A stretch of 64,000 nucleotides of DNA, from NCBI GenBank assembly GCA_017405965.1, contig JAFQZK010000018.1:16891-80890 (forward strand), in the 5' to 3' direction. Below the pieces are notes generated by a model. It was given only the letters and a program-made list of their open reading frames with translations, was not told the DNA's origin and did not search any database. This document shows, one piece after another, positions 1 to 64,000 of the stretch. The translations under genes and the position numbers were made by a program. Each line of letters opens with the position of its first letter. Within the stretch, counting starts at the first letter, position 1. The stretch comes from Muribaculaceae bacterium (GTDB taxonomy: Bacteria > Bacteroidota > Bacteroidia > Bacteroidales > Muribaculaceae).

Positions 1-369
1 TGCTTTTTCATTTTCTCGTCCTGTAATACGCATATAATATATATCTGCTCCAAAGGCTACCGCATAGTTATAACGGCTATATAACCAAAAGTTTTGAAAC
101 TTAAATGAATCTTTTGCTTCTTTGAAATGCTTCAAGTGAGTTTTCAGCCTTCTTCTTAATTGGCACGATGTGCCAATATAAAAAACAGGAGAATCCTTTT
201 GGGGATAAACAAAATTGCGACTTTTTGCAACCATAATATAAATTCCAGGTTCATTGGGAACTTCGTCAAAACTATCATCCGATTCAAAAGCGTCACCAAT
301 AAACTCTAGTTTAGATTCTATAATAGTTTTACTTATATAGCTCGTTAAGAATTGTAATTCTCTCTTCAT
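1..369 (-). CDS. GIY-YIG nuclease family protein (partial, C-terminus off window)
   Basis: The frame opens with ATG at 369 and runs off the left edge without a stop, so only the first 123 residues are seen. The two hallmarks of the GIY-YIG fold are present: GIY at residues 42-44 and FYIGTSCQLRRRLKTH around 63-78, with the expected basic helix after YIG. Such proteins cut or nick DNA in restriction, repair or mobile-element settings; which applies here cannot be told because the catalytic Glu region lies outside. The gene is AT-rich compared with most of the window and sits next to a DUF4143 ATPase, consistent with an acquired patch. Family assignment is fairly secure; function is open. Confidence 0.7.
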   Translation of the reverse strand, partial: MKRELQFLTSYISKTIIESKLEFIGDAFESDDSFDEVPNEPGIYIMVAKSRNFVYPQKDSPVFYIGTSCQLRRRLKTHLKHFKEAKDSFKFQNFWLYSRYNYAVAFGADIYYMRITGRENEKA

Positions 370-619
370 AATTTGTATATTATTCTGCTGAACATGTTAA
401 TACCATTAAACGCAATATCATGTGCCGATGCAAAAGACTAGGTTTATTGATTATCAGCTACTTACTATGGTAGAACTTATTAATAAAACGATAAATACCC
501 TCATTCTTCGCACTTTTGACTTGTTTTAACGGTCATTTTACCTTAAACACCGACTAAATAGCAAACTGGAATTCCATTTTTGACACATACTGTGAGTTGT
601 TAATGTTCATGAAAAACAA
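370..619. other. AT-rich intergenic region, nothing recognised
   Basis: Gap between the leftward GIY-YIG gene and the stop of the leftward ATPase gene. It must hold the GIY-YIG promoter, but I found no clean TAnnTTTG box, no long inverted repeat and no convincing ORF. Confidence 0.5.
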
Positions 620-1984
620 TCAGAAAATGTATGCTGATTCATCAGTCTGAGGAGTATCAGTTTCCATGAACATTACAAAATAGACGGGCATATAAGTGAC
701 CTTACCCTTATGATAGATCTCACGCTCGTTTGAAATGACAGTAGCTACTTGGATATTGTGATCGGGGTTCTTTAGGAGATTGTTAAGCGCACTGTGTACG
801 TTATAGTCCTTGCCCGACTTGACTTCTATCGGATGGGCGCTCATTGCAGTATAGTCGTCAATAAGGTAGTCCACCTCGCCCTGTTTACGGTTATCATAGT
901 AAAAGAGTTTGTGGCCATGCGCTCTCAGCTCCTGGGCAACAACACTCTCATAAACTGAACCCAGATTGATGCTTCTCATATCGTCGATAACTGGACGTAT
1001 GTTATTATGATAGAGAAGGCCGGTAAGCAATCCCACATCATTAAGATACAACTTTAACAGGTTTTTTTGGAGAGACTCACTCAATGGAAAATGCGGATTG
1101 GATATAGCATGAACAGCCAAAGCAATGCCAGACGAGATCAGATATTCAAATTCTTCCTGGTACTGAGTGAAGCGGTCGCCTTCCTTCCCTCGTATCTTCT
1201 GGGCCACGATGCGTTTTTTCTTGTTTTCCATCTGAGAAGGAATCATTTCATAGATGCGTCGCACAAGCAGTTTCTTGGAGTGCTCCTTTTCGTATTTAGA
1301 AGCATCATCTGCGTAAAGAGTGCGAATGCCATTCTGCACTTCGCGCACTCGCACAATATTATGCGTGCTAAGATAGGCATTGACGGCATCAGGCAACCCG
1401 CCCACCAGAAGATAGCGACGGAACATATCCATCACGTGGTTGTGATGCTCCTCAGCAAGACTTTGACGATTCTTGTAGGATTGTCGCAGCATGTCCATGG
1501 CCTCAGAGCCAAAGCCATTGGCAATGAGAAATTCCTCGAAGTCAAGCTGAAACATTTCCTTACGGATTATGCTGCCTACAGGAATGGAAGTCGTGCCTTG
1601 CAGGGTGATGCCCAGTAGACTGCCGCTGGCGATGTAGCGATAACGTCTATCCTCACGCAAAAATTTCAGCATAGTGAGAAACTGGGGATAGTGTTGAATC
1701 TCGTCTAGAAATACCAACGTATCGTCACTAGTGGACAGCTTGTCCCCAGCGACCATGCTTAGTGTCAGGTAAAAGTCCTCTTTCTTGTGGATATTTTTAA
1801 ACAATTGCTGACCCTCATCGTCTTCCACAAAGTTTATCTCAACAAAATTTGGATACAAACGCGTGCCGACCTCACGGATACTAAACGACTTGCCAACCTG
1901 ACGAGCACCTTCTAGTATCAGAATCGATTCATTATCAGACCTTAAATAGTCCTCAAGATATGATGTAATCTTTCTATATAGCAT
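620..1984 (-). CDS. AAA family ATPase with DUF4143 C-terminal domain (copy 1)
   Basis: A 454-residue protein if started at the ATG at 1984 (MLYRK...); an in-frame ATG at 2041 would add 19 residues but lies almost on the presumed transcription start. Residues 26-33 are a Walker A (GARQVGKS) and LVFLDEIQ is the Walker B of the AAA_14 family. The C-terminal DUF4143 part ends with GEVDYLIDD followed by PIEVKSGK, an Asp...Glu-x-Lys arrangement like PD-(D/E)XK nucleases. The family is greatly amplified in Bacteroidales and its role is not settled; defence or mobile-element functions are suspected. Two more copies lie in this window (39535 and 53234). The upstream region carries three 33-bp-spaced repeats. 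Confidence 0.85.
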   Translation of the reverse strand: MLYRKITSYLEDYLRSDNESILILEGARQVGKSFSIREVGTRLYPNFVEINFVEDDEGQQLFKNIHKKEDFYLTLSMVAGDKLSTSDDTLVFLDEIQHYPQFLTMLKFLREDRRYRYIASGSLLGITLQGTTSIPVGSIIRKEMFQLDFEEFLIANGFGSEAMDMLRQSYKNRQSLAEEHHNHVMDMFRRYLLVGGLPDAVNAYLSTHNIVRVREVQNGIRTLYADDASKYEKEHSKKLLVRRIYEMIPSQMENKKKRIVAQKIRGKEGDRFTQYQEEFEYLISSGIALAVHAISNPHFPLSESLQKNLLKLYLNDVGLLTGLLYHNNIRPVIDDMRSINLGSVYESVVAQELRAHGHKLFYYDNRKQGEVDYLIDDYTAMSAHPIEVKSGKDYNVHSALNNLLKNPDHNIQVATVISNEREIYHKGKVTYMPVYFVMFMETDTPQTDESAYIF

Positions 1985-1990
1985 CAAATT

Positions 1991-2068
1991 TACACTTTTC
2001 AAATATTTAAAATAGACAAAATCTACACTTTTCAATATCATTTACCGCTGCAAAATTACACTTCTCGA
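1991..2068 (-). repeat. Three direct repeats, 33-bp period, upstream of DUF4143 ATPase copy 1
   Basis: Plus-strand cores TACACTTTTCAA at 1991-2002 and 2024-2035 and TACACTTCTCGA at 2057-2068 are spaced exactly 33 bp. On the minus strand each reads roughly TTGAAAAGTGTAnATTTTG. The two promoter-proximal copies fall between the two possible start codons. A 33-bp spacing is about three helical turns, so a protein could bind all copies on one DNA face. The upstream copy also contains the -7 box TAATTTTG. Confidence 0.8.
2051..2058 (-). promoter_or_regulatory. -7 box for DUF4143 ATPase copy 1
   Basis: Minus-strand TAATTTTG matches the Bacteroidetes TAnnTTTG consensus. Transcription would begin near 2044, leaving an essentially absent leader for the 2041 ATG or a leader of about 60 nt for the 1984 ATG, which favours the latter. 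Confidence 0.55.
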
Positions 2069-2402
2069 ATCATGCCGCCAAAGAAAATCATAAAAAAGTG
2101 CTTACTTAGAAATCAAAAATGACGTCACCTCTTAGCGCCTTAATCTAAAATTGCCAAAAAGTTATTGTCTAAAACCTACGAAAATACTGAAATCATGAGG
2201 TTTGTACCAATTATTCAATTAGATGCTATAAATAATACCTATACTGGATGATTATTTCTTGATGATATCCGATGCCTGTCTTTACACATGGTTTTCTGTG
2301 TAGATAATACGGCTGGAACAATATTGATAAGGTCTCATCACAAATTTTATAAGACCCTCAAAAAAAAAGAATGAATTCCTCTTGTTTTGTCTTAGGCTAC
2401 AC
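2069..2402. other. Divergent intergenic region without a gene
   Basis: About 330 bp of AT-rich DNA between the leftward ATPase and the rightward GH97 gene. Apart from the promoters at its ends I see only short weak hairpins, for example TACACA and TGTGTA flanking an 8-nt loop near 2285-2305. Confidence 0.5.
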
Positions 2403-2410
2403 TATCTTTG
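2403..2410 (+). promoter_or_regulatory. -7 box for GH97 gene
   Basis: TATCTTTG fits TAnnTTTG, with a TTG at 2382-2384 as possible -33 element 18 bp upstream. It lies 23 bp before the chosen ATG at 2434, which supports that start over the upstream in-frame codon at 2371. Confidence 0.65.
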
Positions 2411-2433
2411 CAAAAACTCTATTTTACTGCAAC

Positions 2434-4389
2434 ATGGAACAGAAACTATTGTCATTAATGCTGCTAGCGGTATTCAGTTTGATTGCCGCTGCTGCGCCGA
2501 AAGAGGAAACGATCATCTCCCCTAATGGAAACATCAGAATTGAAGTCACCATCGGTGACCGATTGCAGTATAGTGTCTATTATGGTGAGGAGCAGGTGTT
2601 AAAGGACAATATCCTGACATTGCAGGTTGACAAGGGGCGGTTTGGCCAAAAGCCTGTTCTCAAGGACGTCAAGCGCTCTAGGATTGATAAGGTCATCAAA
2701 CCTGTAGTGCCCATGAAGTATGCCAATGTGCCCGACAGGGCAAATCAATTGACATTGTCCTTCAAGGATGGTATCGTCGTGGATTTCCGTGCCTACGACA
2801 ACGGCATCGCCTACCGTTTCAATATCAATAAGGGTAAAGGAAAAGTTGATGTTGTGGACGAAGGCGTGGAACTGAATTTTCCAGAGCCCTTCATCGCCCA
2901 CATCTCGAAGACAGATTCCTATGCCATGTCGTGTGAGAAGCCTTACACTCACGTCTCCACAGCCAAACTGAAAGAGGGGGACGAGATGACCTATCTGCCC
3001 ATCCTGTTTGAAAGCCCACGAGGGACAAAGGTGCTCTTTTCTGAGAGTGATGTCCGTGATTATCCCCACATCTTTCTGACACCTAATGGCAAGAACGGTT
3101 TTTCGTCTGTTTTTCCCAAGTCGCCCGATACATGGGTGCCCAGTGGTGACCGTGGCTGGCAGATTACTAAGGAACGTGACTGCATCGCTGCCAGCGTTGA
3201 CGGGCGGCGCACCTTGCCCTGGCGCTTTGCTGTCATCGGAGACGACGCTACCATCGCGGGGAATCAGATGGAAGTTGTGCTGGGTGGAAAATGCGAACTT
3301 GATGACGTGTCATGGATCAAACCCGGCCAGGTGAACTGGGACTGGTGGAACCACTGGACCGTCTGGGGGGTGGACTTTGAGACGGGCATCAACAATGATA
3401 CCTATAAATACATCATTGATGTGGCCTCACAATTTGGTGTGGAGTACATCCTTCTTGATGAGGGCTGGAACAAGAGCGTGGAAGACCCCTTTACCATACG
3501 TGACGAAATTGACGTTCAGGAACTGGTGGACTATGGACGCCAGAAAGGTGTGGGCGTCTGGCTATGGCTGTCATGGCTCACCGTCGAGCATCACATGGAC
3601 CTGATACCCTATTATGCCCAAATGGGTGTGAAGGGACTGAAAATCGACTTCATGGACCACAGCAACCAGTGGATGGTCAATTACTATGAACGCATTGTCC
3701 GCGAGTGTGCCAAGTACAAGCTGATGGTCGATTTCCATGGCGCGTTCAAGCCTTCGGGGCTTGAGCAGCGACTGCCCAATCTGCTGTCCTATGAAGGCGT
3801 GCTCGGGCTGGAGCAAGGTGCCGGATGTGAACCTAAGAACAGCATTTGGTTACCGTTTATGCGTAACGCCGTGGGAGCAATGGACTTCACGCCAGGCGCA
3901 ATGCAGAATGCACAGCCCGAGGATAACAAGGGTACCGGTTCACTGCCTATGGGTGGCGGTACGCGCGCCTATCAGATGGCACTATATGTCTGCTTCGAGA
4001 GCGGCCTGCAGATGCTGGCAGACAGTCCCACACGCTACCTGCGCGAAGCAGAATGTACCGAATTCATCGCATCTGTGCCCACGACCTGGGACGATACCCG
4101 CATCCTTGCTGCCAAGGCAGGTGACTACTATGTCGTGGCCAAGCGAAAAGGTGACCAGTGGTTCATCGGTGCTATCACAGGAGAGCGTAAGCAACCCCTC
4201 GATTTAACCATCTCACTTGACTTCTTGACCAAGCCGGGCCAATTGACCTATTTCCAGGACGGCCGCAACGCCCATCGCATCGCCGTGGACTACAAGAAGG
4301 GCGAGCAGACTGTCACCCCGCAGACTCAGTTACATCTTCACCTCGTCCGCAACGGCGGCTGGTGCGGCGTAATTGTAAATAGTGATTGA
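2434..4389 (+). CDS. Glycoside hydrolase family 97 (alpha-galactosidase or alpha-glucosidase)
   Basis: A 651-residue secreted enzyme starting MEQKLLSLMLLAVF, a signal peptide ending near AAAA. The N-terminal beta-sandwich (about 25-270) is followed by the (beta/alpha)8 barrel and a small C-terminal domain, the layout and length of GH97. GH97 enzymes act exo on alpha-linked gluco- or galactosides in the periplasm; SusB is the inverting archetype and BT1871 a retaining alpha-galactosidase. Here KIDFMDH places Asp405 where retaining members have their nucleophile and inverting SusB has Gly, while SYEGVLGLE keeps Glu454 and Glu460. I therefore lean to a retaining alpha-galactosidase. The gene stands alone with its own promoter and no SusC/D neighbours. 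Confidence 0.88.
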   Translation: MEQKLLSLMLLAVFSLIAAAAPKEETIISPNGNIRIEVTIGDRLQYSVYYGEEQVLKDNILTLQVDKGRFGQKPVLKDVKRSRIDKVIKPVVPMKYANVPDRANQLTLSFKDGIVVDFRAYDNGIAYRFNINKGKGKVDVVDEGVELNFPEPFIAHISKTDSYAMSCEKPYTHVSTAKLKEGDEMTYLPILFESPRGTKVLFSESDVRDYPHIFLTPNGKNGFSSVFPKSPDTWVPSGDRGWQITKERDCIAASVDGRRTLPWRFAVIGDDATIAGNQMEVVLGGKCELDDVSWIKPGQVNWDWWNHWTVWGVDFETGINNDTYKYIIDVASQFGVEYILLDEGWNKSVEDPFTIRDEIDVQELVDYGRQKGVGVWLWLSWLTVEHHMDLIPYYAQMGVKGLKIDFMDHSNQWMVNYYERIVRECAKYKLMVDFHGAFKPSGLEQRLPNLLSYEGVLGLEQGAGCEPKNSIWLPFMRNAVGAMDFTPGAMQNAQPEDNKGTGSLPMGGGTRAYQMALYVCFESGLQMLADSPTRYLREAECTEFIASVPTTWDDTRILAAKAGDYYVVAKRKGDQWFIGAITGERKQPLDLTISLDFLTKPGQLTYFQDGRNAHRIAVDYKKGEQTVTPQTQLHLHLVRNGGWCGVIVNSD

Positions 4390-4472
4390 TAATTACACCA
4401 TATAGTTCAGGGCGTTTTCCGTTGTTATGAAAAGTCTTTTTTATGCCATAATCTTTGTGCGGTATCAAAGTT

Positions 4473-4540
4473 TTTCATTAAATTCGCACCCAATCTCTAA
4501 AGGGAAGGACGTCCGTGAAGAGATTGCGAATTTAATCAAA
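4473..4540 (+). repeat. Large imperfect inverted repeat before the HD-domain gene
   Basis: Arms ATTAAATTCGC (4477-4487) and GCGAATTTAAT (4526-4536) pair over 11 bp, then AATCTCT (4492-4498) and AGAGATT (4519-4525) pair over 7 bp inside them, with a 4-nt bulge (ACCC) on the left arm. After one mismatch, TTTT and AAAA extend the stem outward. The 20-nt loop itself contains the palindrome GGACGTCC. It ends 13 bp before the HD gene start and has no downstream T-run, so it looks more like a leader structure or operator than a terminator. Confidence 0.75.
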
Positions 4541-4552
4541 ATGTAAAGATAT

Positions 4553-5146
4553 ATGGAAAGTCAAATTACAAGGGAGGCGGCTTGGGAACTGCTGAAAGAA
4601 TACAACAAAGACCCATTTCACTTGCAGCATGCGCTGACGGTGGAAGGTGTCATGCGCTGGTATGCAGGGCAACTTGGGTTTGCCGACGAAGCGGATTTTT
4701 GGGGTTTGGTAGGACTGCTGCATGACATCGACTTTGAGCAGTATCCCGAGCAGCATTGCATCAAGGCGCCTGAACTGTTGCGTGCAGGAGGCGTGGGCGA
4801 AGAAATGATTCACGCCATCTGCAGTCATGCTTACGGCTTGCATGTGGATGTAAAGCCTGAACATCTGATGGAGAAGGTGCTCTTCGCTACCGATGAACTG
4901 ACCGGACTGATATGGGCTGCTGCACTGATGCGCCCGTCGAAGAGTGTCCAGGACATGGAACTGAAGTCTCTCAAGAAGAAATACAAGACAAAGGCATTTG
5001 CCGCAGGCTGTTCCCGCGAGGTGATTGAACAGGGTGCGGAAATGCTGGGATGGCCCTTAGACGAGGTACTGCAAAAGACCCTCGACGCCATGAGGGCTTG
5101 TGAAGCACGGGTGGCAAGTGAGATGGATGTCGTCCTCAATGGATAA
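4553..5146 (+). CDS. HD-domain protein, predicted metal-dependent phosphohydrolase
   Basis: A 197-residue cytosolic protein. His26, His57-Asp58 (GLLHDIDFEQYP) and Asp114 (FATDELTG) supply the H...HD...D metal ligands of the HD superfamily, whose members hydrolyse nucleotides or phosphate esters. Length and the ICSHAYG segment match the stand-alone HDIG-type hydrolases common in anaerobes. The substrate cannot be inferred. It follows the GH97 gene by 160 bp with a large inverted repeat in the gap, so separate regulation is likely. The start ATG at 4553 is the first in frame. Confidence 0.8.
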   Translation: MESQITREAAWELLKEYNKDPFHLQHALTVEGVMRWYAGQLGFADEADFWGLVGLLHDIDFEQYPEQHCIKAPELLRAGGVGEEMIHAICSHAYGLHVDVKPEHLMEKVLFATDELTGLIWAAALMRPSKSVQDMELKSLKKKYKTKAFAAGCSREVIEQGAEMLGWPLDEVLQKTLDAMRACEARVASEMDVVLNG

Positions 5147-5324
5147 ATGCTATCCTACACAAACCAAACGACAACACATTATGTCACACAACTAACTCGT
5201 CGTATCTTTCAGCGAGTTAAAAACCAGTATGCTATTAAATTCTTTTTCGGATATACTTTAACGATATTATTTACATCAAAGGAGACTTTATATCAAGAAT
5301 TCTTAAACTTCAAAGACAAACTTT

Positions 5325-6218
5325 ATGGATATGAAAAACGATAGATTGCTTCACGATAAAGATACAAACGTAGTGTTTCTATCTCCTTGTCTGAACACTA
5401 AAAAATATGGTAATCCTGAGTTCTATAAGGAGTTGATGACTATACTGAAGGAAATGGGCATAGAAACAAGAGAACTTAAATGCACTCGCGATTATTGGGC
5501 TCGTGACTATATGCCAATTCAATTGAGTGAGAATGAGTTCTTGAAGTATCATTATTGTCCAGATTATCTTATTAATAAGGATGATATTGATTCAATAACG
5601 GATGTTTCAAAAGTGATGTCCTGCATGGGTGTTCACTGTCGTTCTACCAATTTAATCATAGATGGCGGTAATATGGTACCTTGCGGTCCATACATCGTGA
5701 TGACAGATAAGGTCTTTTCTGAAAACAGGAAAAAGAAAGATGATGCTGCCTTTAAGGCTTTATTGGAATCTGAACTTGGCCATCCTGTTATCGTTATTCC
5801 CTGGACTCCGCATGAAGATGATGTATATGGACATTCGGATGGCTTCGTCAAGTGGTGTGGTGATAATCGAATACTGATGGGGAATCATGGCGATTGCCAT
5901 CCTGAAGAAGCAGCATCCATCCGTCGGATTCTTGAAAGTTATGGCTTTGAGGTGACAGAAATGCGCTTCAAAGATAAAGTCTCTTTGCCTTGTTATGAAT
6001 TCAACTGGGCATATATCAACTTTCTTCAAGTGGGCAAAAACATCCTAATGCCTATATTCGATATTCCAGAAGATACAATAGCCCAGCAATATATTCAAAA
6101 AGCATTCCCTGATTGCAATATTCGTCAAATAGAAATGGCAGCGATTGCAAAAAAAGGGGGCGCTTTACATTGTATAAGTTGGAATGTTTATCTTCCAAAA
6201 TCACATGTGAAAACGTAA
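5325..6218 (+). CDS. Agmatine deiminase / peptidyl-arginine deiminase family protein
   Basis: A 297-residue protein of the PAD_porph family, which removes the guanidino imino group of agmatine or arginine via a Cys nucleophile. Visible catalytic elements are RDYMP with Asp61, GGNMV at 114-118, GHSDGF with His170 and Asp172, and GGALHCISWN with Cys283. It is shorter than classical agmatine deiminases (about 340-370 residues) and has ARDYMP where AguA has TRDNGP, so substrate could differ. No signal peptide is visible, arguing for a cytosolic role. The gene is distinctly AT-rich and lacks polyamine-pathway neighbours, which suggests transfer. A Met two codons later (5331) is an alternative start. 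Confidence 0.8.
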   Translation: MDMKNDRLLHDKDTNVVFLSPCLNTKKYGNPEFYKELMTILKEMGIETRELKCTRDYWARDYMPIQLSENEFLKYHYCPDYLINKDDIDSITDVSKVMSCMGVHCRSTNLIIDGGNMVPCGPYIVMTDKVFSENRKKKDDAAFKALLESELGHPVIVIPWTPHEDDVYGHSDGFVKWCGDNRILMGNHGDCHPEEAASIRRILESYGFEVTEMRFKDKVSLPCYEFNWAYINFLQVGKNILMPIFDIPEDTIAQQYIQKAFPDCNIRQIEMAAIAKKGGALHCISWNVYLPKSHVKT

Positions 6219-6287
6219 ATCACCACCTATGAGATATTTTTGTCCCTCGGCTATTTTTCTACTATCTCGGGGGACAAAATGGGTGAT
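6219..6287 (+). terminator. Imperfect hairpin after the deiminase gene
   Basis: TTTTGTCCC (6238-6246) pairs with GGGACAAAA (6271-6279), and outer ATCACC (6219-6224) pairs with GGTGAT (6282-6287). It begins just behind the deiminase stop codon. It may terminate the rightward transcript; there is no classical T-run after the 3' arm, so the role is tentative. Confidence 0.45.
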
Positions 6288-6288
6288 A

Positions 6289-6384
6289 ATCTGCAAATAT
6301 CGAAGTTAAAAATCAAAAATCTGCAAAAATAGACAAATCTCTGAATGCTTGAAATTATGCGATTTACGGGCTATATTTGCAGAT
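6289..6384. repeat. Inverted repeat ATCTGCAAATAT / ATATTTGCAGAT
   Basis: Perfect 12-bp arms at 6289-6300 and 6373-6384 separated by 72 bp. The right arm includes TATATTTG (6372-6379), a good plus-strand -7 box, although no plus-strand gene follows; transcription from it would run antisense into the 3' end of mnmE. Confidence 0.6.
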
Positions 6385-6426
6385 AGTATGCTTTTCTTTG
6401 CAAAAAAACTCTTTCCCAAGCAAAAT

Positions 6427-7824
6427 CTACTTGCCGATGCAGAAGTGGGTGAAGATTTCGGCGAGGATGTTGTCGGTGGTGATTTCGCCGGTGATTTCGC
6501 CGAGCCAGTGGAGGCATTCGCGGATGTCCTGGTCGAGGAGGTCGCCGCTCAGGCCGCTGTCGAGGCCGTCGATGGCGCGGGCAATGGCGTCGCGGGCGCG
6601 GGTCAAGGCCTGGTAGTGGCGAGCGTTGGTGACGATGACAGCGTCACCGCTCACATCGGGCAGAGAGGCAGTCTTGACGATGAGGTTGCGCAGTGCTTCG
6701 ATATCGGCTTCGCATTTGGCGCTGATGGCAACGACTGGCGTTTCCTTGGGCAAGTGATCGCTCAGTTCACTCCTTGCGGCGACATCGTCGTCAAGGTCGG
6801 TCTTGTTGAGCACAGCGATGAGTCGTTTGCCCTCACAGCGGGTGAGGATGTCATGGGCCATACTGATGTCGGCACTGGTGACGTCAACTACCCAAAGCAC
6901 GACGTTGGCCTTGTCGATGGCCTGCCAGGTGCGTTCGATGCCCATCCGCTCGACAGTGTCGCTCGACTGGCGGATGCCCGCCGTGTCGATGAAGCGGAAC
7001 AGGGTTCCTCCCATGATGACGGTGTCCTCGATGGTATCGCGTGTGGTACCATGGATGTTGCTCACCAGAGCGCGGTCGTCGCCCAGCAGAGCGTTGAGCA
7101 GCGTGGATTTTCCGGCATTAGTCTGGCCGACGATGGCGACGGGCAAACCGTTGCGAATGGCGTTACCCTCGCGGTAACTGTCGGCCAAGCGGCTGATGAG
7201 CGAGTGGATCTCCCGGGCCAGCGAAGTCACCTCGCTGCGATCGGCAAAAGTCACGTCCTCCTCGCTGAAGTCCAGTTCCAGTTCGATGAGCGCCGTGAAG
7301 TGCAGCAACTTATCTCTCAGGTTCTTCAATTCATCGCTATAGCGGCCGCGCATCTGGCTCATCGCCACACGGTGTGCCGCACGAGACTGAGCCTCGATGA
7401 CGTCGGCGACCGCCTCGGCCTGTGACAGGTCCATGCGGCCGTTGGCAAATGCGCGTCGCGTGAATTCGCCCGCTGTGGCGTGGCGACAACCCGCGTCGAT
7501 AAGTGTCTGTATCACCTGCTGCTGAATCCATGTCGAGCCGTGGCATGCCAACTCCACCACATCCTCGCCAGTGAACGAATTGGGCGCCTTGAAGACGGTC
7601 AATACCGCTTGGTCAAGCACATCGCACTTGTCATCGATCAACTGGCCCAAGTGAACGGTATGTGAAGCCATGTCGACAAGCGGTTTGCCCTGCCAACGAC
7701 GTTGTACGATGTCAAACGCCTGCGGGCCACTCACACGGATGACAGCGATTCCTCCCCTACCCTGAGGTGTCGAGACGGCACAGATGGTGTCACCCGAAAA
7801 TCCGGTTAATTCTATGCTGCTCAT
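6427..7824 (-). CDS. mnmE: tRNA modification GTPase MnmE
   Basis: A 465-residue protein of full family length. With MnmG it installs the 5-carboxymethylaminomethyl group on wobble uridine 34 of certain tRNAs. The N-terminal folate-binding domain opens with STPQGRGGIAVIRVSG. The embedded G domain has G1 GQTNAGKS (233-240), DTAGIR from 280 and NKTDL, and the protein ends in CIGK, whose Cys is required for modification. Its ATG at 7824 overlaps the stop of the upstream nuclease gene by 4 nt, so the two are probably co-translated. Confidence 0.97.
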   Translation of the reverse strand: MSSIELTGFSGDTICAVSTPQGRGGIAVIRVSGPQAFDIVQRRWQGKPLVDMASHTVHLGQLIDDKCDVLDQAVLTVFKAPNSFTGEDVVELACHGSTWIQQQVIQTLIDAGCRHATAGEFTRRAFANGRMDLSQAEAVADVIEAQSRAAHRVAMSQMRGRYSDELKNLRDKLLHFTALIELELDFSEEDVTFADRSEVTSLAREIHSLISRLADSYREGNAIRNGLPVAIVGQTNAGKSTLLNALLGDDRALVSNIHGTTRDTIEDTVIMGGTLFRFIDTAGIRQSSDTVERMGIERTWQAIDKANVVLWVVDVTSADISMAHDILTRCEGKRLIAVLNKTDLDDDVAARSELSDHLPKETPVVAISAKCEADIEALRNLIVKTASLPDVSGDAVIVTNARHYQALTRARDAIARAIDGLDSGLSGDLLDQDIRECLHWLGEITGEITTDNILAEIFTHFCIGK

Positions 7825-8705
7825 CGGCGGGGATAATATGCGGGCCAGTCCTTGATGTTCTCTTTGCTCTCGATGACATTCTCGACTTCATCCTCGAGCG
7901 AAGGGAGGAAGTCATAGCCTGTCAGGGCCTCCACCTTGTCGATGGTGGTGGCATAGTTGGTCCAGCTGTTGGGCATCTTCTTGTTTTCCATCACGAAAGC
8001 GATGGCGCGGTTCTGCTCAGGCGAGTAGATGACCTTGAAGAATCTCTCGGGCACGGCGATGTCGTCATGCTTACCGATGCGCTTCATATTGTTGGAGAAG
8101 ATAGGGCCAGTGAGCACGATCAGCCTCTTGGCTGTTCTCGACCACTTGTGCACCGCTTCCTCGACATGGCGCCACTCGCCGTCGTTCATCTCGTCGAGCT
8201 GCGGGCAGATGTTGGTCATCAAGAAGCACTGCTCCATCGCCGTCTTGTCCCAGCGCATATCCATCGCCGGCGCCATGTGACCGCGGGTGTAGCCGCTCTC
8301 CTTGTACTCCCACCAGTCGGGACAGCCCTTCACGTCGTAATCCCGCTCAAACTTGTAGTTGGCGCGGTTCTCGGCATCACGCGAGTCGGCCATCGAGGTC
8401 ATGGTACTCGTCAGCTCGTAGGCCACACAATTGGGCACACGGTAATACTTGTTGAAATACACCACAATCGACTTGTAGCGCACCGTCTGGTTATCGAGGC
8501 GCTCAGGCAACTTCACGTCGAGCAGCGACTGGTCGCCCGTGGACTTATACTCCTTACCCTCTTGCTGCACGGCTTTACCGTCATCATAGGCGCTCTTGTA
8601 GAACGAGTCCACCTGGGCAGTCTCCTCGACGCGCTCATTGCCGCCGCGGCATCCCGTCAAGGCCACCGCCAGCAGCAAGAAAACAAAAAACAGATGCTTT
8701 TTCAT
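7821..8705 (-). CDS. DNA/RNA non-specific endonuclease, lipoprotein
   Basis: A 294-residue protein starting MKKHLFFVFLLLAVALTGC; the TGC lipobox predicts a lipid-anchored envelope protein. The body is the beta-beta-alpha metal nuclease of the NucA/NUC1 family: TRGHMAP holds the catalytic His, and MTNICPQ supplies the metal-binding Asn. Such enzymes degrade extracellular DNA and RNA for nutrition or defence. In-frame upstream Met codons (to 8738) are possible, but the Lys-rich signal sequence favours 8705 or 8708. It is translationally coupled to mnmE by a 4-nt overlap although the functions look unrelated. Confidence 0.88.
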   Translation of the reverse strand: MKKHLFFVFLLLAVALTGCRGGNERVEETAQVDSFYKSAYDDGKAVQQEGKEYKSTGDQSLLDVKLPERLDNQTVRYKSIVVYFNKYYRVPNCVAYELTSTMTSMADSRDAENRANYKFERDYDVKGCPDWWEYKESGYTRGHMAPAMDMRWDKTAMEQCFLMTNICPQLDEMNDGEWRHVEEAVHKWSRTAKRLIVLTGPIFSNNMKRIGKHDDIAVPERFFKVIYSPEQNRAIAFVMENKKMPNSWTNYATTIDKVEALTGYDFLPSLEDEVENVIESKENIKDWPAYYPRR

Positions 8706-8755
8706 CATTATCGTATCTCGTGACATTAAATTGTTCAACTATACATTTGATGTCG

Positions 8756-8763
8756 CAAAAATA
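8756..8763 (-). promoter_or_regulatory. -7 box for the nuclease-mnmE operon
   Basis: Minus-strand TATTTTTG followed by CGACATC, about 50 bp before the nuclease start; good TAnnTTTG match. Confidence 0.55.
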
Positions 8764-8915
8764 CACAAAAAACATGTAAATCACATGCCCAAAAGTTAAA
8801 AACGGCCATGATGACTGGAATTTCAAAAAAAAGAAGTAATTTAGGGGACTTAATACGAGGATGATGGCCGTGAGGCGGTTATCACCAGACAAGGAATAAT
8901 CAAAAAAGATTGACT

Positions 8916-9680
8916 ATGAACAGACGAGAGATGATCAAGATGACAGGCACGGCAGCAGTGGGTGCCGCTGTGCTGGGGCTGGCAACCGACGCCAATGCCC
9001 AACCCGGCAGTGACCACAATGCAAATCCCCGCCGCCGGCTCAAGGTGCTCGCCATCGGCGCCCACCCCGACGATCCCGAGACTTGCTGCGGCGGCACAAT
9101 GTGCCTGTTCACAGATGCGGGCCACGAGGTGGTGTGCGTATATCTCACGCGCGGCGAAGCCGGCATCGCGGGCAAGAGCCACAGCGAGGCGGCCGCCATC
9201 CGCGTCGTCGAGAGCGAGAATGCCTGTAAAGTGACCGGCGCACGCCACATCTTCATGAGTCAGGTGGACGGCAATACCGAGGTGAACTTGGAACGCTACA
9301 AGGAGATGCGCGAACTCATCGACCGCGAGAATCCCGACATCGTGATGACCCACTGGCCCATCGATGCCCATCGCGACCACGCCGCTTGCGGCATGCTGGT
9401 GCTCGATGCCTGGCGACGGCTGGACCGCCGTTTCAAGCTGTACTACTTCGAGGCCATGTCAGGCGAACAGAGCCAGATGTTCCATCCCACACACTGGGTC
9501 AACATCGAGTCGGTGCTCGAACGCAAACACGAGGCCTGCAACTGCCACGTGAGCCAGCACATGGACGACCTCTACGACGGCTGGCACACCAAGATGGAAC
9601 TGTTCCGCGGCATTGAGAGCCGCTGCGGCGCCGCCGAAGCCTTCGCCCTGCACAGCGAACCGCTGCCCATCTTGCCGTAA
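8916..9680 (+). CDS. PIG-L (LmbE-like) deacetylase with twin-arginine signal
   Basis: A 254-residue protein. The N-terminus MNRREMIKMTGTAAVGAAVL is a twin-arginine-type signal ending near ANAQ, so export in folded form is likely. GAHPDDPET is the zinc-binding HPDD motif and DAHRDHAACG supplies the second His; these typify PIG-L enzymes that deacetylate N-acetylglucosamine-type substrates. The large C-terminal carbohydrate-binding part seen in some homologues is absent. ATG 8916 was chosen over a TTG at 8910. It stands alone, convergent with the FAD/Fe-S gene. The exact substrate is unknown. Confidence 0.87.
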   Translation: MNRREMIKMTGTAAVGAAVLGLATDANAQPGSDHNANPRRRLKVLAIGAHPDDPETCCGGTMCLFTDAGHEVVCVYLTRGEAGIAGKSHSEAAAIRVVESENACKVTGARHIFMSQVDGNTEVNLERYKEMRELIDRENPDIVMTHWPIDAHRDHAACGMLVLDAWRRLDRRFKLYYFEAMSGEQSQMFHPTHWVNIESVLERKHEACNCHVSQHMDDLYDGWHTKMELFRGIESRCGAAEAFALHSEPLPILP

Positions 9681-9711
9681 CCCGGCCGCTGCCCCCTTCG
9701 GAGGCTGAACA

Positions 9712-9755
9712 AGAAATGCCCATAATTCGATTCGACTTGAATTATGGGCATTTCT
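9712..9755. terminator. Bidirectional terminator, 17-bp perfect stem
   Basis: AGAAATGCCCATAATTC (9712-9728) and its exact complement GAATTATGGGCATTTCT (9739-9755) flank a 10-nt loop between convergent genes. Position and stem quality support a shared terminator. Confidence 0.85.
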
Positions 9756-9771
9756 CATCTCTTGAAAAAAA

Positions 9772-12747
9772 TCATTTCGGTCGGGTGACCTCGTTGACCA
9801 GATAGACGATGCTCTGGTAAGGAATGCCGCCGTTGGACTCCAGACCCACCTCGCAGGTGCGGCTGTTGCTGTAACCCATCTCGATGCGGTTATCCTCTAA
9901 TTGCTTGCGCAGTTTGCGCAGGGCCCAACGGTTGACTTCGGGATGCGTCCAACCACGGTCGCCGGCAAAGCCGCAGCAGCCGACGCCCTCGGGCAGGAAA
10001 ACGTTGTTGCTGCACAGGTGCGCCAACTGAGTCATCTTGTCCACCAACCCCATCTCGCGCGTTGAACAGGTGAAGTGCAGGGCGATGTGACGGTCGGTAG
10101 GCGTGAATTCCAAGCGGTCACGCAGGTATTCCCAAATGAACTCAACGGGCTCGTACAACTGCATGCGCTTGATGCACTTGCGCAGGCGATGCAGACAGGG
10201 ACTCTGGTCGCACATCACGGGATACTTGCCCTGCTCACTGGCCAGCCACAAGGCCTCGTCAAGCTCAGCGGTCTTCTGGTCGGCAATATCAAGCATACCC
10301 TTGGACTCCCAAATCGTGCCACAGCACATCTTTTCAAGCCCCTCGGGGAAGATGACCTCGTAGCCAGCCTTGCGGCACAGCTGCACCATCTCATCGACGA
10401 GCGTGTTCTTTACGGGCGAGCCTTTTGACAGGCCCATCGTCTGGTTGATGCACGAGGGGAAATAGACCACCTTGTCCGCAACATCAACACGCGTTTCCAT
10501 TGCACGAGGCTGACGGGCTTTACCAGGCATGGAAGGTGTCCACAGGGGCAACCCCGCCTTGTGCATGGCACCAGCGACGCCCTTCATCGCCGATGTGCCA
10601 AGGACATTATGCCCCAGGCGTGCCACATCAAGCGTGAAGCGCAAGCCACTCTTGATGCCTGCAAAATGCCGTGCGGCAAAGTCGCCTTCTTTGTAACCCA
10701 TGCTGCCGTGTGGCAAAGCCTCCTGGCGCACAAGATGCGTCAGGTCGGCGACATTGATTTTCATCGGGCAGGACGTGGCGCACAGGCCGTCGCCCGCGCA
10801 CGTCTGGTCACCCTGATAACGGTATTGCTTGACGAGTGTCGCCAATCGTTTGGGGTCGCTGCCCGTTTCTCGCAGATGGGATATCTCTCGCTGGATGACA
10901 ATGCGCTGGCGCGACGACAGCGTCAAGCCGCAAGTCAGGCAATTCACCTCGCAGAAGCCGCACTCGATGCACTTGTTGGCCTTGAGAACCCCCTCAATCG
11001 TCTCGCGCGTACTATCGTGAGGATCCTCTGTAGGGCCTCGCCTTGGCATGGCCGCTTGCAGCCCTCGCATCTTCAGTTCGGGCAGGGGCTTGAAGTGCTT
11101 GATGAAACACTCGGGGTCGTCGTTGAAGATAACACCGGGGTTGAGCAGATAGTGAGGGTCAAAAAACTCTTTCAACTCACGCATAGCGGCAAAGGCCTCC
11201 TCGCCCCACTCATACTTGACAAAGGGCGCCATGTTACGGCCCGTGCCGTGCTCGGCCTTCAACGAGCCGTCATACTCCTCGACCACCAGGCGCGCCACAT
11301 CGCGCATCATCGCGGCATAGCGCTGCACCTCGCTCTCGTCGCTGAAGAGTTGGTTGATGATGAAGTGGTAATTGCCCTCGAAGGCGTGGCCATAGATACA
11401 GGCATCCCGATAGCCGTGGTCGGCAATCAGTTTCTGCAACTTGACGGTGGCTTCGGGCAGGTCCTCGACGGCAAAAGCCACGTCCTCGATGAGGCACGAG
11501 GTGCCCACTGGACGCGCACCGCCCACGCTGGGGAAAATACCCGAGCGGATGGCCCAGTACTTGCCATAGACGGCCGGGTCGGTAGTGAACTCGACAGGAA
11601 TATAGGTCTTGAACTGCGACAGGCAATTGGTAATGGCGTCGATGCGATGCTGCAGATCATCGGGCATCATGGCTTTGGTCTCGGTGAGGATGGCCGTGAG
11701 GTTGTGATAGTCGCCAGGCTCGACACCTGGAATCTTGCCGGCATCCACATCCTGCTTGTATTGCAGATAGACAGGGTCTTCGACCGATGCCAGTGACAAG
11801 TAGTCGAGCATCTCGGCGCTCTTGACCATCAGGTTCTCCTCGCTCATGGCGATGTCGTCATCGCTGGAGTGCAACTGTTTGAGGGCGACCACCGCCTCGC
11901 AACTCTCCTTCATCGTGAAGAAATACAGCATCGCCGAGGCCTTGCAGGGATAGTCGTGCAGTGTGCGCATCGTCACCTGGCTGATGAAGGCAAGCGTGCC
12001 CTCGCTGCCCACGACGCAGTGGGCGATGATATCGAACGGATCGTCGTAGGCGATGAAGGGTCGCAGATTCAGGCCCGTGACGTTCTTGATGCTGTATTTC
12101 TTGCGGATGCGGTCGGCCAGCGGTTGATTCTTGCGGATGCGGTCACGCAACGCCTCGATTTTTGCAATAAACTCGGGATGGGATTTTTTGAAGGCCTCGC
12201 GGCTTACCGCGTCGCCCGTGTCGAGCACGGTGCCGTCGGGCAGCAGCAGACGCGCCGACAGGAGCATGCGGTCGCTGTTGGCGTGGGTGCCGCAGTTCAT
12301 GCCCGAGGCGTTGTTGGCGACGATTCCGCCCACCATCGCCGAGCCGATGCTGGCAGGATCAGGCGGGAAAACGCGTCCCAACGGTTTCAGGATCTGGTTC
12401 ACCCTCGCACCCACGATACCGGGCTGCAGGGTGATGCTCTCGGCATCCGCCGAGACACGATAATCCTCCCAGTTCTTTCCGGCGACAATGAGGATGCTGT
12501 CGCTCACGCTTTGACCCGAGAGCGACGTGCCAGCCGCACGGAAGGTGAACGGCAGGCCGTACCTGTTGGCCACTTTGATAATCGTTGAAACTTCGCTTTC
12601 ATCCTTGGCGCGGATGACCACCCGCGGCGTCAAGCGGTAAAAACTCGCGTCGGTACCCCAAGCCAGTGTCCGCAACTCGTCGGTGTAAACCCTTTCGGCG
12701 GGCAATACCGCCTTCATCTCCTTCAAAAATCCGCTATAGTCCTTCAT
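9772..12747 (-). CDS. FAD-linked oxidase fused to Fe-S/CCG domains (D-lactate dehydrogenase-like)
   Basis: A 991-residue fusion. An FAD-binding PCMH domain (about 30-210; FTFRAAGTSLSGQS and GGIVANNASGMNCG) is followed by the FAD-oxidase C domain, an Fe-S part with CIECGFCEVNC and CAGDGLCATSCP cysteines (about 590-690), and two CCG modules (CCGTIWESKG and GCCGFAGDRG). This GlpC/LutA-type fusion oxidises a 2-hydroxy acid, usually D-lactate, passing electrons to the membrane pool; glycolate or 2-hydroxyglutarate are alternatives. I start at ATG 12747, since the extra N-terminus of the longer frame overlaps the promoter. A short repeat encoding MPRRGPT sits in the linker near residue 567. Confidence 0.88.
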   Translation of the reverse strand: MKDYSGFLKEMKAVLPAERVYTDELRTLAWGTDASFYRLTPRVVIRAKDESEVSTIIKVANRYGLPFTFRAAGTSLSGQSVSDSILIVAGKNWEDYRVSADAESITLQPGIVGARVNQILKPLGRVFPPDPASIGSAMVGGIVANNASGMNCGTHANSDRMLLSARLLLPDGTVLDTGDAVSREAFKKSHPEFIAKIEALRDRIRKNQPLADRIRKKYSIKNVTGLNLRPFIAYDDPFDIIAHCVVGSEGTLAFISQVTMRTLHDYPCKASAMLYFFTMKESCEAVVALKQLHSSDDDIAMSEENLMVKSAEMLDYLSLASVEDPVYLQYKQDVDAGKIPGVEPGDYHNLTAILTETKAMMPDDLQHRIDAITNCLSQFKTYIPVEFTTDPAVYGKYWAIRSGIFPSVGGARPVGTSCLIEDVAFAVEDLPEATVKLQKLIADHGYRDACIYGHAFEGNYHFIINQLFSDESEVQRYAAMMRDVARLVVEEYDGSLKAEHGTGRNMAPFVKYEWGEEAFAAMRELKEFFDPHYLLNPGVIFNDDPECFIKHFKPLPELKMRGLQAAMPRRGPTEDPHDSTRETIEGVLKANKCIECGFCEVNCLTCGLTLSSRQRIVIQREISHLRETGSDPKRLATLVKQYRYQGDQTCAGDGLCATSCPMKINVADLTHLVRQEALPHGSMGYKEGDFAARHFAGIKSGLRFTLDVARLGHNVLGTSAMKGVAGAMHKAGLPLWTPSMPGKARQPRAMETRVDVADKVVYFPSCINQTMGLSKGSPVKNTLVDEMVQLCRKAGYEVIFPEGLEKMCCGTIWESKGMLDIADQKTAELDEALWLASEQGKYPVMCDQSPCLHRLRKCIKRMQLYEPVEFIWEYLRDRLEFTPTDRHIALHFTCSTREMGLVDKMTQLAHLCSNNVFLPEGVGCCGFAGDRGWTHPEVNRWALRKLRKQLEDNRIEMGYSNSRTCEVGLESNGGIPYQSIVYLVNEVTRPK
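11029..11054. repeat. Short dispersed repeat, coding copy
   Basis: TGTAGGGCCTCGCCTTGG at 11029-11046, then CA and TGGCCG to 11054. The same 26-bp pattern (18 identical, 2 variable, 6 identical) recurs at 13185-13210. Here it lies within the FAD/Fe-S gene, in the linker between the FAD-oxidase and ferredoxin parts, and encodes the stretch AMPRRGPT. Confidence 0.7.
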
Positions 12748-12771
12748 ATCTCTTGCAATTGATATCACCCT

Positions 12772-12779
12772 CAAAGATA
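12772..12779 (-). promoter_or_regulatory. -7 box for FAD/Fe-S oxidoreductase
   Basis: Minus-strand TATCTTTG 25 bp upstream of ATG 12747; supports the shorter N-terminus. Confidence 0.6.
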
Positions 12780-12860
12780 ACACTTTTATCTTTTATCCAA
12801 GTCAAAAAAAAGAAAAACATTTCTGCCGGGTGTCATCCTCGAGCAGAAATGCCGTTTTAT

Positions 12861-13172
12861 TCATTCCCCACCAGAATAGTACTCCACCTTGAAACTGGCG
12901 GTAAGGTTGAGTTCATCGCCCCATGAGTCACGGTAGATGATGGGGACGTCGCGATAGGCTTCGGGTATCTTAAGAACCTCGATTTTGCCCCATCGCGGCG
13001 TGCCGTAGTCGAACGACTTGCCCGAAAGAATCAAGGTATTGTCGGCATAGTCATACTCGTAAAAGCCACCGCCCAGGCACTGCTCATGAGGCATGAGCAG
13101 ATCACGATGCAAGGTCACCATGCCCAAGCGCAGGTGACCACCACTGGTGATGATGAATTTAGGATGTTGCAT
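12861..13172 (-). CDS. Conserved hypothetical protein, 103 residues
   Basis: A small protein starting MQHPKFIITSGGHLRLGMV at 13172. No signal peptide or membrane segment is visible; it is rich in aromatic and charged residues and has a Gly-rich centre. I recognise the opening as typical of a small uncharacterised Bacteroidales protein but cannot assign a function. It lies 52 bp downstream of the third CotH gene on the same strand, so it may be the last gene of that operon. The longer frame to 13346 would run back into the CotH gene and is unlikely. The upstream gap holds the dispersed repeat. Confidence 0.6.
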   Translation of the reverse strand: MQHPKFIITSGGHLRLGMVTLHRDLLMPHEQCLGGGFYEYDYADNTLILSGKSFDYGTPRWGKIEVLKIPEAYRDVPIIYRDSWGDELNLTASFKVEYYSGGE

Positions 13173-13184
13173 GACCAGATGCTG

Positions 13185-13210
13185 TGTAGGGCCTCGCCTT
13201 GGAGTGGCCG
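13185..13210. repeat. Short dispersed repeat, intergenic copy
   Basis: TGTAGGGCCTCGCCTTGG (13185-13202), then AG and TGGCCG, matching 11029-11054. It occupies half of the gap between the CotH gene stop (13225) and the next start (13172). Confidence 0.7.
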
Positions 13211-13224
13211 GTTCTAAATGCAAC

Positions 13225-14850
13225 CTATTGATTAAAAATGATGTCGAGCACGGCCGCGATGTCGCCCAAGGTGATCTCACCGTCCTCGTTGACATCGGCC
13301 CGAGCCATCGTCTCTTCATCCACTTTTCCTCCCAGGATGATGTCAATCAAGAGGTTGATATCGGCGATATTGACCTGATAATCGGCATTCACGTCACCCT
13401 TGGGGATAACGGGGGGAGGTGGGGGCGGCAACGGAGGCGCCTCATAGCCCAGTTGCTCGTCCATCCAGGCGATGCGCGTGGTGAGCCAGTCCTTCAAGAA
13501 AGCAATCTCGTCGGCATAATCGGTGGACACATAGTAGTTGGGCCATACCCATACGCCCCATCGCGGCCAGGCCTTACTGTTGCGATCCACGGCGCCACAG
13601 CAGGTGACCACGTTAGCCAGCGAGTCGATGGTGGCCATGATGCGGTCCTCACGCACATTGGCCCCGCGCCACTCGGCCCAGCGCTCCTTGCGCAACTTGA
13701 GGTATGCATTGTCGCACCTGAGTTTGTACCACCAGAAGGGTATCATGTAATCACCGTTGGCGTAGAGCGTGGGGTTTGACCTATAAACCCAGGTATTGGT
13801 CTTGTAACCCTGGTTGTGCCTGGCGTTGCCGAAGGCCAGATTCAAGTCCCAGACCACCATCTTGAAGCGCGGGTCAATGCTGTCGCGGCGCTTGTAGAAC
13901 TTACCGCTCAAGCGATAAGCATCCACATTGTGACTTATCTCCATCACCAGCTGATAGTCGAGAAACGACATCACGTCGATGTACTTGCGGTAACCTTCCT
14001 CGGGGTCCTTGAAATTGTCCGAGGCAAAGGCATCCTCCATCTGGTCGATGGCGGCATTGATGTAATTGATCTGCGGCCAAGTCATGTCCTCATAGTCGGG
14101 CGACTTGTACTGGTGAATGATGTATTTATCGGTATAGAACTTACCGTTATTGTCCACGGGTGAATACTTCGAGAGGTGGTACATGCCCTCGTTCATGCCC
14201 ACTTCCAGCAGGTAACCGCCAGTGAGGGCATCGCCCTCCTCGCCGGGATCGTCGAGGTTCAGGCGGTGCTTGCCCTTGGAAACCACCTCGCACATGATGT
14301 AAACGCCATAATAGACACCGTCGAGGTACACCTCGCAGAAGCGCCCCTGCGGCGTGTATTCCATCCACGGACGAGCGATTTCAAAGCCCAGCAAGTCGCG
14401 TATCATGCTGCGGTCGGAATAGGGAGCCAGCAAGGCCCAGTTGTTGTCCTTGCCCATGCCCAGGATATCCACTTTCTTCTTGTCGTCACTCTCCTCCAGG
14501 GGATGACTCAGCGTGCGGAACGAATAGGCTTTCTTGTCGCTCAGACGATAGGTTGAGTTGCCGCGGTAGCGCAATGCGATATAACCCTCGTAGTCGATAT
14601 GCTGGCCTGGATGGGCCACCGTATCGCCATAATTGAGTTGGCCGTCACCATTGTGGATGACTTTCATGCGGGCACCGATGCGACTGCGGCGCTGAATCGT
14701 CGCCCCGTCCACTTCAATCCACACGATGGGCAGGTTGGTCGAGTCGATGACCACCGTCTTGTCGTCGGGCGGGAAGTTTTCAGCGTTCTGCGCTTGCGAC
14801 AGCGGGCACAGCGACAACATCAATACCAGTAATATGAATAATCTCTTCAT
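13225..14850 (-). CDS. CotH kinase family protein with dockerin-type repeats (copy A)
   Basis: A 541-residue secreted protein: signal peptide (MKRLFILLVLMLSLCPLSQA), a CotH domain (about 30-460; RYRGNSTY, NNWALLAPYSDRSM, GRFCEVYLDGVYYGVY, VVWDLNLAFGN), a Pro-rich linker (PPLPPPPPPVIP) and two dockerin-like Asp loops (GDVNADYQVN and ADVNEDGEIT). CotH proteins are atypical kinases first known from Bacillus spore coats; here sporulation is not expected and extracellular targets are likely. The Asp loops suggest calcium-stabilised attachment. It is last of three tandem paralogues and shares a nearly identical stretch of about 110 bp with copy B (14221-14330 versus 15963-16072). Confidence 0.85.
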   Translation of the reverse strand: MKRLFILLVLMLSLCPLSQAQNAENFPPDDKTVVIDSTNLPIVWIEVDGATIQRRSRIGARMKVIHNGDGQLNYGDTVAHPGQHIDYEGYIALRYRGNSTYRLSDKKAYSFRTLSHPLEESDDKKKVDILGMGKDNNWALLAPYSDRSMIRDLLGFEIARPWMEYTPQGRFCEVYLDGVYYGVYIMCEVVSKGKHRLNLDDPGEEGDALTGGYLLEVGMNEGMYHLSKYSPVDNNGKFYTDKYIIHQYKSPDYEDMTWPQINYINAAIDQMEDAFASDNFKDPEEGYRKYIDVMSFLDYQLVMEISHNVDAYRLSGKFYKRRDSIDPRFKMVVWDLNLAFGNARHNQGYKTNTWVYRSNPTLYANGDYMIPFWWYKLRCDNAYLKLRKERWAEWRGANVREDRIMATIDSLANVVTCCGAVDRNSKAWPRWGVWVWPNYYVSTDYADEIAFLKDWLTTRIAWMDEQLGYEAPPLPPPPPPVIPKGDVNADYQVNIADINLLIDIILGGKVDEETMARADVNEDGEITLGDIAAVLDIIFNQ

Positions 14851-14882
14851 GATGAATTCTCAGTCAATTTGCATTGAGAGTG

Positions 14883-14890
14883 CGAAATTA
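14883..14890 (-). promoter_or_regulatory. Weak -7-like box before CotH copy A
   Basis: Minus-strand TAATTTCG, one mismatch from TAnnTTTG, overlapping the edge of the hairpin at 14888-14929. Confidence 0.3.
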
Positions 14891-14929
14891 GGCACAAAAA
14901 ATGAAATATCAATCATTTTTTGCGCCTAA
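14888..14929. terminator. Hairpin between CotH copies B and A
   Basis: TTAGGCACAAAAAATGA (14888-14904) and TCATTTTTTGCGCCTAA (14913-14929) pair over 17 positions with one G-T wobble, around an 8-nt loop. It probably terminates copy B transcripts and could also act on the promoter of copy A, which it touches. Confidence 0.7.
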
Positions 14930-14976
14930 AAAATCTATAACTCTAATAATTACTGATTTGATTGAAGCCCAACGGC

Positions 14977-16593
14977 TCATTCATCGAGCCAATGTCCAGT
15001 CATGAGAAAATTGATGAGAGCCGTGGCATCGCCGATGTTGACCGAGCCGTCCTGGGTACAATCGGCTGCATCGAGGTCAATGCCCGTGGGGTCCTCGGTT
15101 AGCAGATAGGTGATGAGCAACGTCACATCACTCACACTCACCTCGCCATCGCTGTTCACGTCGCCGCGCACACGAATTACCGGATGATAGCCCAGTTGCT
15201 CGTCCATCCAGGCGATGCGGTTACTGAGCCACCGCTTGAGGTAGGCAATCTCGTCGGCATAGTCGGTAGAAACGTAGTAGTTGGGCCACAACCATTCGTC
15301 CCATCGCGGCCATGCCTGGCTGTTGCGGTCAACAGCGCCGCAGCAAGTCACCTCGTTAACCAGCGAGTCAACGGTGGCCATGATGCGGTCCTCGTGCACA
15401 TTGGTCTTGCGCCACTCGCCCCAACGTTCCTTGCGCAGGTTGGTATACCATGGATCCTTATCAAGCCTGTACCACCAGAAGGGTATCATGTAATCACCGT
15501 GCCTGTACAGGACACTATTCAGTCGATAAACCCATGTGGTGGTCAAGTAACCCTCGTTGTGTCTGGCGTTGCCGAAGGCCAGATTCAAGTCCCACACCGC
15601 CATCTTGAAGCGGGAATCCTTGCTGTCGCGATGCTTGTAAAACTTGCCGCTCAAGCGATAGGCGTCCACGTTGTGGCTTAACTCCATCACCAGCTGATAG
15701 TCGAGGAACGACATCACGTCGATGTACTTGCGATAGCCTGTATCGGGATCGCGGTATTTCTTTGAGGCAAACACATCCTCCATCTGGTCAATGGCACCGG
15801 TAATGTAGTTGATTTGGGCCTCGGTCATGTCCTCATAGTCGGGCGACTTGTATTGATAACAGATCTGCTTGTCTTCGTAATAATAACCGTTGTTGGACAC
15901 GGGCGGGTACTTGGAGACATAATGCGGCTCATCTTCAGCACCCACTTCCATCAGGTAACCGCCAGTGAGGGCATCGCCCTCCTCGCCGGGATCGTCGAGG
16001 TTCAGGCGGCCTTTGCCCTTGGAAACCACCTCGCACATGATGTAAACGCCATAATAGACACCGTCGAGGTACACTTCACAAAAGCGACCTTGAGGCGTAT
16101 ATTCCATCCACGGTCGAGCGATTTCAAAGCCCAGCAAGTCGCGTATCATGCTACGGTCGGAATAGGGAGCCAGCAATGCCCAGTTGTTGTCCTTGGGCAT
16201 GCCCAGGATGGACACCTTCTTCTTGTCGTCACTCTCCTCAAGCGGATGACTCAACGTGCGGAACGAATAGGGTTTCTTATCGCCCAACGTGTAGGTCGTG
16301 TTACCGCGATAGCGCAGCGCGATGTAGCCCTCGTAGTCGATATGCTGGCCGGGGTGAGCCACCGTATCCCCGTAATTGAGCTGTCCCTTGCCGTTATGGA
16401 TGACCTTCATGCGAGCGCCGACGCGCTCCACACGGTCGATCGTCGCCCCATTCACTTCAATCCACACGATGGGCAGATTGGTCGAGTCGATGACCACCGT
16501 CGTGTCGTCGGGCGGATAATTGGCCGGATCCTGGGCTTGGGCCGAAAAAGTGCCCATCAGCAGCACCAACAATAATATCAATCGGCTTTTCAT
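14977..16593 (-). CDS. CotH kinase family protein with dockerin-type repeats (copy B)
   Basis: A 538-residue paralogue with signal peptide (MKSRLILLLVLLMGTFSAQA), the same CotH core (RYRGNTTY, GRFCEVYLDGVYYGVY, AVWDLNLAFGN) and a C-terminal dockerin-like pair, GDVNSDGEVSVSDVT and AADCTQDGSVNIGDAT. It lacks the Pro linker of copy A. Near-identity to copy A through the central catalytic region, set against greater difference at the ends, suggests a recent duplication or gene conversion. No kinase activity can be shown from sequence alone; the Asp of WDLNLAFGN is the best candidate metal ligand. It lies 62 bp downstream of copy C, probably in one transcript. Confidence 0.85.
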   Translation of the reverse strand: MKSRLILLLVLLMGTFSAQAQDPANYPPDDTTVVIDSTNLPIVWIEVNGATIDRVERVGARMKVIHNGKGQLNYGDTVAHPGQHIDYEGYIALRYRGNTTYTLGDKKPYSFRTLSHPLEESDDKKKVSILGMPKDNNWALLAPYSDRSMIRDLLGFEIARPWMEYTPQGRFCEVYLDGVYYGVYIMCEVVSKGKGRLNLDDPGEEGDALTGGYLMEVGAEDEPHYVSKYPPVSNNGYYYEDKQICYQYKSPDYEDMTEAQINYITGAIDQMEDVFASKKYRDPDTGYRKYIDVMSFLDYQLVMELSHNVDAYRLSGKFYKHRDSKDSRFKMAVWDLNLAFGNARHNEGYLTTTWVYRLNSVLYRHGDYMIPFWWYRLDKDPWYTNLRKERWGEWRKTNVHEDRIMATVDSLVNEVTCCGAVDRNSQAWPRWDEWLWPNYYVSTDYADEIAYLKRWLSNRIAWMDEQLGYHPVIRVRGDVNSDGEVSVSDVTLLITYLLTEDPTGIDLDAADCTQDGSVNIGDATALINFLMTGHWLDE

Positions 16594-16655
16594 TGTTCCT
16601 GAATTATATTTTCAAAAAATAGTTAGTTACTGATACTTTCTTCTCGGTTGACGAA

Positions 16656-18275
16656 TCATTCATCCAGCCAACGCCCTTGCAAGAGATAATTGATGAGAAC
16701 AGTGACATCACCGATGTTGACCGCGCCGTCCTGGCTGCAATCGGCCGCATCGAGGTCGATGCCCGCGGCATTCTCGGTCATCAGGTAATTCAAGAGAACA
16801 GTCACATCACTCACGTTCACCGTGCCGTCGTTATTCACGTCGCCGCGCACACGGGCATTGGGATCAAAGCCCAATTGCCCATCCATCCAGGCGATGCGGT
16901 CGGTAAGCCACTGCTTGAGGTAACTCACCTCGTCGGCAAAGTCGCTGGCCACATAATAATTGGGCCACACGTACTCTCCCCATCGGGGCCAAGCCTCGCT
17001 ATTGCGGTCAACAGCACCCTGGGCAGTGAGCACGGTAGCCAGCGAGTCGACAGTAGCCATCACGCGATCGAGGCGCAGGTTGCCGCGACGGTACTGTGCC
17101 CAGCGTGCCTTCAATGCAGCGGTATACTCGGGGCTGGTGTTGAGTTTATACCACCAGAAGGGTATCAGCTGCGGATCGCCGGCTGAGTTCATCGTGTTGT
17201 TGTTCTTGTACATCCACGTGTTGGTGCGCCAACCCTGATAATAATCGGAGTTGCCGTAGGCCAGGTTCATGTCCCATACCACCATCTTGAAGCGTGCATC
17301 CTCGCTGTCACGGCGCTTGAAGAACTTGCCGCTCAAGCGGTAGGCATCCACATTGTGGCCCAACTCTTGAGCAATCTGGTAGTCAATGAAATTGGTCACG
17401 TCGATGTAATCCTCGTAGTTGGTGGCACCCGTAGGCCTGTAATTCCACAACACGTCCTCCATCTCATCGATGCGCCCAGTGATGTAGTTCACCTGATCCT
17501 GAGTCATCTCCTCGTAGTCGGGCGACTTGTACTGGAAGTGGATATACTGGTTCATGTAGCGGGTTCCCGTACTGCTCACGGGATGATACTTAGAAGTGTA
17601 AACCACTTCATTCTCGGTGCGGTTCACCTCCATGATGTATCCACCCGTGATCGAGTCACCGCTCTCGCCGGGATCGGGCAGATTGATGCGGTGTTTGCCC
17701 TTGGAGACGACCTCGGTAAGGACATACACACCGTAGTAGGTCCCGTCAAGGAAAAGTTCGCAGAAGCGGCCTTGAGGGGTATATTCCATCCATGGCCTTG
17801 ACACCTCAAAGGCCAGCACGTCACGCATCATGCTCTTGTCGGCATAAGGGGCCAGCAAGGCCCAGTAATTATCCTTGCCCATGCCCAGGATGTTCACCTT
17901 CTTCTTGACGCCACCATCTTCCAACGGCTTGTCCAGCGGGCGGAAGGAGTAAGGCTTCTTGTCACTCATGCTGTACGACGAACTGCCGCGATAACGCAGT
18001 GCCACATAGCCCTCGTAGTCAATGGTTTGGCCGGGATGAGCCACCGTGTCGGCATAATTGAGTTGACCCTCGCCGTTGTGCAAAATCTTCATGCGGGCCG
18101 TGATGTGTTCATCGCGGTCGATGTACTGCCCATCAACATCAAGCCAAACGATGGGCAGATTAGTGGACGTCAGCTGGACATCCTCGTTGTCGGGCGGATA
18201 ATTCCACCATGACCAAGCGCGTGCCGTCCCTGTCAACGCCAGCACTGCCATCATAAACAGTATGAGTCGTTTCAT
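16656..18275 (-). CDS. CotH kinase family protein with dockerin-type repeats (copy C)
   Basis: A 539-residue paralogue, first of the tandem set: signal peptide (MKRLILFMMAVLALTGTARA), CotH core (RYRGSSSYSMSDKKPYS, GRFCELFLDGTYYGVYVL, VVWDMNLAYGN) and two dockerin-like loops, GDVNNDGTVNVSDVT and AADCSQDGAVNIGDVT. It is the more divergent of the three in the core but its C-terminal module closely matches copy B. A good promoter lies just upstream at 18302-18309, so it probably drives the group. Secretion by the general pathway is expected; there is no obvious type IX sorting domain. Confidence 0.85.
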   Translation of the reverse strand: MKRLILFMMAVLALTGTARAWSWWNYPPDNEDVQLTSTNLPIVWLDVDGQYIDRDEHITARMKILHNGEGQLNYADTVAHPGQTIDYEGYVALRYRGSSSYSMSDKKPYSFRPLDKPLEDGGVKKKVNILGMGKDNYWALLAPYADKSMMRDVLAFEVSRPWMEYTPQGRFCELFLDGTYYGVYVLTEVVSKGKHRINLPDPGESGDSITGGYIMEVNRTENEVVYTSKYHPVSSTGTRYMNQYIHFQYKSPDYEEMTQDQVNYITGRIDEMEDVLWNYRPTGATNYEDYIDVTNFIDYQIAQELGHNVDAYRLSGKFFKRRDSEDARFKMVVWDMNLAYGNSDYYQGWRTNTWMYKNNNTMNSAGDPQLIPFWWYKLNTSPEYTAALKARWAQYRRGNLRLDRVMATVDSLATVLTAQGAVDRNSEAWPRWGEYVWPNYYVASDFADEVSYLKQWLTDRIAWMDGQLGFDPNARVRGDVNNDGTVNVSDVTVLLNYLMTENAAGIDLDAADCSQDGAVNIGDVTVLINYLLQGRWLDE

Positions 18276-18301
18276 TCTTCTAATCTTTTCGGTAGTCGCT
18301 G

Positions 18302-18309
18302 CAAAATTA
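18302..18309 (-). promoter_or_regulatory. -7 box for the CotH cluster
   Basis: Minus-strand TAATTTTG followed by CAGCGACTACC, 27 bp from the copy C start. Confidence 0.6.
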
Positions 18310-18411
18310 CAACAAAGTTTCCAATCAGCACTTTAGGCCAACCGCTTTTCTTCTCCATGAATCAACAGTGTAGCGTGGAGAGAGACACATCTTTTTTCAA
18401 ACAAATTGAAC

Positions 18412-18620
18412 AACAACACACAACTAAAACAACTCTGTTTTTTTAACGTAAGTTCGACGAAATTCCATTCTAGATCTCAAAGAGTCAACTACCAGATAGC
18501 CAGTAGAGACGCAAAATTTTGCGTCTCTACATAGTGAACAAATTGATCATCAATGCTTTATTTTCGTCAAGTTCAAGTCAATTTATAAAAAAGTTGTTTA
18601 GGTTGTTTGAAAAACTTCGC
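18412..18620. repeat. Composite intergenic repeat with central palindrome
   Basis: A gene-free stretch of about 400 bp (18276-18687). The left flank has CACAACTAAAACAACT then a T-run and TTCGACGAAATT; the right flank has TTTTCGTCAAGTTC, an A-run and GTTGTTTAGGTTGTTTG. The flanks are imperfect inverted copies of each other around the 28-bp palindrome at 18503-18530. The right flank, read on the minus strand as AACAACCTAAACAACTTTTT, recurs near the right end of the window (63813-63845). This looks like a non-autonomous mobile or REP-type element. Confidence 0.6.
18503..18530. repeat. Perfect 28-bp palindrome
   Basis: GTAGAGACGCAAAA is followed directly by its exact complement with no loop. A perfect zero-loop palindrome of this length is typical of repeated extragenic elements. 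Confidence 0.9.
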
Positions 18621-18687
18621 GCCTTACCGTGAGGGGGGCCAGGTGCGAATTAAAGGCTGAGAGCTAAAAACAACAATAAGTTCTGAG

Positions 18688-19602
18688 TTAAACCGGGTGG
18701 TTGCGGGGGTGGTGGGCAAGGATTTCGTCGCGCAGACGTGTGCGGTCGATGTGGACGTAGATTTCGGTGGTGGTGATACTCTCGTGGCCCAGCATCTGCT
18801 GGATGGCGCGCAGGTTGGCACCACCCTCGAGCAAATGGGTGGCAAAACTGTGGCGCAGAGTGTGCGGGCTGATGACCTTGCGGATGCCCGCCAACTCACA
18901 CAGTTGCTTGATGATGTGGAATATCATCTGACGCGTGAGCATGGCACCTCGACGGTTGAGGAACAGGATGTCCTCGCTGCCTTTCTTGGCCACCTGGTGG
19001 GAGCGGGTCTGCTCCAGATAGAGGTTGATCTGCTCAATGGCGACAGGCGATATGGGCACCAGTCGCTGCTTGTTGCCCTTGCCCTGAATGATGACGTAGC
19101 GCTCCTTGAGATATAGCTGTGATAGCTGCAGACCCACCAATTCGCTCACACGCAGGCCGCAACCGTACATCGTCTCGATGATGGCGCGGTTGCGCTGCCC
19201 CTCGGCCTTGGACATGTCGATACAGGCGATCATGGCGTCAATCTCGGCAATGGTAAGCACTTCGGGCAGATGGCGGGCGATTTTGGGCGTGAGCAACAGT
19301 TCGGTGGGGTCGGTTTCCATATAGCCCTCCAGCCTCAAGAACTTGTAAAAGCTTTTCACCCCGCTGATGATGCGTGCCTGGGAACGCGGCTGGATGCCCA
19401 CGTCCTGCAAGGTACAGACAAAGCGTTCCAGGTCGTCGGTCGTGGCGTGCTCGATACCGATGCCGGCGTCGGTCAGATAGCGAATGAGTTTGTCCACATC
19501 GTCGCTATAGGCCGCAGCGGTATTGGCGCTCATGCCCTTGGTCAAGGTCAAGTGCCCCAGGAAACGCTGTTTCACGTCAGCTATGTCGGTAATGTCCCTC
19601 AT
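18688..19602 (-). CDS. xerD: Tyrosine recombinase XerD
   Basis: A 304-residue site-specific recombinase of usual XerD length. An N-terminal SAM-like core-binding domain (about 10-95) precedes the catalytic domain with Arg151 (CGLRVSELVG), Lys175, His247 and Arg250 (HTLRHSFATHLLEGGA), His273 (LGHESI) and nucleophile Tyr282 (EIYVHID). With XerC it resolves chromosome dimers at dif. Absence of integrase-type extensions or a nearby att site favours the housekeeping role over a mobile-element integrase. Upstream are short tandem repeats shared by several gene gaps here. Confidence 0.93.
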   Translation of the reverse strand: MRDITDIADVKQRFLGHLTLTKGMSANTAAAYSDDVDKLIRYLTDAGIGIEHATTDDLERFVCTLQDVGIQPRSQARIISGVKSFYKFLRLEGYMETDPTELLLTPKIARHLPEVLTIAEIDAMIACIDMSKAEGQRNRAIIETMYGCGLRVSELVGLQLSQLYLKERYVIIQGKGNKQRLVPISPVAIEQINLYLEQTRSHQVAKKGSEDILFLNRRGAMLTRQMIFHIIKQLCELAGIRKVISPHTLRHSFATHLLEGGANLRAIQQMLGHESITTTEIYVHIDRTRLRDEILAHHPRNHPV

Positions 19603-19609
19603 TTATCAG

Positions 19610-19676
19610 TTGCTAAGGTCTTTAAAGTCCTTAAGGTCCTTAAGGCAAACTTCTAACCCCTAACTTCTAACTTCCC
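19610..19676. repeat. Short tandem repeats between hydrolase 1 and xerD
   Basis: Two simple arrays: AAGGTCCTT-like units at about 19616-19645, then CTAACTT/CTAACCC heptamers at 19649-19673. The heptamer motif recurs at 52018-52050 and 57895-57921, always in gaps between minus-strand genes. Confidence 0.65.
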
Positions 19677-21242
19677 TTGGATTGTGTCGTTCAACAGCGG
19701 GTCAAAATTGTCATTGACGATGACCGTGACGCTATTGCCCTCGGGGAAAATCTTCATGCGGCGGTTGTCGCCACCGTCGAGCCAATCCATGCGCAGGGCA
19801 AGCGTATCGCCCTGCCAAGCGTAGGCTGCGGCAGACGTGAACGGCCGCTTGGTCCCCACCAGTTGCTCCAGGCTTTCCATGATGTAGATGGGGCGGTCGT
19901 CGCCGGTGGTGACGCGCCACTCGCCACAGGCAGCAACGGCACGCAGCGGGCCGCGCCAGTCGGTCATGGTAAAGACGAGATCGCCGCCCGACCGGGCAAC
20001 TTCGATGGACTTCAGTCCCACCAGGTTATCCTCATCTAACTTGATGGTCCTTCCCAACAGCCGGTCCTCCAGCGGATGAGTCGCCTCGCCCTGCGGCAGC
20101 GCTATCGCCAGCGAGGGTGTCGGAATAGACGCTTCAGGCTGTTGCTTGGCGATGAGTGGTTCCAGCAAATCGTAATAGATGGAGTTCAGCTCATCGCCGT
20201 AGTTGGCCGCACGGCCATTGATGACGATGACCATGTCCAGTTTGGGCACCACATAGATGAGCTGACCGCCATAACCAGCCGCAAAGAACGACTCTACACG
20301 GGGATGCTGGATGGCCTTGGTCTGGTAACCGTAGCCCAGATAATAATGGTCGATGTTGTAACCCGTGAACCACGAGCGTATCGTGTGCCAGATGCCGCGC
20401 AGGAAATTCATGATCCTGGTTTTCAACGGCAATTTATGTTTGATGTCCTTGGTGGAAATGAGGCGTTGCGTCATGTCGTGAACCCATTGCTTGCTCACCA
20501 GTTGCTTGCCGTTCCACTGGCCGTCATGCAGCATGAGCAAGCCCAGTTTGGCCTCGCTCTCGGTCTGGAGGCGCAGTCCCCACCCCGCTGCTTCAATGCT
20601 GTCGGGTGCCAATTCCCAGTCTGCCTCGGTGATATGCAACGGCACGAAAATACGTTCGCGCACATAGTCCAGCATGGGCAGTCCAGTGACTTTAGCTACG
20701 ATCGCCGCCAGAGCATGGGTGCACATCGAGTCATACTTGAACTGTTTCCCCGGCTCACCGAAATCGCCTGCAAACCAGGCGGTCAGCCAGTCCTCTTCTC
20801 CCATGAAAAGGTCAAGATCGGGCTCACGGCCAGCCGACATCATGAGCATATTGCGCACCGTGAGGCGTTCCAGCGCGGGCGAGAGTTTGGCGGGCATCTT
20901 GTCGCGAAGGTACTTGGATACCTTGTCATCGATATTGAGCAAGCCATCGTCCACGGCGAGTCCCACAGCCAGTCCTGTCACCGTCTTGCTGGCACTGTAG
21001 AGCGTGTGCAGGTACTCGGCCTGATAGGGCGCTGCGTGCAGTTCGCCGATGACCTTGCCGTGACGCAGCACCATCAAGTGGTGGATGTCCACGTCGGGCA
21101 AAGCAGATATCTTGCCGTAGAATTGATTGAGCAAAGACGCATTCACACCCTCGGTCTCGGGAGTGCTGCGCGGCAGTTCGCCCACCTGGGCAGATGCGGA
21201 CAAGGCAAATAACGCTATGAGAACAAGACAGAAACGCGTCAT
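19653..21242 (-). CDS. Serine hydrolase, beta-lactamase/PBP fold (paralogue 1)
   Basis: A 529-residue protein of the class C beta-lactamase-related family, exported by a signal peptide (ALFALSASAQ). SxxK is Ser83-Ala-Ser-Lys86; the second motif is YDS (FKYDSMCTHAL), where class C beta-lactamases have YSN. The catalytic domain is followed by about 120 extra residues of beta-rich character. Such enzymes can be D,D-peptidases, D-amino-acid peptidases or esterases. It overlaps the next upstream paralogue by 4 nt. It carries an insertion (about 280-300, TGYNIDHYYLG) not seen in the other two. Peptidoglycan stem peptides are a reasonable substrate given the NamZ-like gene upstream. Confidence 0.83.
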   Translation of the reverse strand: MTRFCLVLIALFALSASAQVGELPRSTPETEGVNASLLNQFYGKISALPDVDIHHLMVLRHGKVIGELHAAPYQAEYLHTLYSASKTVTGLAVGLAVDDGLLNIDDKVSKYLRDKMPAKLSPALERLTVRNMLMMSAGREPDLDLFMGEEDWLTAWFAGDFGEPGKQFKYDSMCTHALAAIVAKVTGLPMLDYVRERIFVPLHITEADWELAPDSIEAAGWGLRLQTESEAKLGLLMLHDGQWNGKQLVSKQWVHDMTQRLISTKDIKHKLPLKTRIMNFLRGIWHTIRSWFTGYNIDHYYLGYGYQTKAIQHPRVESFFAAGYGGQLIYVVPKLDMVIVINGRAANYGDELNSIYYDLLEPLIAKQQPEASIPTPSLAIALPQGEATHPLEDRLLGRTIKLDEDNLVGLKSIEVARSGGDLVFTMTDWRGPLRAVAACGEWRVTTGDDRPIYIMESLEQLVGTKRPFTSAAAYAWQGDTLALRMDWLDGGDNRRMKIFPEGNSVTVIVNDNFDPLLNDTIQGKLEVRG

Positions 21243-22759
21243 TGGATGGTAAAGGGGATGGTTACAGGTTTGGAGTTGGGATAGGTGTCACACACGGTCA
21301 CCTCATGCTTGCCAAAGTCGAAGTTAAACACCAGGCCGCTGATCCAATCCACATAGTGAACCCGCACTTCAAGCTTCACGGGCGATGTCCAGACATAGGC
21401 TGCAGCGGCCGTGAAGCCATGGGCGAAGCCCTGCATGCGGTTAATTGAGTTAATGGAGTAATACGGATAGCCGTTAAGCATGCTGTATCGCCAATCTCCA
21501 TTACCCATGGCGAACGTTTCTTCACATCCGTCATCGTAGGCGAGATGCAGGTTGCTTTCTTCAACCATGATCTGCTTTAAGCTAAAACGGTTATGCGTCA
21601 ACTGGAGCGTACGCCCTAACATGCCTTTTGCCTGACTACTGATGCGCTTGGCTGCATAGTGAGGCAGAGGCAACTTGGCAGAGGCACACAGGTTTTCCAG
21701 ACGTTTCTGCAATTTTTTTTCGGGCTTTAATGGCTCATTATTGATACCCGGCATCAGCTGGTTCCAGATGCAGGCCAACTCCTCATGACCATAGAGTTTC
21801 ATGCCCAAGATGACCACGACGAGGTCGGCATCGGGCACGACAATGGTATATTGGCCCATCGCGCCGTCGGCACGATAGGAGCCGGGCCATTTGCTCTGCC
21901 ACACCTGGTAGCCGTAGCCCTGGTTACCGTCAGTAGCGGGTACCGTTTCCTTGGCACCACCGTCAATGAGGCGCGAGCAGGCGGCTTTCACATAGTCGGC
22001 GCTGACCAATTGCTCACCGTTCCACTTGCCCTCGTTCAAGAGCAGCAGACCCAGTTTGGCCATCGTCTCGGCCTGGACGCGCAGACCCCAGCCGCCCGTA
22101 TTGATACCGTCAGGGCTGGCCTCCCAGTCGGCAACGGTGATGTGCATGGGGGCGAAAAGTTTCTTCTGCAAGTATTCCAGCATGGTCTGACCCGTCACGC
22201 GCTGCACGATGGCACTGAGCATGAAAGTGCACATCGAGTCATACTGGAACAAACTGCCTGGCTTATCGTCAACAGGTTTGGCGAGCCAGTCTTTTACCCA
22301 ATCGGTGCTATTGTTGCGCATCGTCCAGTCGGGTTTCACGCCTGAGGCCATCATCAGCAGGTCACGCACGGTTATTTCGGCCATGTTGTCGCTCACAGGA
22401 ACAGAGCGCTTGTCGGGGAAAAAAGTCATCACACGGTCATCGAGCCGTAGCAGATTTTCGTCGATGGCAATGCCTACTGCCAGCGAGGTGAACGTCTTGC
22501 TAGCCGAGTACAGCGTGTGGGCATCCTCGGCGCGGAAGGGTGCGGGATGCAGTTCAGCCACCACCTTGCCGTGGCGCACGACCATCACGTGATGGATGTC
22601 ACAATCGGGCAACGCCATCAGCGAGTCCATCATGTTGATGACCGCCTGGGTGCTCACGCCCTCGGCTGCAGGCGCGCTGCGGGGCAGGTCACCCACCTGT
22701 GCCGTCAAAGCCAGGCAGGCAATCAAACACAAGAATAAAGAGGTAATGCGAAGTCTCAT
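21239..22759 (-). CDS. Serine hydrolase, beta-lactamase/PBP fold (paralogue 2)
   Basis: A 506-residue exported paralogue (signal peptide ending near CLALTAQ). SxxK is Ser85-Ala-Ser-Lys88 and the second motif FQYDSMCTFML again gives YDS. The same C-terminal extension of about 120 residues follows the hydrolase domain. It overlaps both neighbouring paralogues by 4 nt, so the three are almost certainly co-translated. The order of conserved blocks and shared extension show that the set arose by tandem duplication. Whether all three keep the same specificity is unclear. Confidence 0.83.
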   Translation of the reverse strand: MRLRITSLFLCLIACLALTAQVGDLPRSAPAAEGVSTQAVINMMDSLMALPDCDIHHVMVVRHGKVVAELHPAPFRAEDAHTLYSASKTFTSLAVGIAIDENLLRLDDRVMTFFPDKRSVPVSDNMAEITVRDLLMMASGVKPDWTMRNNSTDWVKDWLAKPVDDKPGSLFQYDSMCTFMLSAIVQRVTGQTMLEYLQKKLFAPMHITVADWEASPDGINTGGWGLRVQAETMAKLGLLLLNEGKWNGEQLVSADYVKAACSRLIDGGAKETVPATDGNQGYGYQVWQSKWPGSYRADGAMGQYTIVVPDADLVVVILGMKLYGHEELACIWNQLMPGINNEPLKPEKKLQKRLENLCASAKLPLPHYAAKRISSQAKGMLGRTLQLTHNRFSLKQIMVEESNLHLAYDDGCEETFAMGNGDWRYSMLNGYPYYSINSINRMQGFAHGFTAAAAYVWTSPVKLEVRVHYVDWISGLVFNFDFGKHEVTVCDTYPNSKPVTIPFTIQ

Positions 22760-24282
22760 TTTACAGTAAAGTGGATTTTATAGGGTTGGTTTCCGGGGAA
22801 ATCATCCCTGAACGTCAATTCCGATTTGTTGAAATCAAAAACATAGGTGCTGGATGCAATCCAGTTGACATAATGGGTGCGCACTTCTAGTACCGCGGGC
22901 GAAGTCCAGGCATAGGCCGACGCCGTGACAAAATCATGGTTGAGGTCCTTCATGCGGTTCGCTGCATCGATGGAGTATGGCGGGAGGCCCTTCAATTGGC
23001 CGTAATGCCATTCACGATACCCCATCGGGAAGGCCTCGACCTGCTGGCCATCACGAGCCAGCAGCAAGGTGTCACCACTGAGCATGGCCCATGCCAGCCC
23101 GCTGGAGTTGGGCATCATTTCCAAGCGTTTACGGTCAACTAATTTTCCTTTCGGCTCTCCTTGGGGGAGATAGATCATAGCATTGGCACACAGGCTGTCC
23201 AACTGTTGCTGCAAGTGTTTTTCACCCTTCGCAGCACCACTGATCACGCCCGGCAATAACTGGTTCTTGACAAATGACAACACGCCACGGTCGTCAACCA
23301 TGACGCCCAGAACAACTACCACCATATCCTGCTCAGGCAGCATGGCAATCGTCTGGCCGTATTTGCCCATGGCCATCGACAGTTTGCCAATGCCCTGCCA
23401 TGACGTGTTCCACAAATGGTAGCCATAGGAAAAGTTGTCGTTATCACCCGACTCGGTCTCAGCATTGATAAGCGGCGAGCACGCCTGCTCGATGTAGTCG
23501 GCACTGACAAGTTGCTGTCCGTCCCATTCTCCCTTGTTGAGAATCAACACGCCCAACTTGGCCAACGCCTCGGTCTGCACACGCAATCCCCAACCGCCGG
23601 TACATATCCCATCGGGGCTTTTTTCCCATTCGGCTTGGGCGATGTGCATCGGGGTGAACAGTTTCTCTTGCAGATACTCAAGCATTGAGCGCCCGGTTAC
23701 ACGCTGAACGATGGCACTGAGCATGAAGGAGCACATCGAGTCGTAGTGGAACGCCGTGCCAGGTGCTTCATCACAGGGTTGGGCCAGCCAATCGCGTGCC
23801 CAATCGGTGCTGCGCGTCCTGATGCTGGCATCCGGGGTGATTCCCGACGACATCATCAGCAGGTCACGCACGGTCATGTCGGCCATCAAGGGGCTGATGA
23901 CATCAGGCATCTTGTCGAAGAAAAACGTGAGTACTCGGTCATCAAGTCGCAAGCGATTCTCGTCAATCGCTATGCCTACGGCCAACGCCGTGAACAGTTT
24001 GCTAACCGAGTACAGCGTGTGGCTGTCTTCGGCCCGGAAGGGGGCGGCGTGCATCTCGGCCACCACCTTGCCGTGTCTGACAACCATCACGTGGTGGATA
24101 TCGCAGCCCGGCATCATCAGCAGGGAATCCATCATGTTGATGACCGCCTGAGTGCTGATACCCTCGGCGGCTGGGGTGCTTCGAGGTAGGTCATCGGTCT
24201 GGCGTGCCGACAGCCACAAGGGCAGCAATGCAAGCAATGCTACCAGCGGTATAAATAACAGAAGCCATCGACGACGTTTCAT
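22756..24282 (-). CDS. Serine hydrolase, beta-lactamase/PBP fold (paralogue 3)
   Basis: A 508-residue paralogue and first translated of the three. It begins MKRRRWLLLFIPLVALLALL, a basic then strongly hydrophobic segment that could be a signal peptide or a retained membrane anchor. SxxK is Ser92-Val-Ser-Lys95 and FHYDSMCSFML supplies YDS. It is closest in sequence to paralogue 2. The gene starts 26 bp behind the WYL regulator, within the same leftward run. Confidence 0.83.
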   Translation of the reverse strand: MKRRRWLLLFIPLVALLALLPLWLSARQTDDLPRSTPAAEGISTQAVINMMDSLLMMPGCDIHHVMVVRHGKVVAEMHAAPFRAEDSHTLYSVSKLFTALAVGIAIDENRLRLDDRVLTFFFDKMPDVISPLMADMTVRDLLMMSSGITPDASIRTRSTDWARDWLAQPCDEAPGTAFHYDSMCSFMLSAIVQRVTGRSMLEYLQEKLFTPMHIAQAEWEKSPDGICTGGWGLRVQTEALAKLGVLILNKGEWDGQQLVSADYIEQACSPLINAETESGDNDNFSYGYHLWNTSWQGIGKLSMAMGKYGQTIAMLPEQDMVVVVLGVMVDDRGVLSFVKNQLLPGVISGAAKGEKHLQQQLDSLCANAMIYLPQGEPKGKLVDRKRLEMMPNSSGLAWAMLSGDTLLLARDGQQVEAFPMGYREWHYGQLKGLPPYSIDAANRMKDLNHDFVTASAYAWTSPAVLEVRTHYVNWIASSTYVFDFNKSELTFRDDFPGNQPYKIHFTVK

Positions 24283-24307
24283 AATTGCTCTCTCGTGATA
24301 ATCAAGT

Positions 24308-25204
24308 CTAACGATAGTTGTCCAACGCCCGCTCGAGCTCGGTGCGGATGAGAGTCTTCAGTTCCTTGGGTTCCACCACCTCGATGCTGGCGCCATGCGA
24401 CATGAGTTCTTCCTTGAGGTCGTAGGTAATGCGCATCCTGTAGGTGAAAATGGAATAATTGTCGTGAATCTCCTCTTGCTGTGAACTGTGCAACGGCAGG
24501 GCGCGGAAGTACTTGGCCTGGGTGGGTTCGACACGCAGGACGATGCGCTTGGGCTCATTCTGGTTGGTGATGATGCCGAAACAGTCCTTGAAGAACTCCG
24601 ACGGGTTGATGCCATCGGGCATGGTGAAGACATCGGGCAGCATATTCAGATAGCTCATGCGGTCCAGCGAGTAGGTCTTGATGACCTTATCCTTGACGTT
24701 GTAACCGATGACATACCACAACTGCTTGAAAATCTTGACGAAGTAAGGCTCCAGCAAGATGTCGTTGGTAGGACGCGAGCGCGTGTAACTCTTGTACGAG
24801 AAACTGATGCGATGATTCTGCTTCATGGCATCGATGATCACGGGCAGGCGCTTGCGTGCCGACGGCACATTTTCGAGCATGATGCGATCGTTGACGCCAT
24901 GCGCATTCCTCAACATGTCGCTGATCGACACCGAATCGACCAGCCAGGACTGCAGGCGCGCATTGCTCTCGCCGCCTGAACTGTCGATGTAGTATTCAAA
25001 TGTGGACCTGTCGCACACGATGTTGATGTCGAACATCTCCTCAATCCCGTCACGGTAGTGGAAAAAAGTGCGTCTCGGCAAGGGTTTTCCCTCACTGATG
25101 TCGCTCCGCAGCCACGCCTCCATGAGTTCATTGAGCGTGATGCGGCCATACCGGTTGATGGTATCCACCAGCCACACATAGCGGTTTACCAGGTTGCGGG
25201 CCAT
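24308..25204 (-). CDS. WYL-domain transcriptional regulator
   Basis: A 298-residue cytosolic protein. The first 90 residues form a winged-helix region (ITLNELMEAWLRS, RRTFFHYRDGI); the centre is a WYL domain (LWYVIGYNVKDKVIKTYSLDRM) and a WCX-like C-terminus follows. WYL domains sense ligands, often nucleic acids or small molecules, and tune bacterial defence or metabolism. Its place between the symporter and the three hydrolases suggests local control of the salvage cluster, but WYL proteins of this type are also widespread as orphans. Confidence 0.85.
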   Translation of the reverse strand: MARNLVNRYVWLVDTINRYGRITLNELMEAWLRSDISEGKPLPRRTFFHYRDGIEEMFDINIVCDRSTFEYYIDSSGGESNARLQSWLVDSVSISDMLRNAHGVNDRIMLENVPSARKRLPVIIDAMKQNHRISFSYKSYTRSRPTNDILLEPYFVKIFKQLWYVIGYNVKDKVIKTYSLDRMSYLNMLPDVFTMPDGINPSEFFKDCFGIITNQNEPKRIVLRVEPTQAKYFRALPLHSSQQEEIHDNYSIFTYRMRITYDLKEELMSHGASIEVVEPKELKTLIRTELERALDNYR

Positions 25205-25262
25205 GCTTCTATTAGTTTGGAGTTATAAGTCAGGAGTTAAATCAACTACTGATTGCTAATCG

Positions 25263-26708
25263 CTACGACTTTTTGATGAGCAGGGCCAAGCCAATCATGG
25301 TCAGGGCGGCATTCAACAGCAGCAACTCAAAGCCCAGCGTGTAGTCAAACTGGTTCTTCAGCCACATCTGGATGAAGAAGCTGATGACGGGGGCTGCAAT
25401 ACACACAATGGGCACCAGACGGTCACGCACGGGCTTCTTGCACATCATGCCGAAGGCGAACAGGCCCAGGATGGGACCATAGGTGTAACTGGCCAAGGTA
25501 TAAACCGCACTGATGGCGTCGCTGTTGCTGATGGCGTAGAAAATGAGGATGACCAGTCCCATGCCGGCGGCCATGGCGATGTGTACCATGCGGCGCGTAC
25601 GGCCCAGGGTGGCATCGTCCTGTTTCTTATCGGCCTCGAGAATATCGACAGTGAACGAGGTGGTCAACGAGGTCAAGGCAGAGCCGGCAGCCGAGTAAGC
25701 GGCGGCAATCAGGCCGATGATGAAGACGACACCCAGCAATACCGGCATGCCCTCGCTGAAGGCCACCGTGCCGAAGAGTTCGTCGGTCTTTTCGGGCATG
25801 GCGATGCCGTGAGCCTTGACGTGCAGGGTAAGCAGAGTACCCAATATCAGGAACAGAGCAATGATGATGACCTGCAGGAAGACACTCACGATAAGGTTCT
25901 TGGCCGACTCGTTGGCGTTCTTGCAGGCCAGACTGCGCTGCATCAGGTCTTGATCGAGACCCGTGGTGGCAATGACCATAAAGATGCCGGCAATGAACTG
26001 TTTCCAAAAGTAGGTACCCTCCTTGGGATTGTCAAAGAAGAAGATGCGAGAACTCTCGTCTTCTCCCACGGCCTTGCACAGGCTTCCCAAGTCATAACCC
26101 AGTCCCTTGGCAACAAAGTAGATGCTCAGCACCACCGACAGGATGAGGCAGAAACTCTTCAACGTGTCGGTCCAGATGACGGTCTTCACGCCACCTTGCA
26201 AGGTGTACAGGAAGATGAGGGCGATGGTGACAATGACGTTGATGACGAAGGGGATGTGAAGCGGCGAGAACACCAGCAGCTGCAAGGTCACGCACACCAC
26301 ATAGAAACGCACCGCGGCACCCAGCATCTTGCTGATGAAAAAGAACCACGCTCCGCTCTTGTGGGTACTGCCGCCGAAGCGCTGCTCCAGATAACCGTAG
26401 ATCGACACCAGATTACGCTTGTAGAACAACGGGATGAGCACGTAGGCGATAACAAAGTAGCCCACAATGAATCCTAAGGCCATCTGCAGATAGCTGAAAC
26501 CCTTGGTGACCACCATTCCCGGAACCGAGATGAAAGTCACGCCCGAAATGGGTGCGCCCAGCATGGCGATGGCGACAATGAACCATGGGGCCTGACGACC
26601 GCCGCTCAAGGCGGTGGCAGTGTCGCTCTTGCGCGACGCGGCCCACGAGATGATAAACAGGAGGATAAAATAGCCAACAATCGTGGCGAGTACAATCCAG
26701 GGAGTCAT
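25263..26708 (-). CDS. Sodium:solute symporter (SSS family)
   Basis: A 481-residue inner-membrane transporter with about 13 hydrophobic helices and the SSS-like early motif SGVTFISVPGMV, with SGGRQAP before it. The family imports sugars, amino acids or sialic acid with Na+. Directly upstream is a NamZ-like exo-muramidase gene, 54 bp away; Tannerella forsythia has a related layout in which an SSS protein (MurT) takes up N-acetylmuramic acid. By that analogy MurNAc or a small muropeptide is the favoured substrate; this is inference from context. Confidence 0.85.
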   Translation of the reverse strand: MTPWIVLATIVGYFILLFIISWAASRKSDTATALSGGRQAPWFIVAIAMLGAPISGVTFISVPGMVVTKGFSYLQMALGFIVGYFVIAYVLIPLFYKRNLVSIYGYLEQRFGGSTHKSGAWFFFISKMLGAAVRFYVVCVTLQLLVFSPLHIPFVINVIVTIALIFLYTLQGGVKTVIWTDTLKSFCLILSVVLSIYFVAKGLGYDLGSLCKAVGEDESSRIFFFDNPKEGTYFWKQFIAGIFMVIATTGLDQDLMQRSLACKNANESAKNLIVSVFLQVIIIALFLILGTLLTLHVKAHGIAMPEKTDELFGTVAFSEGMPVLLGVVFIIGLIAAAYSAAGSALTSLTTSFTVDILEADKKQDDATLGRTRRMVHIAMAAGMGLVILIFYAISNSDAISAVYTLASYTYGPILGLFAFGMMCKKPVRDRLVPIVCIAAPVISFFIQMWLKNQFDYTLGFELLLLNAALTMIGLALLIKKS

Positions 26709-26710
26709 AT

Positions 26711-26760
26711 TTTTCAGTTAATAGTTAATAGTTAACAGTTAACAGTGAACAGTTAATCGT
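26711..26760. repeat. Heptamer array (AGTTAAT/AGTTAAC)
   Basis: About six imperfect 7-bp units between the NamZ-like and symporter genes, in the same intercistronic setting as the other heptamer arrays in the window. Confidence 0.6.
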
Positions 26761-26762
26761 TG

Positions 26763-28031
26763 TTATTCCTCGTAGAGGAGATAAGGCTTGCGCTGGGCCT
26801 TGAAGAGTTCCACATCGGCCTGCCAGGTGGCCTTGATTTCGTCGGCGCTCTTGCCGTCGGCTATCATCTGGCGCACGCGGGTCGTGCCCATCAGCAGGTC
26901 AAAGAAGTTGCTCTTCAAGTAGAACTGCTTGCCGTTGTTGGTGAGATTGCGGTAGGCATCGATGACATACTCCAAGTTGATGCCCTTGGCAATGACATCC
27001 TCGGCATCCAGGTTGTGCAAGTCAACACCATAGCACAGTTGATCCATCTGAGGCGGGGTTTTGGCGCCAAAGCGGCTCTTAGGCGTAAACGAGAACTCAT
27101 AGCCCGTCATGTCGGGGTGACCATAGACCTGGAACGGCCAATCGGTACCACGGCCCAGGCTGACAGTCGTGCCCTCGAAATAGCACATCGACGGATACAG
27201 ATATATCGAGAGCATGTTGGGCAGATTGGGACTCGGAGCGATGGGCAACGAGTAACGCGTCTGATGGGTGTAGTTCTTGCAAGGGATGACCGTGAGATCG
27301 CATTTCTTGTGATCCTTGAGCCAACCTTCACCATTAGCCATCTGAGCCAACTCGCCCAGCGTCATGCCGTGCACGGTGGGGATGGGCAAGCGCCCCACTC
27401 CCGACTTGAGCGTCATGTCCAGGATAGGGCCATCAACATACATGCCGTTGGGATTGGGGCGGTCCAGCACCATGAACTGCTTGTCATAGGTCACCGCCGC
27501 ATCCATCAGGTTGATCATCGTCACATAATAGGTATAGAACCTGAGGCCCACGTCCTGAATATCGATGACGATGATATCGATGCCATCCATTACCTCGCGG
27601 CTGGGCATCGGCGACTTGCCCTCATAGAGCGACGCGATGGGGATGCCGGTTTTTTCATCTACACTGCTCGACACGTGCTCACCGGCATCGGCATTGCCGC
27701 GAAAACCGTGCTCGGGCGAGAAAATCGTCACCACGTTCACGCCGTTTTCCAGCATCAGGTCCAGCGTGTGCTTGTCGCCCACCATACCCGTCTGGTTGCT
27801 CAACAGTGCCACGCGTTTTCCTTTCAGCAAAGGTACATATTCATCGGTACATGCGGCACCCAGCACGACCTCGCCCGCCTCGTTAGCGGTTGATGTAGCC
27901 GACTGCTCGGGATTTGATAATGACACATCGGCAGCAATGGTCTTATTCACACGGTTGCTGCAGGCATTGAGGGTAGTCATCGACGTGAGCGAGACCCACA
28001 CCACCAACATCAATAAACAGATTCTGGTCAT
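26763..28031 (-). CDS. namZ: NamZ-like exo-beta-N-acetylmuramidase (DUF1343, GH171), lipoprotein
   Basis: A 422-residue DUF1343 protein. The N-terminus MTRICLLMLVVWVSLTSM leads to the lipobox LNAC, so it should be lipid-anchored in the envelope. Conserved blocks include ALLSNQTGM, FSPEHGFRG, DIQDVGLRFYTY, LDRPNPNG and GRGTDWPFQVYG. NamZ enzymes release terminal MurNAc from peptidoglycan fragments. Followed by a sodium symporter, a WYL regulator and three beta-lactamase-fold hydrolases, it looks like the first gene of a muropeptide-salvage operon. ATG at 28040 is an alternative start three codons upstream. Confidence 0.85.
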   Translation of the reverse strand: MTRICLLMLVVWVSLTSMTTLNACSNRVNKTIAADVSLSNPEQSATSTANEAGEVVLGAACTDEYVPLLKGKRVALLSNQTGMVGDKHTLDLMLENGVNVVTIFSPEHGFRGNADAGEHVSSSVDEKTGIPIASLYEGKSPMPSREVMDGIDIIVIDIQDVGLRFYTYYVTMINLMDAAVTYDKQFMVLDRPNPNGMYVDGPILDMTLKSGVGRLPIPTVHGMTLGELAQMANGEGWLKDHKKCDLTVIPCKNYTHQTRYSLPIAPSPNLPNMLSIYLYPSMCYFEGTTVSLGRGTDWPFQVYGHPDMTGYEFSFTPKSRFGAKTPPQMDQLCYGVDLHNLDAEDVIAKGINLEYVIDAYRNLTNNGKQFYLKSNFFDLLMGTTRVRQMIADGKSADEIKATWQADVELFKAQRKPYLLYEE

Positions 28032-28069
28032 TCTTTCCATTTTGGTTAAGTCAATTGATTTTTACCCTG

Positions 28070-28077
28070 CAAAAATA
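28070..28077 (-). promoter_or_regulatory. -7 box for NamZ-led operon
   Basis: Minus-strand TATTTTTG followed by CAGGG, about 40 bp before the start codon. Confidence 0.6.
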
Positions 28078-28263
28078 ACTATTTACTTTGAAACATCGAC
28101 ACACGACCATGATAATTTTGCCAAAAAGTGGCACACACCTCATCGCAGCCTCCATCCCGATGCGAATCTTCATCAATACTAAAAAAATGTCGGTTCATGT
28201 AGTTTTTGGCGCAGGTGCTGCGTCTAACAAGTGAAAACAATGAACCACTAAACATTTGACATC

Positions 28264-28755
28264 ATGGAACAAGAAGGTTTAATCAAAGAAAGAGACAAAC
28301 TTTTTGAGAAATACAGGAACGAGTCTGCCAAAAATGGAAAAAACGGCTTGATTGCGTTCATTCTTGCCTGTTTGGGATCGGTATTACTCCTCAACATGGC
28401 TATCAACCATTCCAGTATCAAGGAGCAGGCTTTCTATACGATTCTGTTTTTAAGTTTAGGCATCGTGGAATTCCATCGAATGAACTGGAACCGTAAGGCC
28501 AGCAAAGCCGAAAACGCTCATGAATTCATAGCCATCTATGACAAGAACAAGAAAATCGAAAAATGGATTAACTTTATCGTAATCCCCATTTTTGCAATCT
28601 TGTTTATTGTCTGGGAAATCTACCACGGCTCGCTTTCAAGCTTGCTGGTTTTCGGTATCGGAGTGCCTCTTGTGTACTTCATCATGAGAGGACCGGAGAT
28701 TGAACGGAAAAAAGAAATCAATCGCCTACGTGAACTCACGCAAGAGACTGCCTGA
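28264..28755 (+). CDS. Small integral membrane protein of unknown function
   Basis: A 163-residue protein not recognised. It has a charged N-terminal helix (about 1-28), then two hydrophobic hairpins: about 29-48 with 56-71, and about 98-118 with 124-141, separated by a charged loop (KAENAHEFIAIYDKNKKIEK). The tail is strongly charged (EIERKKEINRLRELTQE). The layout resembles small four-helix membrane proteins with cytosolic ends. It is a single plus-strand gene between two leftward operons. Confidence 0.65.
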   Translation: MEQEGLIKERDKLFEKYRNESAKNGKNGLIAFILACLGSVLLLNMAINHSSIKEQAFYTILFLSLGIVEFHRMNWNRKASKAENAHEFIAIYDKNKKIEKWINFIVIPIFAILFIVWEIYHGSLSSLLVFGIGVPLVYFIMRGPEIERKKEINRLRELTQETA

Positions 28756-28816
28756 ATCCAGAAGGCTGCCTTACCAAGCACCGCTCAGGGTGATTTCCAG
28801 GAGCAAAGAACTGTCC

Positions 28817-30490
28817 TTATTTAACCTTGATGGTGACCAGGGTTGGCGGTTCGAGACGGTCAATCGGGAATTCGATGCGCTCCACATTGTCGTCTAACGA
28901 CGGGAATATGAGCAAGAGGCGACCCTGATAGCGCAGCGGGTAGAAGCCATGGGGCGTGCGGTCGGTGTACAGGCCGTAGTTGCGGCGGTATTCCAACTCA
29001 GCTGAAGACAAGCCCTCGGTCGGTGACAAGATATATTCGGTCTGCTGCGAGGTGACCGGCAGGGAGTCCACTTTGAGCGACACCGCCATATAAGGCTGAT
29101 CGGGGAAGGTCAACATCGATGAGACGATGTCGGGTCGATCGCAGTCGATGGACTTCTCGACGGCTCCGTCGAGCAGGCGTCCCGAGTGATAACGGTCATA
29201 GACCGAGTCACACACGAATTGCACGTTGTCCTTGTCGTAATAGCCGCAATAAACATCCTCGCGCAGGAACCACTCGGACGAGATGAAGCGCAAGGGGAAA
29301 ACAAAGCGGCTGTAACCCGGGAAAACGCGCTGACGCAACACGGCCTCGCGAGGAGCGTTGACGAGTTCAGCGACAATGCCGTCCTCATAGGCCTTGTAGT
29401 CGCGCACCGGCGGTAAAACGCGATGGGCGGCATAGACGTTGAACGCCAACACTGCCAGTGTGACGGCCATACGGGCCAAGGGCCAACGTTCCAAGATTTT
29501 GTAGACGGCCATTGCCACAATAATGAAACCCACGGTCACCAACATGGAATAGGCTCGCTCATTAATCACCCCAAGGGCAAACATGACGAAGGTAAGGCTC
29601 AAGAAAAGGTAGGTCCACATGGAACGGCGCAACGTGCCTAAGCCTTTCATCAGCAACACGACGATGCCGACGATGAAGGCTGCCAGCGGCGTGTAAAACC
29701 TCCACATCTTCTCGTTGAAGATGTACCAACGGCTCGACAACAGATCGCTAAGTCCCAGATTAAAGACCAGTTCGCCCTGGGATGCGCGCGACCAAGCCCC
29801 CGGCGAGGCGATGATGAACAACACGCCCAGCAGATAGCCCACAAGTGCCAACACCGTGCGACGGTTCAACTCGCCGCGATTAAAAGCATAATACAGAATC
29901 AGACCTCCCAAGACGCCAAACGACGTGGCTTCGTTGAAGTTGCCGGCTATGAAGGCTCCAAGCAACAGCAACACGGCCCTACCCCAGCCCAAGGGGCGCT
30001 CGTGGCTGTGTTGCAAATACCACAACAGCAGCAGCGAGGCCGTCATGGCCCACAGGTAGTTACAGCTGCCTGCTACCCACATCATCGTCTGCCCAGGAAC
30101 AGGGAACACGCACAGCACCAGCGACAGGAACATCGACAGCACCATGACCGACCGGCGGTGGGCACTCAGCAATGTCACCAGGTGAGCCATCAGGCCGAAA
30201 ACCAATGCGTTGCACACATTGAACAGCCCCTTTCCCAGGATGGCGCAGAACAATGTCGCCACCACGTCGGCAAATCGTCCGTTGGTGGTCATGAAATGAT
30301 CAACCTGTGACAACCAATAGTCGCACAGCGTATCTACCTTAGTGAGGGAGAATGCCATGTCATCCTCCTTGAAAGGCGTCAGCGTGTTCAACACATACAT
30401 CACTACACAGGCCACCAGCAACAGTCCCCAATAGGCGACATCATGCCAGCGTCTGCACGATTGGCTGTTCAAGCGATCGGTCAACTTCAT
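28817..30490 (-). CDS. DUF6056-like polytopic membrane protein
   Basis: A 557-residue inner-membrane protein with about ten hydrophobic segments in residues 15-380 and a soluble C-terminal part of about 170 residues. The early PFKEDDMAFS and TNGRF elements and overall plan resemble DUF6056 and related GT-C-type glycosyltransferases, where an acidic loop after the first helix is functionally important. Substrate and partners are unknown; a cell-surface polysaccharide role is plausible. ATG 30490 (MKLTDRL) is preferred over the in-frame codon at 30535. Confidence 0.65.
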   Translation of the reverse strand: MKLTDRLNSQSCRRWHDVAYWGLLLVACVVMYVLNTLTPFKEDDMAFSLTKVDTLCDYWLSQVDHFMTTNGRFADVVATLFCAILGKGLFNVCNALVFGLMAHLVTLLSAHRRSVMVLSMFLSLVLCVFPVPGQTMMWVAGSCNYLWAMTASLLLLWYLQHSHERPLGWGRAVLLLLGAFIAGNFNEATSFGVLGGLILYYAFNRGELNRRTVLALVGYLLGVLFIIASPGAWSRASQGELVFNLGLSDLLSSRWYIFNEKMWRFYTPLAAFIVGIVVLLMKGLGTLRRSMWTYLFLSLTFVMFALGVINERAYSMLVTVGFIIVAMAVYKILERWPLARMAVTLAVLAFNVYAAHRVLPPVRDYKAYEDGIVAELVNAPREAVLRQRVFPGYSRFVFPLRFISSEWFLREDVYCGYYDKDNVQFVCDSVYDRYHSGRLLDGAVEKSIDCDRPDIVSSMLTFPDQPYMAVSLKVDSLPVTSQQTEYILSPTEGLSSAELEYRRNYGLYTDRTPHGFYPLRYQGRLLLIFPSLDDNVERIEFPIDRLEPPTLVTIKVK

Positions 30491-30571
30491 GTCAAATACA
30501 AATAATAGATAATAGTCAGACATCGGAATGGCCAACTATTACCTATTAACTATTTTCAATAAATTAATTGA

Positions 30572-31132
30572 TTATACGGTCAGGATTTCCTTCTCCTTGG
30601 CAGCAAAGATCTCGTCGATCTTCTTCATGAACTTGTCATGAATCTTCTGCACCTTTTCTTCGCCGTCCTTGCTGACGTCCTCGCTCATGCCATCCTTGAC
30701 GGCCTTCTTCAGACCCTCGATAGCCTCGCGGCGGGCGTTGCGGATGCTCACGCGAGCCTTCTCGCTCTCGCCCTTGGAATCCTTGACGAGCTGTTTGCGG
30801 CGCTCCTCGGTCAGGGGCGGGATGTTCAGGCGGATGACCTCACCGTTGTTCACGGGCATGATACCCACGTTGCTGTCGATGATGGCCTTCTCGATGGTGC
30901 CGATCATGTTGCGCTCCCAGGGCATGATGGCGATGGTGCGCTGATCGGGGGTGCTCACGTTGGCCACACCGCTGATGGGCGTGGGATTGCCATAATAGTT
31001 TACACGGATGCCGTCCAGAATCTTCACGTTGGCCTTACCTGCGCGGATGTGTGCCAGGGTGTCATCGAGGAAATCCACGGCTTCCTGCATCTTTTTCTCG
31101 GCTGCGTCGAGATAAAATTTCACGTCGTTCAT
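30572..31132 (-). CDS. frr: Ribosome recycling factor
   Basis: A 186-residue protein of exact family length. With EF-G it splits post-termination ribosomes. Diagnostic stretches are AHIRAGKANVKILDGIRVNYYG, split here as AHIRAGKANVKILDG then IRVNYYGNPTPI, plus RNARREAIEGLKKA near residue 130. It is not accompanied by pyrH, its common partner in other bacteria, within this window. Confidence 0.97.
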   Translation of the reverse strand: MNDVKFYLDAAEKKMQEAVDFLDDTLAHIRAGKANVKILDGIRVNYYGNPTPISGVANVSTPDQRTIAIMPWERNMIGTIEKAIIDSNVGIMPVNNGEVIRLNIPPLTEERRKQLVKDSKGESEKARVSIRNARREAIEGLKKAVKDGMSEDVSKDGEEKVQKIHDKFMKKIDEIFAAKEKEILTV

Positions 31133-31312
31133 AGTCTTACGTTTTATATTGTTTCTAGTCAGTTATTTCTTTTCTAATCAGTAATCTCTAATCATTAATC
31201 TACAAGTTTTAAAGTGTTTTTCACTTTAGAACTTGTTTTTAGTGGTCACGAAATTACACCATTTGCCACAACCCTGCAAATTTTTTGCCAAAATTGTGCC
31301 AATGAGTCCAAT

Positions 31313-32251
31313 TTACAGGAGTTTCTCGTCGTTGAAGTTGCGGACGATATAGTCGGGGCGGTTTTTGGTTTCGTTGTAGATGCGGCCGATGTATTCACCG
31401 ATGATGCCGAGCGAGAGCAGTTGGATGCCGCCGAGGAAAAGCAACAGGATGACCAGCGAAGGATAACCCTGAACGGGGTCGCCCCAGATGAGAGCCTTGA
31501 TGAAGATATAGATCATGTAGATGAAGGCGAGCATCGAGACGATGAACCCGACGACAGTCGAAATGCGCAAGGGCAAACTGGTAAACGAGGTGATGCCGTC
31601 GATAGCCAGCGAGAACAGTTGCCTGAAACTCCATGACGAGGTGCCGGCTACGCGGTCGCCACGGTCGAAGACAACTTCCTTCTTCTTGAAACCGATCCAG
31701 CTGTACATCCCCTTGGTGTAACGCTCACTTTCGCGCATCTGCCTAAGGGCGTTGATGCAACTGCGGTCCAACAGGCGGAAGTCGCCCACATTCTGCAACA
31801 CGTCGAAGCGCGATGAGCTTTGCAGGAGGCGGTAGAACAGCAGCGACAGCCGCTTGCGCAGCCAGCTCTCGCGGCCACGCGTTTTACGTTTGGCGTACAC
31901 ATCCTCGTAGCCCTGCTCCCACCACTTGATCATCTCGGGGATGAGGTCGGGCGGATCTTGCAGGTCGGCATCAATAATGACCATGCAGTCACCCGTCACA
32001 TAGTCAAAGCCCGCCAGCATGGCAGCCTCCTTGCCGAAATTGCGCGACAGATCCACAAAGTTGACCCGCTGGTCCTTCTGCCGCATCTGACGCAGCTGTT
32101 CAAGGGTGCCGTCGGTGCTGCCGTCGTTGACAAACATGAGTTCCCACTGGTAGTTCGGAGTGCTGTCCATGAGTTTCACGAGTTCAAGGTACAGCAACGG
32201 CAGGGACTTCTCCTCGTTATGGCAGGGAATGAGGACAGATATCTTTTTCAT
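31313..32251 (-). CDS. Family 2 glycosyltransferase, polyprenyl-phosphate type
   Basis: A 312-residue enzyme. The GT-A domain shows IPCHNEE, NDGSTDGT and the DAD metal motif at 94-96 (IIDADLQDPPD). Two C-terminal membrane helices lie at about 231-258 and 268-292. The architecture matches GtrB/DPM1-like enzymes that load a sugar onto undecaprenyl phosphate. A membrane protein of possible GT-C type lies downstream beyond frr, which could use such a donor. The sugar is unknown. Confidence 0.88.
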   Translation of the reverse strand: MKKISVLIPCHNEEKSLPLLYLELVKLMDSTPNYQWELMFVNDGSTDGTLEQLRQMRQKDQRVNFVDLSRNFGKEAAMLAGFDYVTGDCMVIIDADLQDPPDLIPEMIKWWEQGYEDVYAKRKTRGRESWLRKRLSLLFYRLLQSSSRFDVLQNVGDFRLLDRSCINALRQMRESERYTKGMYSWIGFKKKEVVFDRGDRVAGTSSWSFRQLFSLAIDGITSFTSLPLRISTVVGFIVSMLAFIYMIYIFIKALIWGDPVQGYPSLVILLLFLGGIQLLSLGIIGEYIGRIYNETKNRPDYIVRNFNDEKLL

Positions 32252-32279
32252 CGTTTATATCGTTAATTAATTGGTGTCA

Positions 32280-32310
32280 CAAAAATAACGTCTTTCTATC
32301 AATACCGCAA
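32280..32310 (-). promoter_or_regulatory. Promoter of the glycosyltransferase gene
   Basis: Minus-strand TTG (complement of 32308-32310), 20 bp, then TATTTTTG (complement of 32280-32287): an excellent Bacteroidetes promoter 28 bp before the start. Confidence 0.7.
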
Positions 32311-32316
32311 ATATTA

Positions 32317-33549
32317 TCACATAAAGGTGAGCGAGGACAAGGCATCGCCACGCAAGAACTCGGCCGCCTGGGCTATCTGCTCGGGGGTGACTTCCTGAAT
32401 GCGTGTGATGGTGTCATCGATAGTGGCCACTCGACCGCGATAGAGCAGTCCGCGCCCGGCACTCATGGCCAAGTACTCGGTGCTGTCGGCCGCCACCACC
32501 AGCTGGCCGCAGTACTGCCGCTTGTAGGCATCGAGACGGCGTTCGGGCAGCAGTTCCTGGCTCAATCGGCTGGTGATGCGCTCTATGACGCGCAGGCTAG
32601 AGCGCACGTCATCGTGGTCACAGCCCAGGTAGATTTCCATCCAGCCGCAGTCGCTCAGCATCGTCAGCGTGGACTCGACAGTATAGACATAGCCGCGACG
32701 TTCACGCAATTCCACGTTGAGCAGCGAATTCATGCCGGGTCCGCCCAGGATGTTGTTAAGCAGCATCAGGGCATAGCGCAACGGATGGTTCATGTCGGGT
32801 ACTCGAGCGCCCACTATGGTGTGAGCCTGATGGGTGCCGATGTTGATGGTGCGCCTGAACGGCTCGATATGCGGCGGGACGGTGCGACGGCGCGGTTCCA
32901 TCTCATGGCTCATCGGGCCAAAGGCTTTCTCGGCCAAGCGGAACACGCGGTCGGGGCTGTCGGGACCCACCGAGAAGAAAGCCATATTGGCAGGCACATA
33001 AAGTTTCTTGAGGTAACGCATGCAATCCTCGCGAGAGAGGTTCTCGAGGTCCTCTTTACGGCCCAGGATGTTGTGCCCCAGTTCGCTACCGGCGAACAAC
33101 AAGTCCTCAAAGTCGTCATACACCGCATCGCTGGGCGTATCACGATAACTTGCCGCCTCCTCAAGCACCACGTCACGCTCACGGTCCAACTCGCTCTGCG
33201 GAAAAACCGACCACTGCACCAGGTCGGCCAGCAGGTCGACGGCGCGTGGCAAGTGCTGATGCGGGAACACCGAGTAGAGCATGGTACCCTCCTTGGTGGT
33301 ATAGGCATTGAGTTCGCCTCCTACGCGCTCCATGCGGTTAAGGATATGCCATGCGCGGCGGTGGGTTGTTCCCTTGAAGATGGTGTGCTCCACAAAGTGT
33401 GCCAGTCCGTAGTGTCCCTCGCTCTCGTCACGGCTGCCCGCATTGACGGCCAGGCCGCACCAGGCCACTTGATTGGCCGTGTTGACATGAACGAGACGCA
33501 ACCCGTTGGGCAGCGTATGATAGGCAATGTTCATAGCGTTTTCGGTCAT
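32317..33549 (-). CDS. M16 family zinc metallopeptidase
   Basis: A 410-residue peptidase of the pitrilysin/processing-peptidase type. The inverted zinc motif HFVEH is at residues 51-55 (HFVEHTIFKGT), and the distal Glu should lie in the EAASYRDTP region. No signal peptide is visible, so a cytosolic role is expected. Its ATG overlaps the stop codon of the upstream S24-type regulator by one base (TGATG), so translation is coupled. A Met at codon 6 (33534) is an alternative start. Confidence 0.88.
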   Translation of the reverse strand: MTENAMNIAYHTLPNGLRLVHVNTANQVAWCGLAVNAGSRDESEGHYGLAHFVEHTIFKGTTHRRAWHILNRMERVGGELNAYTTKEGTMLYSVFPHQHLPRAVDLLADLVQWSVFPQSELDRERDVVLEEAASYRDTPSDAVYDDFEDLLFAGSELGHNILGRKEDLENLSREDCMRYLKKLYVPANMAFFSVGPDSPDRVFRLAEKAFGPMSHEMEPRRRTVPPHIEPFRRTINIGTHQAHTIVGARVPDMNHPLRYALMLLNNILGGPGMNSLLNVELRERRGYVYTVESTLTMLSDCGWMEIYLGCDHDDVRSSLRVIERITSRLSQELLPERRLDAYKRQYCGQLVVAADSTEYLAMSAGRGLLYRGRVATIDDTITRIQEVTPEQIAQAAEFLRGDALSSLTFM

Positions 33550-34229
33550 CAGATTCTCGTGTTCAGGTGCAGGACATGCTGCACGAGCAACATGCCGTGA
33601 ATATCGCTGCGACGCACGTCCATATCGTCGTAGTTGGGGTTCTCGCTGCGCAACACCACCATATTGGGATCGCTGTGGCGGCGCACGTACTTCACCAGCC
33701 TGAAGTCATCAAGCTGCACGACGTAGATTTGCCCCCAATATATCTGGTTGGGGTTGCTCATCTCGCGAACGGCGATGAAGTCACCATCATTGATGACCGG
33801 TGCCATCGAGTCACCGCTCACGCGCACGATGCGGCAATCCTTGCTCATATTGGGCAGGTTCACCCAGCCCACGATGTTCTCGTTGGCAAACAACTCGTTA
33901 CGGCCCGATGCCATGCCTGCAGTGGCATCCACATCATATACAGGTGTGCCGACGGCAGCCGACGACGCGGCCGCGTCGTTGCCGGGATGCACGTTGGTCT
34001 TGGCAAAAGGCAAATCGGTACCATCGATGAGCCACTCCTTGGAAACACCCAAGTTAACCACGATGCGGTTGAGGAGTGATTCGCTCAAGGGCATGTGGGC
34101 GTTAAGGTACTTGGACAGATTAGAAGTGTCCACCCCGATGCGTTCGGCAAACTGCACTTGCCTGACGCCCATTTCTTTCATCAGATATTTGATTCGAGCG
34201 ATGATTTCGGCATTCTTCTGTGAATCCAT
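33549..34229 (-). CDS. XRE-family repressor with S24 (LexA-like) peptidase domain
   Basis: A 226-residue protein. A helix-turn-helix (about 10-60; VQFAERIGVDTSNLSKYLN) is joined to an S24 peptidase domain with Ser141 (VSGDSMAPV) and Lys180 (RLVKYVRR) as catalytic dyad. Ala104-Gly105 in DATAGMASG is a candidate self-cleavage site as in LexA and CI. It could therefore be a damage-responsive repressor. It has its own strong promoter and is divergent from the fourth CotH gene, sharing a 212-bp control region; it may regulate either side. Confidence 0.87.
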   Translation of the reverse strand: MDSQKNAEIIARIKYLMKEMGVRQVQFAERIGVDTSNLSKYLNAHMPLSESLLNRIVVNLGVSKEWLIDGTDLPFAKTNVHPGNDAAASSAAVGTPVYDVDATAGMASGRNELFANENIVGWVNLPNMSKDCRIVRVSGDSMAPVINDGDFIAVREMSNPNQIYWGQIYVVQLDDFRLVKYVRRHSDPNMVVLRSENPNYDDMDVRRSDIHGMLLVQHVLHLNTRI

Positions 34230-34271
34230 AATAATCTTGTTGATATTAGGTCAATCATGTGTTTATCGCGG

Positions 34272-34302
34272 CAAAATTACCACAAAAAGTTGTAATATGC
34301 AA
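34272..34302 (-). promoter_or_regulatory. Promoter of the S24-type repressor gene
   Basis: Minus-strand TTG (complement of 34300-34302), 20 bp, TAATTTTG (complement of 34272-34279). Leader is about 40 nt. Confidence 0.7.
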
Positions 34303-34387
34303 TTAAATTACCATTTTTTAATCTTCTTTTCTCATGTTTGTTACCTTAATAAAAACGGCTGCAGCTACAATTATCATGTCTTTGCGC

Positions 34388-34417
34388 TTGGCTTGCACTG
34401 AAATTGTTGTAACTTTG
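34388..34417 (+). promoter_or_regulatory. Promoter of CotH copy D
   Basis: TTG at 34388-34390, 19 bp, TAACTTTG at 34410-34417. It lies within the longer frame that begins at 34334, which argues for the start at 34442. Confidence 0.7.
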
Positions 34418-34441
34418 TGGGTTGATAATTCATCAAGCGTC

Positions 34442-35848
34442 ATGAGAAAGCTATTGTGGACAATGGGATTGATGTTGCTGGCCTTGACGGCCTGCATCAA
34501 GCGGTCGGGTAATTTTCAGCCCGACAACACAGGTGTGCGCCTGGACTCAACCAATCTGCCCATCGTGTGGATCGAGGTGGACGGCGATTCCATCGAGCGC
34601 GATGCTCGCATCGGAGCTTACATGAAAATCATCCACAACGGTAATGGCAAGATCAACTATGCCGACACAATAGCCCACACCAACCAGCGCGTGAATTATC
34701 AAGGCTACATCTCGCTGCGTCATCGCGGCAATTCCACCTATTACAACAGTCCTAAAAAGGGCTACTCGATACGCACGCTTTCCGAGCCCTTGTGGCGCGG
34801 ACTCGCCAAGAAAGACAATGTATCGCTGTTGGGCATGGGCCGGGACAACAACTGGGCCTTGCTGGCTCCCTACAACGACAAGAGCATGATGCGCGACCTG
34901 TTGGCATTTGAAATCTCCAGGCCGTGGATGGAATACGCCCCCCAAGGTCGCTACTGCGAAGTCTTTCTTGACGGCACCTACTACGGCGTGTTCATTCTCT
35001 CTGAAGTCGTCACCAAAGGCCGCTACCGACTCGACCTCAGGAAACCCGGAGACCAAGGCGACGCCCTCACCGGCGACTACATGATGGAGGTGGACAACAA
35101 CGATGACGTGACCTACGTTTCCAAGCACCATCCCATCAGCAACAGCGGCGTACCTTACACCAACCGTTATATCCTGTTCCAGTACAAGTTCCCTGACTAC
35201 GAGGACTTGGAAGAGTATCAACGCGATTACATCAACCACCGTGTTGACCTGATGGAGAATGCGCTGGCAAGCGGCAACTACCGTGACTACATCGACGTGA
35301 TGTCCTTTATCGACTACCAGCTGGCGATGGAACTGGGTCACAATGTGGATGCCTACCGCTTCAGCGTCAAGTTCTACAAGCGGCGCGACAGCGAGGATCC
35401 ACGCTTCAAGTTGGTGGTGTGGGACATGAACCTGGCCTACGGCAACAGCCACCGCCTGGAGGGCTGGCGCAACGACACGTGGCGATACCTGAGCAACGAC
35501 ATGATGAACAGGGAAGGAGAAACTTTCCTGATGCCTTTCTGGTGGCAGCGCCTCAACAACGACCCGCAATATACTGCCCAACTCAAGGCGCGATGGGCCG
35601 AATACCGGCGCAGCAACCTGCGTGAGGAAAACGTCATGGCCATCATCGACTCGCTGTCCAACGTCCTCACCTCGCACGGAGCCGAGTTGCGCAACAGCCA
35701 AGCTTGGCCCAGTTGGGGTGTCAAGGTATGGGGCAACTACTATGTGGCCTCCGACTTTGATGACGAGGTGGCCCACCTCAAGCAATGGCTCCGTGAGCGC
35801 ATCGCATGGATGGACAAGCAACTGGGTTATCAACCTATTGAAAACTGA
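34442..35848 (+). CDS. CotH kinase family lipoprotein (copy D, no dockerin)
   Basis: A 468-residue paralogue of the three CotH proteins at 13-18 kb. The N-terminus MRKLLWTMGLMLLALTAC ends in a lipobox, so this copy is membrane-anchored. The core matches its relatives (RHRGNSTY, NNWALLAPYNDKSM, GRYCEVFLDGTYYGVFIL, VVWDMNLAYGN), but the chain stops right after the CotH domain (MDKQLGYQPIEN) with no dockerin-like module. The long antisense frame opposite it is a shadow. The thioesterase gene follows after one base, indicating an operon. Confidence 0.85.
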   Translation: MRKLLWTMGLMLLALTACIKRSGNFQPDNTGVRLDSTNLPIVWIEVDGDSIERDARIGAYMKIIHNGNGKINYADTIAHTNQRVNYQGYISLRHRGNSTYYNSPKKGYSIRTLSEPLWRGLAKKDNVSLLGMGRDNNWALLAPYNDKSMMRDLLAFEISRPWMEYAPQGRYCEVFLDGTYYGVFILSEVVTKGRYRLDLRKPGDQGDALTGDYMMEVDNNDDVTYVSKHHPISNSGVPYTNRYILFQYKFPDYEDLEEYQRDYINHRVDLMENALASGNYRDYIDVMSFIDYQLAMELGHNVDAYRFSVKFYKRRDSEDPRFKLVVWDMNLAYGNSHRLEGWRNDTWRYLSNDMMNREGETFLMPFWWQRLNNDPQYTAQLKARWAEYRRSNLREENVMAIIDSLSNVLTSHGAELRNSQAWPSWGVKVWGNYYVASDFDDEVAHLKQWLRERIAWMDKQLGYQPIEN

Positions 35849-35849
35849 A

Positions 35850-36221
35850 ATGATACAAGAAGGACTTACACATACCAGCCAACTGACGGTGACCGATGCC
35901 GTCACCGCCATCGCGATGGGCTCGGGCGACATGCCCGTGCTGGCCACACCGACCATGATGGCGCTCATGGAGAATGCCGCCATGCTCGCTGTCGCCCAAC
36001 ATCTGCCCGAGGGCTGTACCACAGTGGGCGGCCACATCACCTCGTCGCACCTCAAGCCCAGCAAATTGGGCGACACTATCACGGCAACTGCCACGGTAAC
36101 CCGCGTCGAGGGCAAGAAAATCGAGTTCAAGGTCGAAGCCCGTTGCGGTGATGTGCTGCTGGGCGAGGGCACTCACTTGCGTTTCGTCGTTGACCGCGAC
36201 AAATTCTTATCGAGATTGTAA
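35850..36221 (+). CDS. Hotdog-fold thioesterase (FlK-like)
   Basis: A 123-residue protein with the single hotdog domain of thioesterases resembling fluoroacetyl-CoA thioesterase: ATPTMMALMENAAM, TTVGGHITSSHLKPSKLGD and GEGTHLRFVVD. Such small cytosolic enzymes hydrolyse short acyl-CoA esters, and the conserved Glu and His are visible in the first two blocks. The start ATG is one base after the CotH stop codon. Substrate is unknown. Confidence 0.8.
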   Translation: MIQEGLTHTSQLTVTDAVTAIAMGSGDMPVLATPTMMALMENAAMLAVAQHLPEGCTTVGGHITSSHLKPSKLGDTITATATVTRVEGKKIEFKVEARCGDVLLGEGTHLRFVVDRDKFLSRL

Positions 36222-36283
36222 CAAGTTCCGTTGCCGGAACATGCCGATTTGATATCAGTGATTATTAATTTAAACTTTGAATA

Positions 36284-36781
36284 ATGAAAAGAATTCTTTC
36301 TATCGTAGTGTTGGCCGCAGCACTGTGCTTCATCGCGGCAAACGCCCAGGAACAGGCGACACCCAAGAAGGTGTACAACGAGGACCTCAATCCACTGGAG
36401 CAGATCGACCAAGCGCTCGTTCAGGCCAAGGCCGAGGGCAAATTTGTCGTCTGCCAAGTGGGCGGCAACTGGTGCCCGTGGTGCCTGCGCTTTGCCGACT
36501 TCATCACCAACGACAGCACTATCAACAGCGTCATTGAGCAGAACTTCGTCTATATCCACGCCAACTACCATCCCCGCAAGGCGGGCGAAGTGGGACAAGC
36601 GCTGATGAAGCGACTGAACAATGCCGGACGCTTCGGCTTTCCCGTGCTGGTGATTCTTGACGAGCAGGGACAGGTCATCCACATCCAGGACTCGGGCCTT
36701 CTCGAGGAGGACAAGAGCTACAACAAAGAAAAAGTCCTGCACTTTTTCCAGAACTGGACTCCGAAGGCTGTGCGTGAATAA
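36284..36781 (+). CDS. Secreted thioredoxin-family protein
   Basis: A 165-residue protein with signal peptide (MKRILSIVVLAAALCFIAANAQ). A thioredoxin fold follows with the redox motif Cys64-Pro-Trp-Cys67 (GGNWCPWCLRF) and a cis-Pro region (RFGFPVLVIL). Likely periplasmic, acting as a thiol oxidoreductase. It opens a plus-strand run that continues with the nitroreductase. Confidence 0.85.
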   Translation: MKRILSIVVLAAALCFIAANAQEQATPKKVYNEDLNPLEQIDQALVQAKAEGKFVVCQVGGNWCPWCLRFADFITNDSTINSVIEQNFVYIHANYHPRKAGEVGQALMKRLNNAGRFGFPVLVILDEQGQVIHIQDSGLLEEDKSYNKEKVLHFFQNWTPKAVRE

Positions 36782-36808
36782 TAAAGAATAACCTAAACAA
36801 GTATTGTC

Positions 36809-37339
36809 ATGGATAACGAGATATTGAAAGCACTGCGCGAGCGCCGCAGCGTTCGCCAGTTCAAGGCCGAGCAGATTACCGATGAAGAACTGCAGGCCGT
36901 CCTCGAGGCAGGCGCTTATGCACCCACAGCCATGGGCCGACAAGACCCGTGGATCGTAGCCGTGCAGAATCCCGATATCGTTGCACAACTGGTCAGGATG
37001 AATGCCGAGGTGCTGGGCATGAACGGTAATCCCTATTACGGTGCTCCGACAATCGTGCTCGTCTTCGGCTCTCGCCCTGAGGTGTGGCCCAATGCCGTCT
37101 ATGACGGCTCTCTGGTGCTGGGCAACATGATGAATGCCGCTCATGCTATCGGGCTGGGATCATGCTGGATTCACCGTGAGCGCGAGATGTTCGACACCGA
37201 GGAGGGAAAGGCTTTGATGCGTCAGTTCGGCCTCCCCGAGGGACTGATGGGCATTGGCTCCATCGCCTTGGGTTATGCCGCTGCCGCACCGTTGCCTCCC
37301 AAAGTGCGTAAGGACAATTACTGCCGAATTGTGAAATGA
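36809..37339 (+). CDS. Nitroreductase family protein
   Basis: A 176-residue flavoenzyme. RERRSVRQF at residues 10-18 is the FMN-binding signature, and GLGSCWIHR with GYAAAAPLPPK supply later family blocks. Members use NAD(P)H to reduce nitro compounds or quinones as homodimers. It lies 28 bp behind the thioredoxin-like gene and 3 bp before the TfoX-domain gene. Confidence 0.88.
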   Translation: MDNEILKALRERRSVRQFKAEQITDEELQAVLEAGAYAPTAMGRQDPWIVAVQNPDIVAQLVRMNAEVLGMNGNPYYGAPTIVLVFGSRPEVWPNAVYDGSLVLGNMMNAAHAIGLGSCWIHREREMFDTEEGKALMRQFGLPEGLMGIGSIALGYAAAAPLPPKVRKDNYCRIVK

Positions 37340-37342
37340 TAT

Positions 37343-37666
37343 ATGGCAAGCAACGTTGACCTTGTGCAATATATCGCTGACCAGTGTGCCGGAGCAGGTG
37401 AAATCATGACGAAAAAGATGTTCGGTGACTACGGCATCTATTGTGACGGTAAAATCTTCGGCCTCATCTGCGACGACTGCTTCTACCTCAAGCCCACCGA
37501 TGCTGCGCGGCCATTGCTGCGTTCGGTGGAACTGCGGCCGCCCTATGACGGTGCCAAGGACTATTTCCTTATCACCGACGTGGACGATCGCGACTACCTC
37601 GCCGCCCTTGTGCGCGAAACATGCAAAGCACTTCCTGAACCCAAACCCAAGAAAAAGAAGAAATGA
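37343..37666 (+). CDS. TfoX/Sxy N-terminal domain protein
   Basis: A 107-residue protein consisting of only the TfoX N-terminal domain (MTKKMFGDYGIYCDGKIF, DDCFYLKPTD) plus a Lys-rich tail. In gammaproteobacteria TfoX controls competence; stand-alone N-domains in Bacteroidetes have no established role. Its stop overlaps the carbonic anhydrase start by 4 nt. Confidence 0.85.
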   Translation: MASNVDLVQYIADQCAGAGEIMTKKMFGDYGIYCDGKIFGLICDDCFYLKPTDAARPLLRSVELRPPYDGAKDYFLITDVDDRDYLAALVRETCKALPEPKPKKKKK

Positions 37667-38208
37667 TGATTGACCAAATTATTGATTATAACAAGGAATT
37701 TGTCGCCCGCAAGGGTTACGAACAGTATGTGACCGACAAGTACCCCGACAAGAAGTTGGCGGTCTTGTCCTGCATGGACACGCGATTGACCGAACTGCTG
37801 CCCGCCGCCTTGGGCCTGAAGAACGGAGATGCCAAGATCATCAAAAATGCCGGCGGATTGGTTATTTCGCCCTTCGACTCGGCGATGCGCAGCCTGGTCG
37901 TGGCCGTCTATGAACTTGGCGTAGAGGAAATCATGGTGGTGGCGCACTCCAATTGCGGCGCCTGCCACATGAGTTACAGCCACTTCCACGAGGAGATGAT
38001 CAAGCGCGGCGTGACCGACGAGACGCTTCACACCATCCGCATGTGCGGTATCGACCTCGACCAATGGCTGGAAGGTTTCAAGGACACACCTGAATCGGTA
38101 CGCAAGACTGTTGCCACGATCAAGACACACCCGCTGATGCCCCAAGGCATCACCGTACGCGGATTCATCATCGACTCGGTGACCGGCGCCCTCGAGGAAA
38201 TCGCTTGA
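37663..38208 (+). CDS. Beta-class carbonic anhydrase
   Basis: A 181-residue cytosolic zinc enzyme interconverting CO2 and bicarbonate. Zinc ligands Cys37, His95 and Cys98 and the catalytic Asp39-Arg41 dyad are visible in SCMDTR and AHSNCGACHM. Short length fits the compact bacterial subgroup. It is translationally coupled to the TfoX-domain gene. Confidence 0.92.
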   Translation: MMIDQIIDYNKEFVARKGYEQYVTDKYPDKKLAVLSCMDTRLTELLPAALGLKNGDAKIIKNAGGLVISPFDSAMRSLVVAVYELGVEEIMVVAHSNCGACHMSYSHFHEEMIKRGVTDETLHTIRMCGIDLDQWLEGFKDTPESVRKTVATIKTHPLMPQGITVRGFIIDSVTGALEEIA

Positions 38209-38380
38209 ACTGTTTCAGAAAACGCCTCACAATAGTACGATGCATATCCGTAATGCACATAACGAAAGTGAACTGGATAAAGAGTCAACATGATAGGAAT
38301 TCTTTCGAATTCAAACCGAAGAAAAAGACACCATGGTAAAAGTAGTGGTGAATCTGATTAATCAAAGTAACGTTTAGAGT

Positions 38381-39310
38381 ATGTTTTTATTAATTATAGC
38401 ATTGGCCTTGGGCCTGTTGATGCCCTTCCAGACGGCGGCCAACTCACGCCTGCGTCAGGTCGTTGGCCCCGCCTATGTCTCCACACTTGTTTCTTTCACC
38501 GTGTCCACGTTGGCACTGCTGCTGGTGTCGCTCGTGGCCGGAATCCCCATCATGCCGACCGAAACAATGCTGGCCGAGGCTCCCTGGTGGAGCTGGTTTG
38601 TGGGCATCGTGGCTGTGGTGACCATCACCATCGCCATCCATCTGTTCAAGGAAATCGGCCAATTGCAGGCACTCATCATCCCGATGTTCAGCCAACTGAT
38701 CTTCAGTTTGCTGATTGACCACTTCGGGTGGTTCGGTGCCAGAGTCATCCCGTTGGGTACCAACCGCATCATCGGAGCACTGTTGCTCATCATCGGTGTG
38801 ACACTAGTGGTCGTGCTGCCCAGGCTGAAAGCCAAGCAACAGACCACCTCAGCCAGCAGCGGGTCAAGGCAGACTTTCTGGCAACTCATGGCCGTCGTGT
38901 CGGGCTGCCTGTCGGCCAGTATCACTGGCGCTTATGCCCAGTTGGCCAGTATCGTCGGCAACCCAGTCCAGGCCACGACGGTCGCCTTCTTCGTCGCCAC
39001 GATGGCATTGCTGCTGTTCTGCACCTGCCTGGGCAAGACACAACTGGTGGGTAAGGCCTTCAACAAGGAGTACCCGTGGTGGATGTGGACAGGTGGCCTG
39101 TGCGGTGCCGTCATCGTGTTCAGCAACGCATGGCTTGTCCCGCAAGTCGGTGTCGGCGTCTTCTCCATGGCTTTGCTCGTCGGTCAGCTGGCGCTCAGCA
39201 TGTTAATGGAGCACAACGGCTGGCTCGGTGCCCCGCGCAAGCGCATCACCTGGCTCCCGATCGTCGGCATCCTGCTGATGCTCGCCGGTGTCGCCCTCAT
39301 CCGCCTGTAA
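38381..39310 (+). CDS. DMT superfamily transporter with two YdcZ (DUF606) repeats
   Basis: A 309-residue inner-membrane protein of about ten helices made of two homologous halves (1-150 and 165-309), each with the YdcZ/DUF606 pattern (LLMPFQTAANSRLRQVVGP; SASITGAYAQLASIVGNP). Export of small metabolites is typical of the superfamily; the substrate is unknown. It lies 170 bp behind the carbonic anhydrase gene, in a gap with no clear promoter. Confidence 0.85.
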   Translation: MFLLIIALALGLLMPFQTAANSRLRQVVGPAYVSTLVSFTVSTLALLLVSLVAGIPIMPTETMLAEAPWWSWFVGIVAVVTITIAIHLFKEIGQLQALIIPMFSQLIFSLLIDHFGWFGARVIPLGTNRIIGALLLIIGVTLVVVLPRLKAKQQTTSASSGSRQTFWQLMAVVSGCLSASITGAYAQLASIVGNPVQATTVAFFVATMALLLFCTCLGKTQLVGKAFNKEYPWWMWTGGLCGAVIVFSNAWLVPQVGVGVFSMALLVGQLALSMLMEHNGWLGAPRKRITWLPIVGILLMLAGVALIRL

Positions 39311-39322
39311 AGCGCTAGCGCT
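39311..39322. repeat. 12-bp palindrome AGCGCTAGCGCT
   Basis: Perfect palindrome just behind the transporter stop codon. A related CCGCTAGCGC lies at 50625-50635. Possibly part of a terminator. Confidence 0.4.
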
Positions 39323-39394
39323 CACTGAATCCGCCTAAATGTTGTTTTGTCATTGATGACACCTTCGAGCGACTGCTTTCAACAATGCCAATCC

Positions 39395-39490
39395 GAAAAT
39401 TTTAGCTAAAATCAGCGACTAAAACCGAAAAAATTAGCTAAATTTAGCGGTTATAACCGAAAAATTTATTATAAATTTGGCGGTTTCAAG
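39395..39490 (+). repeat. Three tandem degenerate 32-bp repeats upstream of DUF4143 ATPase copy 2
   Basis: Contiguous units at 39395-39426, 39427-39458 and 39459-39490. Each starts GAAAA(A/T), has a central TTA or TAA with A/T-rich flanks, and ends in an (A/G)GCG-(G/A)-(T/C)T block. The middle unit contains the perfect palindrome CGGTTATAACCG. The third unit ends 9 bp before the -7 box. Confidence 0.75.
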
Positions 39491-39499
39491 AATTATATC

Positions 39500-39507
39500 T
39501 ATTTTTG
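39500..39507 (+). promoter_or_regulatory. -7 box for DUF4143 ATPase copy 2
   Basis: TATTTTTG, 27 bp before ATG 39535. A TTG in this box would be an alternative start codon at 39505 and is rejected for that reason. Confidence 0.65.
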
Positions 39508-39534
39508 TATCCGAGAAGATGTTGCTTTAAACCT

Positions 39535-40656
39535 ATGATACAGAGACAAATTGAATCCAACCTGAAGCAAGACTTCGGTCAAGGCAAAGTTATCGTGCTG
39601 CTCGGTGCACGTCAAGTGGGAAAAACCACAATGATTGATGCGTTGAGTCATGGCGCCAATGACGTCCTCATACTCAATTGCGACGATCAAGAAGACGTCT
39701 TGCTCATCGAGGGGAGAAGCACAACCGAGTTGAGGACGCTGCTGTCACCTTACCGATATGTCTTCATCGATGAGGCTCAACGGGTCAAGAACATCGGGCT
39801 GACGATTAAGAAGATGGCCGACTTGAAACTCCCGACTCAAGTGATTGTTACAGGGTCATCGTCATTGGAATTGGCCAACGACATCAATGAGCCAGCTACA
39901 GGCCGCACAATCGAGTACAGGCTATATCCCTTGTCTCTTTCAGAATTGGCCCAGGAAACCAGTGAACGTGAAGAATCACGAATGCTGCAACAACGGCTCA
40001 TTTACGGATGCTATCCAGGAGTTGTCACCGATAGCGCCCATGCAAAGCGCACGTTAGCGACTTTGGCCAACGATTATTTATATAAAGACATTTTAGCCTA
40101 TCGGGGCATCAAGAAACCTGAAGTGTTGCAAAAACTTGTACGGGCTCTTGCCCTGCAAGTGGGTAGCGAAGTCTCCTATAATGAATTGAGCAATCTTTTA
40201 GGAGTTGACAAGGAGACTGTAGAGAGCTATATCGGGCTGCTGGAGAAGTGTTTTGTCGTTTTCCGCCTCGATTCTTTCAGCCGAAACCTGCGTAACGAAA
40301 TCAAGAAGGGAAAAAAAGTCTATTTCTATGACAACGGCATCCGCAATGCAGTCATTTCCAACTACGCTCCCCTTGAGCTGAGGATGGATAATGGTGCCTT
40401 GTGGGAAAATCTGATGGTGAGCGAACGCATCAAACGCAACATGTATAGCGGCAGTTTTGCACAGTTGTATTTTTGGCGCACGCATGACCAAAAAGAGATA
40501 GACCTGATTGAGGAGGAGGATGGAATGATACGAGCATTTGAGTTCAAATGGAATCCACGGGCCAAGTCACGCGTGCCTGAACAGTTCATCAAGACGTATG
40601 CTCCGAAAGTTTTTTCTGTCATCACCCCAGATAACTTTTGGGAGTTTGTAAAGTGA
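39535..40656 (+). CDS. AAA family ATPase with DUF4143 C-terminal domain (copy 2)
   Basis: A 373-residue protein. Walker A is GARQVGKT (24-31), Walker B YVFIDEAQ (about 79-86), and VTGSSSLELA is the sensor-like block of AAA_14 proteins. The C-terminal DUF4143 part has QKEIDLIEEE followed by AFEFKWNP, an Asp...Glu-x-Lys pattern like the other copies. The linking region (SYNELSNLLGVDKETVESYIGLLEK) looks like a winged helix. It is shorter than copies 1 and 3, lacking their long insertions. The gene is AT-rich relative to its neighbours and appears inserted into an otherwise metabolic plus-strand run. Confidence 0.87.
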   Translation: MIQRQIESNLKQDFGQGKVIVLLGARQVGKTTMIDALSHGANDVLILNCDDQEDVLLIEGRSTTELRTLLSPYRYVFIDEAQRVKNIGLTIKKMADLKLPTQVIVTGSSSLELANDINEPATGRTIEYRLYPLSLSELAQETSEREESRMLQQRLIYGCYPGVVTDSAHAKRTLATLANDYLYKDILAYRGIKKPEVLQKLVRALALQVGSEVSYNELSNLLGVDKETVESYIGLLEKCFVVFRLDSFSRNLRNEIKKGKKVYFYDNGIRNAVISNYAPLELRMDNGALWENLMVSERIKRNMYSGSFAQLYFWRTHDQKEIDLIEEEDGMIRAFEFKWNPRAKSRVPEQFIKTYAPKVFSVITPDNFWEFVK

Positions 40657-40701
40657 AGGAGTTTTCAACAAAGTTTGATTTGATTTAATATATTATTGAC
40701 T

Positions 40702-41121
40702 ATGGCGAAGAAGATTTATTTTGCGGGATCGATTCGTGGTGGGCGCGTGGACGCCGACCTGTATAACCGCATCATCAGTTATATCCAGCGCACCGATGTG
40801 GTGCTCACCGAACACGTGGGCAAGAGCAACCTGAGCCTAGTAGAGCAGGGCCGCGAACGCGATGCGCACATCTATGACCAGGACACGGCATGGCTGCGCG
40901 AGAGCGATGTGCTCATCGGCGAATGCACCTGTCCCTCGCTGGGCGTGGGCTATGAACTGGCCTATGCCGAGGCTCACGGCATTCCGTGCCACATCTTCTA
41001 CGACCGAAGCAAGACGCAGCTGTCGGCCATGCTCACCGGCAACCCCTACTTCCATATCCACCCCTACACCAACGAGGACGAGATTTATCCTCGGCTTGAT
41101 GAAATCCTGAGGGCGGAATAA
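40702..41121 (+). CDS. 2'-deoxynucleoside 5'-phosphate N-hydrolase (DNPH1/Rcl-like)
   Basis: A 139-residue protein. The opening IYFAGSIRGGR, the later LTEHVG and SLGVGYELAYA closely follow mammalian DNPH1 (Rcl), which cleaves the N-glycosidic bond of deoxynucleoside monophosphates, notably 5-hydroxymethyl-dUMP. Glu85 in GYELAYA is the expected nucleophile and Asp69 in ESDVLIGE the supporting acid. This fits nucleotide-pool cleaning better than the broader nucleoside deoxyribosyltransferase label. ATG 40702 was chosen over a TTG six bases earlier. Confidence 0.83.
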   Translation: MAKKIYFAGSIRGGRVDADLYNRIISYIQRTDVVLTEHVGKSNLSLVEQGRERDAHIYDQDTAWLRESDVLIGECTCPSLGVGYELAYAEAHGIPCHIFYDRSKTQLSAMLTGNPYFHIHPYTNEDEIYPRLDEILRAE

Positions 41122-41156
41122 TCCATTAACGTATTTCTTATTAAATGCTTTAAGTC

Positions 41157-41546
41157 ATGCTACATCTGAACAAAGTACATCACATCGCCATTATCTGCTC
41201 CGACTATCAGCGGACCCTTGACTTCTATACTCGTGTGGTCGGCTGCCAAATACTCGCCGAACACTGGCGCGAAGAGCAACAGTCCTATCTGACTAAACTG
41301 GCACTGAACGGCGATTACATCATCGAGTTGTTCTCGTTCAATTCTCCCCCACAGCGCCTATCCTATCCCGAGGCAGCGGGCCTGCGGCATCTGGCTTTTG
41401 AAGTGGATGACATCGTGGCCGAAGTCAAGGAGCTGGAGCGCTTGGGCGTGGCTCACGAGGAAATCAGGACCGACGCCACTACCGGCAAGCGTTTCGTCTT
41501 CTTCAACGATCCCGATGGTCAACCCCTCGAAATGTACGAGAAGTAA
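41157..41546 (+). CDS. VOC-family protein (YaeR/GloA2-like)
   Basis: A 129-residue metal-binding protein of the vicinal-oxygen-chelate fold. Two half-domain patterns are clear: VHHIAIICSDYQRTLDFYTRV and LRHLAFEVDDI...RFVFFNDPDGQPLEMYE (quoted here in parts). His9, Glu (IIELF), His (LRHLAF) and the terminal Glu are likely metal ligands. YaeR relatives are often annotated as lactoylglutathione lyase, but their true substrate is uncertain. Confidence 0.83.
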   Translation: MLHLNKVHHIAIICSDYQRTLDFYTRVVGCQILAEHWREEQQSYLTKLALNGDYIIELFSFNSPPQRLSYPEAAGLRHLAFEVDDIVAEVKELERLGVAHEEIRTDATTGKRFVFFNDPDGQPLEMYEK

Positions 41547-41560
41547 CTTCATAATTCGCT

Positions 41561-42235
41561 ATGATTATGATGAAACGAGGAACGATACATAATGCAAACG
41601 AGTTGATGAACCTGATTCAGGAAATCGGGTTCCTGCCGTTGCTGTACAGCGGCATCAGCAGCTTCTCGGCCGAGGAGATGGTAGATGCCGACTGCCGGTA
41701 TGTGGTCTATGACGATGGATGGGACTGGCCCTTGTGGAAGTGGAAAGGCCCCATCGTCACCGAGGGTAACTGTGTATACGGTAAGTTCTTTGACAAGAAA
41801 GCCGGCTTTGTGAGCCGCGAGTGGTGGCCCGACCTGTACAACTGGCGACGTCACGCCTACCCTGCCCCGGCGCCGGGATCGGTCGAGGAGGCTGTTCTGA
41901 TGACCTTGCGCGAGCAAGGCAGCCTCATCACACGCGAGCTACGCGCCGCCTGCGGTTTCAACGGCCCTAAGATGCGCAGCCGCTTCGATGGCTATGTGAC
42001 GCGCTTGCAGATGGCGTGCCGCATCGTCACCCAGGACTTTGTCTATCCCCGCGACAAGCACAACCGCGAGTACGGTTGGGGATGGGCGCTGTTGACCACC
42101 CCCGAGCAACTGTTGGGTAAAGAGGCCTGCCTGTGCGACCGCACTCCCGAGGAGTCGCTTGAACGCATCCTGACGCACCTCAAGGGGATCCTACCCTACA
42201 CACCTGAAAAAGAAATCATGAAACTCATCAAATAA
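41561..42235 (+). CDS. AlkZ-related protein of unknown function
   Basis: A 224-residue protein. The segment VVYDDGWDWPLWKWKGPI and EWWPDLYNWRR, and a C-terminal winged-helix-like part (LREQGSLITRELRAACGF), recall proteins related to the AlkZ/YcaQ DNA glycosylase family, but the usual catalytic QxQ is not evident. I cannot assign an activity. Three near-adjacent Met codons (41561, 41567, 41570) make the exact start uncertain. It sits 14 bp behind the VOC gene and 12 bp before the small repeat protein, in one operon. Confidence 0.5.
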   Translation: MIMMKRGTIHNANELMNLIQEIGFLPLLYSGISSFSAEEMVDADCRYVVYDDGWDWPLWKWKGPIVTEGNCVYGKFFDKKAGFVSREWWPDLYNWRRHAYPAPAPGSVEEAVLMTLREQGSLITRELRAACGFNGPKMRSRFDGYVTRLQMACRIVTQDFVYPRDKHNREYGWGWALLTTPEQLLGKEACLCDRTPEESLERILTHLKGILPYTPEKEIMKLIK

Positions 42236-42247
42236 AACGACACTATT

Positions 42248-42616
42248 ATGAAAAGAATACTCATAGCCTTCATCATGCTCATGGCATTCACCGCCATGCA
42301 GGCCCAGAAAATCAGTTACATCGAGACCAAGAGCTCATGGCACTATGTCTATGACGAGAAGGGGAAGAAAGTGCACACCTTCAGCACCAGCCAGGGCGAG
42401 GTCGTCGCTTACAGCGAGTCGTTCTACATCCTCAAGAAGAGCGGCTGGTACTACACCTGCAACGCCAAGGGGAAGAAACTGCACACCTTCTCGGTGAGCA
42501 ACGTTGGCGAAATCCTGTCGGCAGCCGGAGACACTTTCACGAGCAAGAAGAGCGGGTGGATCTACACCTGGGACAAGAACGGCAAGAAACTCGCCACCCG
42601 CAGTGCCAATCATTAG
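42248..42616 (+). CDS. Small secreted protein with three internal repeats
   Basis: A 122-residue protein with signal peptide MKRILIAFIMLMAFTAMQAQ. The mature part is three repeats of about 37 residues, each with KS(S/G)W-x-Y followed by GKK(V/L)(H/A)T: KSSWHYVYDEKGKKVHTFS, KSGWYYTCNAKGKKLHTFS, KSGWIYTWDKNGKKLATRS. This resembles short beta-meander (WG-like) repeats; the last unit is truncated. It is very basic. No family was recognised and the function is unknown. Confidence 0.7.
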   Translation: MKRILIAFIMLMAFTAMQAQKISYIETKSSWHYVYDEKGKKVHTFSTSQGEVVAYSESFYILKKSGWYYTCNAKGKKLHTFSVSNVGEILSAAGDTFTSKKSGWIYTWDKNGKKLATRSANH

Positions 42617-42660
42617 TGTCACTTCACATCGGCCGGACTAACAACTATTAACACTCAAAA

Positions 42661-42692
42661 TTTGCTTTTTTCAGACATTTTTCCTATATTTG
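42661..42692 (+). promoter_or_regulatory. Promoter of sbcDC
   Basis: TTTG at 42661-42664, 20 bp, TATATTTG at 42685-42692; 66 bp before sbcD. Confidence 0.75.
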
Positions 42693-42758
42693 TGGTAAGA
42701 AATATCAAGGAGAGAAATCAGTGTGAAGTACAATTAAACACATCAACAACATTAATCT

Positions 42759-43961
42759 ATGTTCAAGTTTATACACACCAGTGACTGGCATCTGGGCCAG
42801 AATTTCTATGGCTATGACCGTAGCGAGGAACAGCGCGATTTCTTGGCTCAATTGGCCGACATCGTGCGCAAACACACACCCGACGCTCTGCTCGTGAGCG
42901 GTGACATTTTCCATACGGCCGCTCCGTCGAATGCAGCCGTCAACCTCTATGTCGAGGGAATGCTCAACATCCACAAGGCATGTCCCACGATGGCCATCAT
43001 CGTCGTCGCCGGCAACCACGACAGCGCATCGCGTCTCGACAGCGACAAGCGCTTGTGGGAACTGGCTGGCGTCACTGTGATGGGCACCGTAGCCCGCGAC
43101 AAGAACGGCAAGGCCGACATCGGCAGCCACATCATCAAGGTGGGCGACAAGGGTATCGTGGCCGCGGTGCCGTTTGCCTACCCCAGCAGTTTTCCTGTAC
43201 CGGCAGGAATGGACGACATTGAACGTGAGCAGCGCCAGAGGACCTATTTCCAGACCCTGCTCGAGCAAGCCAACCACAAAAACGCCAACGAGCTTCCCGT
43301 GGTGCTGATGGCCCACTTGGCGGTGAGCAACAGCGACTTCACGGGCCACGACCGCGACATGAAGATGGAGTGCGTCGACATCACTGCCCTGGGAACAGGT
43401 TACGACTATGCCGCCCTGGGACATATCCACCGGCCACAGAATGTGAGCGACCGCGCCCGCTACTGCGGCACCCCGATTCCTGTCAGCTTTGACGAGCAGT
43501 GCGAACACTCGGTGAGCATCGTCGAGATCGACAAGCACGGCGATCTGCCCCGTATCGAGAGCAAGGTCATCAGGAACATCAAGCCCCTGCGCACCGTGCC
43601 CGCCAATGAGCCCGTGGACTTTGAGACCGCCCTGCAGCGGTTGAAGGATTATAACCCCAACGAGCATTCCTATATCAGGCTCAACGTCAAGGTGGAGCAA
43701 TATCTGCCCAACGGTGCTCAAGAACAGGCCGCCCAGGCTGTAGCCGACAAGCAATGCCGCTTCTGTGAAATCAAGAAAACTGCAACCATTGCCATCACCC
43801 GCAACGCTACCCAAATGACAATCGAGGAATTCAACAAGAAATCGCCCCTCGACATCGCCAACCAGTACTTCATCGACACTTACGGACACCCCATGAACGA
43901 TGAACAGCAAGACATGTTCAATCACATTTATCAACTCATTCAAGAAGAGAACCGCCAATGA
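42759..43961 (+). CDS. sbcD: Exonuclease subunit SbcD
   Basis: A 400-residue Mre11-type nuclease. Metallophosphoesterase motifs are TSDWHLGQ (Asp9, His11), SGDIFHTA, AGNHDSASR and GHIHRPQ. With SbcC it cuts hairpins and protein-blocked DNA ends. The C-terminal part (after about 280) is the SbcD cap and SbcC-contact region. It overlaps sbcC by 4 nt. Confidence 0.96.
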   Translation: MFKFIHTSDWHLGQNFYGYDRSEEQRDFLAQLADIVRKHTPDALLVSGDIFHTAAPSNAAVNLYVEGMLNIHKACPTMAIIVVAGNHDSASRLDSDKRLWELAGVTVMGTVARDKNGKADIGSHIIKVGDKGIVAAVPFAYPSSFPVPAGMDDIEREQRQRTYFQTLLEQANHKNANELPVVLMAHLAVSNSDFTGHDRDMKMECVDITALGTGYDYAALGHIHRPQNVSDRARYCGTPIPVSFDEQCEHSVSIVEIDKHGDLPRIESKVIRNIKPLRTVPANEPVDFETALQRLKDYNPNEHSYIRLNVKVEQYLPNGAQEQAAQAVADKQCRFCEIKKTATIAITRNATQMTIEEFNKKSPLDIANQYFIDTYGHPMNDEQQDMFNHIYQLIQEENRQ

Positions 43962-46900
43962 AACTCAAACAGCTCACCATCGACAACATCGCCTCGATTG
44001 AACACGCCGTAATCAACTTTGACGCCGCGCCATTGGCGGGAGAACACCTTTTTCTCATCACCGGCGAGACCGGCTCGGGCAAGTCGACCATCATCGACTG
44101 CCTGTGCCTGGCGCTCTATGGCAACACACCCCGACTGAAAGCAGCCCGCAAAGACGACTATGACACCAAACGCCACAACGGCCAGGACGACGAGAAACTC
44201 AAAACCGACGACGTGAGGCAACTCCTCAGGCGCGGTACGGTGACGGCCGACGTCTGCCTGACCTTCGACGACAACGACGGCATCCCCTACATTGCCAAGT
44301 GGCATGTGCACCGGGCCAACAAGAAACTGGAGAAGAACATCAAGCAGCCCGAGCGAACCCTGATGACCGACGAGGGCGTCAACCCGCCCGTGTGCCTGCA
44401 AGGCAAGAAAGCCATCGACTCCCACATCTTCGAACTCATCGGGCTGGACATGGACCAGTTCTTCCGCACCGTGGTGCTCGCGCAGGGCAAATTCGCCGAG
44501 TTCCTCAACAGCGAGGAGAAAGACAAAGCCACCCTGCTCGAGAAAATGACCGGCACCGACATCTATGCCAAGGTGGGCAGCAAAATCTATGCGGTGTGCG
44601 ACGACAAGCTGCAGAAGCGCAACAACCTGCTCGAGCAACTCCAGAGCATTGAACTGCTGAACGAAGAGCAGAAAGCCAGCATCGGTGATGAAATCAGCGA
44701 ACTAGGCAAGCAGCAAGCCCTCGTTCAGGTACAACGCGACGGTGCCAAGGCGATGAACGACTGGCTCGACGCCATGGCGCGAAACGAGACGAATCTCAAC
44801 CTCAAGCGACAAGAACTTGACAACAAGCAGGAACAGGCCAACCAGCCCGAATACCTGGAACAACACCAGTTGGTCATCGACTGGGAGAACACCATCGAAC
44901 CGCGCCGCGAGGCAAGAGACCTGCAGCAGGCTTTGGAGCGAATCAAGAAATTGAAAGAGCAGCAGCCCGCAATGCAGGACGAATTTGACCACTTGTGCGC
45001 TGCATTGCGCGCCACCATCGACAAGACCGAGAAGATGCGCCGCCAGCGTGAAGAAATCGGGGAGTTCATCAACCAGGAGGCCCCCAACAAGGGTATGTAT
45101 GACGCGATCAAGACCATCAAGTCGCTCATAAGCCAGCGCAAGCAGGAGCAGGACAATATCACTAACTTCACACAAACCCTCAAGCAGGAACAGGACAACC
45201 TGCCGAAAGCCGAGGACCGGGTCAAAGCGACACGAGAAGCGATGCAGCAACAGGACAACTATGTCAAGGAACTGCAAGCCCGATATGATGCCCTGAAACT
45301 GAATGAGATCACCAAGAAGAAAGACGACTTGGGCGAGGCTCAACTGGCGTTGACAGTACTCAAGACCAAAAATGACGCCGTAGATCAAGCCACAGCGCTC
45401 ATCAAGGGGTTCAAGACCGACCTCACCAACGAGCAGCAGGCACTGGAAAAGGTGAACGCTACCATCGACAGCAAACGCGCACTGAAGACGCAAGCTTTTG
45501 AGGCCCTGGAGCGAGAGAAAGACTGGAATGCCCTGATCGAGCAAGCCCACAAGTCGCTTCACGAGGGCCAGAAGTGCCCCGTGTGCGGTAATGTCATCAA
45601 TGACCTGCAGCCGCCCAAGGGGAAGAACGTGCTCGATGAATTAAAGGAGCGACTCGCACTGGCCACCAGCGACGTGGAAAAGGCCGAGGCCGCCATTGCC
45701 GCCTCAGGCATAGCCATCAAGCGCATCTCACAACAAATCACCGATGCCGAGCGGGACCTTGCCGACCGCATCACCAACCGCGACAAGCAGTGGCAACAAA
45801 CCACGGCATTGTTGGTGAAATGCGGTAAACAAACCGATGACATGCCCGACAACGACAAGTGCGATGCCCTCGTACAAGCCATTGAGAGCGATGTTGAGGC
45901 CCTGAACGCTACACTGCAGCAAGCGTCCACCCTCAACAGCACCATCACGACTGAGCGCAACAAACTCACGCAGCTCACCAATGACCACAATCAGGCCACA
46001 ATCCACTACAACAAGGCACTCGACAGCATCAAGCATCAAGGAGAGGTCATCGATGCCAGCAAGGCAAGGTTCAAGGCCCGCACCGATGAGTTGAACACCT
46101 ACTTTGCCATGAGTGATTGGCAAACGCTCGCCACTCAGCAGAGCGACTTCATCGAGCAACTGGAGATGAAAGCCAACCGCTACCAACAGCAGGTCAACAC
46201 GGCGCAACAACTGGAACATTCCATCGGTGTTGCACAGGCGCTCATCCCGGCCATGCAGGAGAACAAGGACAACATCTCGGGACTCGTGGACAACGGCACA
46301 GCCTGTGACCGCATTCCTGATAACCTTGATGAACTGTGGCGGCAATTCGAGAACAAGAGCATCAACTGGAACAATGCACTCGACAACGAGAAGAAAAACG
46401 CCGAGCGTGCCGGCCAGGCGCTTGACAAATACCTGAGCGAGCACCCTGACATGAGCAAGGAGCGCATCGCGCTCATCGACCAGCATAGCCAGGGCGAAAT
46501 CGCCGGCATCAAGCAAGCCCACAAGGATCTTGAGGAGCGCATGACTCACATCAAGGGCGAAATCGCCTCGCTGAACGAACAGCATAACGACATCCTGGCT
46601 AAAAAGCCCGATTTCCCCGAACAAGACCGCGAGAAACTGGCCGAGATTTTCAACACAAGTCAAAGCCGATTTAACGAGCTGAATGACCAGATTGCCGAGC
46701 GTAAAGCGATTCTCAAGAACGACGAGGAGAACGTGAAAACCGTCGGCGAGAAAAAGAAAGCACTCGACCTGGCCGAGGCCGACTATAAACGATGGGCCGA
46801 GCTTTGCGAAGAGTTGGGCAGTAAAAACGGAGACAAATTCAAGAGGATTGCCCAAAGCTATATCCTGGGCGAACTGCTGCACAGCGCCAACGGCTACTTG

Positions 46901-47290
46901 CAGCAATTCAACGACCGCTATGAGTTGGAAGCCAAGCCCGGTTCACTCATCATCCTGGTGCGCGACCTGATGCAGGGCGACCTCACGTCGGTCAACACTT
47001 TGTCGGGCGGAGAAAGTTTCATGGTATCGCTGGCGCTCGCACTGGCCCTGTCGAGCACAACGGGCAAGATGTTCAGTGTGGACACTCTGTTCATCGATGA
47101 GGGCTTCGGGTCGTTGAGCGAGAATTACCTCGACAATGTGATGGAAACCCTCAACCGCCTCTACGACATGGGTGGACGACGCGTGGGCATCATCAGCCAC
47201 GTGAAACTGCTCAAGGAGCGCGTCACCACACAGATTCAAGTGAGTCGCGACCCCAAGAACAACACCGTCAGCCGCATTGAGATTGTATAG
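43958..47290 (+). CDS. sbcC: Exonuclease subunit SbcC (Rad50-like)
   Basis: An 1110-residue SMC-like ATPase. Walker A GETGSGKS is at 36-43, two long coiled coils rich in Gln, Lys and Glu flank the zinc hook Cys540-Pro-Val-Cys543, and the C-terminal lobe has the signature LSGGESFMVSLALALALSS and Walker B TLFIDEGFGSL. It forms the ATP-driven clamp of the SbcCD nuclease. The end is followed by a heptamer array and a terminator. Confidence 0.96.
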   Translation: MKLKQLTIDNIASIEHAVINFDAAPLAGEHLFLITGETGSGKSTIIDCLCLALYGNTPRLKAARKDDYDTKRHNGQDDEKLKTDDVRQLLRRGTVTADVCLTFDDNDGIPYIAKWHVHRANKKLEKNIKQPERTLMTDEGVNPPVCLQGKKAIDSHIFELIGLDMDQFFRTVVLAQGKFAEFLNSEEKDKATLLEKMTGTDIYAKVGSKIYAVCDDKLQKRNNLLEQLQSIELLNEEQKASIGDEISELGKQQALVQVQRDGAKAMNDWLDAMARNETNLNLKRQELDNKQEQANQPEYLEQHQLVIDWENTIEPRREARDLQQALERIKKLKEQQPAMQDEFDHLCAALRATIDKTEKMRRQREEIGEFINQEAPNKGMYDAIKTIKSLISQRKQEQDNITNFTQTLKQEQDNLPKAEDRVKATREAMQQQDNYVKELQARYDALKLNEITKKKDDLGEAQLALTVLKTKNDAVDQATALIKGFKTDLTNEQQALEKVNATIDSKRALKTQAFEALEREKDWNALIEQAHKSLHEGQKCPVCGNVINDLQPPKGKNVLDELKERLALATSDVEKAEAAIAASGIAIKRISQQITDAERDLADRITNRDKQWQQTTALLVKCGKQTDDMPDNDKCDALVQAIESDVEALNATLQQASTLNSTITTERNKLTQLTNDHNQATIHYNKALDSIKHQGEVIDASKARFKARTDELNTYFAMSDWQTLATQQSDFIEQLEMKANRYQQQVNTAQQLEHSIGVAQALIPAMQENKDNISGLVDNGTACDRIPDNLDELWRQFENKSINWNNALDNEKKNAERAGQALDKYLSEHPDMSKERIALIDQHSQGEIAGIKQAHKDLEERMTHIKGEIASLNEQHNDILAKKPDFPEQDREKLAEIFNTSQSRFNELNDQIAERKAILKNDEENVKTVGEKKKALDLAEADYKRWAELCEELGSKNGDKFKRIAQSYILGELLHSANGYLQQFNDRYELEAKPGSLIILVRDLMQGDLTSVNTLSGGESFMVSLALALALSSTTGKMFSVDTLFIDEGFGSLSENYLDNVMETLNRLYDMGGRRVGIISHVKLLKERVTTQIQVSRDPKNNTVSRIEIV

Positions 47291-47304
47291 GGGGAGAGAC
47301 AGGT

Positions 47305-47330
47305 TAAAGGTTAAAGGTTAAAGGTTAAGG
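47305..47330. repeat. GGTTAAA heptamer array
   Basis: Four near-perfect 7-bp units right behind sbcC. Confidence 0.75.
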
Positions 47331-47342
47331 CTGAAAAATAAA

Positions 47343-47368
47343 GGAGCGGCACAAGAATGTGTCGCTCC
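47343..47368. terminator. Terminator between sbcC and DUF4251 gene
   Basis: GGAGCGGCACA (47343-47353), AGAA loop, TGTGTCGCTCC (47358-47368): 11 pairs with one wobble, flanked by A-rich and T-rich ends. It serves the convergent genes on both sides. Confidence 0.85.
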
Positions 47369-47386
47369 CTTTATACCTTCACGTCA

Positions 47387-47878
47387 TTAGTCAAACTTCA
47401 TCTCGCCGTCAAACGAAATGGCATCTCGTTCCTGGGCAATGATATCGATAATGGACTTGCCATTGTTGAACACGTCGATGCGGAAGTAGTACACGTCCTC
47501 GCCGTTGTTCACCATGAACTCGATGTGAGAACGGTTACTCGTGGGATAGGTAATCGTGTAGTTCTCGATTTTACCCTTGAAATTCAAGCCCTTGCCACCA
47601 CCATAAGGCACACGGTAGGCCTCACCGACATAGGGGAGATAACTGTCCACCTCGTCGCCGTTCACCTTAAGCTCATAGTTCGACGTCACATGACGAGCCA
47701 TGCCACCCAGCGGTTTCATCCAGTCCACGGCAATGGTGTAATGGCGCGTGTCAAGACCTTCCTGCACTTGGCGAGTCACCTGAGCCTCACGTTCGGCTTT
47801 GGTCAAGCCATTACCAGTGCCACACGCAGTGAACAGCACCGTCAATGTTGCAAATAAAATCAGATAAATGCGGTTCAT
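47387..47878 (-). CDS. DUF4251 domain lipoprotein
   Basis: A 163-residue protein with lipoprotein signal MNRIYLILFATLTVLFTAC. The mature part matches the DUF4251 family common in Bacteroidales: YELKVNGDEVDSYLPYVG, split by the typical PYGGGKGLNF block, and a closing RIDVFNNGKSIIDI. The function is unknown; an envelope location is expected. A good promoter lies about 115 bp upstream, leaving a long leader. Confidence 0.85.
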   Translation of the reverse strand: MNRIYLILFATLTVLFTACGTGNGLTKAEREAQVTRQVQEGLDTRHYTIAVDWMKPLGGMARHVTSNYELKVNGDEVDSYLPYVGEAYRVPYGGGKGLNFKGKIENYTITYPTSNRSHIEFMVNNGEDVYYFRIDVFNNGKSIIDIIAQERDAISFDGEMKFD

Positions 47879-47994
47879 AATACTGTTTAGATTTTAATGT
47901 TACACAACACAGGAGCCCACATCCAGTCGGGCAACCCTTTTTAATAATTCACATCAATGCGGCAATCTGCCACAATAAACTGTCGCAAATTACG

Positions 47995-48002
47995 CAAAAA
48001 TA
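47995..48002 (-). promoter_or_regulatory. -7 box for DUF4251 gene
   Basis: Minus-strand TATTTTTG followed by CGTAATTTGCGAC. Confidence 0.55.
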
Positions 48003-48090
48003 ATAATGAATTCCAAATTATTTTCGGAAATTTTTCTTTAATTACCGATTTCAGTCCTTAAAAACCATTTATCGATAGGGAAAGCCCTCA

Positions 48091-50406
48091 TTACCTGATG
48101 ACTGCAATCTTGGTCACCACGGCCTCTCCGCTGCCATTGGCCTGAGAGCAGAGCACCATATAAACACCGGTCTTGACGCGGTCACCGTTCTGGTCGCAGC
48201 AATCCCAGGTTGCCATACCGCCGGTCGACTTGAGCTGACGAATGACAAAGCCGCTGGCATCGGCAATCTTAATCAAGGAGTTGTCCATCAGACCCATAAT
48301 CGTCACGTCGGACATGAATTCGGGTCGAACGGGGTTGGGATAAGCATAGATGTTATCATAGGTGGGTTCGGCAGGACTGGAGTCGCTGAAGTATTCATAC
48401 AAGCCTGCCGGTGTGGTCAAATACACCGAATTACTGTTGGGGTTGCAGCACACCTGGTAAACCGTGTTAGACGACAGGGGGCTGTTCGTCATGTTGAAAC
48501 GGTTGATGATCTTGGTGCCGTCGGCACTCACCAGGAACAGACCCGACGACTGCGTGGCGATCCACTTGCGATTGGCGCCATCAACGGCAATGTCATTGAC
48601 CTGGATACCGTCCAGCAGATAATCGGCCATGCCCGTGCCGTCGTTGCGCGGCACTTTGATGCGATTGACCCTGAAGTCGTTAGAGAAAGCCTGTGCTGGG
48701 TTGAATGTGATGACTCCCTCGGTACATCCCATCCACACGATGCCGTTCAGATCCTCGGCAAAGCACATGATATTGGTCCAGGCAAACGACTGACCATCCT
48801 GGTCGATGAGCTTATTGTAGGAAGCCTGTTGCGGACGCGACGACAAGCCGTCATCAGTAACCCAGAAGAATACCGGCATTTCGAAATCACCATCGGTAAA
48901 CACTTTGATGTCGTGATTGTTGTAACGTGTCGAGAGGAAACGGCCTCGCTGTGAATGACCAGTATAGATGCCGTCGATCTCGAGAGTCGTCCAGTCTTCG
49001 GCCGTAGTCTGATTGAGTTTGGCCTTAGCGGCGGGCAGCACCATCACATAGTTTTCCTTATTCTCATAGGGCTGAACGACCCACACGTTGCCGTTGCGGT
49101 CGATGCTCGTAATAGGGTGCATCGAGTAGCTCTTCTTTATCGGACTGTTCGTGTTGTCATACTTGAAGACGATCTCATTGTTCACCACCTTGAGCAGACC
49201 GTCTCGCCAAGTGCCCAGGAAATAAGTGTCAGGTGCATCGGGCAGGAACTCAACCCAATAGCATCCGTTTTCGGGGGCATCGTCGGGGGTCACATCATCC
49301 CACTTGATGCCGTCAAAGGTGTTGACTGCGGTAGGGGTTGTTGACGAGAAGAAGCCGTTGGCGCTGGGAGGAGTCACATACAGCAGGTCTTTAGACTTGT
49401 TGTAGGTCATCCAGAACGGGGTCGAGAACGACAAGGCATTGGGAAGATAGAAACCGCCTTTTCCAATAATGTGGAGGCCTTGAACTCCGGCTGCCCACAA
49501 ATCACCCTGTCCTGCAGGATGAGCGCTGCATATCTCGTTCTCCACTTCAAGGAGTTCAGCGGTCCCTCCATCGGGTCCGGTCTCATAACACTGGCCCTGA
49601 CTCGGGACGTTGAGCAGGAAACCACCGTCAACTGTTGATTGAGGTGTGATAGAACTACCCATGATGATTGTAGAGGGAACGAAATTGAGCGTGCCGTCAT
49701 CCAGCTCTTCAATTTTGGTCTGGAATGTCCATCCCGTCATGCAGAAGAAGGTTTGGTCATCGATGGGCCATATACGGCAGTTGACCTTGCTATCGGTGGC
49801 AAGGTTGAACGATGACAAGAGCTCATGGTACTCGTCGGCAAAACCATAATAGAATTTGTCGGCAGTGGACAGCAGCAGGTAGTCACCCACCTGAGCCACC
49901 GATACCATGGGTTCGCCATACAAGTGCGACTCCTTGATGACAAACTTACTATCATCTATCACCGCATAGCCGAAGTCGGTGGCAAGATAGATCAGCCCGG
50001 GGCCGAAGGTCACGTCATTGATTGTCTTGCCCGCCGTCATCACAGCATCCTTGATCTCGGGCATATTCACCACTGCACCGTTTGACTTGATCACGTCGAT
50101 GTTGGAGTTGCTGTAAACGACCACCAGATAGTCCTTGACCTTGTTATAGTAAATCTGCGAAATGGTCATGTCGCTCAGGTCGTTGATCACGCTCAGCGAC
50201 TCGTTCTCGTTGTTTTCTTTGTCCAGGCGAAACAGGTTGTCGCCCGCCAGATAGTAAACATAAAGCCTGGTCTCGACAACCGACTTCACGTTGGTGCCGA
50301 CAAACGGCACATGAAGGCGCCAATCGCCCACACCATTCTGAGCTGCCGCGAGCAGCGACATCAACGAAACGAACACCAGCAAAAATATCTTCTTAGCCAT
50401 TTTCAT
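48091..50406 (-). CDS. porZ: PorZ-like beta-propeller protein of the type IX secretion system
   Basis: A 771-residue secreted protein (signal MKMAKKIFLLVFVSLMSLLA). The N-terminus, with WRLHVPF, LYVYYLAGDNLFRLD, LSDMTISQIYY and YSNSNIDVI, follows the PorZ N-terminal propeller pattern. Further propeller-like blocks (NVWVVQP, GIVWMGCTEGVITFN, RKWIATQSSGLFLV) fill the centre. The last 80 residues, YAYPNPVRPEF through TGVYMVLCS, are a type A sorting domain of the type IX system. In Porphyromonas PorZ works at the surface with the attachment complex that links cargo to A-LPS. The start at 50400 is an alternative. It stands as a single gene. Confidence 0.8.
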   Translation of the reverse strand: MKMAKKIFLLVFVSLMSLLAAAQNGVGDWRLHVPFVGTNVKSVVETRLYVYYLAGDNLFRLDKENNENESLSVINDLSDMTISQIYYNKVKDYLVVVYSNSNIDVIKSNGAVVNMPEIKDAVMTAGKTINDVTFGPGLIYLATDFGYAVIDDSKFVIKESHLYGEPMVSVAQVGDYLLLSTADKFYYGFADEYHELLSSFNLATDSKVNCRIWPIDDQTFFCMTGWTFQTKIEELDDGTLNFVPSTIIMGSSITPQSTVDGGFLLNVPSQGQCYETGPDGGTAELLEVENEICSAHPAGQGDLWAAGVQGLHIIGKGGFYLPNALSFSTPFWMTYNKSKDLLYVTPPSANGFFSSTTPTAVNTFDGIKWDDVTPDDAPENGCYWVEFLPDAPDTYFLGTWRDGLLKVVNNEIVFKYDNTNSPIKKSYSMHPITSIDRNGNVWVVQPYENKENYVMVLPAAKAKLNQTTAEDWTTLEIDGIYTGHSQRGRFLSTRYNNHDIKVFTDGDFEMPVFFWVTDDGLSSRPQQASYNKLIDQDGQSFAWTNIMCFAEDLNGIVWMGCTEGVITFNPAQAFSNDFRVNRIKVPRNDGTGMADYLLDGIQVNDIAVDGANRKWIATQSSGLFLVSADGTKIINRFNMTNSPLSSNTVYQVCCNPNSNSVYLTTPAGLYEYFSDSSPAEPTYDNIYAYPNPVRPEFMSDVTIMGLMDNSLIKIADASGFVIRQLKSTGGMATWDCCDQNGDRVKTGVYMVLCSQANGSGEAVVTKIAVIR

Positions 50407-50550
50407 TCTTTTTTCTTGACGTGAATAGTTACAACAGGAAGCCGCAATGGCCTCTTTATGATTATATATAACGTAAACACCACCCTGAAAATTGTGCAGA
50501 CCCTTGATTATCCACAAAACACAAGCCTATGCCGCATCAAGTGGGACAAT

Positions 50551-50608
50551 AAACGCGACAAGCACAAGTAATTGATTGTTAAACAACTACGTTGTGCTTG
50601 TCGCGTTT
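50551..50608. terminator. Long hairpin terminator, 17-bp perfect stem
   Basis: AAACGCGACAAGCACAA (50551-50567) and TTGTGCTTGTCGCGTTT (50592-50608) pair completely around a 24-nt loop that itself has TTGTT and AACAA. It lies downstream of the aminotransferase gene and should end that transcript. Confidence 0.8.
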
Positions 50609-50648
50609 TTACTATCCTGATAGACCGCTAGCGCAGTCTTGAGATGTG

Positions 50649-51842
50649 TCAGGCGAGCTTGGCGAGGGCGGCGGCGATGCGCTTAGCGGCCTCGATCAGG
50701 TTCTCGTCGCTGGTGGCGTAGCTCAGGCGGATGTAACCCGGGCAGCAGAAGGCGCTACCGGCCACGGTGGCGACATGGGCCTCGTTCAACAGATAGAGGG
50801 CGAGGTCGTTGTCGTCGTTGATGACGGTATCACCGTAGCTCTTGCCGTAGTAGTGCTCTACCCTGGGGAAGGCGTAGAAGGCACCGTCGGGCATGTTGAG
50901 CTCGAAACCGGGGATTTCCTGCAGCAGGCCCACGATGAGGTTGCGGCGACGCTCAAAGGCGACACGCATCTCCTCAACGCAATCCTGCGAGCTGTTATAA
51001 GCAGCCTCGGCAGCCTTTTGGGCGATCGATGAAACACCGCTGGTGTACTGGCCCTGCAGCTTGGTCACAGCCTTGGCGAGCCATACGGGAGCAGCGATGT
51101 AACCGATACGGTAACCTGTCATGGCATAAGATTTGGATACACCGTTGACGATGACTACCTGGTCCTTGATGGCCTCGAACTGAGCCAGCGACTCGTGCTT
51201 GCCCACGTAGTTGATGTGCTCGTAGATTTCGTCGGCGATGACCATCACATTGGGGTGACGCTCAAGCATCTCGGCAATGGCTTTCAACTCATCATAGGTG
51301 TAGATAGCGCCGCTGGGGTTGCTGGGCGAGCAAACGACGATGACACGGGTCTTGTCGGTCATGACGGCTTCCAGCTCGGCAGCAGTCACCTTGAAGTTCT
51401 TCTCCATGCTCGAGGGCAGCAGCACGTTCTTGCCACCGGTAAGGTTGACCATCTGCATATAGCTTACCCAAGCTGGAGTGGGAATAATCACCTCGTCGCC
51501 GGGGTTGACAAGTGCCATGATGGCGTTGCACAGCTCGTGCTTGGCACCGTTACCGATCACAATCTGGTCGGGGGTGTATTCCAAGCCGTTCTCGCGGCGC
51601 AGTTTCTCGCACACGGCCTGACGCAGCGACAGATAGCCGGGAACGGGAGAATAGAACGAGTAGTTGTCGTCGATGGCCTGCTTGGCAGCAGCCTTGATGT
51701 GGTCGGGGGTGAAGAAGTCGGGTTCGCCCACCGAGAGGTTAATCACATCCACGCCCTGAGCGCGCAGCTCGCTGCTCTTTTGTGACATGGCCAAGGTGGC
51801 ACTGGGTGCCAGTGCGTTAATACGGTCCGAAAGTCGGTTCAT
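50649..51842 (-). CDS. Class I PLP-dependent aminotransferase (aspartate aminotransferase type)
   Basis: A 397-residue fold-type I enzyme. Lys237 in NGVSKSYAMTGYR binds PLP; Asn175 (SPSNPSG), Asp204 and Tyr207 (ADEIYEH) and Arg245 complete the cofactor site. The length and SVGEPDF near residue 40 match aspartate aminotransferases of the Ib subgroup, which may also use prephenate. It is a single gene with a strong promoter. Confidence 0.92.
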   Translation of the reverse strand: MNRLSDRINALAPSATLAMSQKSSELRAQGVDVINLSVGEPDFFTPDHIKAAAKQAIDDNYSFYSPVPGYLSLRQAVCEKLRRENGLEYTPDQIVIGNGAKHELCNAIMALVNPGDEVIIPTPAWVSYMQMVNLTGGKNVLLPSSMEKNFKVTAAELEAVMTDKTRVIVVCSPSNPSGAIYTYDELKAIAEMLERHPNVMVIADEIYEHINYVGKHESLAQFEAIKDQVVIVNGVSKSYAMTGYRIGYIAAPVWLAKAVTKLQGQYTSGVSSIAQKAAEAAYNSSQDCVEEMRVAFERRRNLIVGLLQEIPGFELNMPDGAFYAFPRVEHYYGKSYGDTVINDDNDLALYLLNEAHVATVAGSAFCCPGYIRLSYATSDENLIEAAKRIAAALAKLA

Positions 51843-51903
51843 TGTTTTATCTGTTTAAAGTAGTAAGTTTTTAGTTTTAAGTCAATTAGTCTGATTTATG
51901 GTG

Positions 51904-51934
51904 CAAAGATAAGGCTTTTTTGGGGAATACACAA
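51904..51934 (-). promoter_or_regulatory. Promoter of the aminotransferase gene
   Basis: Minus-strand TTG (complement of 51932-51934), 20 bp, TATCTTTG (complement of 51904-51911). Confidence 0.7.
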
Positions 51935-51961
51935 CTATTCTCCAGAAATAGATAAGAGATA

Positions 51962-52050
51962 ATAGATAATGGATAGATAATGGATGGATAATGGATGGAT
52001 AATGGATGACAGTTAGCAACTCCTAACTTCTAACTTCTAACTCCTAACTC
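51962..52050. repeat. Two simple tandem arrays before the aminotransferase promoter
   Basis: About four 11-bp units of ATAATGGATGG (51967-52008), then CTAACTT/CTAACTC heptamers (about 52018-52050) that run into the 3' end of the acyltransferase gene. Confidence 0.75.
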
Positions 52051-53000
52051 TTCGCCACCACCCTGCCGTTCACAACCTTGAAGCGGCGCTCAAACTCCTC
52101 GCGCGTGCGTTTCCAGCGGTTGTGGCTCCACAACCAGTACTGTGGGGCACGGTTGATGGTCTGCTCCATGCGCTTGAAAAAGATGTCGGTCAGCTCAAAC
52201 TCACCAAACGTCGACGGGTCGCGTGTGATGACCTGGAACTCGCACTCGTAGCGTCCGCGTCCCACATGTTTCACATCCACATAGACGACCGCTTGATTCT
52301 GGGAGTGGACGATGCGTTCAATACCGGTGAACACGGGAGTGTCGGGATGGTTGAGGAAGGTGAGCCAATGGTGGATGTTCTCCCACTTGGGCACCTGGTC
52401 GTTGATATATCCCAGTATCGTGGGACGGCCATCGCGCTTGTTGCCGATAATCCAGCGCAAGGTCTCCATCTTGGAAACGCTGTCCGAGCCCATGCGACCG
52501 CGCGTCTTCAACACGACGCGGTTGATGACCTCGTTCTCGAGCGGATGATAGATCTGCCCCATGACCGCATTGTTGGTGATCAGGGGACGCAACCACAGCA
52601 CGAGCGAAGACACCCATTCCCAGTTGCCGTAGTGACCCAGCAGCAAGGCGATCGACTGGCCGCTGTTGAGAATCTCGGCCACCTTGTCGGCACCAGTGAA
52701 CCTCATGCGCTGCATGATGTTCTTGTCGGTAATTGAGGTGTATTTCACCGTCTCGACCAGGATGTCGCAAAAGTGGCGATAGAACTGCATCCGCAGCTTT
52801 TTGAGTTCCTTGTCGCTCTTGTCGGGATAAGCGCTACTCAGGTTCTTGCTGATCACGCGGTGACGATAACGCAGCACATAGGCTATCAGCACAAACAGAA
52901 TGTCACTGAACAGGTAGTGCAACCACAACGGCAGCAACGACAACCCGTACCACGCCCCGTAAAGCACCCAAAACGCTATGTTATCCAACACTTTTTTCAT
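52044..53000 (-). CDS. Lipid A acyltransferase (LpxL/HtrB family)
   Basis: A 318-residue inner-membrane protein with an N-terminal anchor (FWVLYGAWYGLSLLPLWL). LLGHYGNWEW carries the His-x4-Glu catalytic pair of the family, and RWKRTREEFERRF closes the chain. It should transfer a secondary acyl chain to Kdo-lipid A or an equivalent. Bacteroidales lipid A is usually penta-acylated, consistent with a single late acyltransferase; no second copy lies in this window. The upstream in-frame codon at 53039 is unlikely. Confidence 0.88.
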   Translation of the reverse strand: MKKVLDNIAFWVLYGAWYGLSLLPLWLHYLFSDILFVLIAYVLRYRHRVISKNLSSAYPDKSDKELKKLRMQFYRHFCDILVETVKYTSITDKNIMQRMRFTGADKVAEILNSGQSIALLLGHYGNWEWVSSLVLWLRPLITNNAVMGQIYHPLENEVINRVVLKTRGRMGSDSVSKMETLRWIIGNKRDGRPTILGYINDQVPKWENIHHWLTFLNHPDTPVFTGIERIVHSQNQAVVYVDVKHVGRGRYECEFQVITRDPSTFGEFELTDIFFKRMEQTINRAPQYWLWSHNRWKRTREEFERRFKVVNGRVVAKS

Positions 53001-53067
53001 TCCGCCCGCTAAAGTACAACAATTTATCGGCATAGGCAAGTCTTACCTGTCCCAACAAACTCAAAAA

Positions 53068-53201
53068 TTTAGGAATTTCTGCAAAAAACACGCAAAATAA
53101 TTTTCGGAATTTACACAAAAATAGATAAAAACATTTCGCTGATTTCAACAAAAAATGCTTGAAAAATTTTCGGTATTCCGACATTTTCTATAATTTTGCG
53201 C
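53068..53201 (+). repeat. Four degenerate tandem repeats upstream of DUF4143 ATPase copy 3
   Basis: Units beginning TTTAGGAATTT (53068), TTTCGGAATTT (53102), TTTCGCTGATTT (53134) and TTTCGGTATTCC (53168), spaced 34, 32 and 34 bp. The first three continue into an A-run (CAAAAA); the last carries the palindromic CGGTATTCCG and leads into the -7 box. Confidence 0.7.
53191..53198 (+). promoter_or_regulatory. -7 box for DUF4143 ATPase copy 3
   Basis: TAATTTTG followed by CGCAC, 35 bp before ATG 53234; supports that start over the TTG at 53159. Confidence 0.65.
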
Positions 53202-53233
53202 ACAATTACAACAGTTTATCATCACATGACACT

Positions 53234-54568
53234 ATGATACTATTCAAGAGAAAACTATATGATAATCTTCTTCGATGGAAAGAGATGTGGCATGGTCAAT
53301 ATGCCGTATTGATTGAAGGGGCAAGACGTGTGGGGAAATCCACTCTAGTAGAGAACTTTGCAAGGAATGAATACAAATCATATATCCTCATAGATTTCTC
53401 CAAAGCGAACCGAGAAGTGAATGCATTATTTGAAGACATGATGGATCTTGATTACTTTTTCATCAGGCTACAAAGTATGTTTCATGTTGAATTATATCGA
53501 CGTGAGTCTGTCATCATATTTGATGAGGTGCAATTTCAACCACTGGCAAGACAAGCCATTAAACATCTTGTAAAAGATGGACGATATGACTACATCGAGA
53601 CTGGTTCACTAATCAGCATCAAGCGAAATGTCAAAGATATCCTGATTCCTAGCGAGGAGATGAAAATGACACTTTATCCTATGGACTTAGATGAGTTCTA
53701 TTGGGCAACAGGCAAGGAAGTGACTCCTTCTCATCAACGAAAAGCATTCTCTATGAATCGGGCAATAGGGGATGCGGTTCATCGGCTTTGGATGAGAGAA
53801 TTACGACTCTATATGCTAGTAGGTGGCATGCCACAAGCAGTTGAGGCCTATTTGGAGACCAATAACCTTCAAGCCGTTGACACGGTCAAAAGGCAAATTC
53901 TAAAGTTATATGAGGAAGATTTGCACAAGATTGACGCGTCAGGGCGCATGAGCGCATTGTTTAATGCGATCCCAGCTCAATTAAACAGCAACGCTTCTCG
54001 GTATCAAGTCGGCAGCGTCCTCATAAATCAAACCGCCGAGCGCATTGCCGAACTTGTCACAAACATGCAAGATAGCGGAACCATTATGTTGTCTCATCAC
54101 TGCAATGATCCTCAAGTGGGTTTAGAACTCCACAAAAGTTTATACCACTATAAAATCTATTTAGTTGACACTGGATTGTTTGTCACGCTGGCATTTCGTG
54201 ACAAGAATTACACTGAGAATCTGATCTACAATAAACTATTGTCAGACAAACTACAGGCCAATTTAGGCTATGTGTACGAGAACCTTGTTGCACAGATGCT
54301 ACGCACAGCAGGGAATGAATTGTATTATTACACCTTCCCTACTGGTAAAGGCAACACAAATTATGAGATTGATTTCCTGCTTTCAAGAGGAGACAAAATC
54401 TGCCCAATAGAGGTGAAATCTTCAGGTTATAAAACCCACAAGTCTTTGGACGTATTCTGCGATAAGTATTCCTCTCGCATCGGTCAGAGATATGTTCTGT
54501 ATACCAAGGACTACTACAAGGATGGCAACATCATCTACTTACCAGTCTATTACACAGGATTATTATAA
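53234..54568 (+). CDS. AAA family ATPase with DUF4143 C-terminal domain (copy 3)
   Basis: A 444-residue protein. Walker A GARRVGKS is at 29-36 and Walker B is VIIFDEVQF. The C-terminal DUF4143 part has NYEIDFLLSRG followed by CPIEVKSSGYKTH, again an Asp...Glu-x-Lys pattern. It is closer in length and insert pattern to copy 1 than to copy 2 (for example GGMPQAVEAYLETNN here and GGLPDAVNAYLSTHN in copy 1). The coding region is AT-rich, unlike the flanking acyltransferase and transporter genes, so recent arrival is likely. Confidence 0.87.
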   Translation: MILFKRKLYDNLLRWKEMWHGQYAVLIEGARRVGKSTLVENFARNEYKSYILIDFSKANREVNALFEDMMDLDYFFIRLQSMFHVELYRRESVIIFDEVQFQPLARQAIKHLVKDGRYDYIETGSLISIKRNVKDILIPSEEMKMTLYPMDLDEFYWATGKEVTPSHQRKAFSMNRAIGDAVHRLWMRELRLYMLVGGMPQAVEAYLETNNLQAVDTVKRQILKLYEEDLHKIDASGRMSALFNAIPAQLNSNASRYQVGSVLINQTAERIAELVTNMQDSGTIMLSHHCNDPQVGLELHKSLYHYKIYLVDTGLFVTLAFRDKNYTENLIYNKLLSDKLQANLGYVYENLVAQMLRTAGNELYYYTFPTGKGNTNYEIDFLLSRGDKICPIEVKSSGYKTHKSLDVFCDKYSSRIGQRYVLYTKDYYKDGNIIYLPVYYTGLL

Positions 54569-54632
54569 CTTTATCGCAAATTCTGCAACACAAATATTCG
54601 GATTATATACCTGTCTTGCACAATTTTTGGAG

Positions 54633-54640
54633 TACCTTTG
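54633..54640 (+). promoter_or_regulatory. -7 box for BASS-type transporter
   Basis: TACCTTTG followed by CAGGCGCT, nine bases before ATG 54649, giving a very short leader. Confidence 0.5.
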
Positions 54641-54648
54641 CAGGCGCT

Positions 54649-55617
54649 ATGAAGACCATCATCACTTTTTTGAAGAATTGGACGTTGCCCAGCGCGATTG
54701 TGTCGGGCACGGTTATCTATCTCATATTTTATTGGATTCCGGCCCTTGACCCGGTGAGCGAGGTGATGGAGCCGATTTTCGACACCATCCTGCCACTGTT
54801 CATGAGTCTGATCCTGTTCACGACGTTCCTCAGGGTGGACTTCCACAAGATGCGCCCGGCGATGTGGCACCTGTGGGTGTCGGTGTTCCAGGTGGCGTTG
54901 GTCATATTGCTGGTGGCCCTGATTCTAGGTTTTGACATGAAAGGCAAGGATCTGATCTTGATGGAGGGTATCCTGACGTGCGTCATCTGTCCCGGTGCCA
55001 GCGCCGCTCCCGTGGTGACGGGCAAGCTGGGCGGTAATCTGGAGACGATGACTAGCTATGTGTTCCTGTCTAACATTGTCACGGTGTTTGCCGTGCCCGT
55101 GGTGTTCCCGCTCATCGACAACGATGTGGACATCAGTTTCTGGACCGCTTTCTGGATGATCATGTACAAGGTGTTCCTCGTGCTGGTGCTGCCGTTGATA
55201 GCCGCCTATCTGGTCAAGCACTACCTGCCGCGCGTGCAGCAACGGCTAGTGGCCATCCAGGACTTGTCGTTCTACATGTGGGGCATCTCGCTGACCATCG
55301 TCACAGGCTGCACGGTGAAGAACATCATCAACAGCGGTGCCCCCCTGGTGTTCCTGCTCACCATCGCCATCGTATCGCTGCTCATCTGTCTGGCACAGTT
55401 CGCCGTGGGTCGCTACATCGGGCACTTCTTCGGCACCGTCATCGAGAGTGGTCAGGGACTCGGGCAGAAGAACACCGCTTTTGCCGTGTGGATTGCCTAC
55501 ACTTACCTCAGCCCCTTGTCGGTAGCTGGCCCCGGCTGCTACATCCTGTGGCAGAACGCCATCAACAGCCTGGAGATTTGGCACCACCGCAAGCAACAGG
55601 AACGACTTGCTAAATAA
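54649..55617 (+). CDS. Bile acid:sodium symporter-like (BASS) transporter
   Basis: A 322-residue inner-membrane protein with nine to ten hydrophobic helices. TCVICPGASAAPVVTGKLGG, here given as one motif, resembles the crossover region of BASS/ACR3-type transporters, and GLGQKNTAFAVWIAY is the second crossover. Bile salts, pantoate-like acids or other organic anions are possible substrates. ATG 54649 was chosen over an upstream TTG. It is monocistronic. Confidence 0.75.
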   Translation: MKTIITFLKNWTLPSAIVSGTVIYLIFYWIPALDPVSEVMEPIFDTILPLFMSLILFTTFLRVDFHKMRPAMWHLWVSVFQVALVILLVALILGFDMKGKDLILMEGILTCVICPGASAAPVVTGKLGGNLETMTSYVFLSNIVTVFAVPVVFPLIDNDVDISFWTAFWMIMYKVFLVLVLPLIAAYLVKHYLPRVQQRLVAIQDLSFYMWGISLTIVTGCTVKNIINSGAPLVFLLTIAIVSLLICLAQFAVGRYIGHFFGTVIESGQGLGQKNTAFAVWIAYTYLSPLSVAGPGCYILWQNAINSLEIWHHRKQQERLAK

Positions 55618-55661
55618 ACTACAGATTTCACGAATATAGCTAATTTTGCATCCGCATACAT
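55616..55661 (+). repeat. Dispersed intergenic repeat, copy 1
   Basis: About 46 bp beginning AAACTACAGATTTCACGAAT and ending GCATCCGCATACAT, roughly 80 percent matched by 63744-63788. Both copies begin at or shortly behind a plus-strand stop codon. Confidence 0.65.
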
Positions 55662-55745
55662 CTGTTACGAATTGTACGCATCGCAGCCACACTCTTGCTT
55701 AAAAAACAACTCGTACAGCTTTAACAACTTATTGTTTAATCAGTG

Positions 55746-56222
55746 ATGAATAAATTGATCAATCCATATCTTGAAAAAGAGGGATACAACTGCTTCGGTT
55801 GTAGCCCGACGAATCCCATCGGCCTGCATCTGGAATTCTGGGAAGACGGCGAGGAGGTCGTGACCACTTGGTCGCCCTGCGTTAACTACGACGGTTGGGT
55901 AGAGACCTTGCACGGCGGCATCATCAGCACGCTCATCGACGAACTCGCAAACTGGGTGCTCTCGCGCCGCTTGCAGTGTGCAGGCGTAACGACTAAGCTG
56001 GAAGTGAAATTTCGCCGTCCTGTATCGACGCGTGACCCGCAAATCACCTTGCGCGGCCGCATTACGGGCAACGTGAAGAATTTCTACACGGTGCATGTCA
56101 CCCTGCATGACAGCCAAGGGCGTCTGTGCGACGAGGGCGACGTCACCTATTGCATGTTCGGCAAGGAACGTTCTCAAGAGATGGGATTCACTTCCTGCCT
56201 CACCGAGGAAGAAGTCGGCTAA
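55746..56222 (+). CDS. PaaI-type hotdog thioesterase
   Basis: A 158-residue acyl-CoA thioesterase-like protein. NCFGCSPTNPIGLHLEFW and ETLHGGIISTLIDELANW, quoted in part, are the PaaI family blocks; the conserved Gly-Gly and Asp-Glu lie in the hotdog helix. Substrate is unknown. The upstream GTG at 55743 is less likely than ATG 55746. It is convergent with lpxB, with only two bases between stops. Confidence 0.83.
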   Translation: MNKLINPYLEKEGYNCFGCSPTNPIGLHLEFWEDGEEVVTTWSPCVNYDGWVETLHGGIISTLIDELANWVLSRRLQCAGVTTKLEVKFRRPVSTRDPQITLRGRITGNVKNFYTVHVTLHDSQGRLCDEGDVTYCMFGKERSQEMGFTSCLTEEEVG

Positions 56223-56224
56223 CA

Positions 56225-57361
56225 CTATTTGATTGACGGTGCCGTAGCCGTGATCAGACGGCCGGCGGTGGCTGTACAGATGTCGGTGCCGAGGCGGTCG
56301 GCAAGACGACGATAGCCGTCGAGCATGGCGGCGCGTTGCTGGGTATCACCCAATAATGCGGATAAATGTTCATCGATGCTGTCCACGGTGCAGAGATGCA
56401 TCAACAATTCGGGAATGACAGGCTCGTCGGTGATGAGGTTGGGCAGGGTGACGTATTTTCCTGATAACAGTCGGCGATAGAAATTATAGGACCACTTGCT
56501 GCCGTTGAAGCGGTAGCAAGCGACTTGCGGCGTGTCTAACAAAGCGGTCTCGAGCGTTGCGGTGCCCGAGGTGACCAGTGCCACGCGGGCGTGATGGACA
56601 AGAGGATAGGTCGCGTCACGCAGCACGGGAACAGTCTTATCGCCCATGACGTCGCGGTAGAGTTCGTCGTTGATGCTGGGGGCTCCTGCTATGACGGCCT
56701 GATACTCTGGATGACGGGCGGCGGCCTCAAGCATCAGGGGCAGGTTGTCACGGATTTCCCGCACGCGTGAGCCCGGCACAAGGGCGATGATGGGACGGTC
56801 AGGAAGGTCGTTCTCGGTGATGAAACGGGCAAAATCGGGGAAATCCTTGCTTGCCTCGGCCACTTCCTGCACCGTGGGGTTACCCACATAGGTCGCCTTG
56901 TAACCACGCTCGCGGTACCAGTCGGGCTCGAAGGGCAGAATGCAGTACATGTGGTCGACATAGCGGCGGATGTCCTTGACACGCCATTCCTTCCACACCC
57001 ACACCTTGGGCGATATGAAGTAATGCACGGGAATGCCCAGATTGTGGGCATATTTAGCCACCTTGAGGTTGAATGAGGGATAATCGACAAGAATCACCGC
57101 CGACGGCTGCCACTCATCGATTGCCCGACGGGCAGTACCCAAGAATCCGAGGATTTTTCCCAAGTGCTTGACAACGTCGGCAAAACCCATATAGGCCATG
57201 TCACGGTAATGGATGATGGGCTGCACACCCGCTTGAGCGGCCATCAGATCGCCGCCCAGGAAACGGAATTCGGCCTGCTCATCTTCCTGCTTGAGCGATG
57301 CCATCAGGTGGGAGGCGTGCAGGTCGCCCGACGCTTCACCGGCGATGAGGAAATACTTCAT
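56225..57361 (-). CDS. lpxB: Lipid-A-disaccharide synthase
   Basis: A 378-residue GT19 enzyme that joins UDP-diacylglucosamine and lipid X to form the lipid A disaccharide at the inner membrane. IAGEASGDLHASHLM at the start, FISPKVWVWKEWR and ALVPGSRVREI are family signatures. Its start overlaps the folA stop by 4 nt, so it belongs to the thyA-folA transcript; an acyltransferase for the same pathway lies at 52 kb. Confidence 0.95.
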   Translation of the reverse strand: MKYFLIAGEASGDLHASHLMASLKQEDEQAEFRFLGGDLMAAQAGVQPIIHYRDMAYMGFADVVKHLGKILGFLGTARRAIDEWQPSAVILVDYPSFNLKVAKYAHNLGIPVHYFISPKVWVWKEWRVKDIRRYVDHMYCILPFEPDWYRERGYKATYVGNPTVQEVAEASKDFPDFARFITENDLPDRPIIALVPGSRVREIRDNLPLMLEAAARHPEYQAVIAGAPSINDELYRDVMGDKTVPVLRDATYPLVHHARVALVTSGTATLETALLDTPQVACYRFNGSKWSYNFYRRLLSGKYVTLPNLITDEPVIPELLMHLCTVDSIDEHLSALLGDTQQRAAMLDGYRRLADRLGTDICTATAGRLITATAPSIK

Positions 57362-57855
57362 TTGACACGTCGTTTTAGGGTGATGAAATCAAACTCGTAA
57401 GCATTGCGGTGGTCGCTCTTGTGATGCTCGCGGCTCACCTCCTGCCACTCGTTCATGTCCAACGCAGGGAAGAACGCGTCGGCACTTGCCCAACGCGCGT
57501 GAATCATGGTGAGGTGCAGCACCTCGATCAGCGGCAGCGTTTGCTCATAGACGTTGGCTCCGCCTATAATAAAGACCGTATCGGTCTCGGCAGCAGCGAT
57601 GGCATCCTCCACACTGTGCACCACGGTCACACCGGGGTATTGCCAAGCGACGTTGCGGGTGATGACGATATTCTGGCGACCCGGCAGGGGACGACGCGGG
57701 AACGACTCAAAAGTCTTGCGTCCCATAACGATGCTATTGCCCATCGTTACCTCCTTGAAGTGCTTCATGTCGGCCGGCAAATGACACAAAAGTTCGCCCT
57801 GGCGCCCGATCGCCCAGTCGCTGGCTACCGCTACTATGGCCTGAACCGATTTCAT
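57358..57855 (-). CDS. folA: Dihydrofolate reductase
   Basis: A 165-residue enzyme reducing dihydrofolate with NADPH. AIGRQGELLCHLPADMKHF and MGRKTFESFPRRPLPGR are the classical blocks, and Asp29 in LPADM is the active-site acid. It follows thyA with a 60-bp gap containing heptamer repeats, and overlaps lpxB. Confidence 0.95.
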   Translation of the reverse strand: MKSVQAIVAVASDWAIGRQGELLCHLPADMKHFKEVTMGNSIVMGRKTFESFPRRPLPGRQNIVITRNVAWQYPGVTVVHSVEDAIAAAETDTVFIIGGANVYEQTLPLIEVLHLTMIHARWASADAFFPALDMNEWQEVSREHHKSDHRNAYEFDFITLKRRVK

Positions 57856-57892
57856 CTTTATTATTTTTGTCCCTAATCTCTAGATTATCTAA

Positions 57893-57921
57893 AACTCCTA
57901 ACTTCTAACTCCTAACTAAAC
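57893..57921. repeat. Heptamer array between thyA and folA
   Basis: CTAACTT/CTAACTC units matching those at 19649 and 52018; G-rich on the coding strand. Confidence 0.65.
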
Positions 57922-58710
57922 CGACACCACCCCTTTGATGGCAGGCCAGGGGTCATAACCCTCGAGGGTGAAGTCCTCGTACTTGTAGTCGTCGATAGTC
58001 TTCACGTCGGGATTGAGCACCATGCGGGGCAGCGGACGCGGCTCACGCGAGAGTTGTTCCTTGACCTGGTCGAAATGGTTGCGGTAGATGTGTGCATCAC
58101 CGAAGGTGTGAATAAACTCTCCCGGCTCCAGGCCTGTCACATGGGCCACCATCATCAACAACAAGGCATAGGAGGCGATATTGAACGGCACACCCAAGAA
58201 AAGGTCGGCACTACGCTGATACAGTTGCAGACTCAGTTTCCCCTCGGCCACATAGAACTGGAACAAGGAGTGGCAAGGCGGCAGTTTCATCGTGGGCACC
58301 TCGGCGACGTTCCAAGCGCTTACCATAATGCGACGGCTGTCGGGGGTGTTCTTTATCTGATCGATGACCTGAGCAATCTGGTCAATGGTTCCGCCGTTGC
58401 CGTCGGGCCATGCGCGCCACTGGCTGCCATAAACCGGCCCCAAGTCGCCGTTCTCGTCGGCCCATTCATTCCAGATGCGCACACCGTGCTCCTGGAGCCA
58501 GCGCACGTTGGTATCGCCGCGCAGGAACCACAACAGTTCATAGATGATGGACTTAAGGTGGACTTTTTTGGTCGTCAGCAACGGAAAGCCGTCGGCCAGA
58601 TTGCATCGCAGCTGGTAGCCGAACACGCTGCGCGTGCCCGTCCCCGTGCGGTCTTCCTTGTCCACTCCATGCTCCATCACATGGCGCACCAGATCAAGAT
58701 ATTGTTTCAT
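57916..58710 (-). CDS. thyA: Thymidylate synthase ThyA
   Basis: A 264-residue enzyme, the same length as in Escherichia coli. Cys146 in [11 protein letters not shown] is the nucleophile; RTGTGT and [12 protein letters not shown] are substrate-binding blocks. It makes dTMP from dUMP with methylene-tetrahydrofolate, and folA downstream regenerates the cofactor. Confidence 0.96.
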
Positions 58711-58734
58711 CGTTTATAGTTTGTTTATCGTTTA

Positions 58735-59109
58735 TTACCAATTGAAAATGTTGCGCAGCAGCCACCAGATGAGCACCATCGCAAGAAAAAGCCAGATGAG
58801 CAGTGGAGCATTCAAGCGAGCATACAGTCGCGGATTGCGGGTGCGACGGCTCTCGGCATACAGGCACAGGGCAATCCAAGGTATGGCGATCAACAACAAT
58901 GCATTATACCTGAACGCACCTGCCAAATCGCCATGCAGCAACGCATGAACGGCACGTTGACTGCCGCAACCAGGGCATTTATAACCCGTGAGCGAGAGGA
59001 AAGTGCAACGAGGAAACAGTGTTGATGACGACGGGTCAAGCGCATAGTAAACCAGGCCCAGCACCAACAGCAAAGCGGCAACCAACAAAATGATCAGCGG
59101 TCGACGCAT
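58735..59109 (-). CDS. DUF2752 membrane protein
   Basis: A 124-residue protein with three hydrophobic segments (about 4-24, 68-84 and 101-120) and the family signature YKCPGCGSQRAVHALLHGD. The two Cys suggest metal or redox chemistry but no function is established. It lies 12 bp behind a GYF/CD225 protein gene; these families often co-occur. Confidence 0.88.
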   Translation of the reverse strand: MRRPLIILLVAALLLVLGLVYYALDPSSSTLFPRCTFLSLTGYKCPGCGSQRAVHALLHGDLAGAFRYNALLLIAIPWIALCLYAESRRTRNPRLYARLNAPLLIWLFLAMVLIWWLLRNIFNW

Positions 59110-59121
59110 ATCGCCTCAAAG

Positions 59122-59730
59122 TCATCGCATCGAAGCCAGCCAAACCGGCAGGGCCGACACGAGCGGCTGGCAGATAATGCCCAGCACTATCGAAGCGATA
59201 CACCACCACGCACCAGTCTCGCTGTCTCGCTTAGCACCCTCGATATCGCCCATGCGGTACTTATTCGTCACCTTCGTGGCATAGATGATGGCCACGATTC
59301 CGGTGGGCAGACAGCACAACACGGTCGAGATGATGGCCCAAACAAGGTTGGTGGGCGGACAGGGCTCAGCCTCATCGGGCTGCGGTCCGGCATATTGTGG
59401 CTGCGGTGCCTGATAGGGTTGCTGCTGATAAGGCTGACCAGCAGGAGCCTGGGGCTGCTCAACGGGAGCCACGGGATTATTCTCTACAGAGGCTTCCTGG
59501 GCGAACTCGGTTATCGGCTGTCCGGCGGTTACCGGCCCGGCTTGGCTTACCTCGGCGACAGCCTCGGTCATTTCATACAAGCCTTGCAACTCGGGCAATT
59601 GAGTGATCTTCACCCAGTCACTGAGGCCCTCGTGCCAAACATAGGCGTCCGAGGTGAGCCCCATCTGCTTGAGCGCGTCAAGATCCACGGGACCCGACTG
59701 CACTCCGTTATGGTTAATCCAGTACTGCAT
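59122..59730 (-). CDS. GYF_2 domain and CD225/dispanin-like membrane protein
   Basis: A 202-residue protein: an N-terminal GYF_2-type domain (YWINHNGVQSGPVDLDAL) for about 50 residues, a Pro/Gln-rich linker (PYQQQPYQAPQPQYAG), then two hydrophobic segments (about 125-150 and 175-195) around CCLPTGIVAIIYATKV, the CD225/dispanin signature. It is probably membrane-anchored with a cytosolic peptide-binding head. Together with DUF2752 it forms the first pair of the operon running through thyA-folA-lpxB. Role unknown. Confidence 0.83.
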   Translation of the reverse strand: MQYWINHNGVQSGPVDLDALKQMGLTSDAYVWHEGLSDWVKITQLPELQGLYEMTEAVAEVSQAGPVTAGQPITEFAQEASVENNPVAPVEQPQAPAGQPYQQQPYQAPQPQYAGPQPDEAEPCPPTNLVWAIISTVLCCLPTGIVAIIYATKVTNKYRMGDIEGAKRDSETGAWWCIASIVLGIICQPLVSALPVWLASMR

Positions 59731-59757
59731 ATCAATTGATTTATTATAGGATTGTCG

Positions 59758-59765
59758 CAAAGATA
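59758..59765 (-). promoter_or_regulatory. -7 box for GYF/CD225 to lpxB operon
   Basis: Minus-strand TATCTTTG followed by CGACAATCC, 28 bp before the start. Confidence 0.6.
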
Positions 59766-59840
59766 ATCATATTATTTCAAACCGTAAAAGGTTGAGCCCT
59801 AAAAAAGCAAAAACGGAACCCGGTCGATGCCTCTCAGAAA

Positions 59841-60689
59841 TCAGAAGTCGCTGAAGAAGGTGGGGCGGATCAGCAAACCGATGCGAATCCTGGAATGGTA
59901 TTGCTTGTAGTCAAGCAGGCTCTCGCCATAGCCGTTGTAGTACTGCAACATGATGAACTGGTTGGAGTTATGGTTGATGCGATAACCCAGTTGGACGATG
60001 GTGTTAAAATTGAGATTCCACCCTTTGCGCTTGACCAGAGTCATGTCGAGCACCCACTTGTCGTCGGTGCTTTTGGCCTGAAAACCTGCCTGATACAATC
60101 CGCTATACTTGAGGATATCACGGTTATACTGGCCGTCGACAATGGGAATCCAGTACTTGGCGTGGGCCATGAGTACAGGAGAAATGTAGGCCTCTCCTGC
60201 CAGCGAGATTTTGTTCCAACTGCGTGATGCGGTTCCGTCACGTCCGTTGGACTCGTGCTCTATCATCACAGTAGCCTTGCCGACCAAACGGTTTTTCATG
60301 ATGATGAACTTCGACAGTCCCACACCGGGGTTGAAATTCAAGTCATGGAAGGGCAATGAGTTCTCGAAGACGTGCCAGATGGCCTTCTGGCTGTAAAACA
60401 GGTACAGGTAGGTGTTTCCGGGCAAGACACTCTTGGTGAGACGCTGCTGGAAACTGATCTGGAACTTCACGTCGCTGTTGAACTCGTCAGGTTTACCACC
60501 CAGGACCGTTCCTCCCACAAAATAAGTGTCCTTGTACAGGCTGAAGTAAGGCCGACTGTCCAATTCGGCACGAATACTGTCAGCAATTTCTTTGCTTGAT
60601 TTCTCAATCGCCACGATCTGGCCCAATGCGGGAGTCATCATTGCGGCCAGCATGATTAAGGTGATGGTAGCTAAACGTGTAATATTCAT
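59841..60689 (-). CDS. pldA: Outer-membrane phospholipase A
   Basis: A 282-residue beta-barrel enzyme with signal peptide (MNITRLATITLIMLAAMMTPALG). His145 and Ser147 (EHESNGRDG) and Asn159 (SRSWNK) reproduce the catalytic triad of E. coli OmpLA with the same spacing. The chain ends in Phe as barrel proteins do. It should hydrolyse misplaced phospholipids in the outer leaflet as a calcium-dependent dimer. Confidence 0.87.
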   Translation of the reverse strand: MNITRLATITLIMLAAMMTPALGQIVAIEKSSKEIADSIRAELDSRPYFSLYKDTYFVGGTVLGGKPDEFNSDVKFQISFQQRLTKSVLPGNTYLYLFYSQKAIWHVFENSLPFHDLNFNPGVGLSKFIIMKNRLVGKATVMIEHESNGRDGTASRSWNKISLAGEAYISPVLMAHAKYWIPIVDGQYNRDILKYSGLYQAGFQAKSTDDKWVLDMTLVKRKGWNLNFNTIVQLGYRINHNSNQFIMLQYYNGYGESLLDYKQYHSRIRIGLLIRPTFFSDF

Positions 60690-60710
60690 TGACGAAACTT
60701 TTTATTTTTT

Positions 60711-61400
60711 CTAGATAAATGACATGATGAGGAACCATATCGGCGGCACGAGCAAGGCCGGGAGCATGTTGAGCACATGGCAGTCCTTGACGCGCAACAG
60801 CGACAAGCCCGAGCCAGTGATGAGCAGGCCGCCCACGATGAGCAGTTCGGCCATCAAGGCCTCGCTCACGGCAGTGCTCGACAGCATCGCCACGCCGTAG
60901 AACATCCCCTGCCACAGGAACAGCACGGGCGCTGCCAGGAGCATACCGACACCGTAGGTCGAGCCGAAGATGGTCGCTGTCACCAGGTCGAGCGTCGCGT
61001 TGGTGAACAAGAAGGTGTGGTCACCCTGCAATGCGCTGACCACGGGCCCCAGCATCGACAGCGGGCCGATGCAATAGACCAGTGTAGCCGTTGCCAGTCC
61101 GTCGGCAAGCCGACTTTGGGAGCCGCCCTTGCTGCGGCGCTCCACCAGACGATGGAAACGCCCGTCGATGTCAAGTGCCACGCCCACGACACTGCCGATG
61201 GCCATCGCGGCGATGAACAGCACAGGATACTGACTCTTGGGCAGGTTGGTCACCACGGCATTCAGCCCGATGGCAAAACATGCCAGGCCCAACGCGTCGT
61301 AGAGCACATTCTTGTATTTCTCCTTGATGCCCTTGTGCAACGCCACCCCGATGAGGGTGCCCACTACAATGGTACAGGTATTGACAATAGTCCCGATCAT
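60711..61400 (-). CDS. DUF554 membrane protein
   Basis: A 229-residue protein with about six hydrophobic helices. MIGTIVNTCTIVVGTLIG and the later YCIGPLSMLG, DLVTATIFGSTYG blocks define the DUF554 (YqgA) family, probably a small-solute transporter. ATG 61400 is preferred; the longer frame to 61466 crosses the promoter. It is 21 bp upstream of pldA on the same strand. Confidence 0.87.
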   Translation of the reverse strand: MIGTIVNTCTIVVGTLIGVALHKGIKEKYKNVLYDALGLACFAIGLNAVVTNLPKSQYPVLFIAAMAIGSVVGVALDIDGRFHRLVERRSKGGSQSRLADGLATATLVYCIGPLSMLGPVVSALQGDHTFLFTNATLDLVTATIFGSTYGVGMLLAAPVLFLWQGMFYGVAMLSSTAVSEALMAELLIVGGLLITGSGLSLLRVKDCHVLNMLPALLVPPIWFLIMSFI

Positions 61401-61423
61401 AACTGCTTTCTCGTTTTGAGCCA

Positions 61424-61431
61424 CAAAATTA
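61424..61431 (-). promoter_or_regulatory. -7 box for DUF554-pldA
   Basis: Minus-strand TAATTTTG followed by TGGCTC, 23 bp before ATG 61400. Confidence 0.6.
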
Positions 61432-61473
61432 ATAAAAAATAAGCATCTGACGCTTGCTGTAAACATTTATCGT

Positions 61474-61481
61474 TATATTTG
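61474..61481 (+). promoter_or_regulatory. -7 box for GH89 gene
   Basis: TATATTTG with TTG at 61454-61456 upstream; 42 bp before the start. It is divergent from the DUF554 promoter, 42 bp apart. Confidence 0.6.
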
Positions 61482-61523
61482 CATTCTCAACCTAATGACA
61501 ATTGCAACCAATACTGACGGATT

Positions 61524-63716
61524 ATGGCAAGGAGATTCATGATATGGACTGCTGTGCTGCTGATGGCCTTGGCAGCAAGCGGCATGACGAACAATGACGT
61601 GGAACAAGTCCAGGCGCTGGCAGCACGACTCGCCGCACCGCTGGCCACTAAAGTGGAGTTCCAGAAGATTGAGACCGACGGCGGCAAGGATGTGTTCACC
61701 CTCGAGAGCCGCGGCAGCAAGGTCATCATCGGCGGCAATAACGCCAATTCGATGGCTGTGGGCTTGAACCGTTACCTGAACCGTTACTGCAAGGTGACGG
61801 TATCGTGGTATGCCGACGTACCCGTGAAACTGCCCAAGACCTTACCTGACGTCCCCTCGCCCGAACGTGTGACGGCACGCGTACCGCAACGCTTCTTCCT
61901 CAACTACTGCACCTGGGGCTACACCATGCCATTCTGGCAATGGAAGGACTGGGAACGATTCATCGACTGGATGGCGCTGAACGGCGTGAACCTGCCGCTG
62001 GCCATCACTGGACAAGAGGCGGTGTGGTACAACGTGTGGACCAGTCTGGGCATGAGCGACAAGCAGGTGCGTGACTATTTCACCGGGCCAGCCTACCTGC
62101 CCTGGCACCGCATGGCCAATATCGACGGCTGGTGCGGCCCCTTGCCCAAAGAATGGCTTGAAGGCCAGACCGACTTGCAGCGCCGCATCGTGGAGCGCGA
62201 GCGTGCCTTGAACATGCGGCCCGTGTTGCCGGCTTTTGCAGGACACGTCCCTGGTGCCTTGCGCGAACTATTCCCCGGCGCCGACATTCAGGCACTGGGT
62301 TCATGGGCCGGTTTCGACGAGCAGTACCGCACCTATTTCCTCAACAGCGAGGATCCGCTCTACACCCGCATCCAGCGCATGTTCCTCGAGGAGCAGACAC
62401 GGCTGTTCGGCACCGACCACATCTACGGCATCGACCCCTTCAACGAGGTGGATCCACCCAGTTTCGAGCCCGACTACCTCAACAAGGTCACCAAGCACAT
62501 CTACGAGAGCCTCACCGCTGTCGACCCCGAGGCCGAATGGCTGCAGATGGCCTGGTTCCTCTACTACCAGCGCAAGGATTACACCAATGAGCGTACCCGT
62601 GCCATGCTCACGGGCGTGCCTCAAGGCAAAATGACGATGCTTGACTACTACTGCGAGTACAAGGAGATGTGGCGCGAGCACGAGGGATTCTACAATCTGC
62701 CGTTCATCTGGTGCTACCTGGGTAACTTCGGCGGTAACACCAATGTGCAGGGCCGGGTCAAGGAGGCCGGCGAGCGCATCGAGCGGGCCTTGACCGAGTG
62801 TGGCGACAACCTTGTGGGCATCGGCTCCACGCTCGAGGGCCTTGACGTGCAGCAGTTCCCCTACGAGTACATCCTGGAAAAGGCCTGGAGCTTCGCCAAG
62901 ACCGACGAACAAGTGGTCAACGAGCTGGCCGACCGTCATGCCGGCTGTGAGAGTGCGCCCGTTCGTGAGGCGTGGAGGCTACTCTATGACAAAGTGCTGG
63001 ACATCAAGCCCGACCTCCGTGCCACTCCCCTGCCCTGCTCCTATCCTGCCATGGGCAAGGAGAACCGTGCGGTCAAGTATAACCCTCGTGACTTGCTCGC
63101 CGTGTGGGATGCGCTCATGGAGCAAGATCGTGTCACCACCGATGCCATGGCCATCGACCTGATCTGGGTAGGACGCCAGTTGCTCGGAGACTTGTTCCTC
63201 ACCGAGAAACAGGCGTTTGACCAAGCCTACCAACAGAAGGACAAAAACGCGTTCTTCGCCCAAAGCAACATGTTGTTCGAGATTCTGTCCGACCTGGAAA
63301 ACCTGAACAGCCATCATCCTCATTGCACACTGGGATTGTGGTTGCAGCAGGCTCGCGACCTAGGCTCGGAACCCGAGGTCAAAGACTACTATGAGATGAA
63401 TGCCAGACGACTCATCACCACCTGGGGCGGCAGGCTTAACGACTATGCCTGCCGCAACTGGAGCGGACTGATGTGGGATTACTACACCAAACGTTGGGAG
63501 AGCTACATCCGCGAGGTTACTGTGGCAGTCATCTCGGACAAGGAATTTGATGAAGCCTCATGTCGCGCCAACATGGACAAATTCCAAGAGAAATGGGTCA
63601 CCTCAACCGAAGAGATTTCCTACGAGACCGACGATAAAGACCTCTTGACCCACTGCCGCGAGTTGCGCGAGAAATACCGCCAGCAACTCGACGATTGGGC
63701 CCGCACAGCCGAATAA
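61524..63716 (+). CDS. Alpha-N-acetylglucosaminidase (GH89, NAGLU-like)
   Basis: A 730-residue secreted enzyme (signal peptide to about ALAASG). Domains in order: a small N-terminal domain, the (beta/alpha)8 barrel (NYCTWGYTMPFWQWKDWERF, WMALNGVNLPLA), and an all-alpha C-terminal domain. Glu308 in DPFNEVDPP is the likely acid/base and Glu in GSTLEGLDV the nucleophile. GH89 enzymes release terminal alpha-linked GlcNAc, found in heparan sulphate and on class III mucin. The protein fits a gut host-glycan forager. No SusC/D pair accompanies it here. Confidence 0.92.
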   Translation: MARRFMIWTAVLLMALAASGMTNNDVEQVQALAARLAAPLATKVEFQKIETDGGKDVFTLESRGSKVIIGGNNANSMAVGLNRYLNRYCKVTVSWYADVPVKLPKTLPDVPSPERVTARVPQRFFLNYCTWGYTMPFWQWKDWERFIDWMALNGVNLPLAITGQEAVWYNVWTSLGMSDKQVRDYFTGPAYLPWHRMANIDGWCGPLPKEWLEGQTDLQRRIVERERALNMRPVLPAFAGHVPGALRELFPGADIQALGSWAGFDEQYRTYFLNSEDPLYTRIQRMFLEEQTRLFGTDHIYGIDPFNEVDPPSFEPDYLNKVTKHIYESLTAVDPEAEWLQMAWFLYYQRKDYTNERTRAMLTGVPQGKMTMLDYYCEYKEMWREHEGFYNLPFIWCYLGNFGGNTNVQGRVKEAGERIERALTECGDNLVGIGSTLEGLDVQQFPYEYILEKAWSFAKTDEQVVNELADRHAGCESAPVREAWRLLYDKVLDIKPDLRATPLPCSYPAMGKENRAVKYNPRDLLAVWDALMEQDRVTTDAMAIDLIWVGRQLLGDLFLTEKQAFDQAYQQKDKNAFFAQSNMLFEILSDLENLNSHHPHCTLGLWLQQARDLGSEPEVKDYYEMNARRLITTWGGRLNDYACRNWSGLMWDYYTKRWESYIREVTVAVISDKEFDEASCRANMDKFQEKWVTSTEEISYETDDKDLLTHCRELREKYRQQLDDWARTAE

Positions 63717-63743
63717 CACTCAACTGCGAATTACGAAAAACTT

Positions 63744-63788
63744 AAACTACGAATTACACGAATCATACTAATTGGCATCCGCGTACAT
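63744..63788 (+). repeat. Dispersed intergenic repeat, copy 2
   Basis: AAACTACGAATTACACGAAT through GCATCCGCGTACAT, matching 55616-55661. It is followed by AACAAC-rich units (63793-63830) like those around 18590-18613. Confidence 0.65.
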
Positions 63789-63867
63789 TAAATCAAACAA
63801 CTTGAACAACTGTTAACAACCTGAACAACTTTTTTATTATAACTATGTTGTTTTAGTTGTTTGTATC

Positions 63868-63909
63868 GTCCTGAAATAGTTTGACAAAAATGTCAGATAA
63901 AATCAGGAC
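63868..63909 (+). repeat. Nested inverted repeats over a start codon
   Basis: Outer arms GTCCTGA (63868-63874) and TCAGGAC (63903-63909) enclose inner arms TGACA (63882-63886) and TGTCA (63891-63895) with an AAAA loop. The ATG at 63890 begins at the last loop base. Confidence 0.8.
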
Positions 63910-64000
63910 TAAAATGAGAACAGTAAAACGAAGAACGGATTATGAGATTTTGGAGATACTCAAGGAGTATTGTGAGACCGAAATCAGTGGAAAAGAGCTG
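63890..64000 (+). CDS. Start of a small basic protein, possibly an IS transposase subunit (partial)
   Basis: Only 37 codons are inside the window and no stop is reached. The N-terminus is basic (KIRTKMRTVKRRTDYE) followed by EILEILKEYCETEISGKEL, which looks like the first helices of a helix-turn-helix protein such as IS3-family OrfA. A possible left terminus could begin near 63862 (TGTATCGTCCTGAAATAG). A second in-frame ATG at 63914 is outside the hairpin and may be the true start. The transposase reading is an inference. Confidence 0.4.
   Translation, partial: MSDKIRTKMRTVKRRTDYEILEILKEYCETEISGKEL

Follow-up and report, generated by a model that had tools for sequence, protein, structure and literature searches.

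Evenly spaced, subfamily-specific repeat arrays precede many DUF4143 ATPase genes and are candidate binding sites for the encoded proteins

DUF4143 genes and upstream arrays in the window

The window (the whole 64,000-nucleotide stretch analysed here, part of a 3.6-Mb draft genome of a Muribaculaceae bacterium) holds three genes for DUF4143 ATPases, each of which is preceded by an array of short, evenly spaced repeats. All three proteins give AAA_14 and DUF4143 profile matches above cut-off and match the PADLOC PDC-S01 models (best E-values 2.7e-178, 4.6e-160 and 3.3e-93). The -7 boxes assigned below are putative, and were called with a TAnnTTTG-type motif, which we take to be the -7 promoter element.

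Copy 1 lies at positions 620–1984 on the minus strand, with its start codon placed at 1984. Its array (1986–2066, minus strand) consists of three cores of the GAAAAGTGTA type, at 1986–2000, 2019–2033 and 2052–2066, with a spacing of exactly 33 bp; the putative -7 box TAATTTTG (2051–2058, minus strand) overlaps the core farthest from the gene. Allowing up to two mismatches, this core is matched three times in the 64 kb, always within the copy 1 array, against 0.15 matches expected in the 64 kb; the exact core pair has a single occurrence in the 3.6-Mb genome, at copy 1's own promoter.

Copies 2 and 3, also PDC-S01 matches, are encoded on the plus strand, at 39535–40656 and 53234–54568, respectively. 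The copy 2 array (39391–39490, plus strand) comprises three palindromic 32-bp units of the ACCGAAAAATTTA...TAAATTTGGCGGTT type, in which CCGAAA begins, by eye, at 39393, 39425 and 39457, a spacing of 32 bp (the array finder set the third one base off), and is followed by a putative -7 box, TATTTTTG, at 39500–39507 (plus strand). The copy 3 array (53068–53182, plus strand) has four degenerate TTTcGGaATT units which, by eye, start at 53068, 53102, 53134 and 53168, giving spacings of 34, 32 and 34 bp; the array finder resolved two of the four. The putative -7 box of copy 3 is again TAATTTTG (53191–53198, plus strand).

Dinucleotide shuffles of the 220-bp upstream regions reached the observed self-alignment score at a lag of 31–35 bp in 2/1000 cases for copy 1 and in 0/1000 for each of copies 2 and 3; for any lag of 15–80 bp the figures were 10/1000 for copy 1 and again 0/1000 for the other two. 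The copy 3 self-alignment has a lag of 34 and a score of 20, which no shuffle (0/1000) attained. These coordinates and shuffles confirm the repeats of 32–34-bp period that the first-pass annotation had described before all three genes, and its observation that the unit differs at each copy is likewise supported. Its count of three DUF4143 genes falls short for the genome, which has nine matches, eight of them above the family cut-off. Upstream of the other six the period is 23 bp in two cases, 33 bp in two and 39 bp in one, with no repeat before the last (a weak member), so that a 32–34-bp period is not universal; nor do the data support a need for a spacing of about three helical turns, since classes of 23 and 39–41 bp exist.

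Repeat periodicity across the family

DUF4143 genes were drawn from relatives, from the wider phylum and from Lachnospiraceae, the upstream region being defined as the 220 bp before the start nearest to 25 codons ahead of the P-loop. From 200 distinct upstreams, 195 were usable after removal of five for N or short length; this set is made up of P-loop genes in DUF4143 loci, a few of which are P-loop neighbours of DUF4143 genes. Control genes came from the window and some of the same genomes, and were reduced from 158 to 151 by removing six with a P-loop and one sharing the intergenic region of copy 3. Several of the figures reported here depend on reading by eye.

The best self-alignment falls at a lag of 31–35 bp with a score of at least 14 in 103/195 family upstreams and in 1/151 controls, which bears out the expected excess of 30–36-bp periodicity in the family. 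A score of at least 14 at some lag between 18 and 80 bp is reached by 143/195 family upstreams, which divide by best lag into the 103 at 31–35, 15 at 23, seven at 39–41 and 18 elsewhere, the last being partly at multiples of the other three classes; a self-alignment of score 14 is absent from 52/195. Arrays of 23, 31–35 or 39–41 bp precede 125 of the 195 sampled genes, about two thirds. When the proteins were clustered at 50% identity, 25 of the 67 representatives had a lag of 31–35 and seven a lag of 23. A looser count (any score in the range, before removal of the copy 3 neighbour) of upstreams scoring at least 14 at a lag of 31–35 gave 80/119 for the family and 5/152 for controls.

Repeats do occur before control genes, 19/151 of which score at least 14 at any lag, with 0/151 at 23 or 39–41. 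Their usual lag is 21, arising from 7-bp microsatellites, and control matches with a score of at least 16 at any lag are mostly of this short-period, lag-21 kind, the others being two lag-79 duplications and the intergenic neighbour of copy 3. Such microsatellites lend some colour to an origin of the arrays by chance or by replication slippage in AT-rich upstream DNA; against it, a lag of 31–35 with this score appears in 0/585 dinucleotide shuffles and in 0/68 AT-rich controls (GC at most 0.37), the spacings are confined to a few values, and PF09820, another paralogous AAA family in the same genome set, has a lag of 31–35 in 0/17 genes (taken from 30 loci). On the control and shuffle counts we reject chance or AT-richness as the source of the repeats, and give this explanation a negligible probability. 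In control stretches (L155, L159 and others), 7-bp tandem repeats stand before several ordinary genes, with lags of 21, 28 or 35.

Among tree members without direct repeats, an inverted-repeat score of at least 12 was found in 20/44, as against 12/151 controls. Palindromes are not specific to DUF4143, an inverted-repeat score of 12 being found at 4/17 PF09820 genes. The six P-loop genes dropped from the controls include two other ATPases, one in L158 and one in L162; the latter (L162:1780–3219, minus strand) belongs to another P-loop family, and its promoter carries a palindromic repeat of 23 bp. Upstream of three Lachnospiraceae genes (L183, L184 and L189), one site occurs twice, 63–74 bp apart, flanking the putative promoter.

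Promoter location and subfamily-specific spacing

A TAnnTTTG -7 box was recognisable for 104 of the 111 arrays outside the Lachnospiraceae loci. Of these 104, 81 overlap the promoter core (-33 to +1), compared with 60% for uniform placement, 16 lie upstream of -33 and seven lie wholly downstream of the -7 box. The first-pass annotation had placed the array beside the -7 box; in the family at large, most arrays overlap the promoter itself. Such overlap suits an operator, but is modestly above chance placement and not strong on its own. The seven downstream arrays, together with the palindromic 32- and 40-bp units, which could fold, might instead point to repeats that function at the RNA level, in leader hairpins or as an array-like transcript, a reading that we consider highly improbable. 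The short length of the arrays, their place at promoters and their match to the protein encoded next to them led us to set aside a CRISPR-like array.

Spacing is characteristic of the subfamily, with values of 23, 32, 33–34 or 39–41 bp; units of 32 and 40 bp are often palindromic and those of 23 and 33 bp mostly direct. On the protein tree the spacing class changes 43 times, compared with a mean of 88.9 when shuffled, and 12 of the 14 lag-23 rows fall in one starred clade that covers Bacteroidales and Lachnospiraceae. The unit sequence also follows the protein: a unit is shared (score of at least 16) by 53/54 pairs at 80–95% protein identity, 67/81 at 65–80%, 45/150 sampled pairs at 50–65%, 13/150 at 40–50%, and 5/198 pairs without a BLAST hit.

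Conservation of the core extends across phyla. In Bacteroidota, Actinomycetota and Bacillota alike, copy-1-like genes are preceded by GAAAAgTGT cores, for the most part at 33-bp intervals; the copy 1 cores are kept in Prevotella, Segatella and Collinsella, and two of the three in Vescimonas, where the third is disrupted and a lag of 42 scores best, followed by 33. In a Prevotella plasmid, Segatella hominis, Collinsella aerofaciens (Actinomycetota; 35% protein identity) and Vescimonas fastidiosa (Bacillota; 39%), the cores are in register whilst the spacers are unrelated, so neutral linkage alone is insufficient to explain these cases. In Treponema saccharophilum, 32-bp repeats precede a copy-2-like gene; in Agathobacter rectalis, a gene is preceded by four 33-bp units. 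Among the 14 named plasmid loci, two of which (L316 and L327) had no usable start and were left unscored, repeats were not found upstream of members from Thermus, Runella, Acinetobacter, Selenomonas and Desulfosarcina.

A subfamily-specific array of fixed spacing that travels with its gene suggests that each protein reads its own array. Control of the DUF4143 genes by a different regulator that binds these sites would be compatible with the sequences, but the units differ among the paralogues of one genome and yet the cores follow homologous proteins across phyla, a pattern that one host regulator would not explain; we regard such a regulator as improbable. Selection on paralogues to differ is not supported. 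The first-pass annotation had proposed that distinct units let paralogues coexist, and at equal protein identity same-genome units are no more different than others, albeit with few pairs: at 50–60% identity a unit is common to 5/11 same-genome pairs and 110/400 other pairs, without excess divergence, and at 60–70% to 2/5 and 76/131, respectively.

Candidate DNA-binding and nuclease features of the proteins

Within the DUF4143 domain of copy 2, residues 208–240 (40156–40254, plus strand) form a helix-turn-helix-like stretch, seen in the alignment of 15 members and as a weak HTH_11 match (E-value 0.034, below its cut-off); no such match was among those listed by the Pfam scan for copies 1 and 3. 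Further along, a PD-(D/E)XK-like set, E291...D323...E336xK338 (40405–40548, plus strand), is invariant in the 15 aligned copy-2-like proteins; the corresponding set of copy-3-like proteins (E349, D380, E393 and K395) is invariant in 14 members. The P-loop AAA domain, the helix-turn-helix-like stretch of copy 2 and the invariant E...D...ExK of two subfamilies could equip DUF4143 proteins to bind and cleave DNA.

In the copy-2 family, E227 is the column, among 313, that best predicts sharing of the unit after correction for overall identity. The residue opens the presumed recognition helix, and 4/359 windows score higher than its own. Together with the weak helix-turn-helix match, this makes the self-recognition and autoregulation proposed in the first-pass annotation plausible, if indirectly so; the corresponding signal is weak in the copy-1 family, where 87/439 windows are higher, and absent in the copy-3 family (312/429 higher). 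A single specificity-determining segment for all subfamilies was considered and rejected, the signal being clear in the copy-2 family only.

Searches for solved relatives with single sequences gave nothing significant (best E-values of 0.85 for copy 1 and 0.17 for copy 2); a copy-2 profile matched generic P-loop ATPases only (best E-value 0.0047), and a copy-3 profile had no match up to an E-value of 5.

Movement of array and ORF

The first-pass annotation had missed the mobility of array and ORF. Between relatives at unrelated sites, homology often begins at the 5′ edge of the array and ends near the stop codon. In 25 of 57 homologous pairs (72–99% protein identity; the pairs share loci and are not independent) it begins no more than 10 bp from the start of the array, and for 14 of the 25 its end, too, is within 10 bp of the stop codon; in seven further pairs of the 57 it begins 31–34 bp inside the array, a distance of one unit. 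On the right the edge is less constant, lying anywhere between the stop codon and some 200 bp past it. To judge from these alignments, array and ORF can move between genomes as one unit.

Empty sites are found for copy 2, the left neighbour of which has matches in 21/61 genomes (the window's own included). The stretch at 39304–40694 (plus strand) is replaced by 28 bp in G006, and that at 39314–40701 by 44 bp in G034, the neighbours standing at these distances without array or ORF; elsewhere, G006 has a copy that is 88% identical to copy 2, with unrelated flanks. In a third genome, G018, the copy 2 insertion site (L333:2440–2620) appears by eye to contain the beginning of another DUF4143 gene, which has a palindrome of its own, as though two separate invasions had struck this gap.

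The clearest instance is a block shared by five Lachnospiraceae genomes (three not titled as MAGs), which on the left breaks off sharply at one point, 7 nt ahead of the first unit; four of five compared pairs are 99% identical, and the fifth (L140–L142) 96%. Part of the left flank of the block is common to L137, L140 and L142, and the far left flank of L136 has stretches in common with the far right flanks of L138 and L142. The left flank of L138, in which the block runs from near 2869, has repeats that by eye resemble those before the Vescimonas copy-1-like gene, so that elements may land side by side.

A second array, of 56–63 bp, follows the stop codon in seven of the 105 genes with enough downstream DNA, at a distance of 0–2 nt in four and 36–68 nt in three, with net match scores of 51–59. 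In six of these genes the units are palindromic and belong to the 32- or 40-bp class; the seventh (L121) has a lag of 33. Partial second arrays (scores of 17–28) are found at four more genes, and shuffled downstream DNA gave none of at least 16. A DNA search with one paired array against the 61 genomes returned 15 matches in eight genomes. Eight of the 15 fall in G001, G029 and G005 and correspond to the paired arrays at L030, L037 and L114, with both strands read in G001; the matches in G038 and G020 adjoin DUF4143 genes, two in G026 are at a contig end and cannot be judged, and that in G034 is short, with no DUF4143 gene within 1.5 kb. In G015, a solo two-unit array (L357:1501–1567) is flanked by a queuosine-synthesis gene and an RNase III gene. 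There is no DUF4143 match within 1.5 kb of it, the nearest listed on the contig being about 4 kb off and of another type, and a close copy-2-like protein was not found in this genome (the best match is remote, with an E-value of 7.8e-17).

A unit at unrelated sites with common edges, together with empty sites, is a transposon-like trait. The main rival reading, unlikely in our view, is that the array serves chiefly for recombination or as an end of a mobile element of one gene, whose ATPase-nuclease moves or excises array and ORF, the overlap of the array with the promoter being secondary. Such an element would account for the shared edges, the abrupt edge of the Lachnospiraceae block, the empty copy 2 sites, the full and partial second arrays and the solo array in G015. 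It fits less well with the 98/105 genes in which a full second array was not found, with the variable right edge, and with the three window proteins, in which the Pfam scan found no transposase, integrase or recombinase domain; no target-site duplication was recognised by eye, the copy 2 edges being too diverged, and the edges in diverged pairs could come from selection on functional DNA alone. Slightly more doubtful is the further proposal that DUF4143 ATPase-nucleases are autonomous one-gene mobile elements whose own array is recognised and used as both operator and element end, excision between flanking arrays leaving a solo array. If this were true, one of the commonest candidate defence genes would itself be a selfish cassette with many recognition codes.

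An apparent case of intragenomic transposition in G022, where a 1796-bp identical block occurs at two places, was left uncounted, as the block is bounded by N runs on both sides at one place, and at the other by N within about a base or by an N run, and carries dispersed repeats, and may thus be a scaffolding artefact. Viral carriage was given no support by scans of viral contigs, which found no relative; 13 phage-collection records match the copy 3 protein. Several pairs of DUF4143 genes within a few kb of one another occur on G059:C54, G018:C13, G002:C118, G058:C116 and G034:C49.

Proposed function and relation to known systems

We propose that the array is probably the neighbouring ATPase's own binding site and serves autoregulation; possibly, it also serves as the end of a one-gene mobile cassette. 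In such a mechanism, a winged-helix-like part of the DUF4143 protein would bind the evenly spaced sites, usually two to five, over or beside its own promoter, and the bound ATPase would repress its own gene until it is titrated away or set free, for example during infection. Unit sequence and spacing diverge together with the protein, giving each subfamily its own array, and array and ORF pass to descendants and to other genomes as a single compact unit, the left end of which is the array.

Several known systems offer parallels. The iteron arrays of plasmid replication initiators are fixed-spacing direct repeats beside the gene of the binding protein, with a unit that differs by family. The DUF4143 arrays resemble them as evenly spaced direct repeats next to the gene of a presumed binder, but lie at the promoters of single genes; no replication function or origin was noticed. 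Autoregulated operons such as toxin–antitoxin modules have palindromic or repeated operators at their own promoters, whereas here there is a single ATPase-nuclease gene, and the array additionally forms the left boundary of what is transferred; in a toxin–antitoxin database paper, neither AAA nor ATPase is present as a whole word. Integron gene cassettes combine one ORF with a short recombination-like site and move compactly; in contrast, the DUF4143 site precedes the promoter and accompanies its own gene.

The DUF4143 family is very common and suspected of a role in anti-virus defence. The phage-defence candidate PDC-S01 of PADLOC corresponds to the DUF4143/COG1373 ATPases, as the window proteins match its models and combine an AAA domain with a PD-(D/E)XK-like set. 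It is reported to be the most frequent individual locus in a set of rumen genomes (PMC13356809). The available passages published on PDC-S01 cover abundance, domain make-up and phylogeny, and within them upstream repeats and one-gene mobility are not mentioned; a full-text search of openly accessible journal papers (subscription papers and preprints excluded), judged by title and opening of the abstract, likewise found no description of upstream arrays at DUF4143, COG1373 or PDC-S01 genes. The array amounts to a predicted DNA ligand for each protein, a concrete and cheap handle by which binding, repression, release on infection and mobility become directly testable, and the arrays would provide many natural protein–site pairs for reading a recognition code.

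Repeats are also present upstream of the DUF234/COG1672 ATPases, which correspond to a second PADLOC candidate, PDC-S27 (3/3 DUF234 proteins tested match); these belong to another family and have a shorter period, of 15–16 bp. Among 30 DUF234 genes (L286–L315; 30 loci, one of which gave an extra ORF and one none), a lag of 31–35 was found in 0/30. The best upstream lag is 15 or 16, with a score of at least 14, in 8/30, some of these being visibly palindromic, and an inverted-repeat score of at least 11 is reached by 17/30, compared with 16/151 controls.
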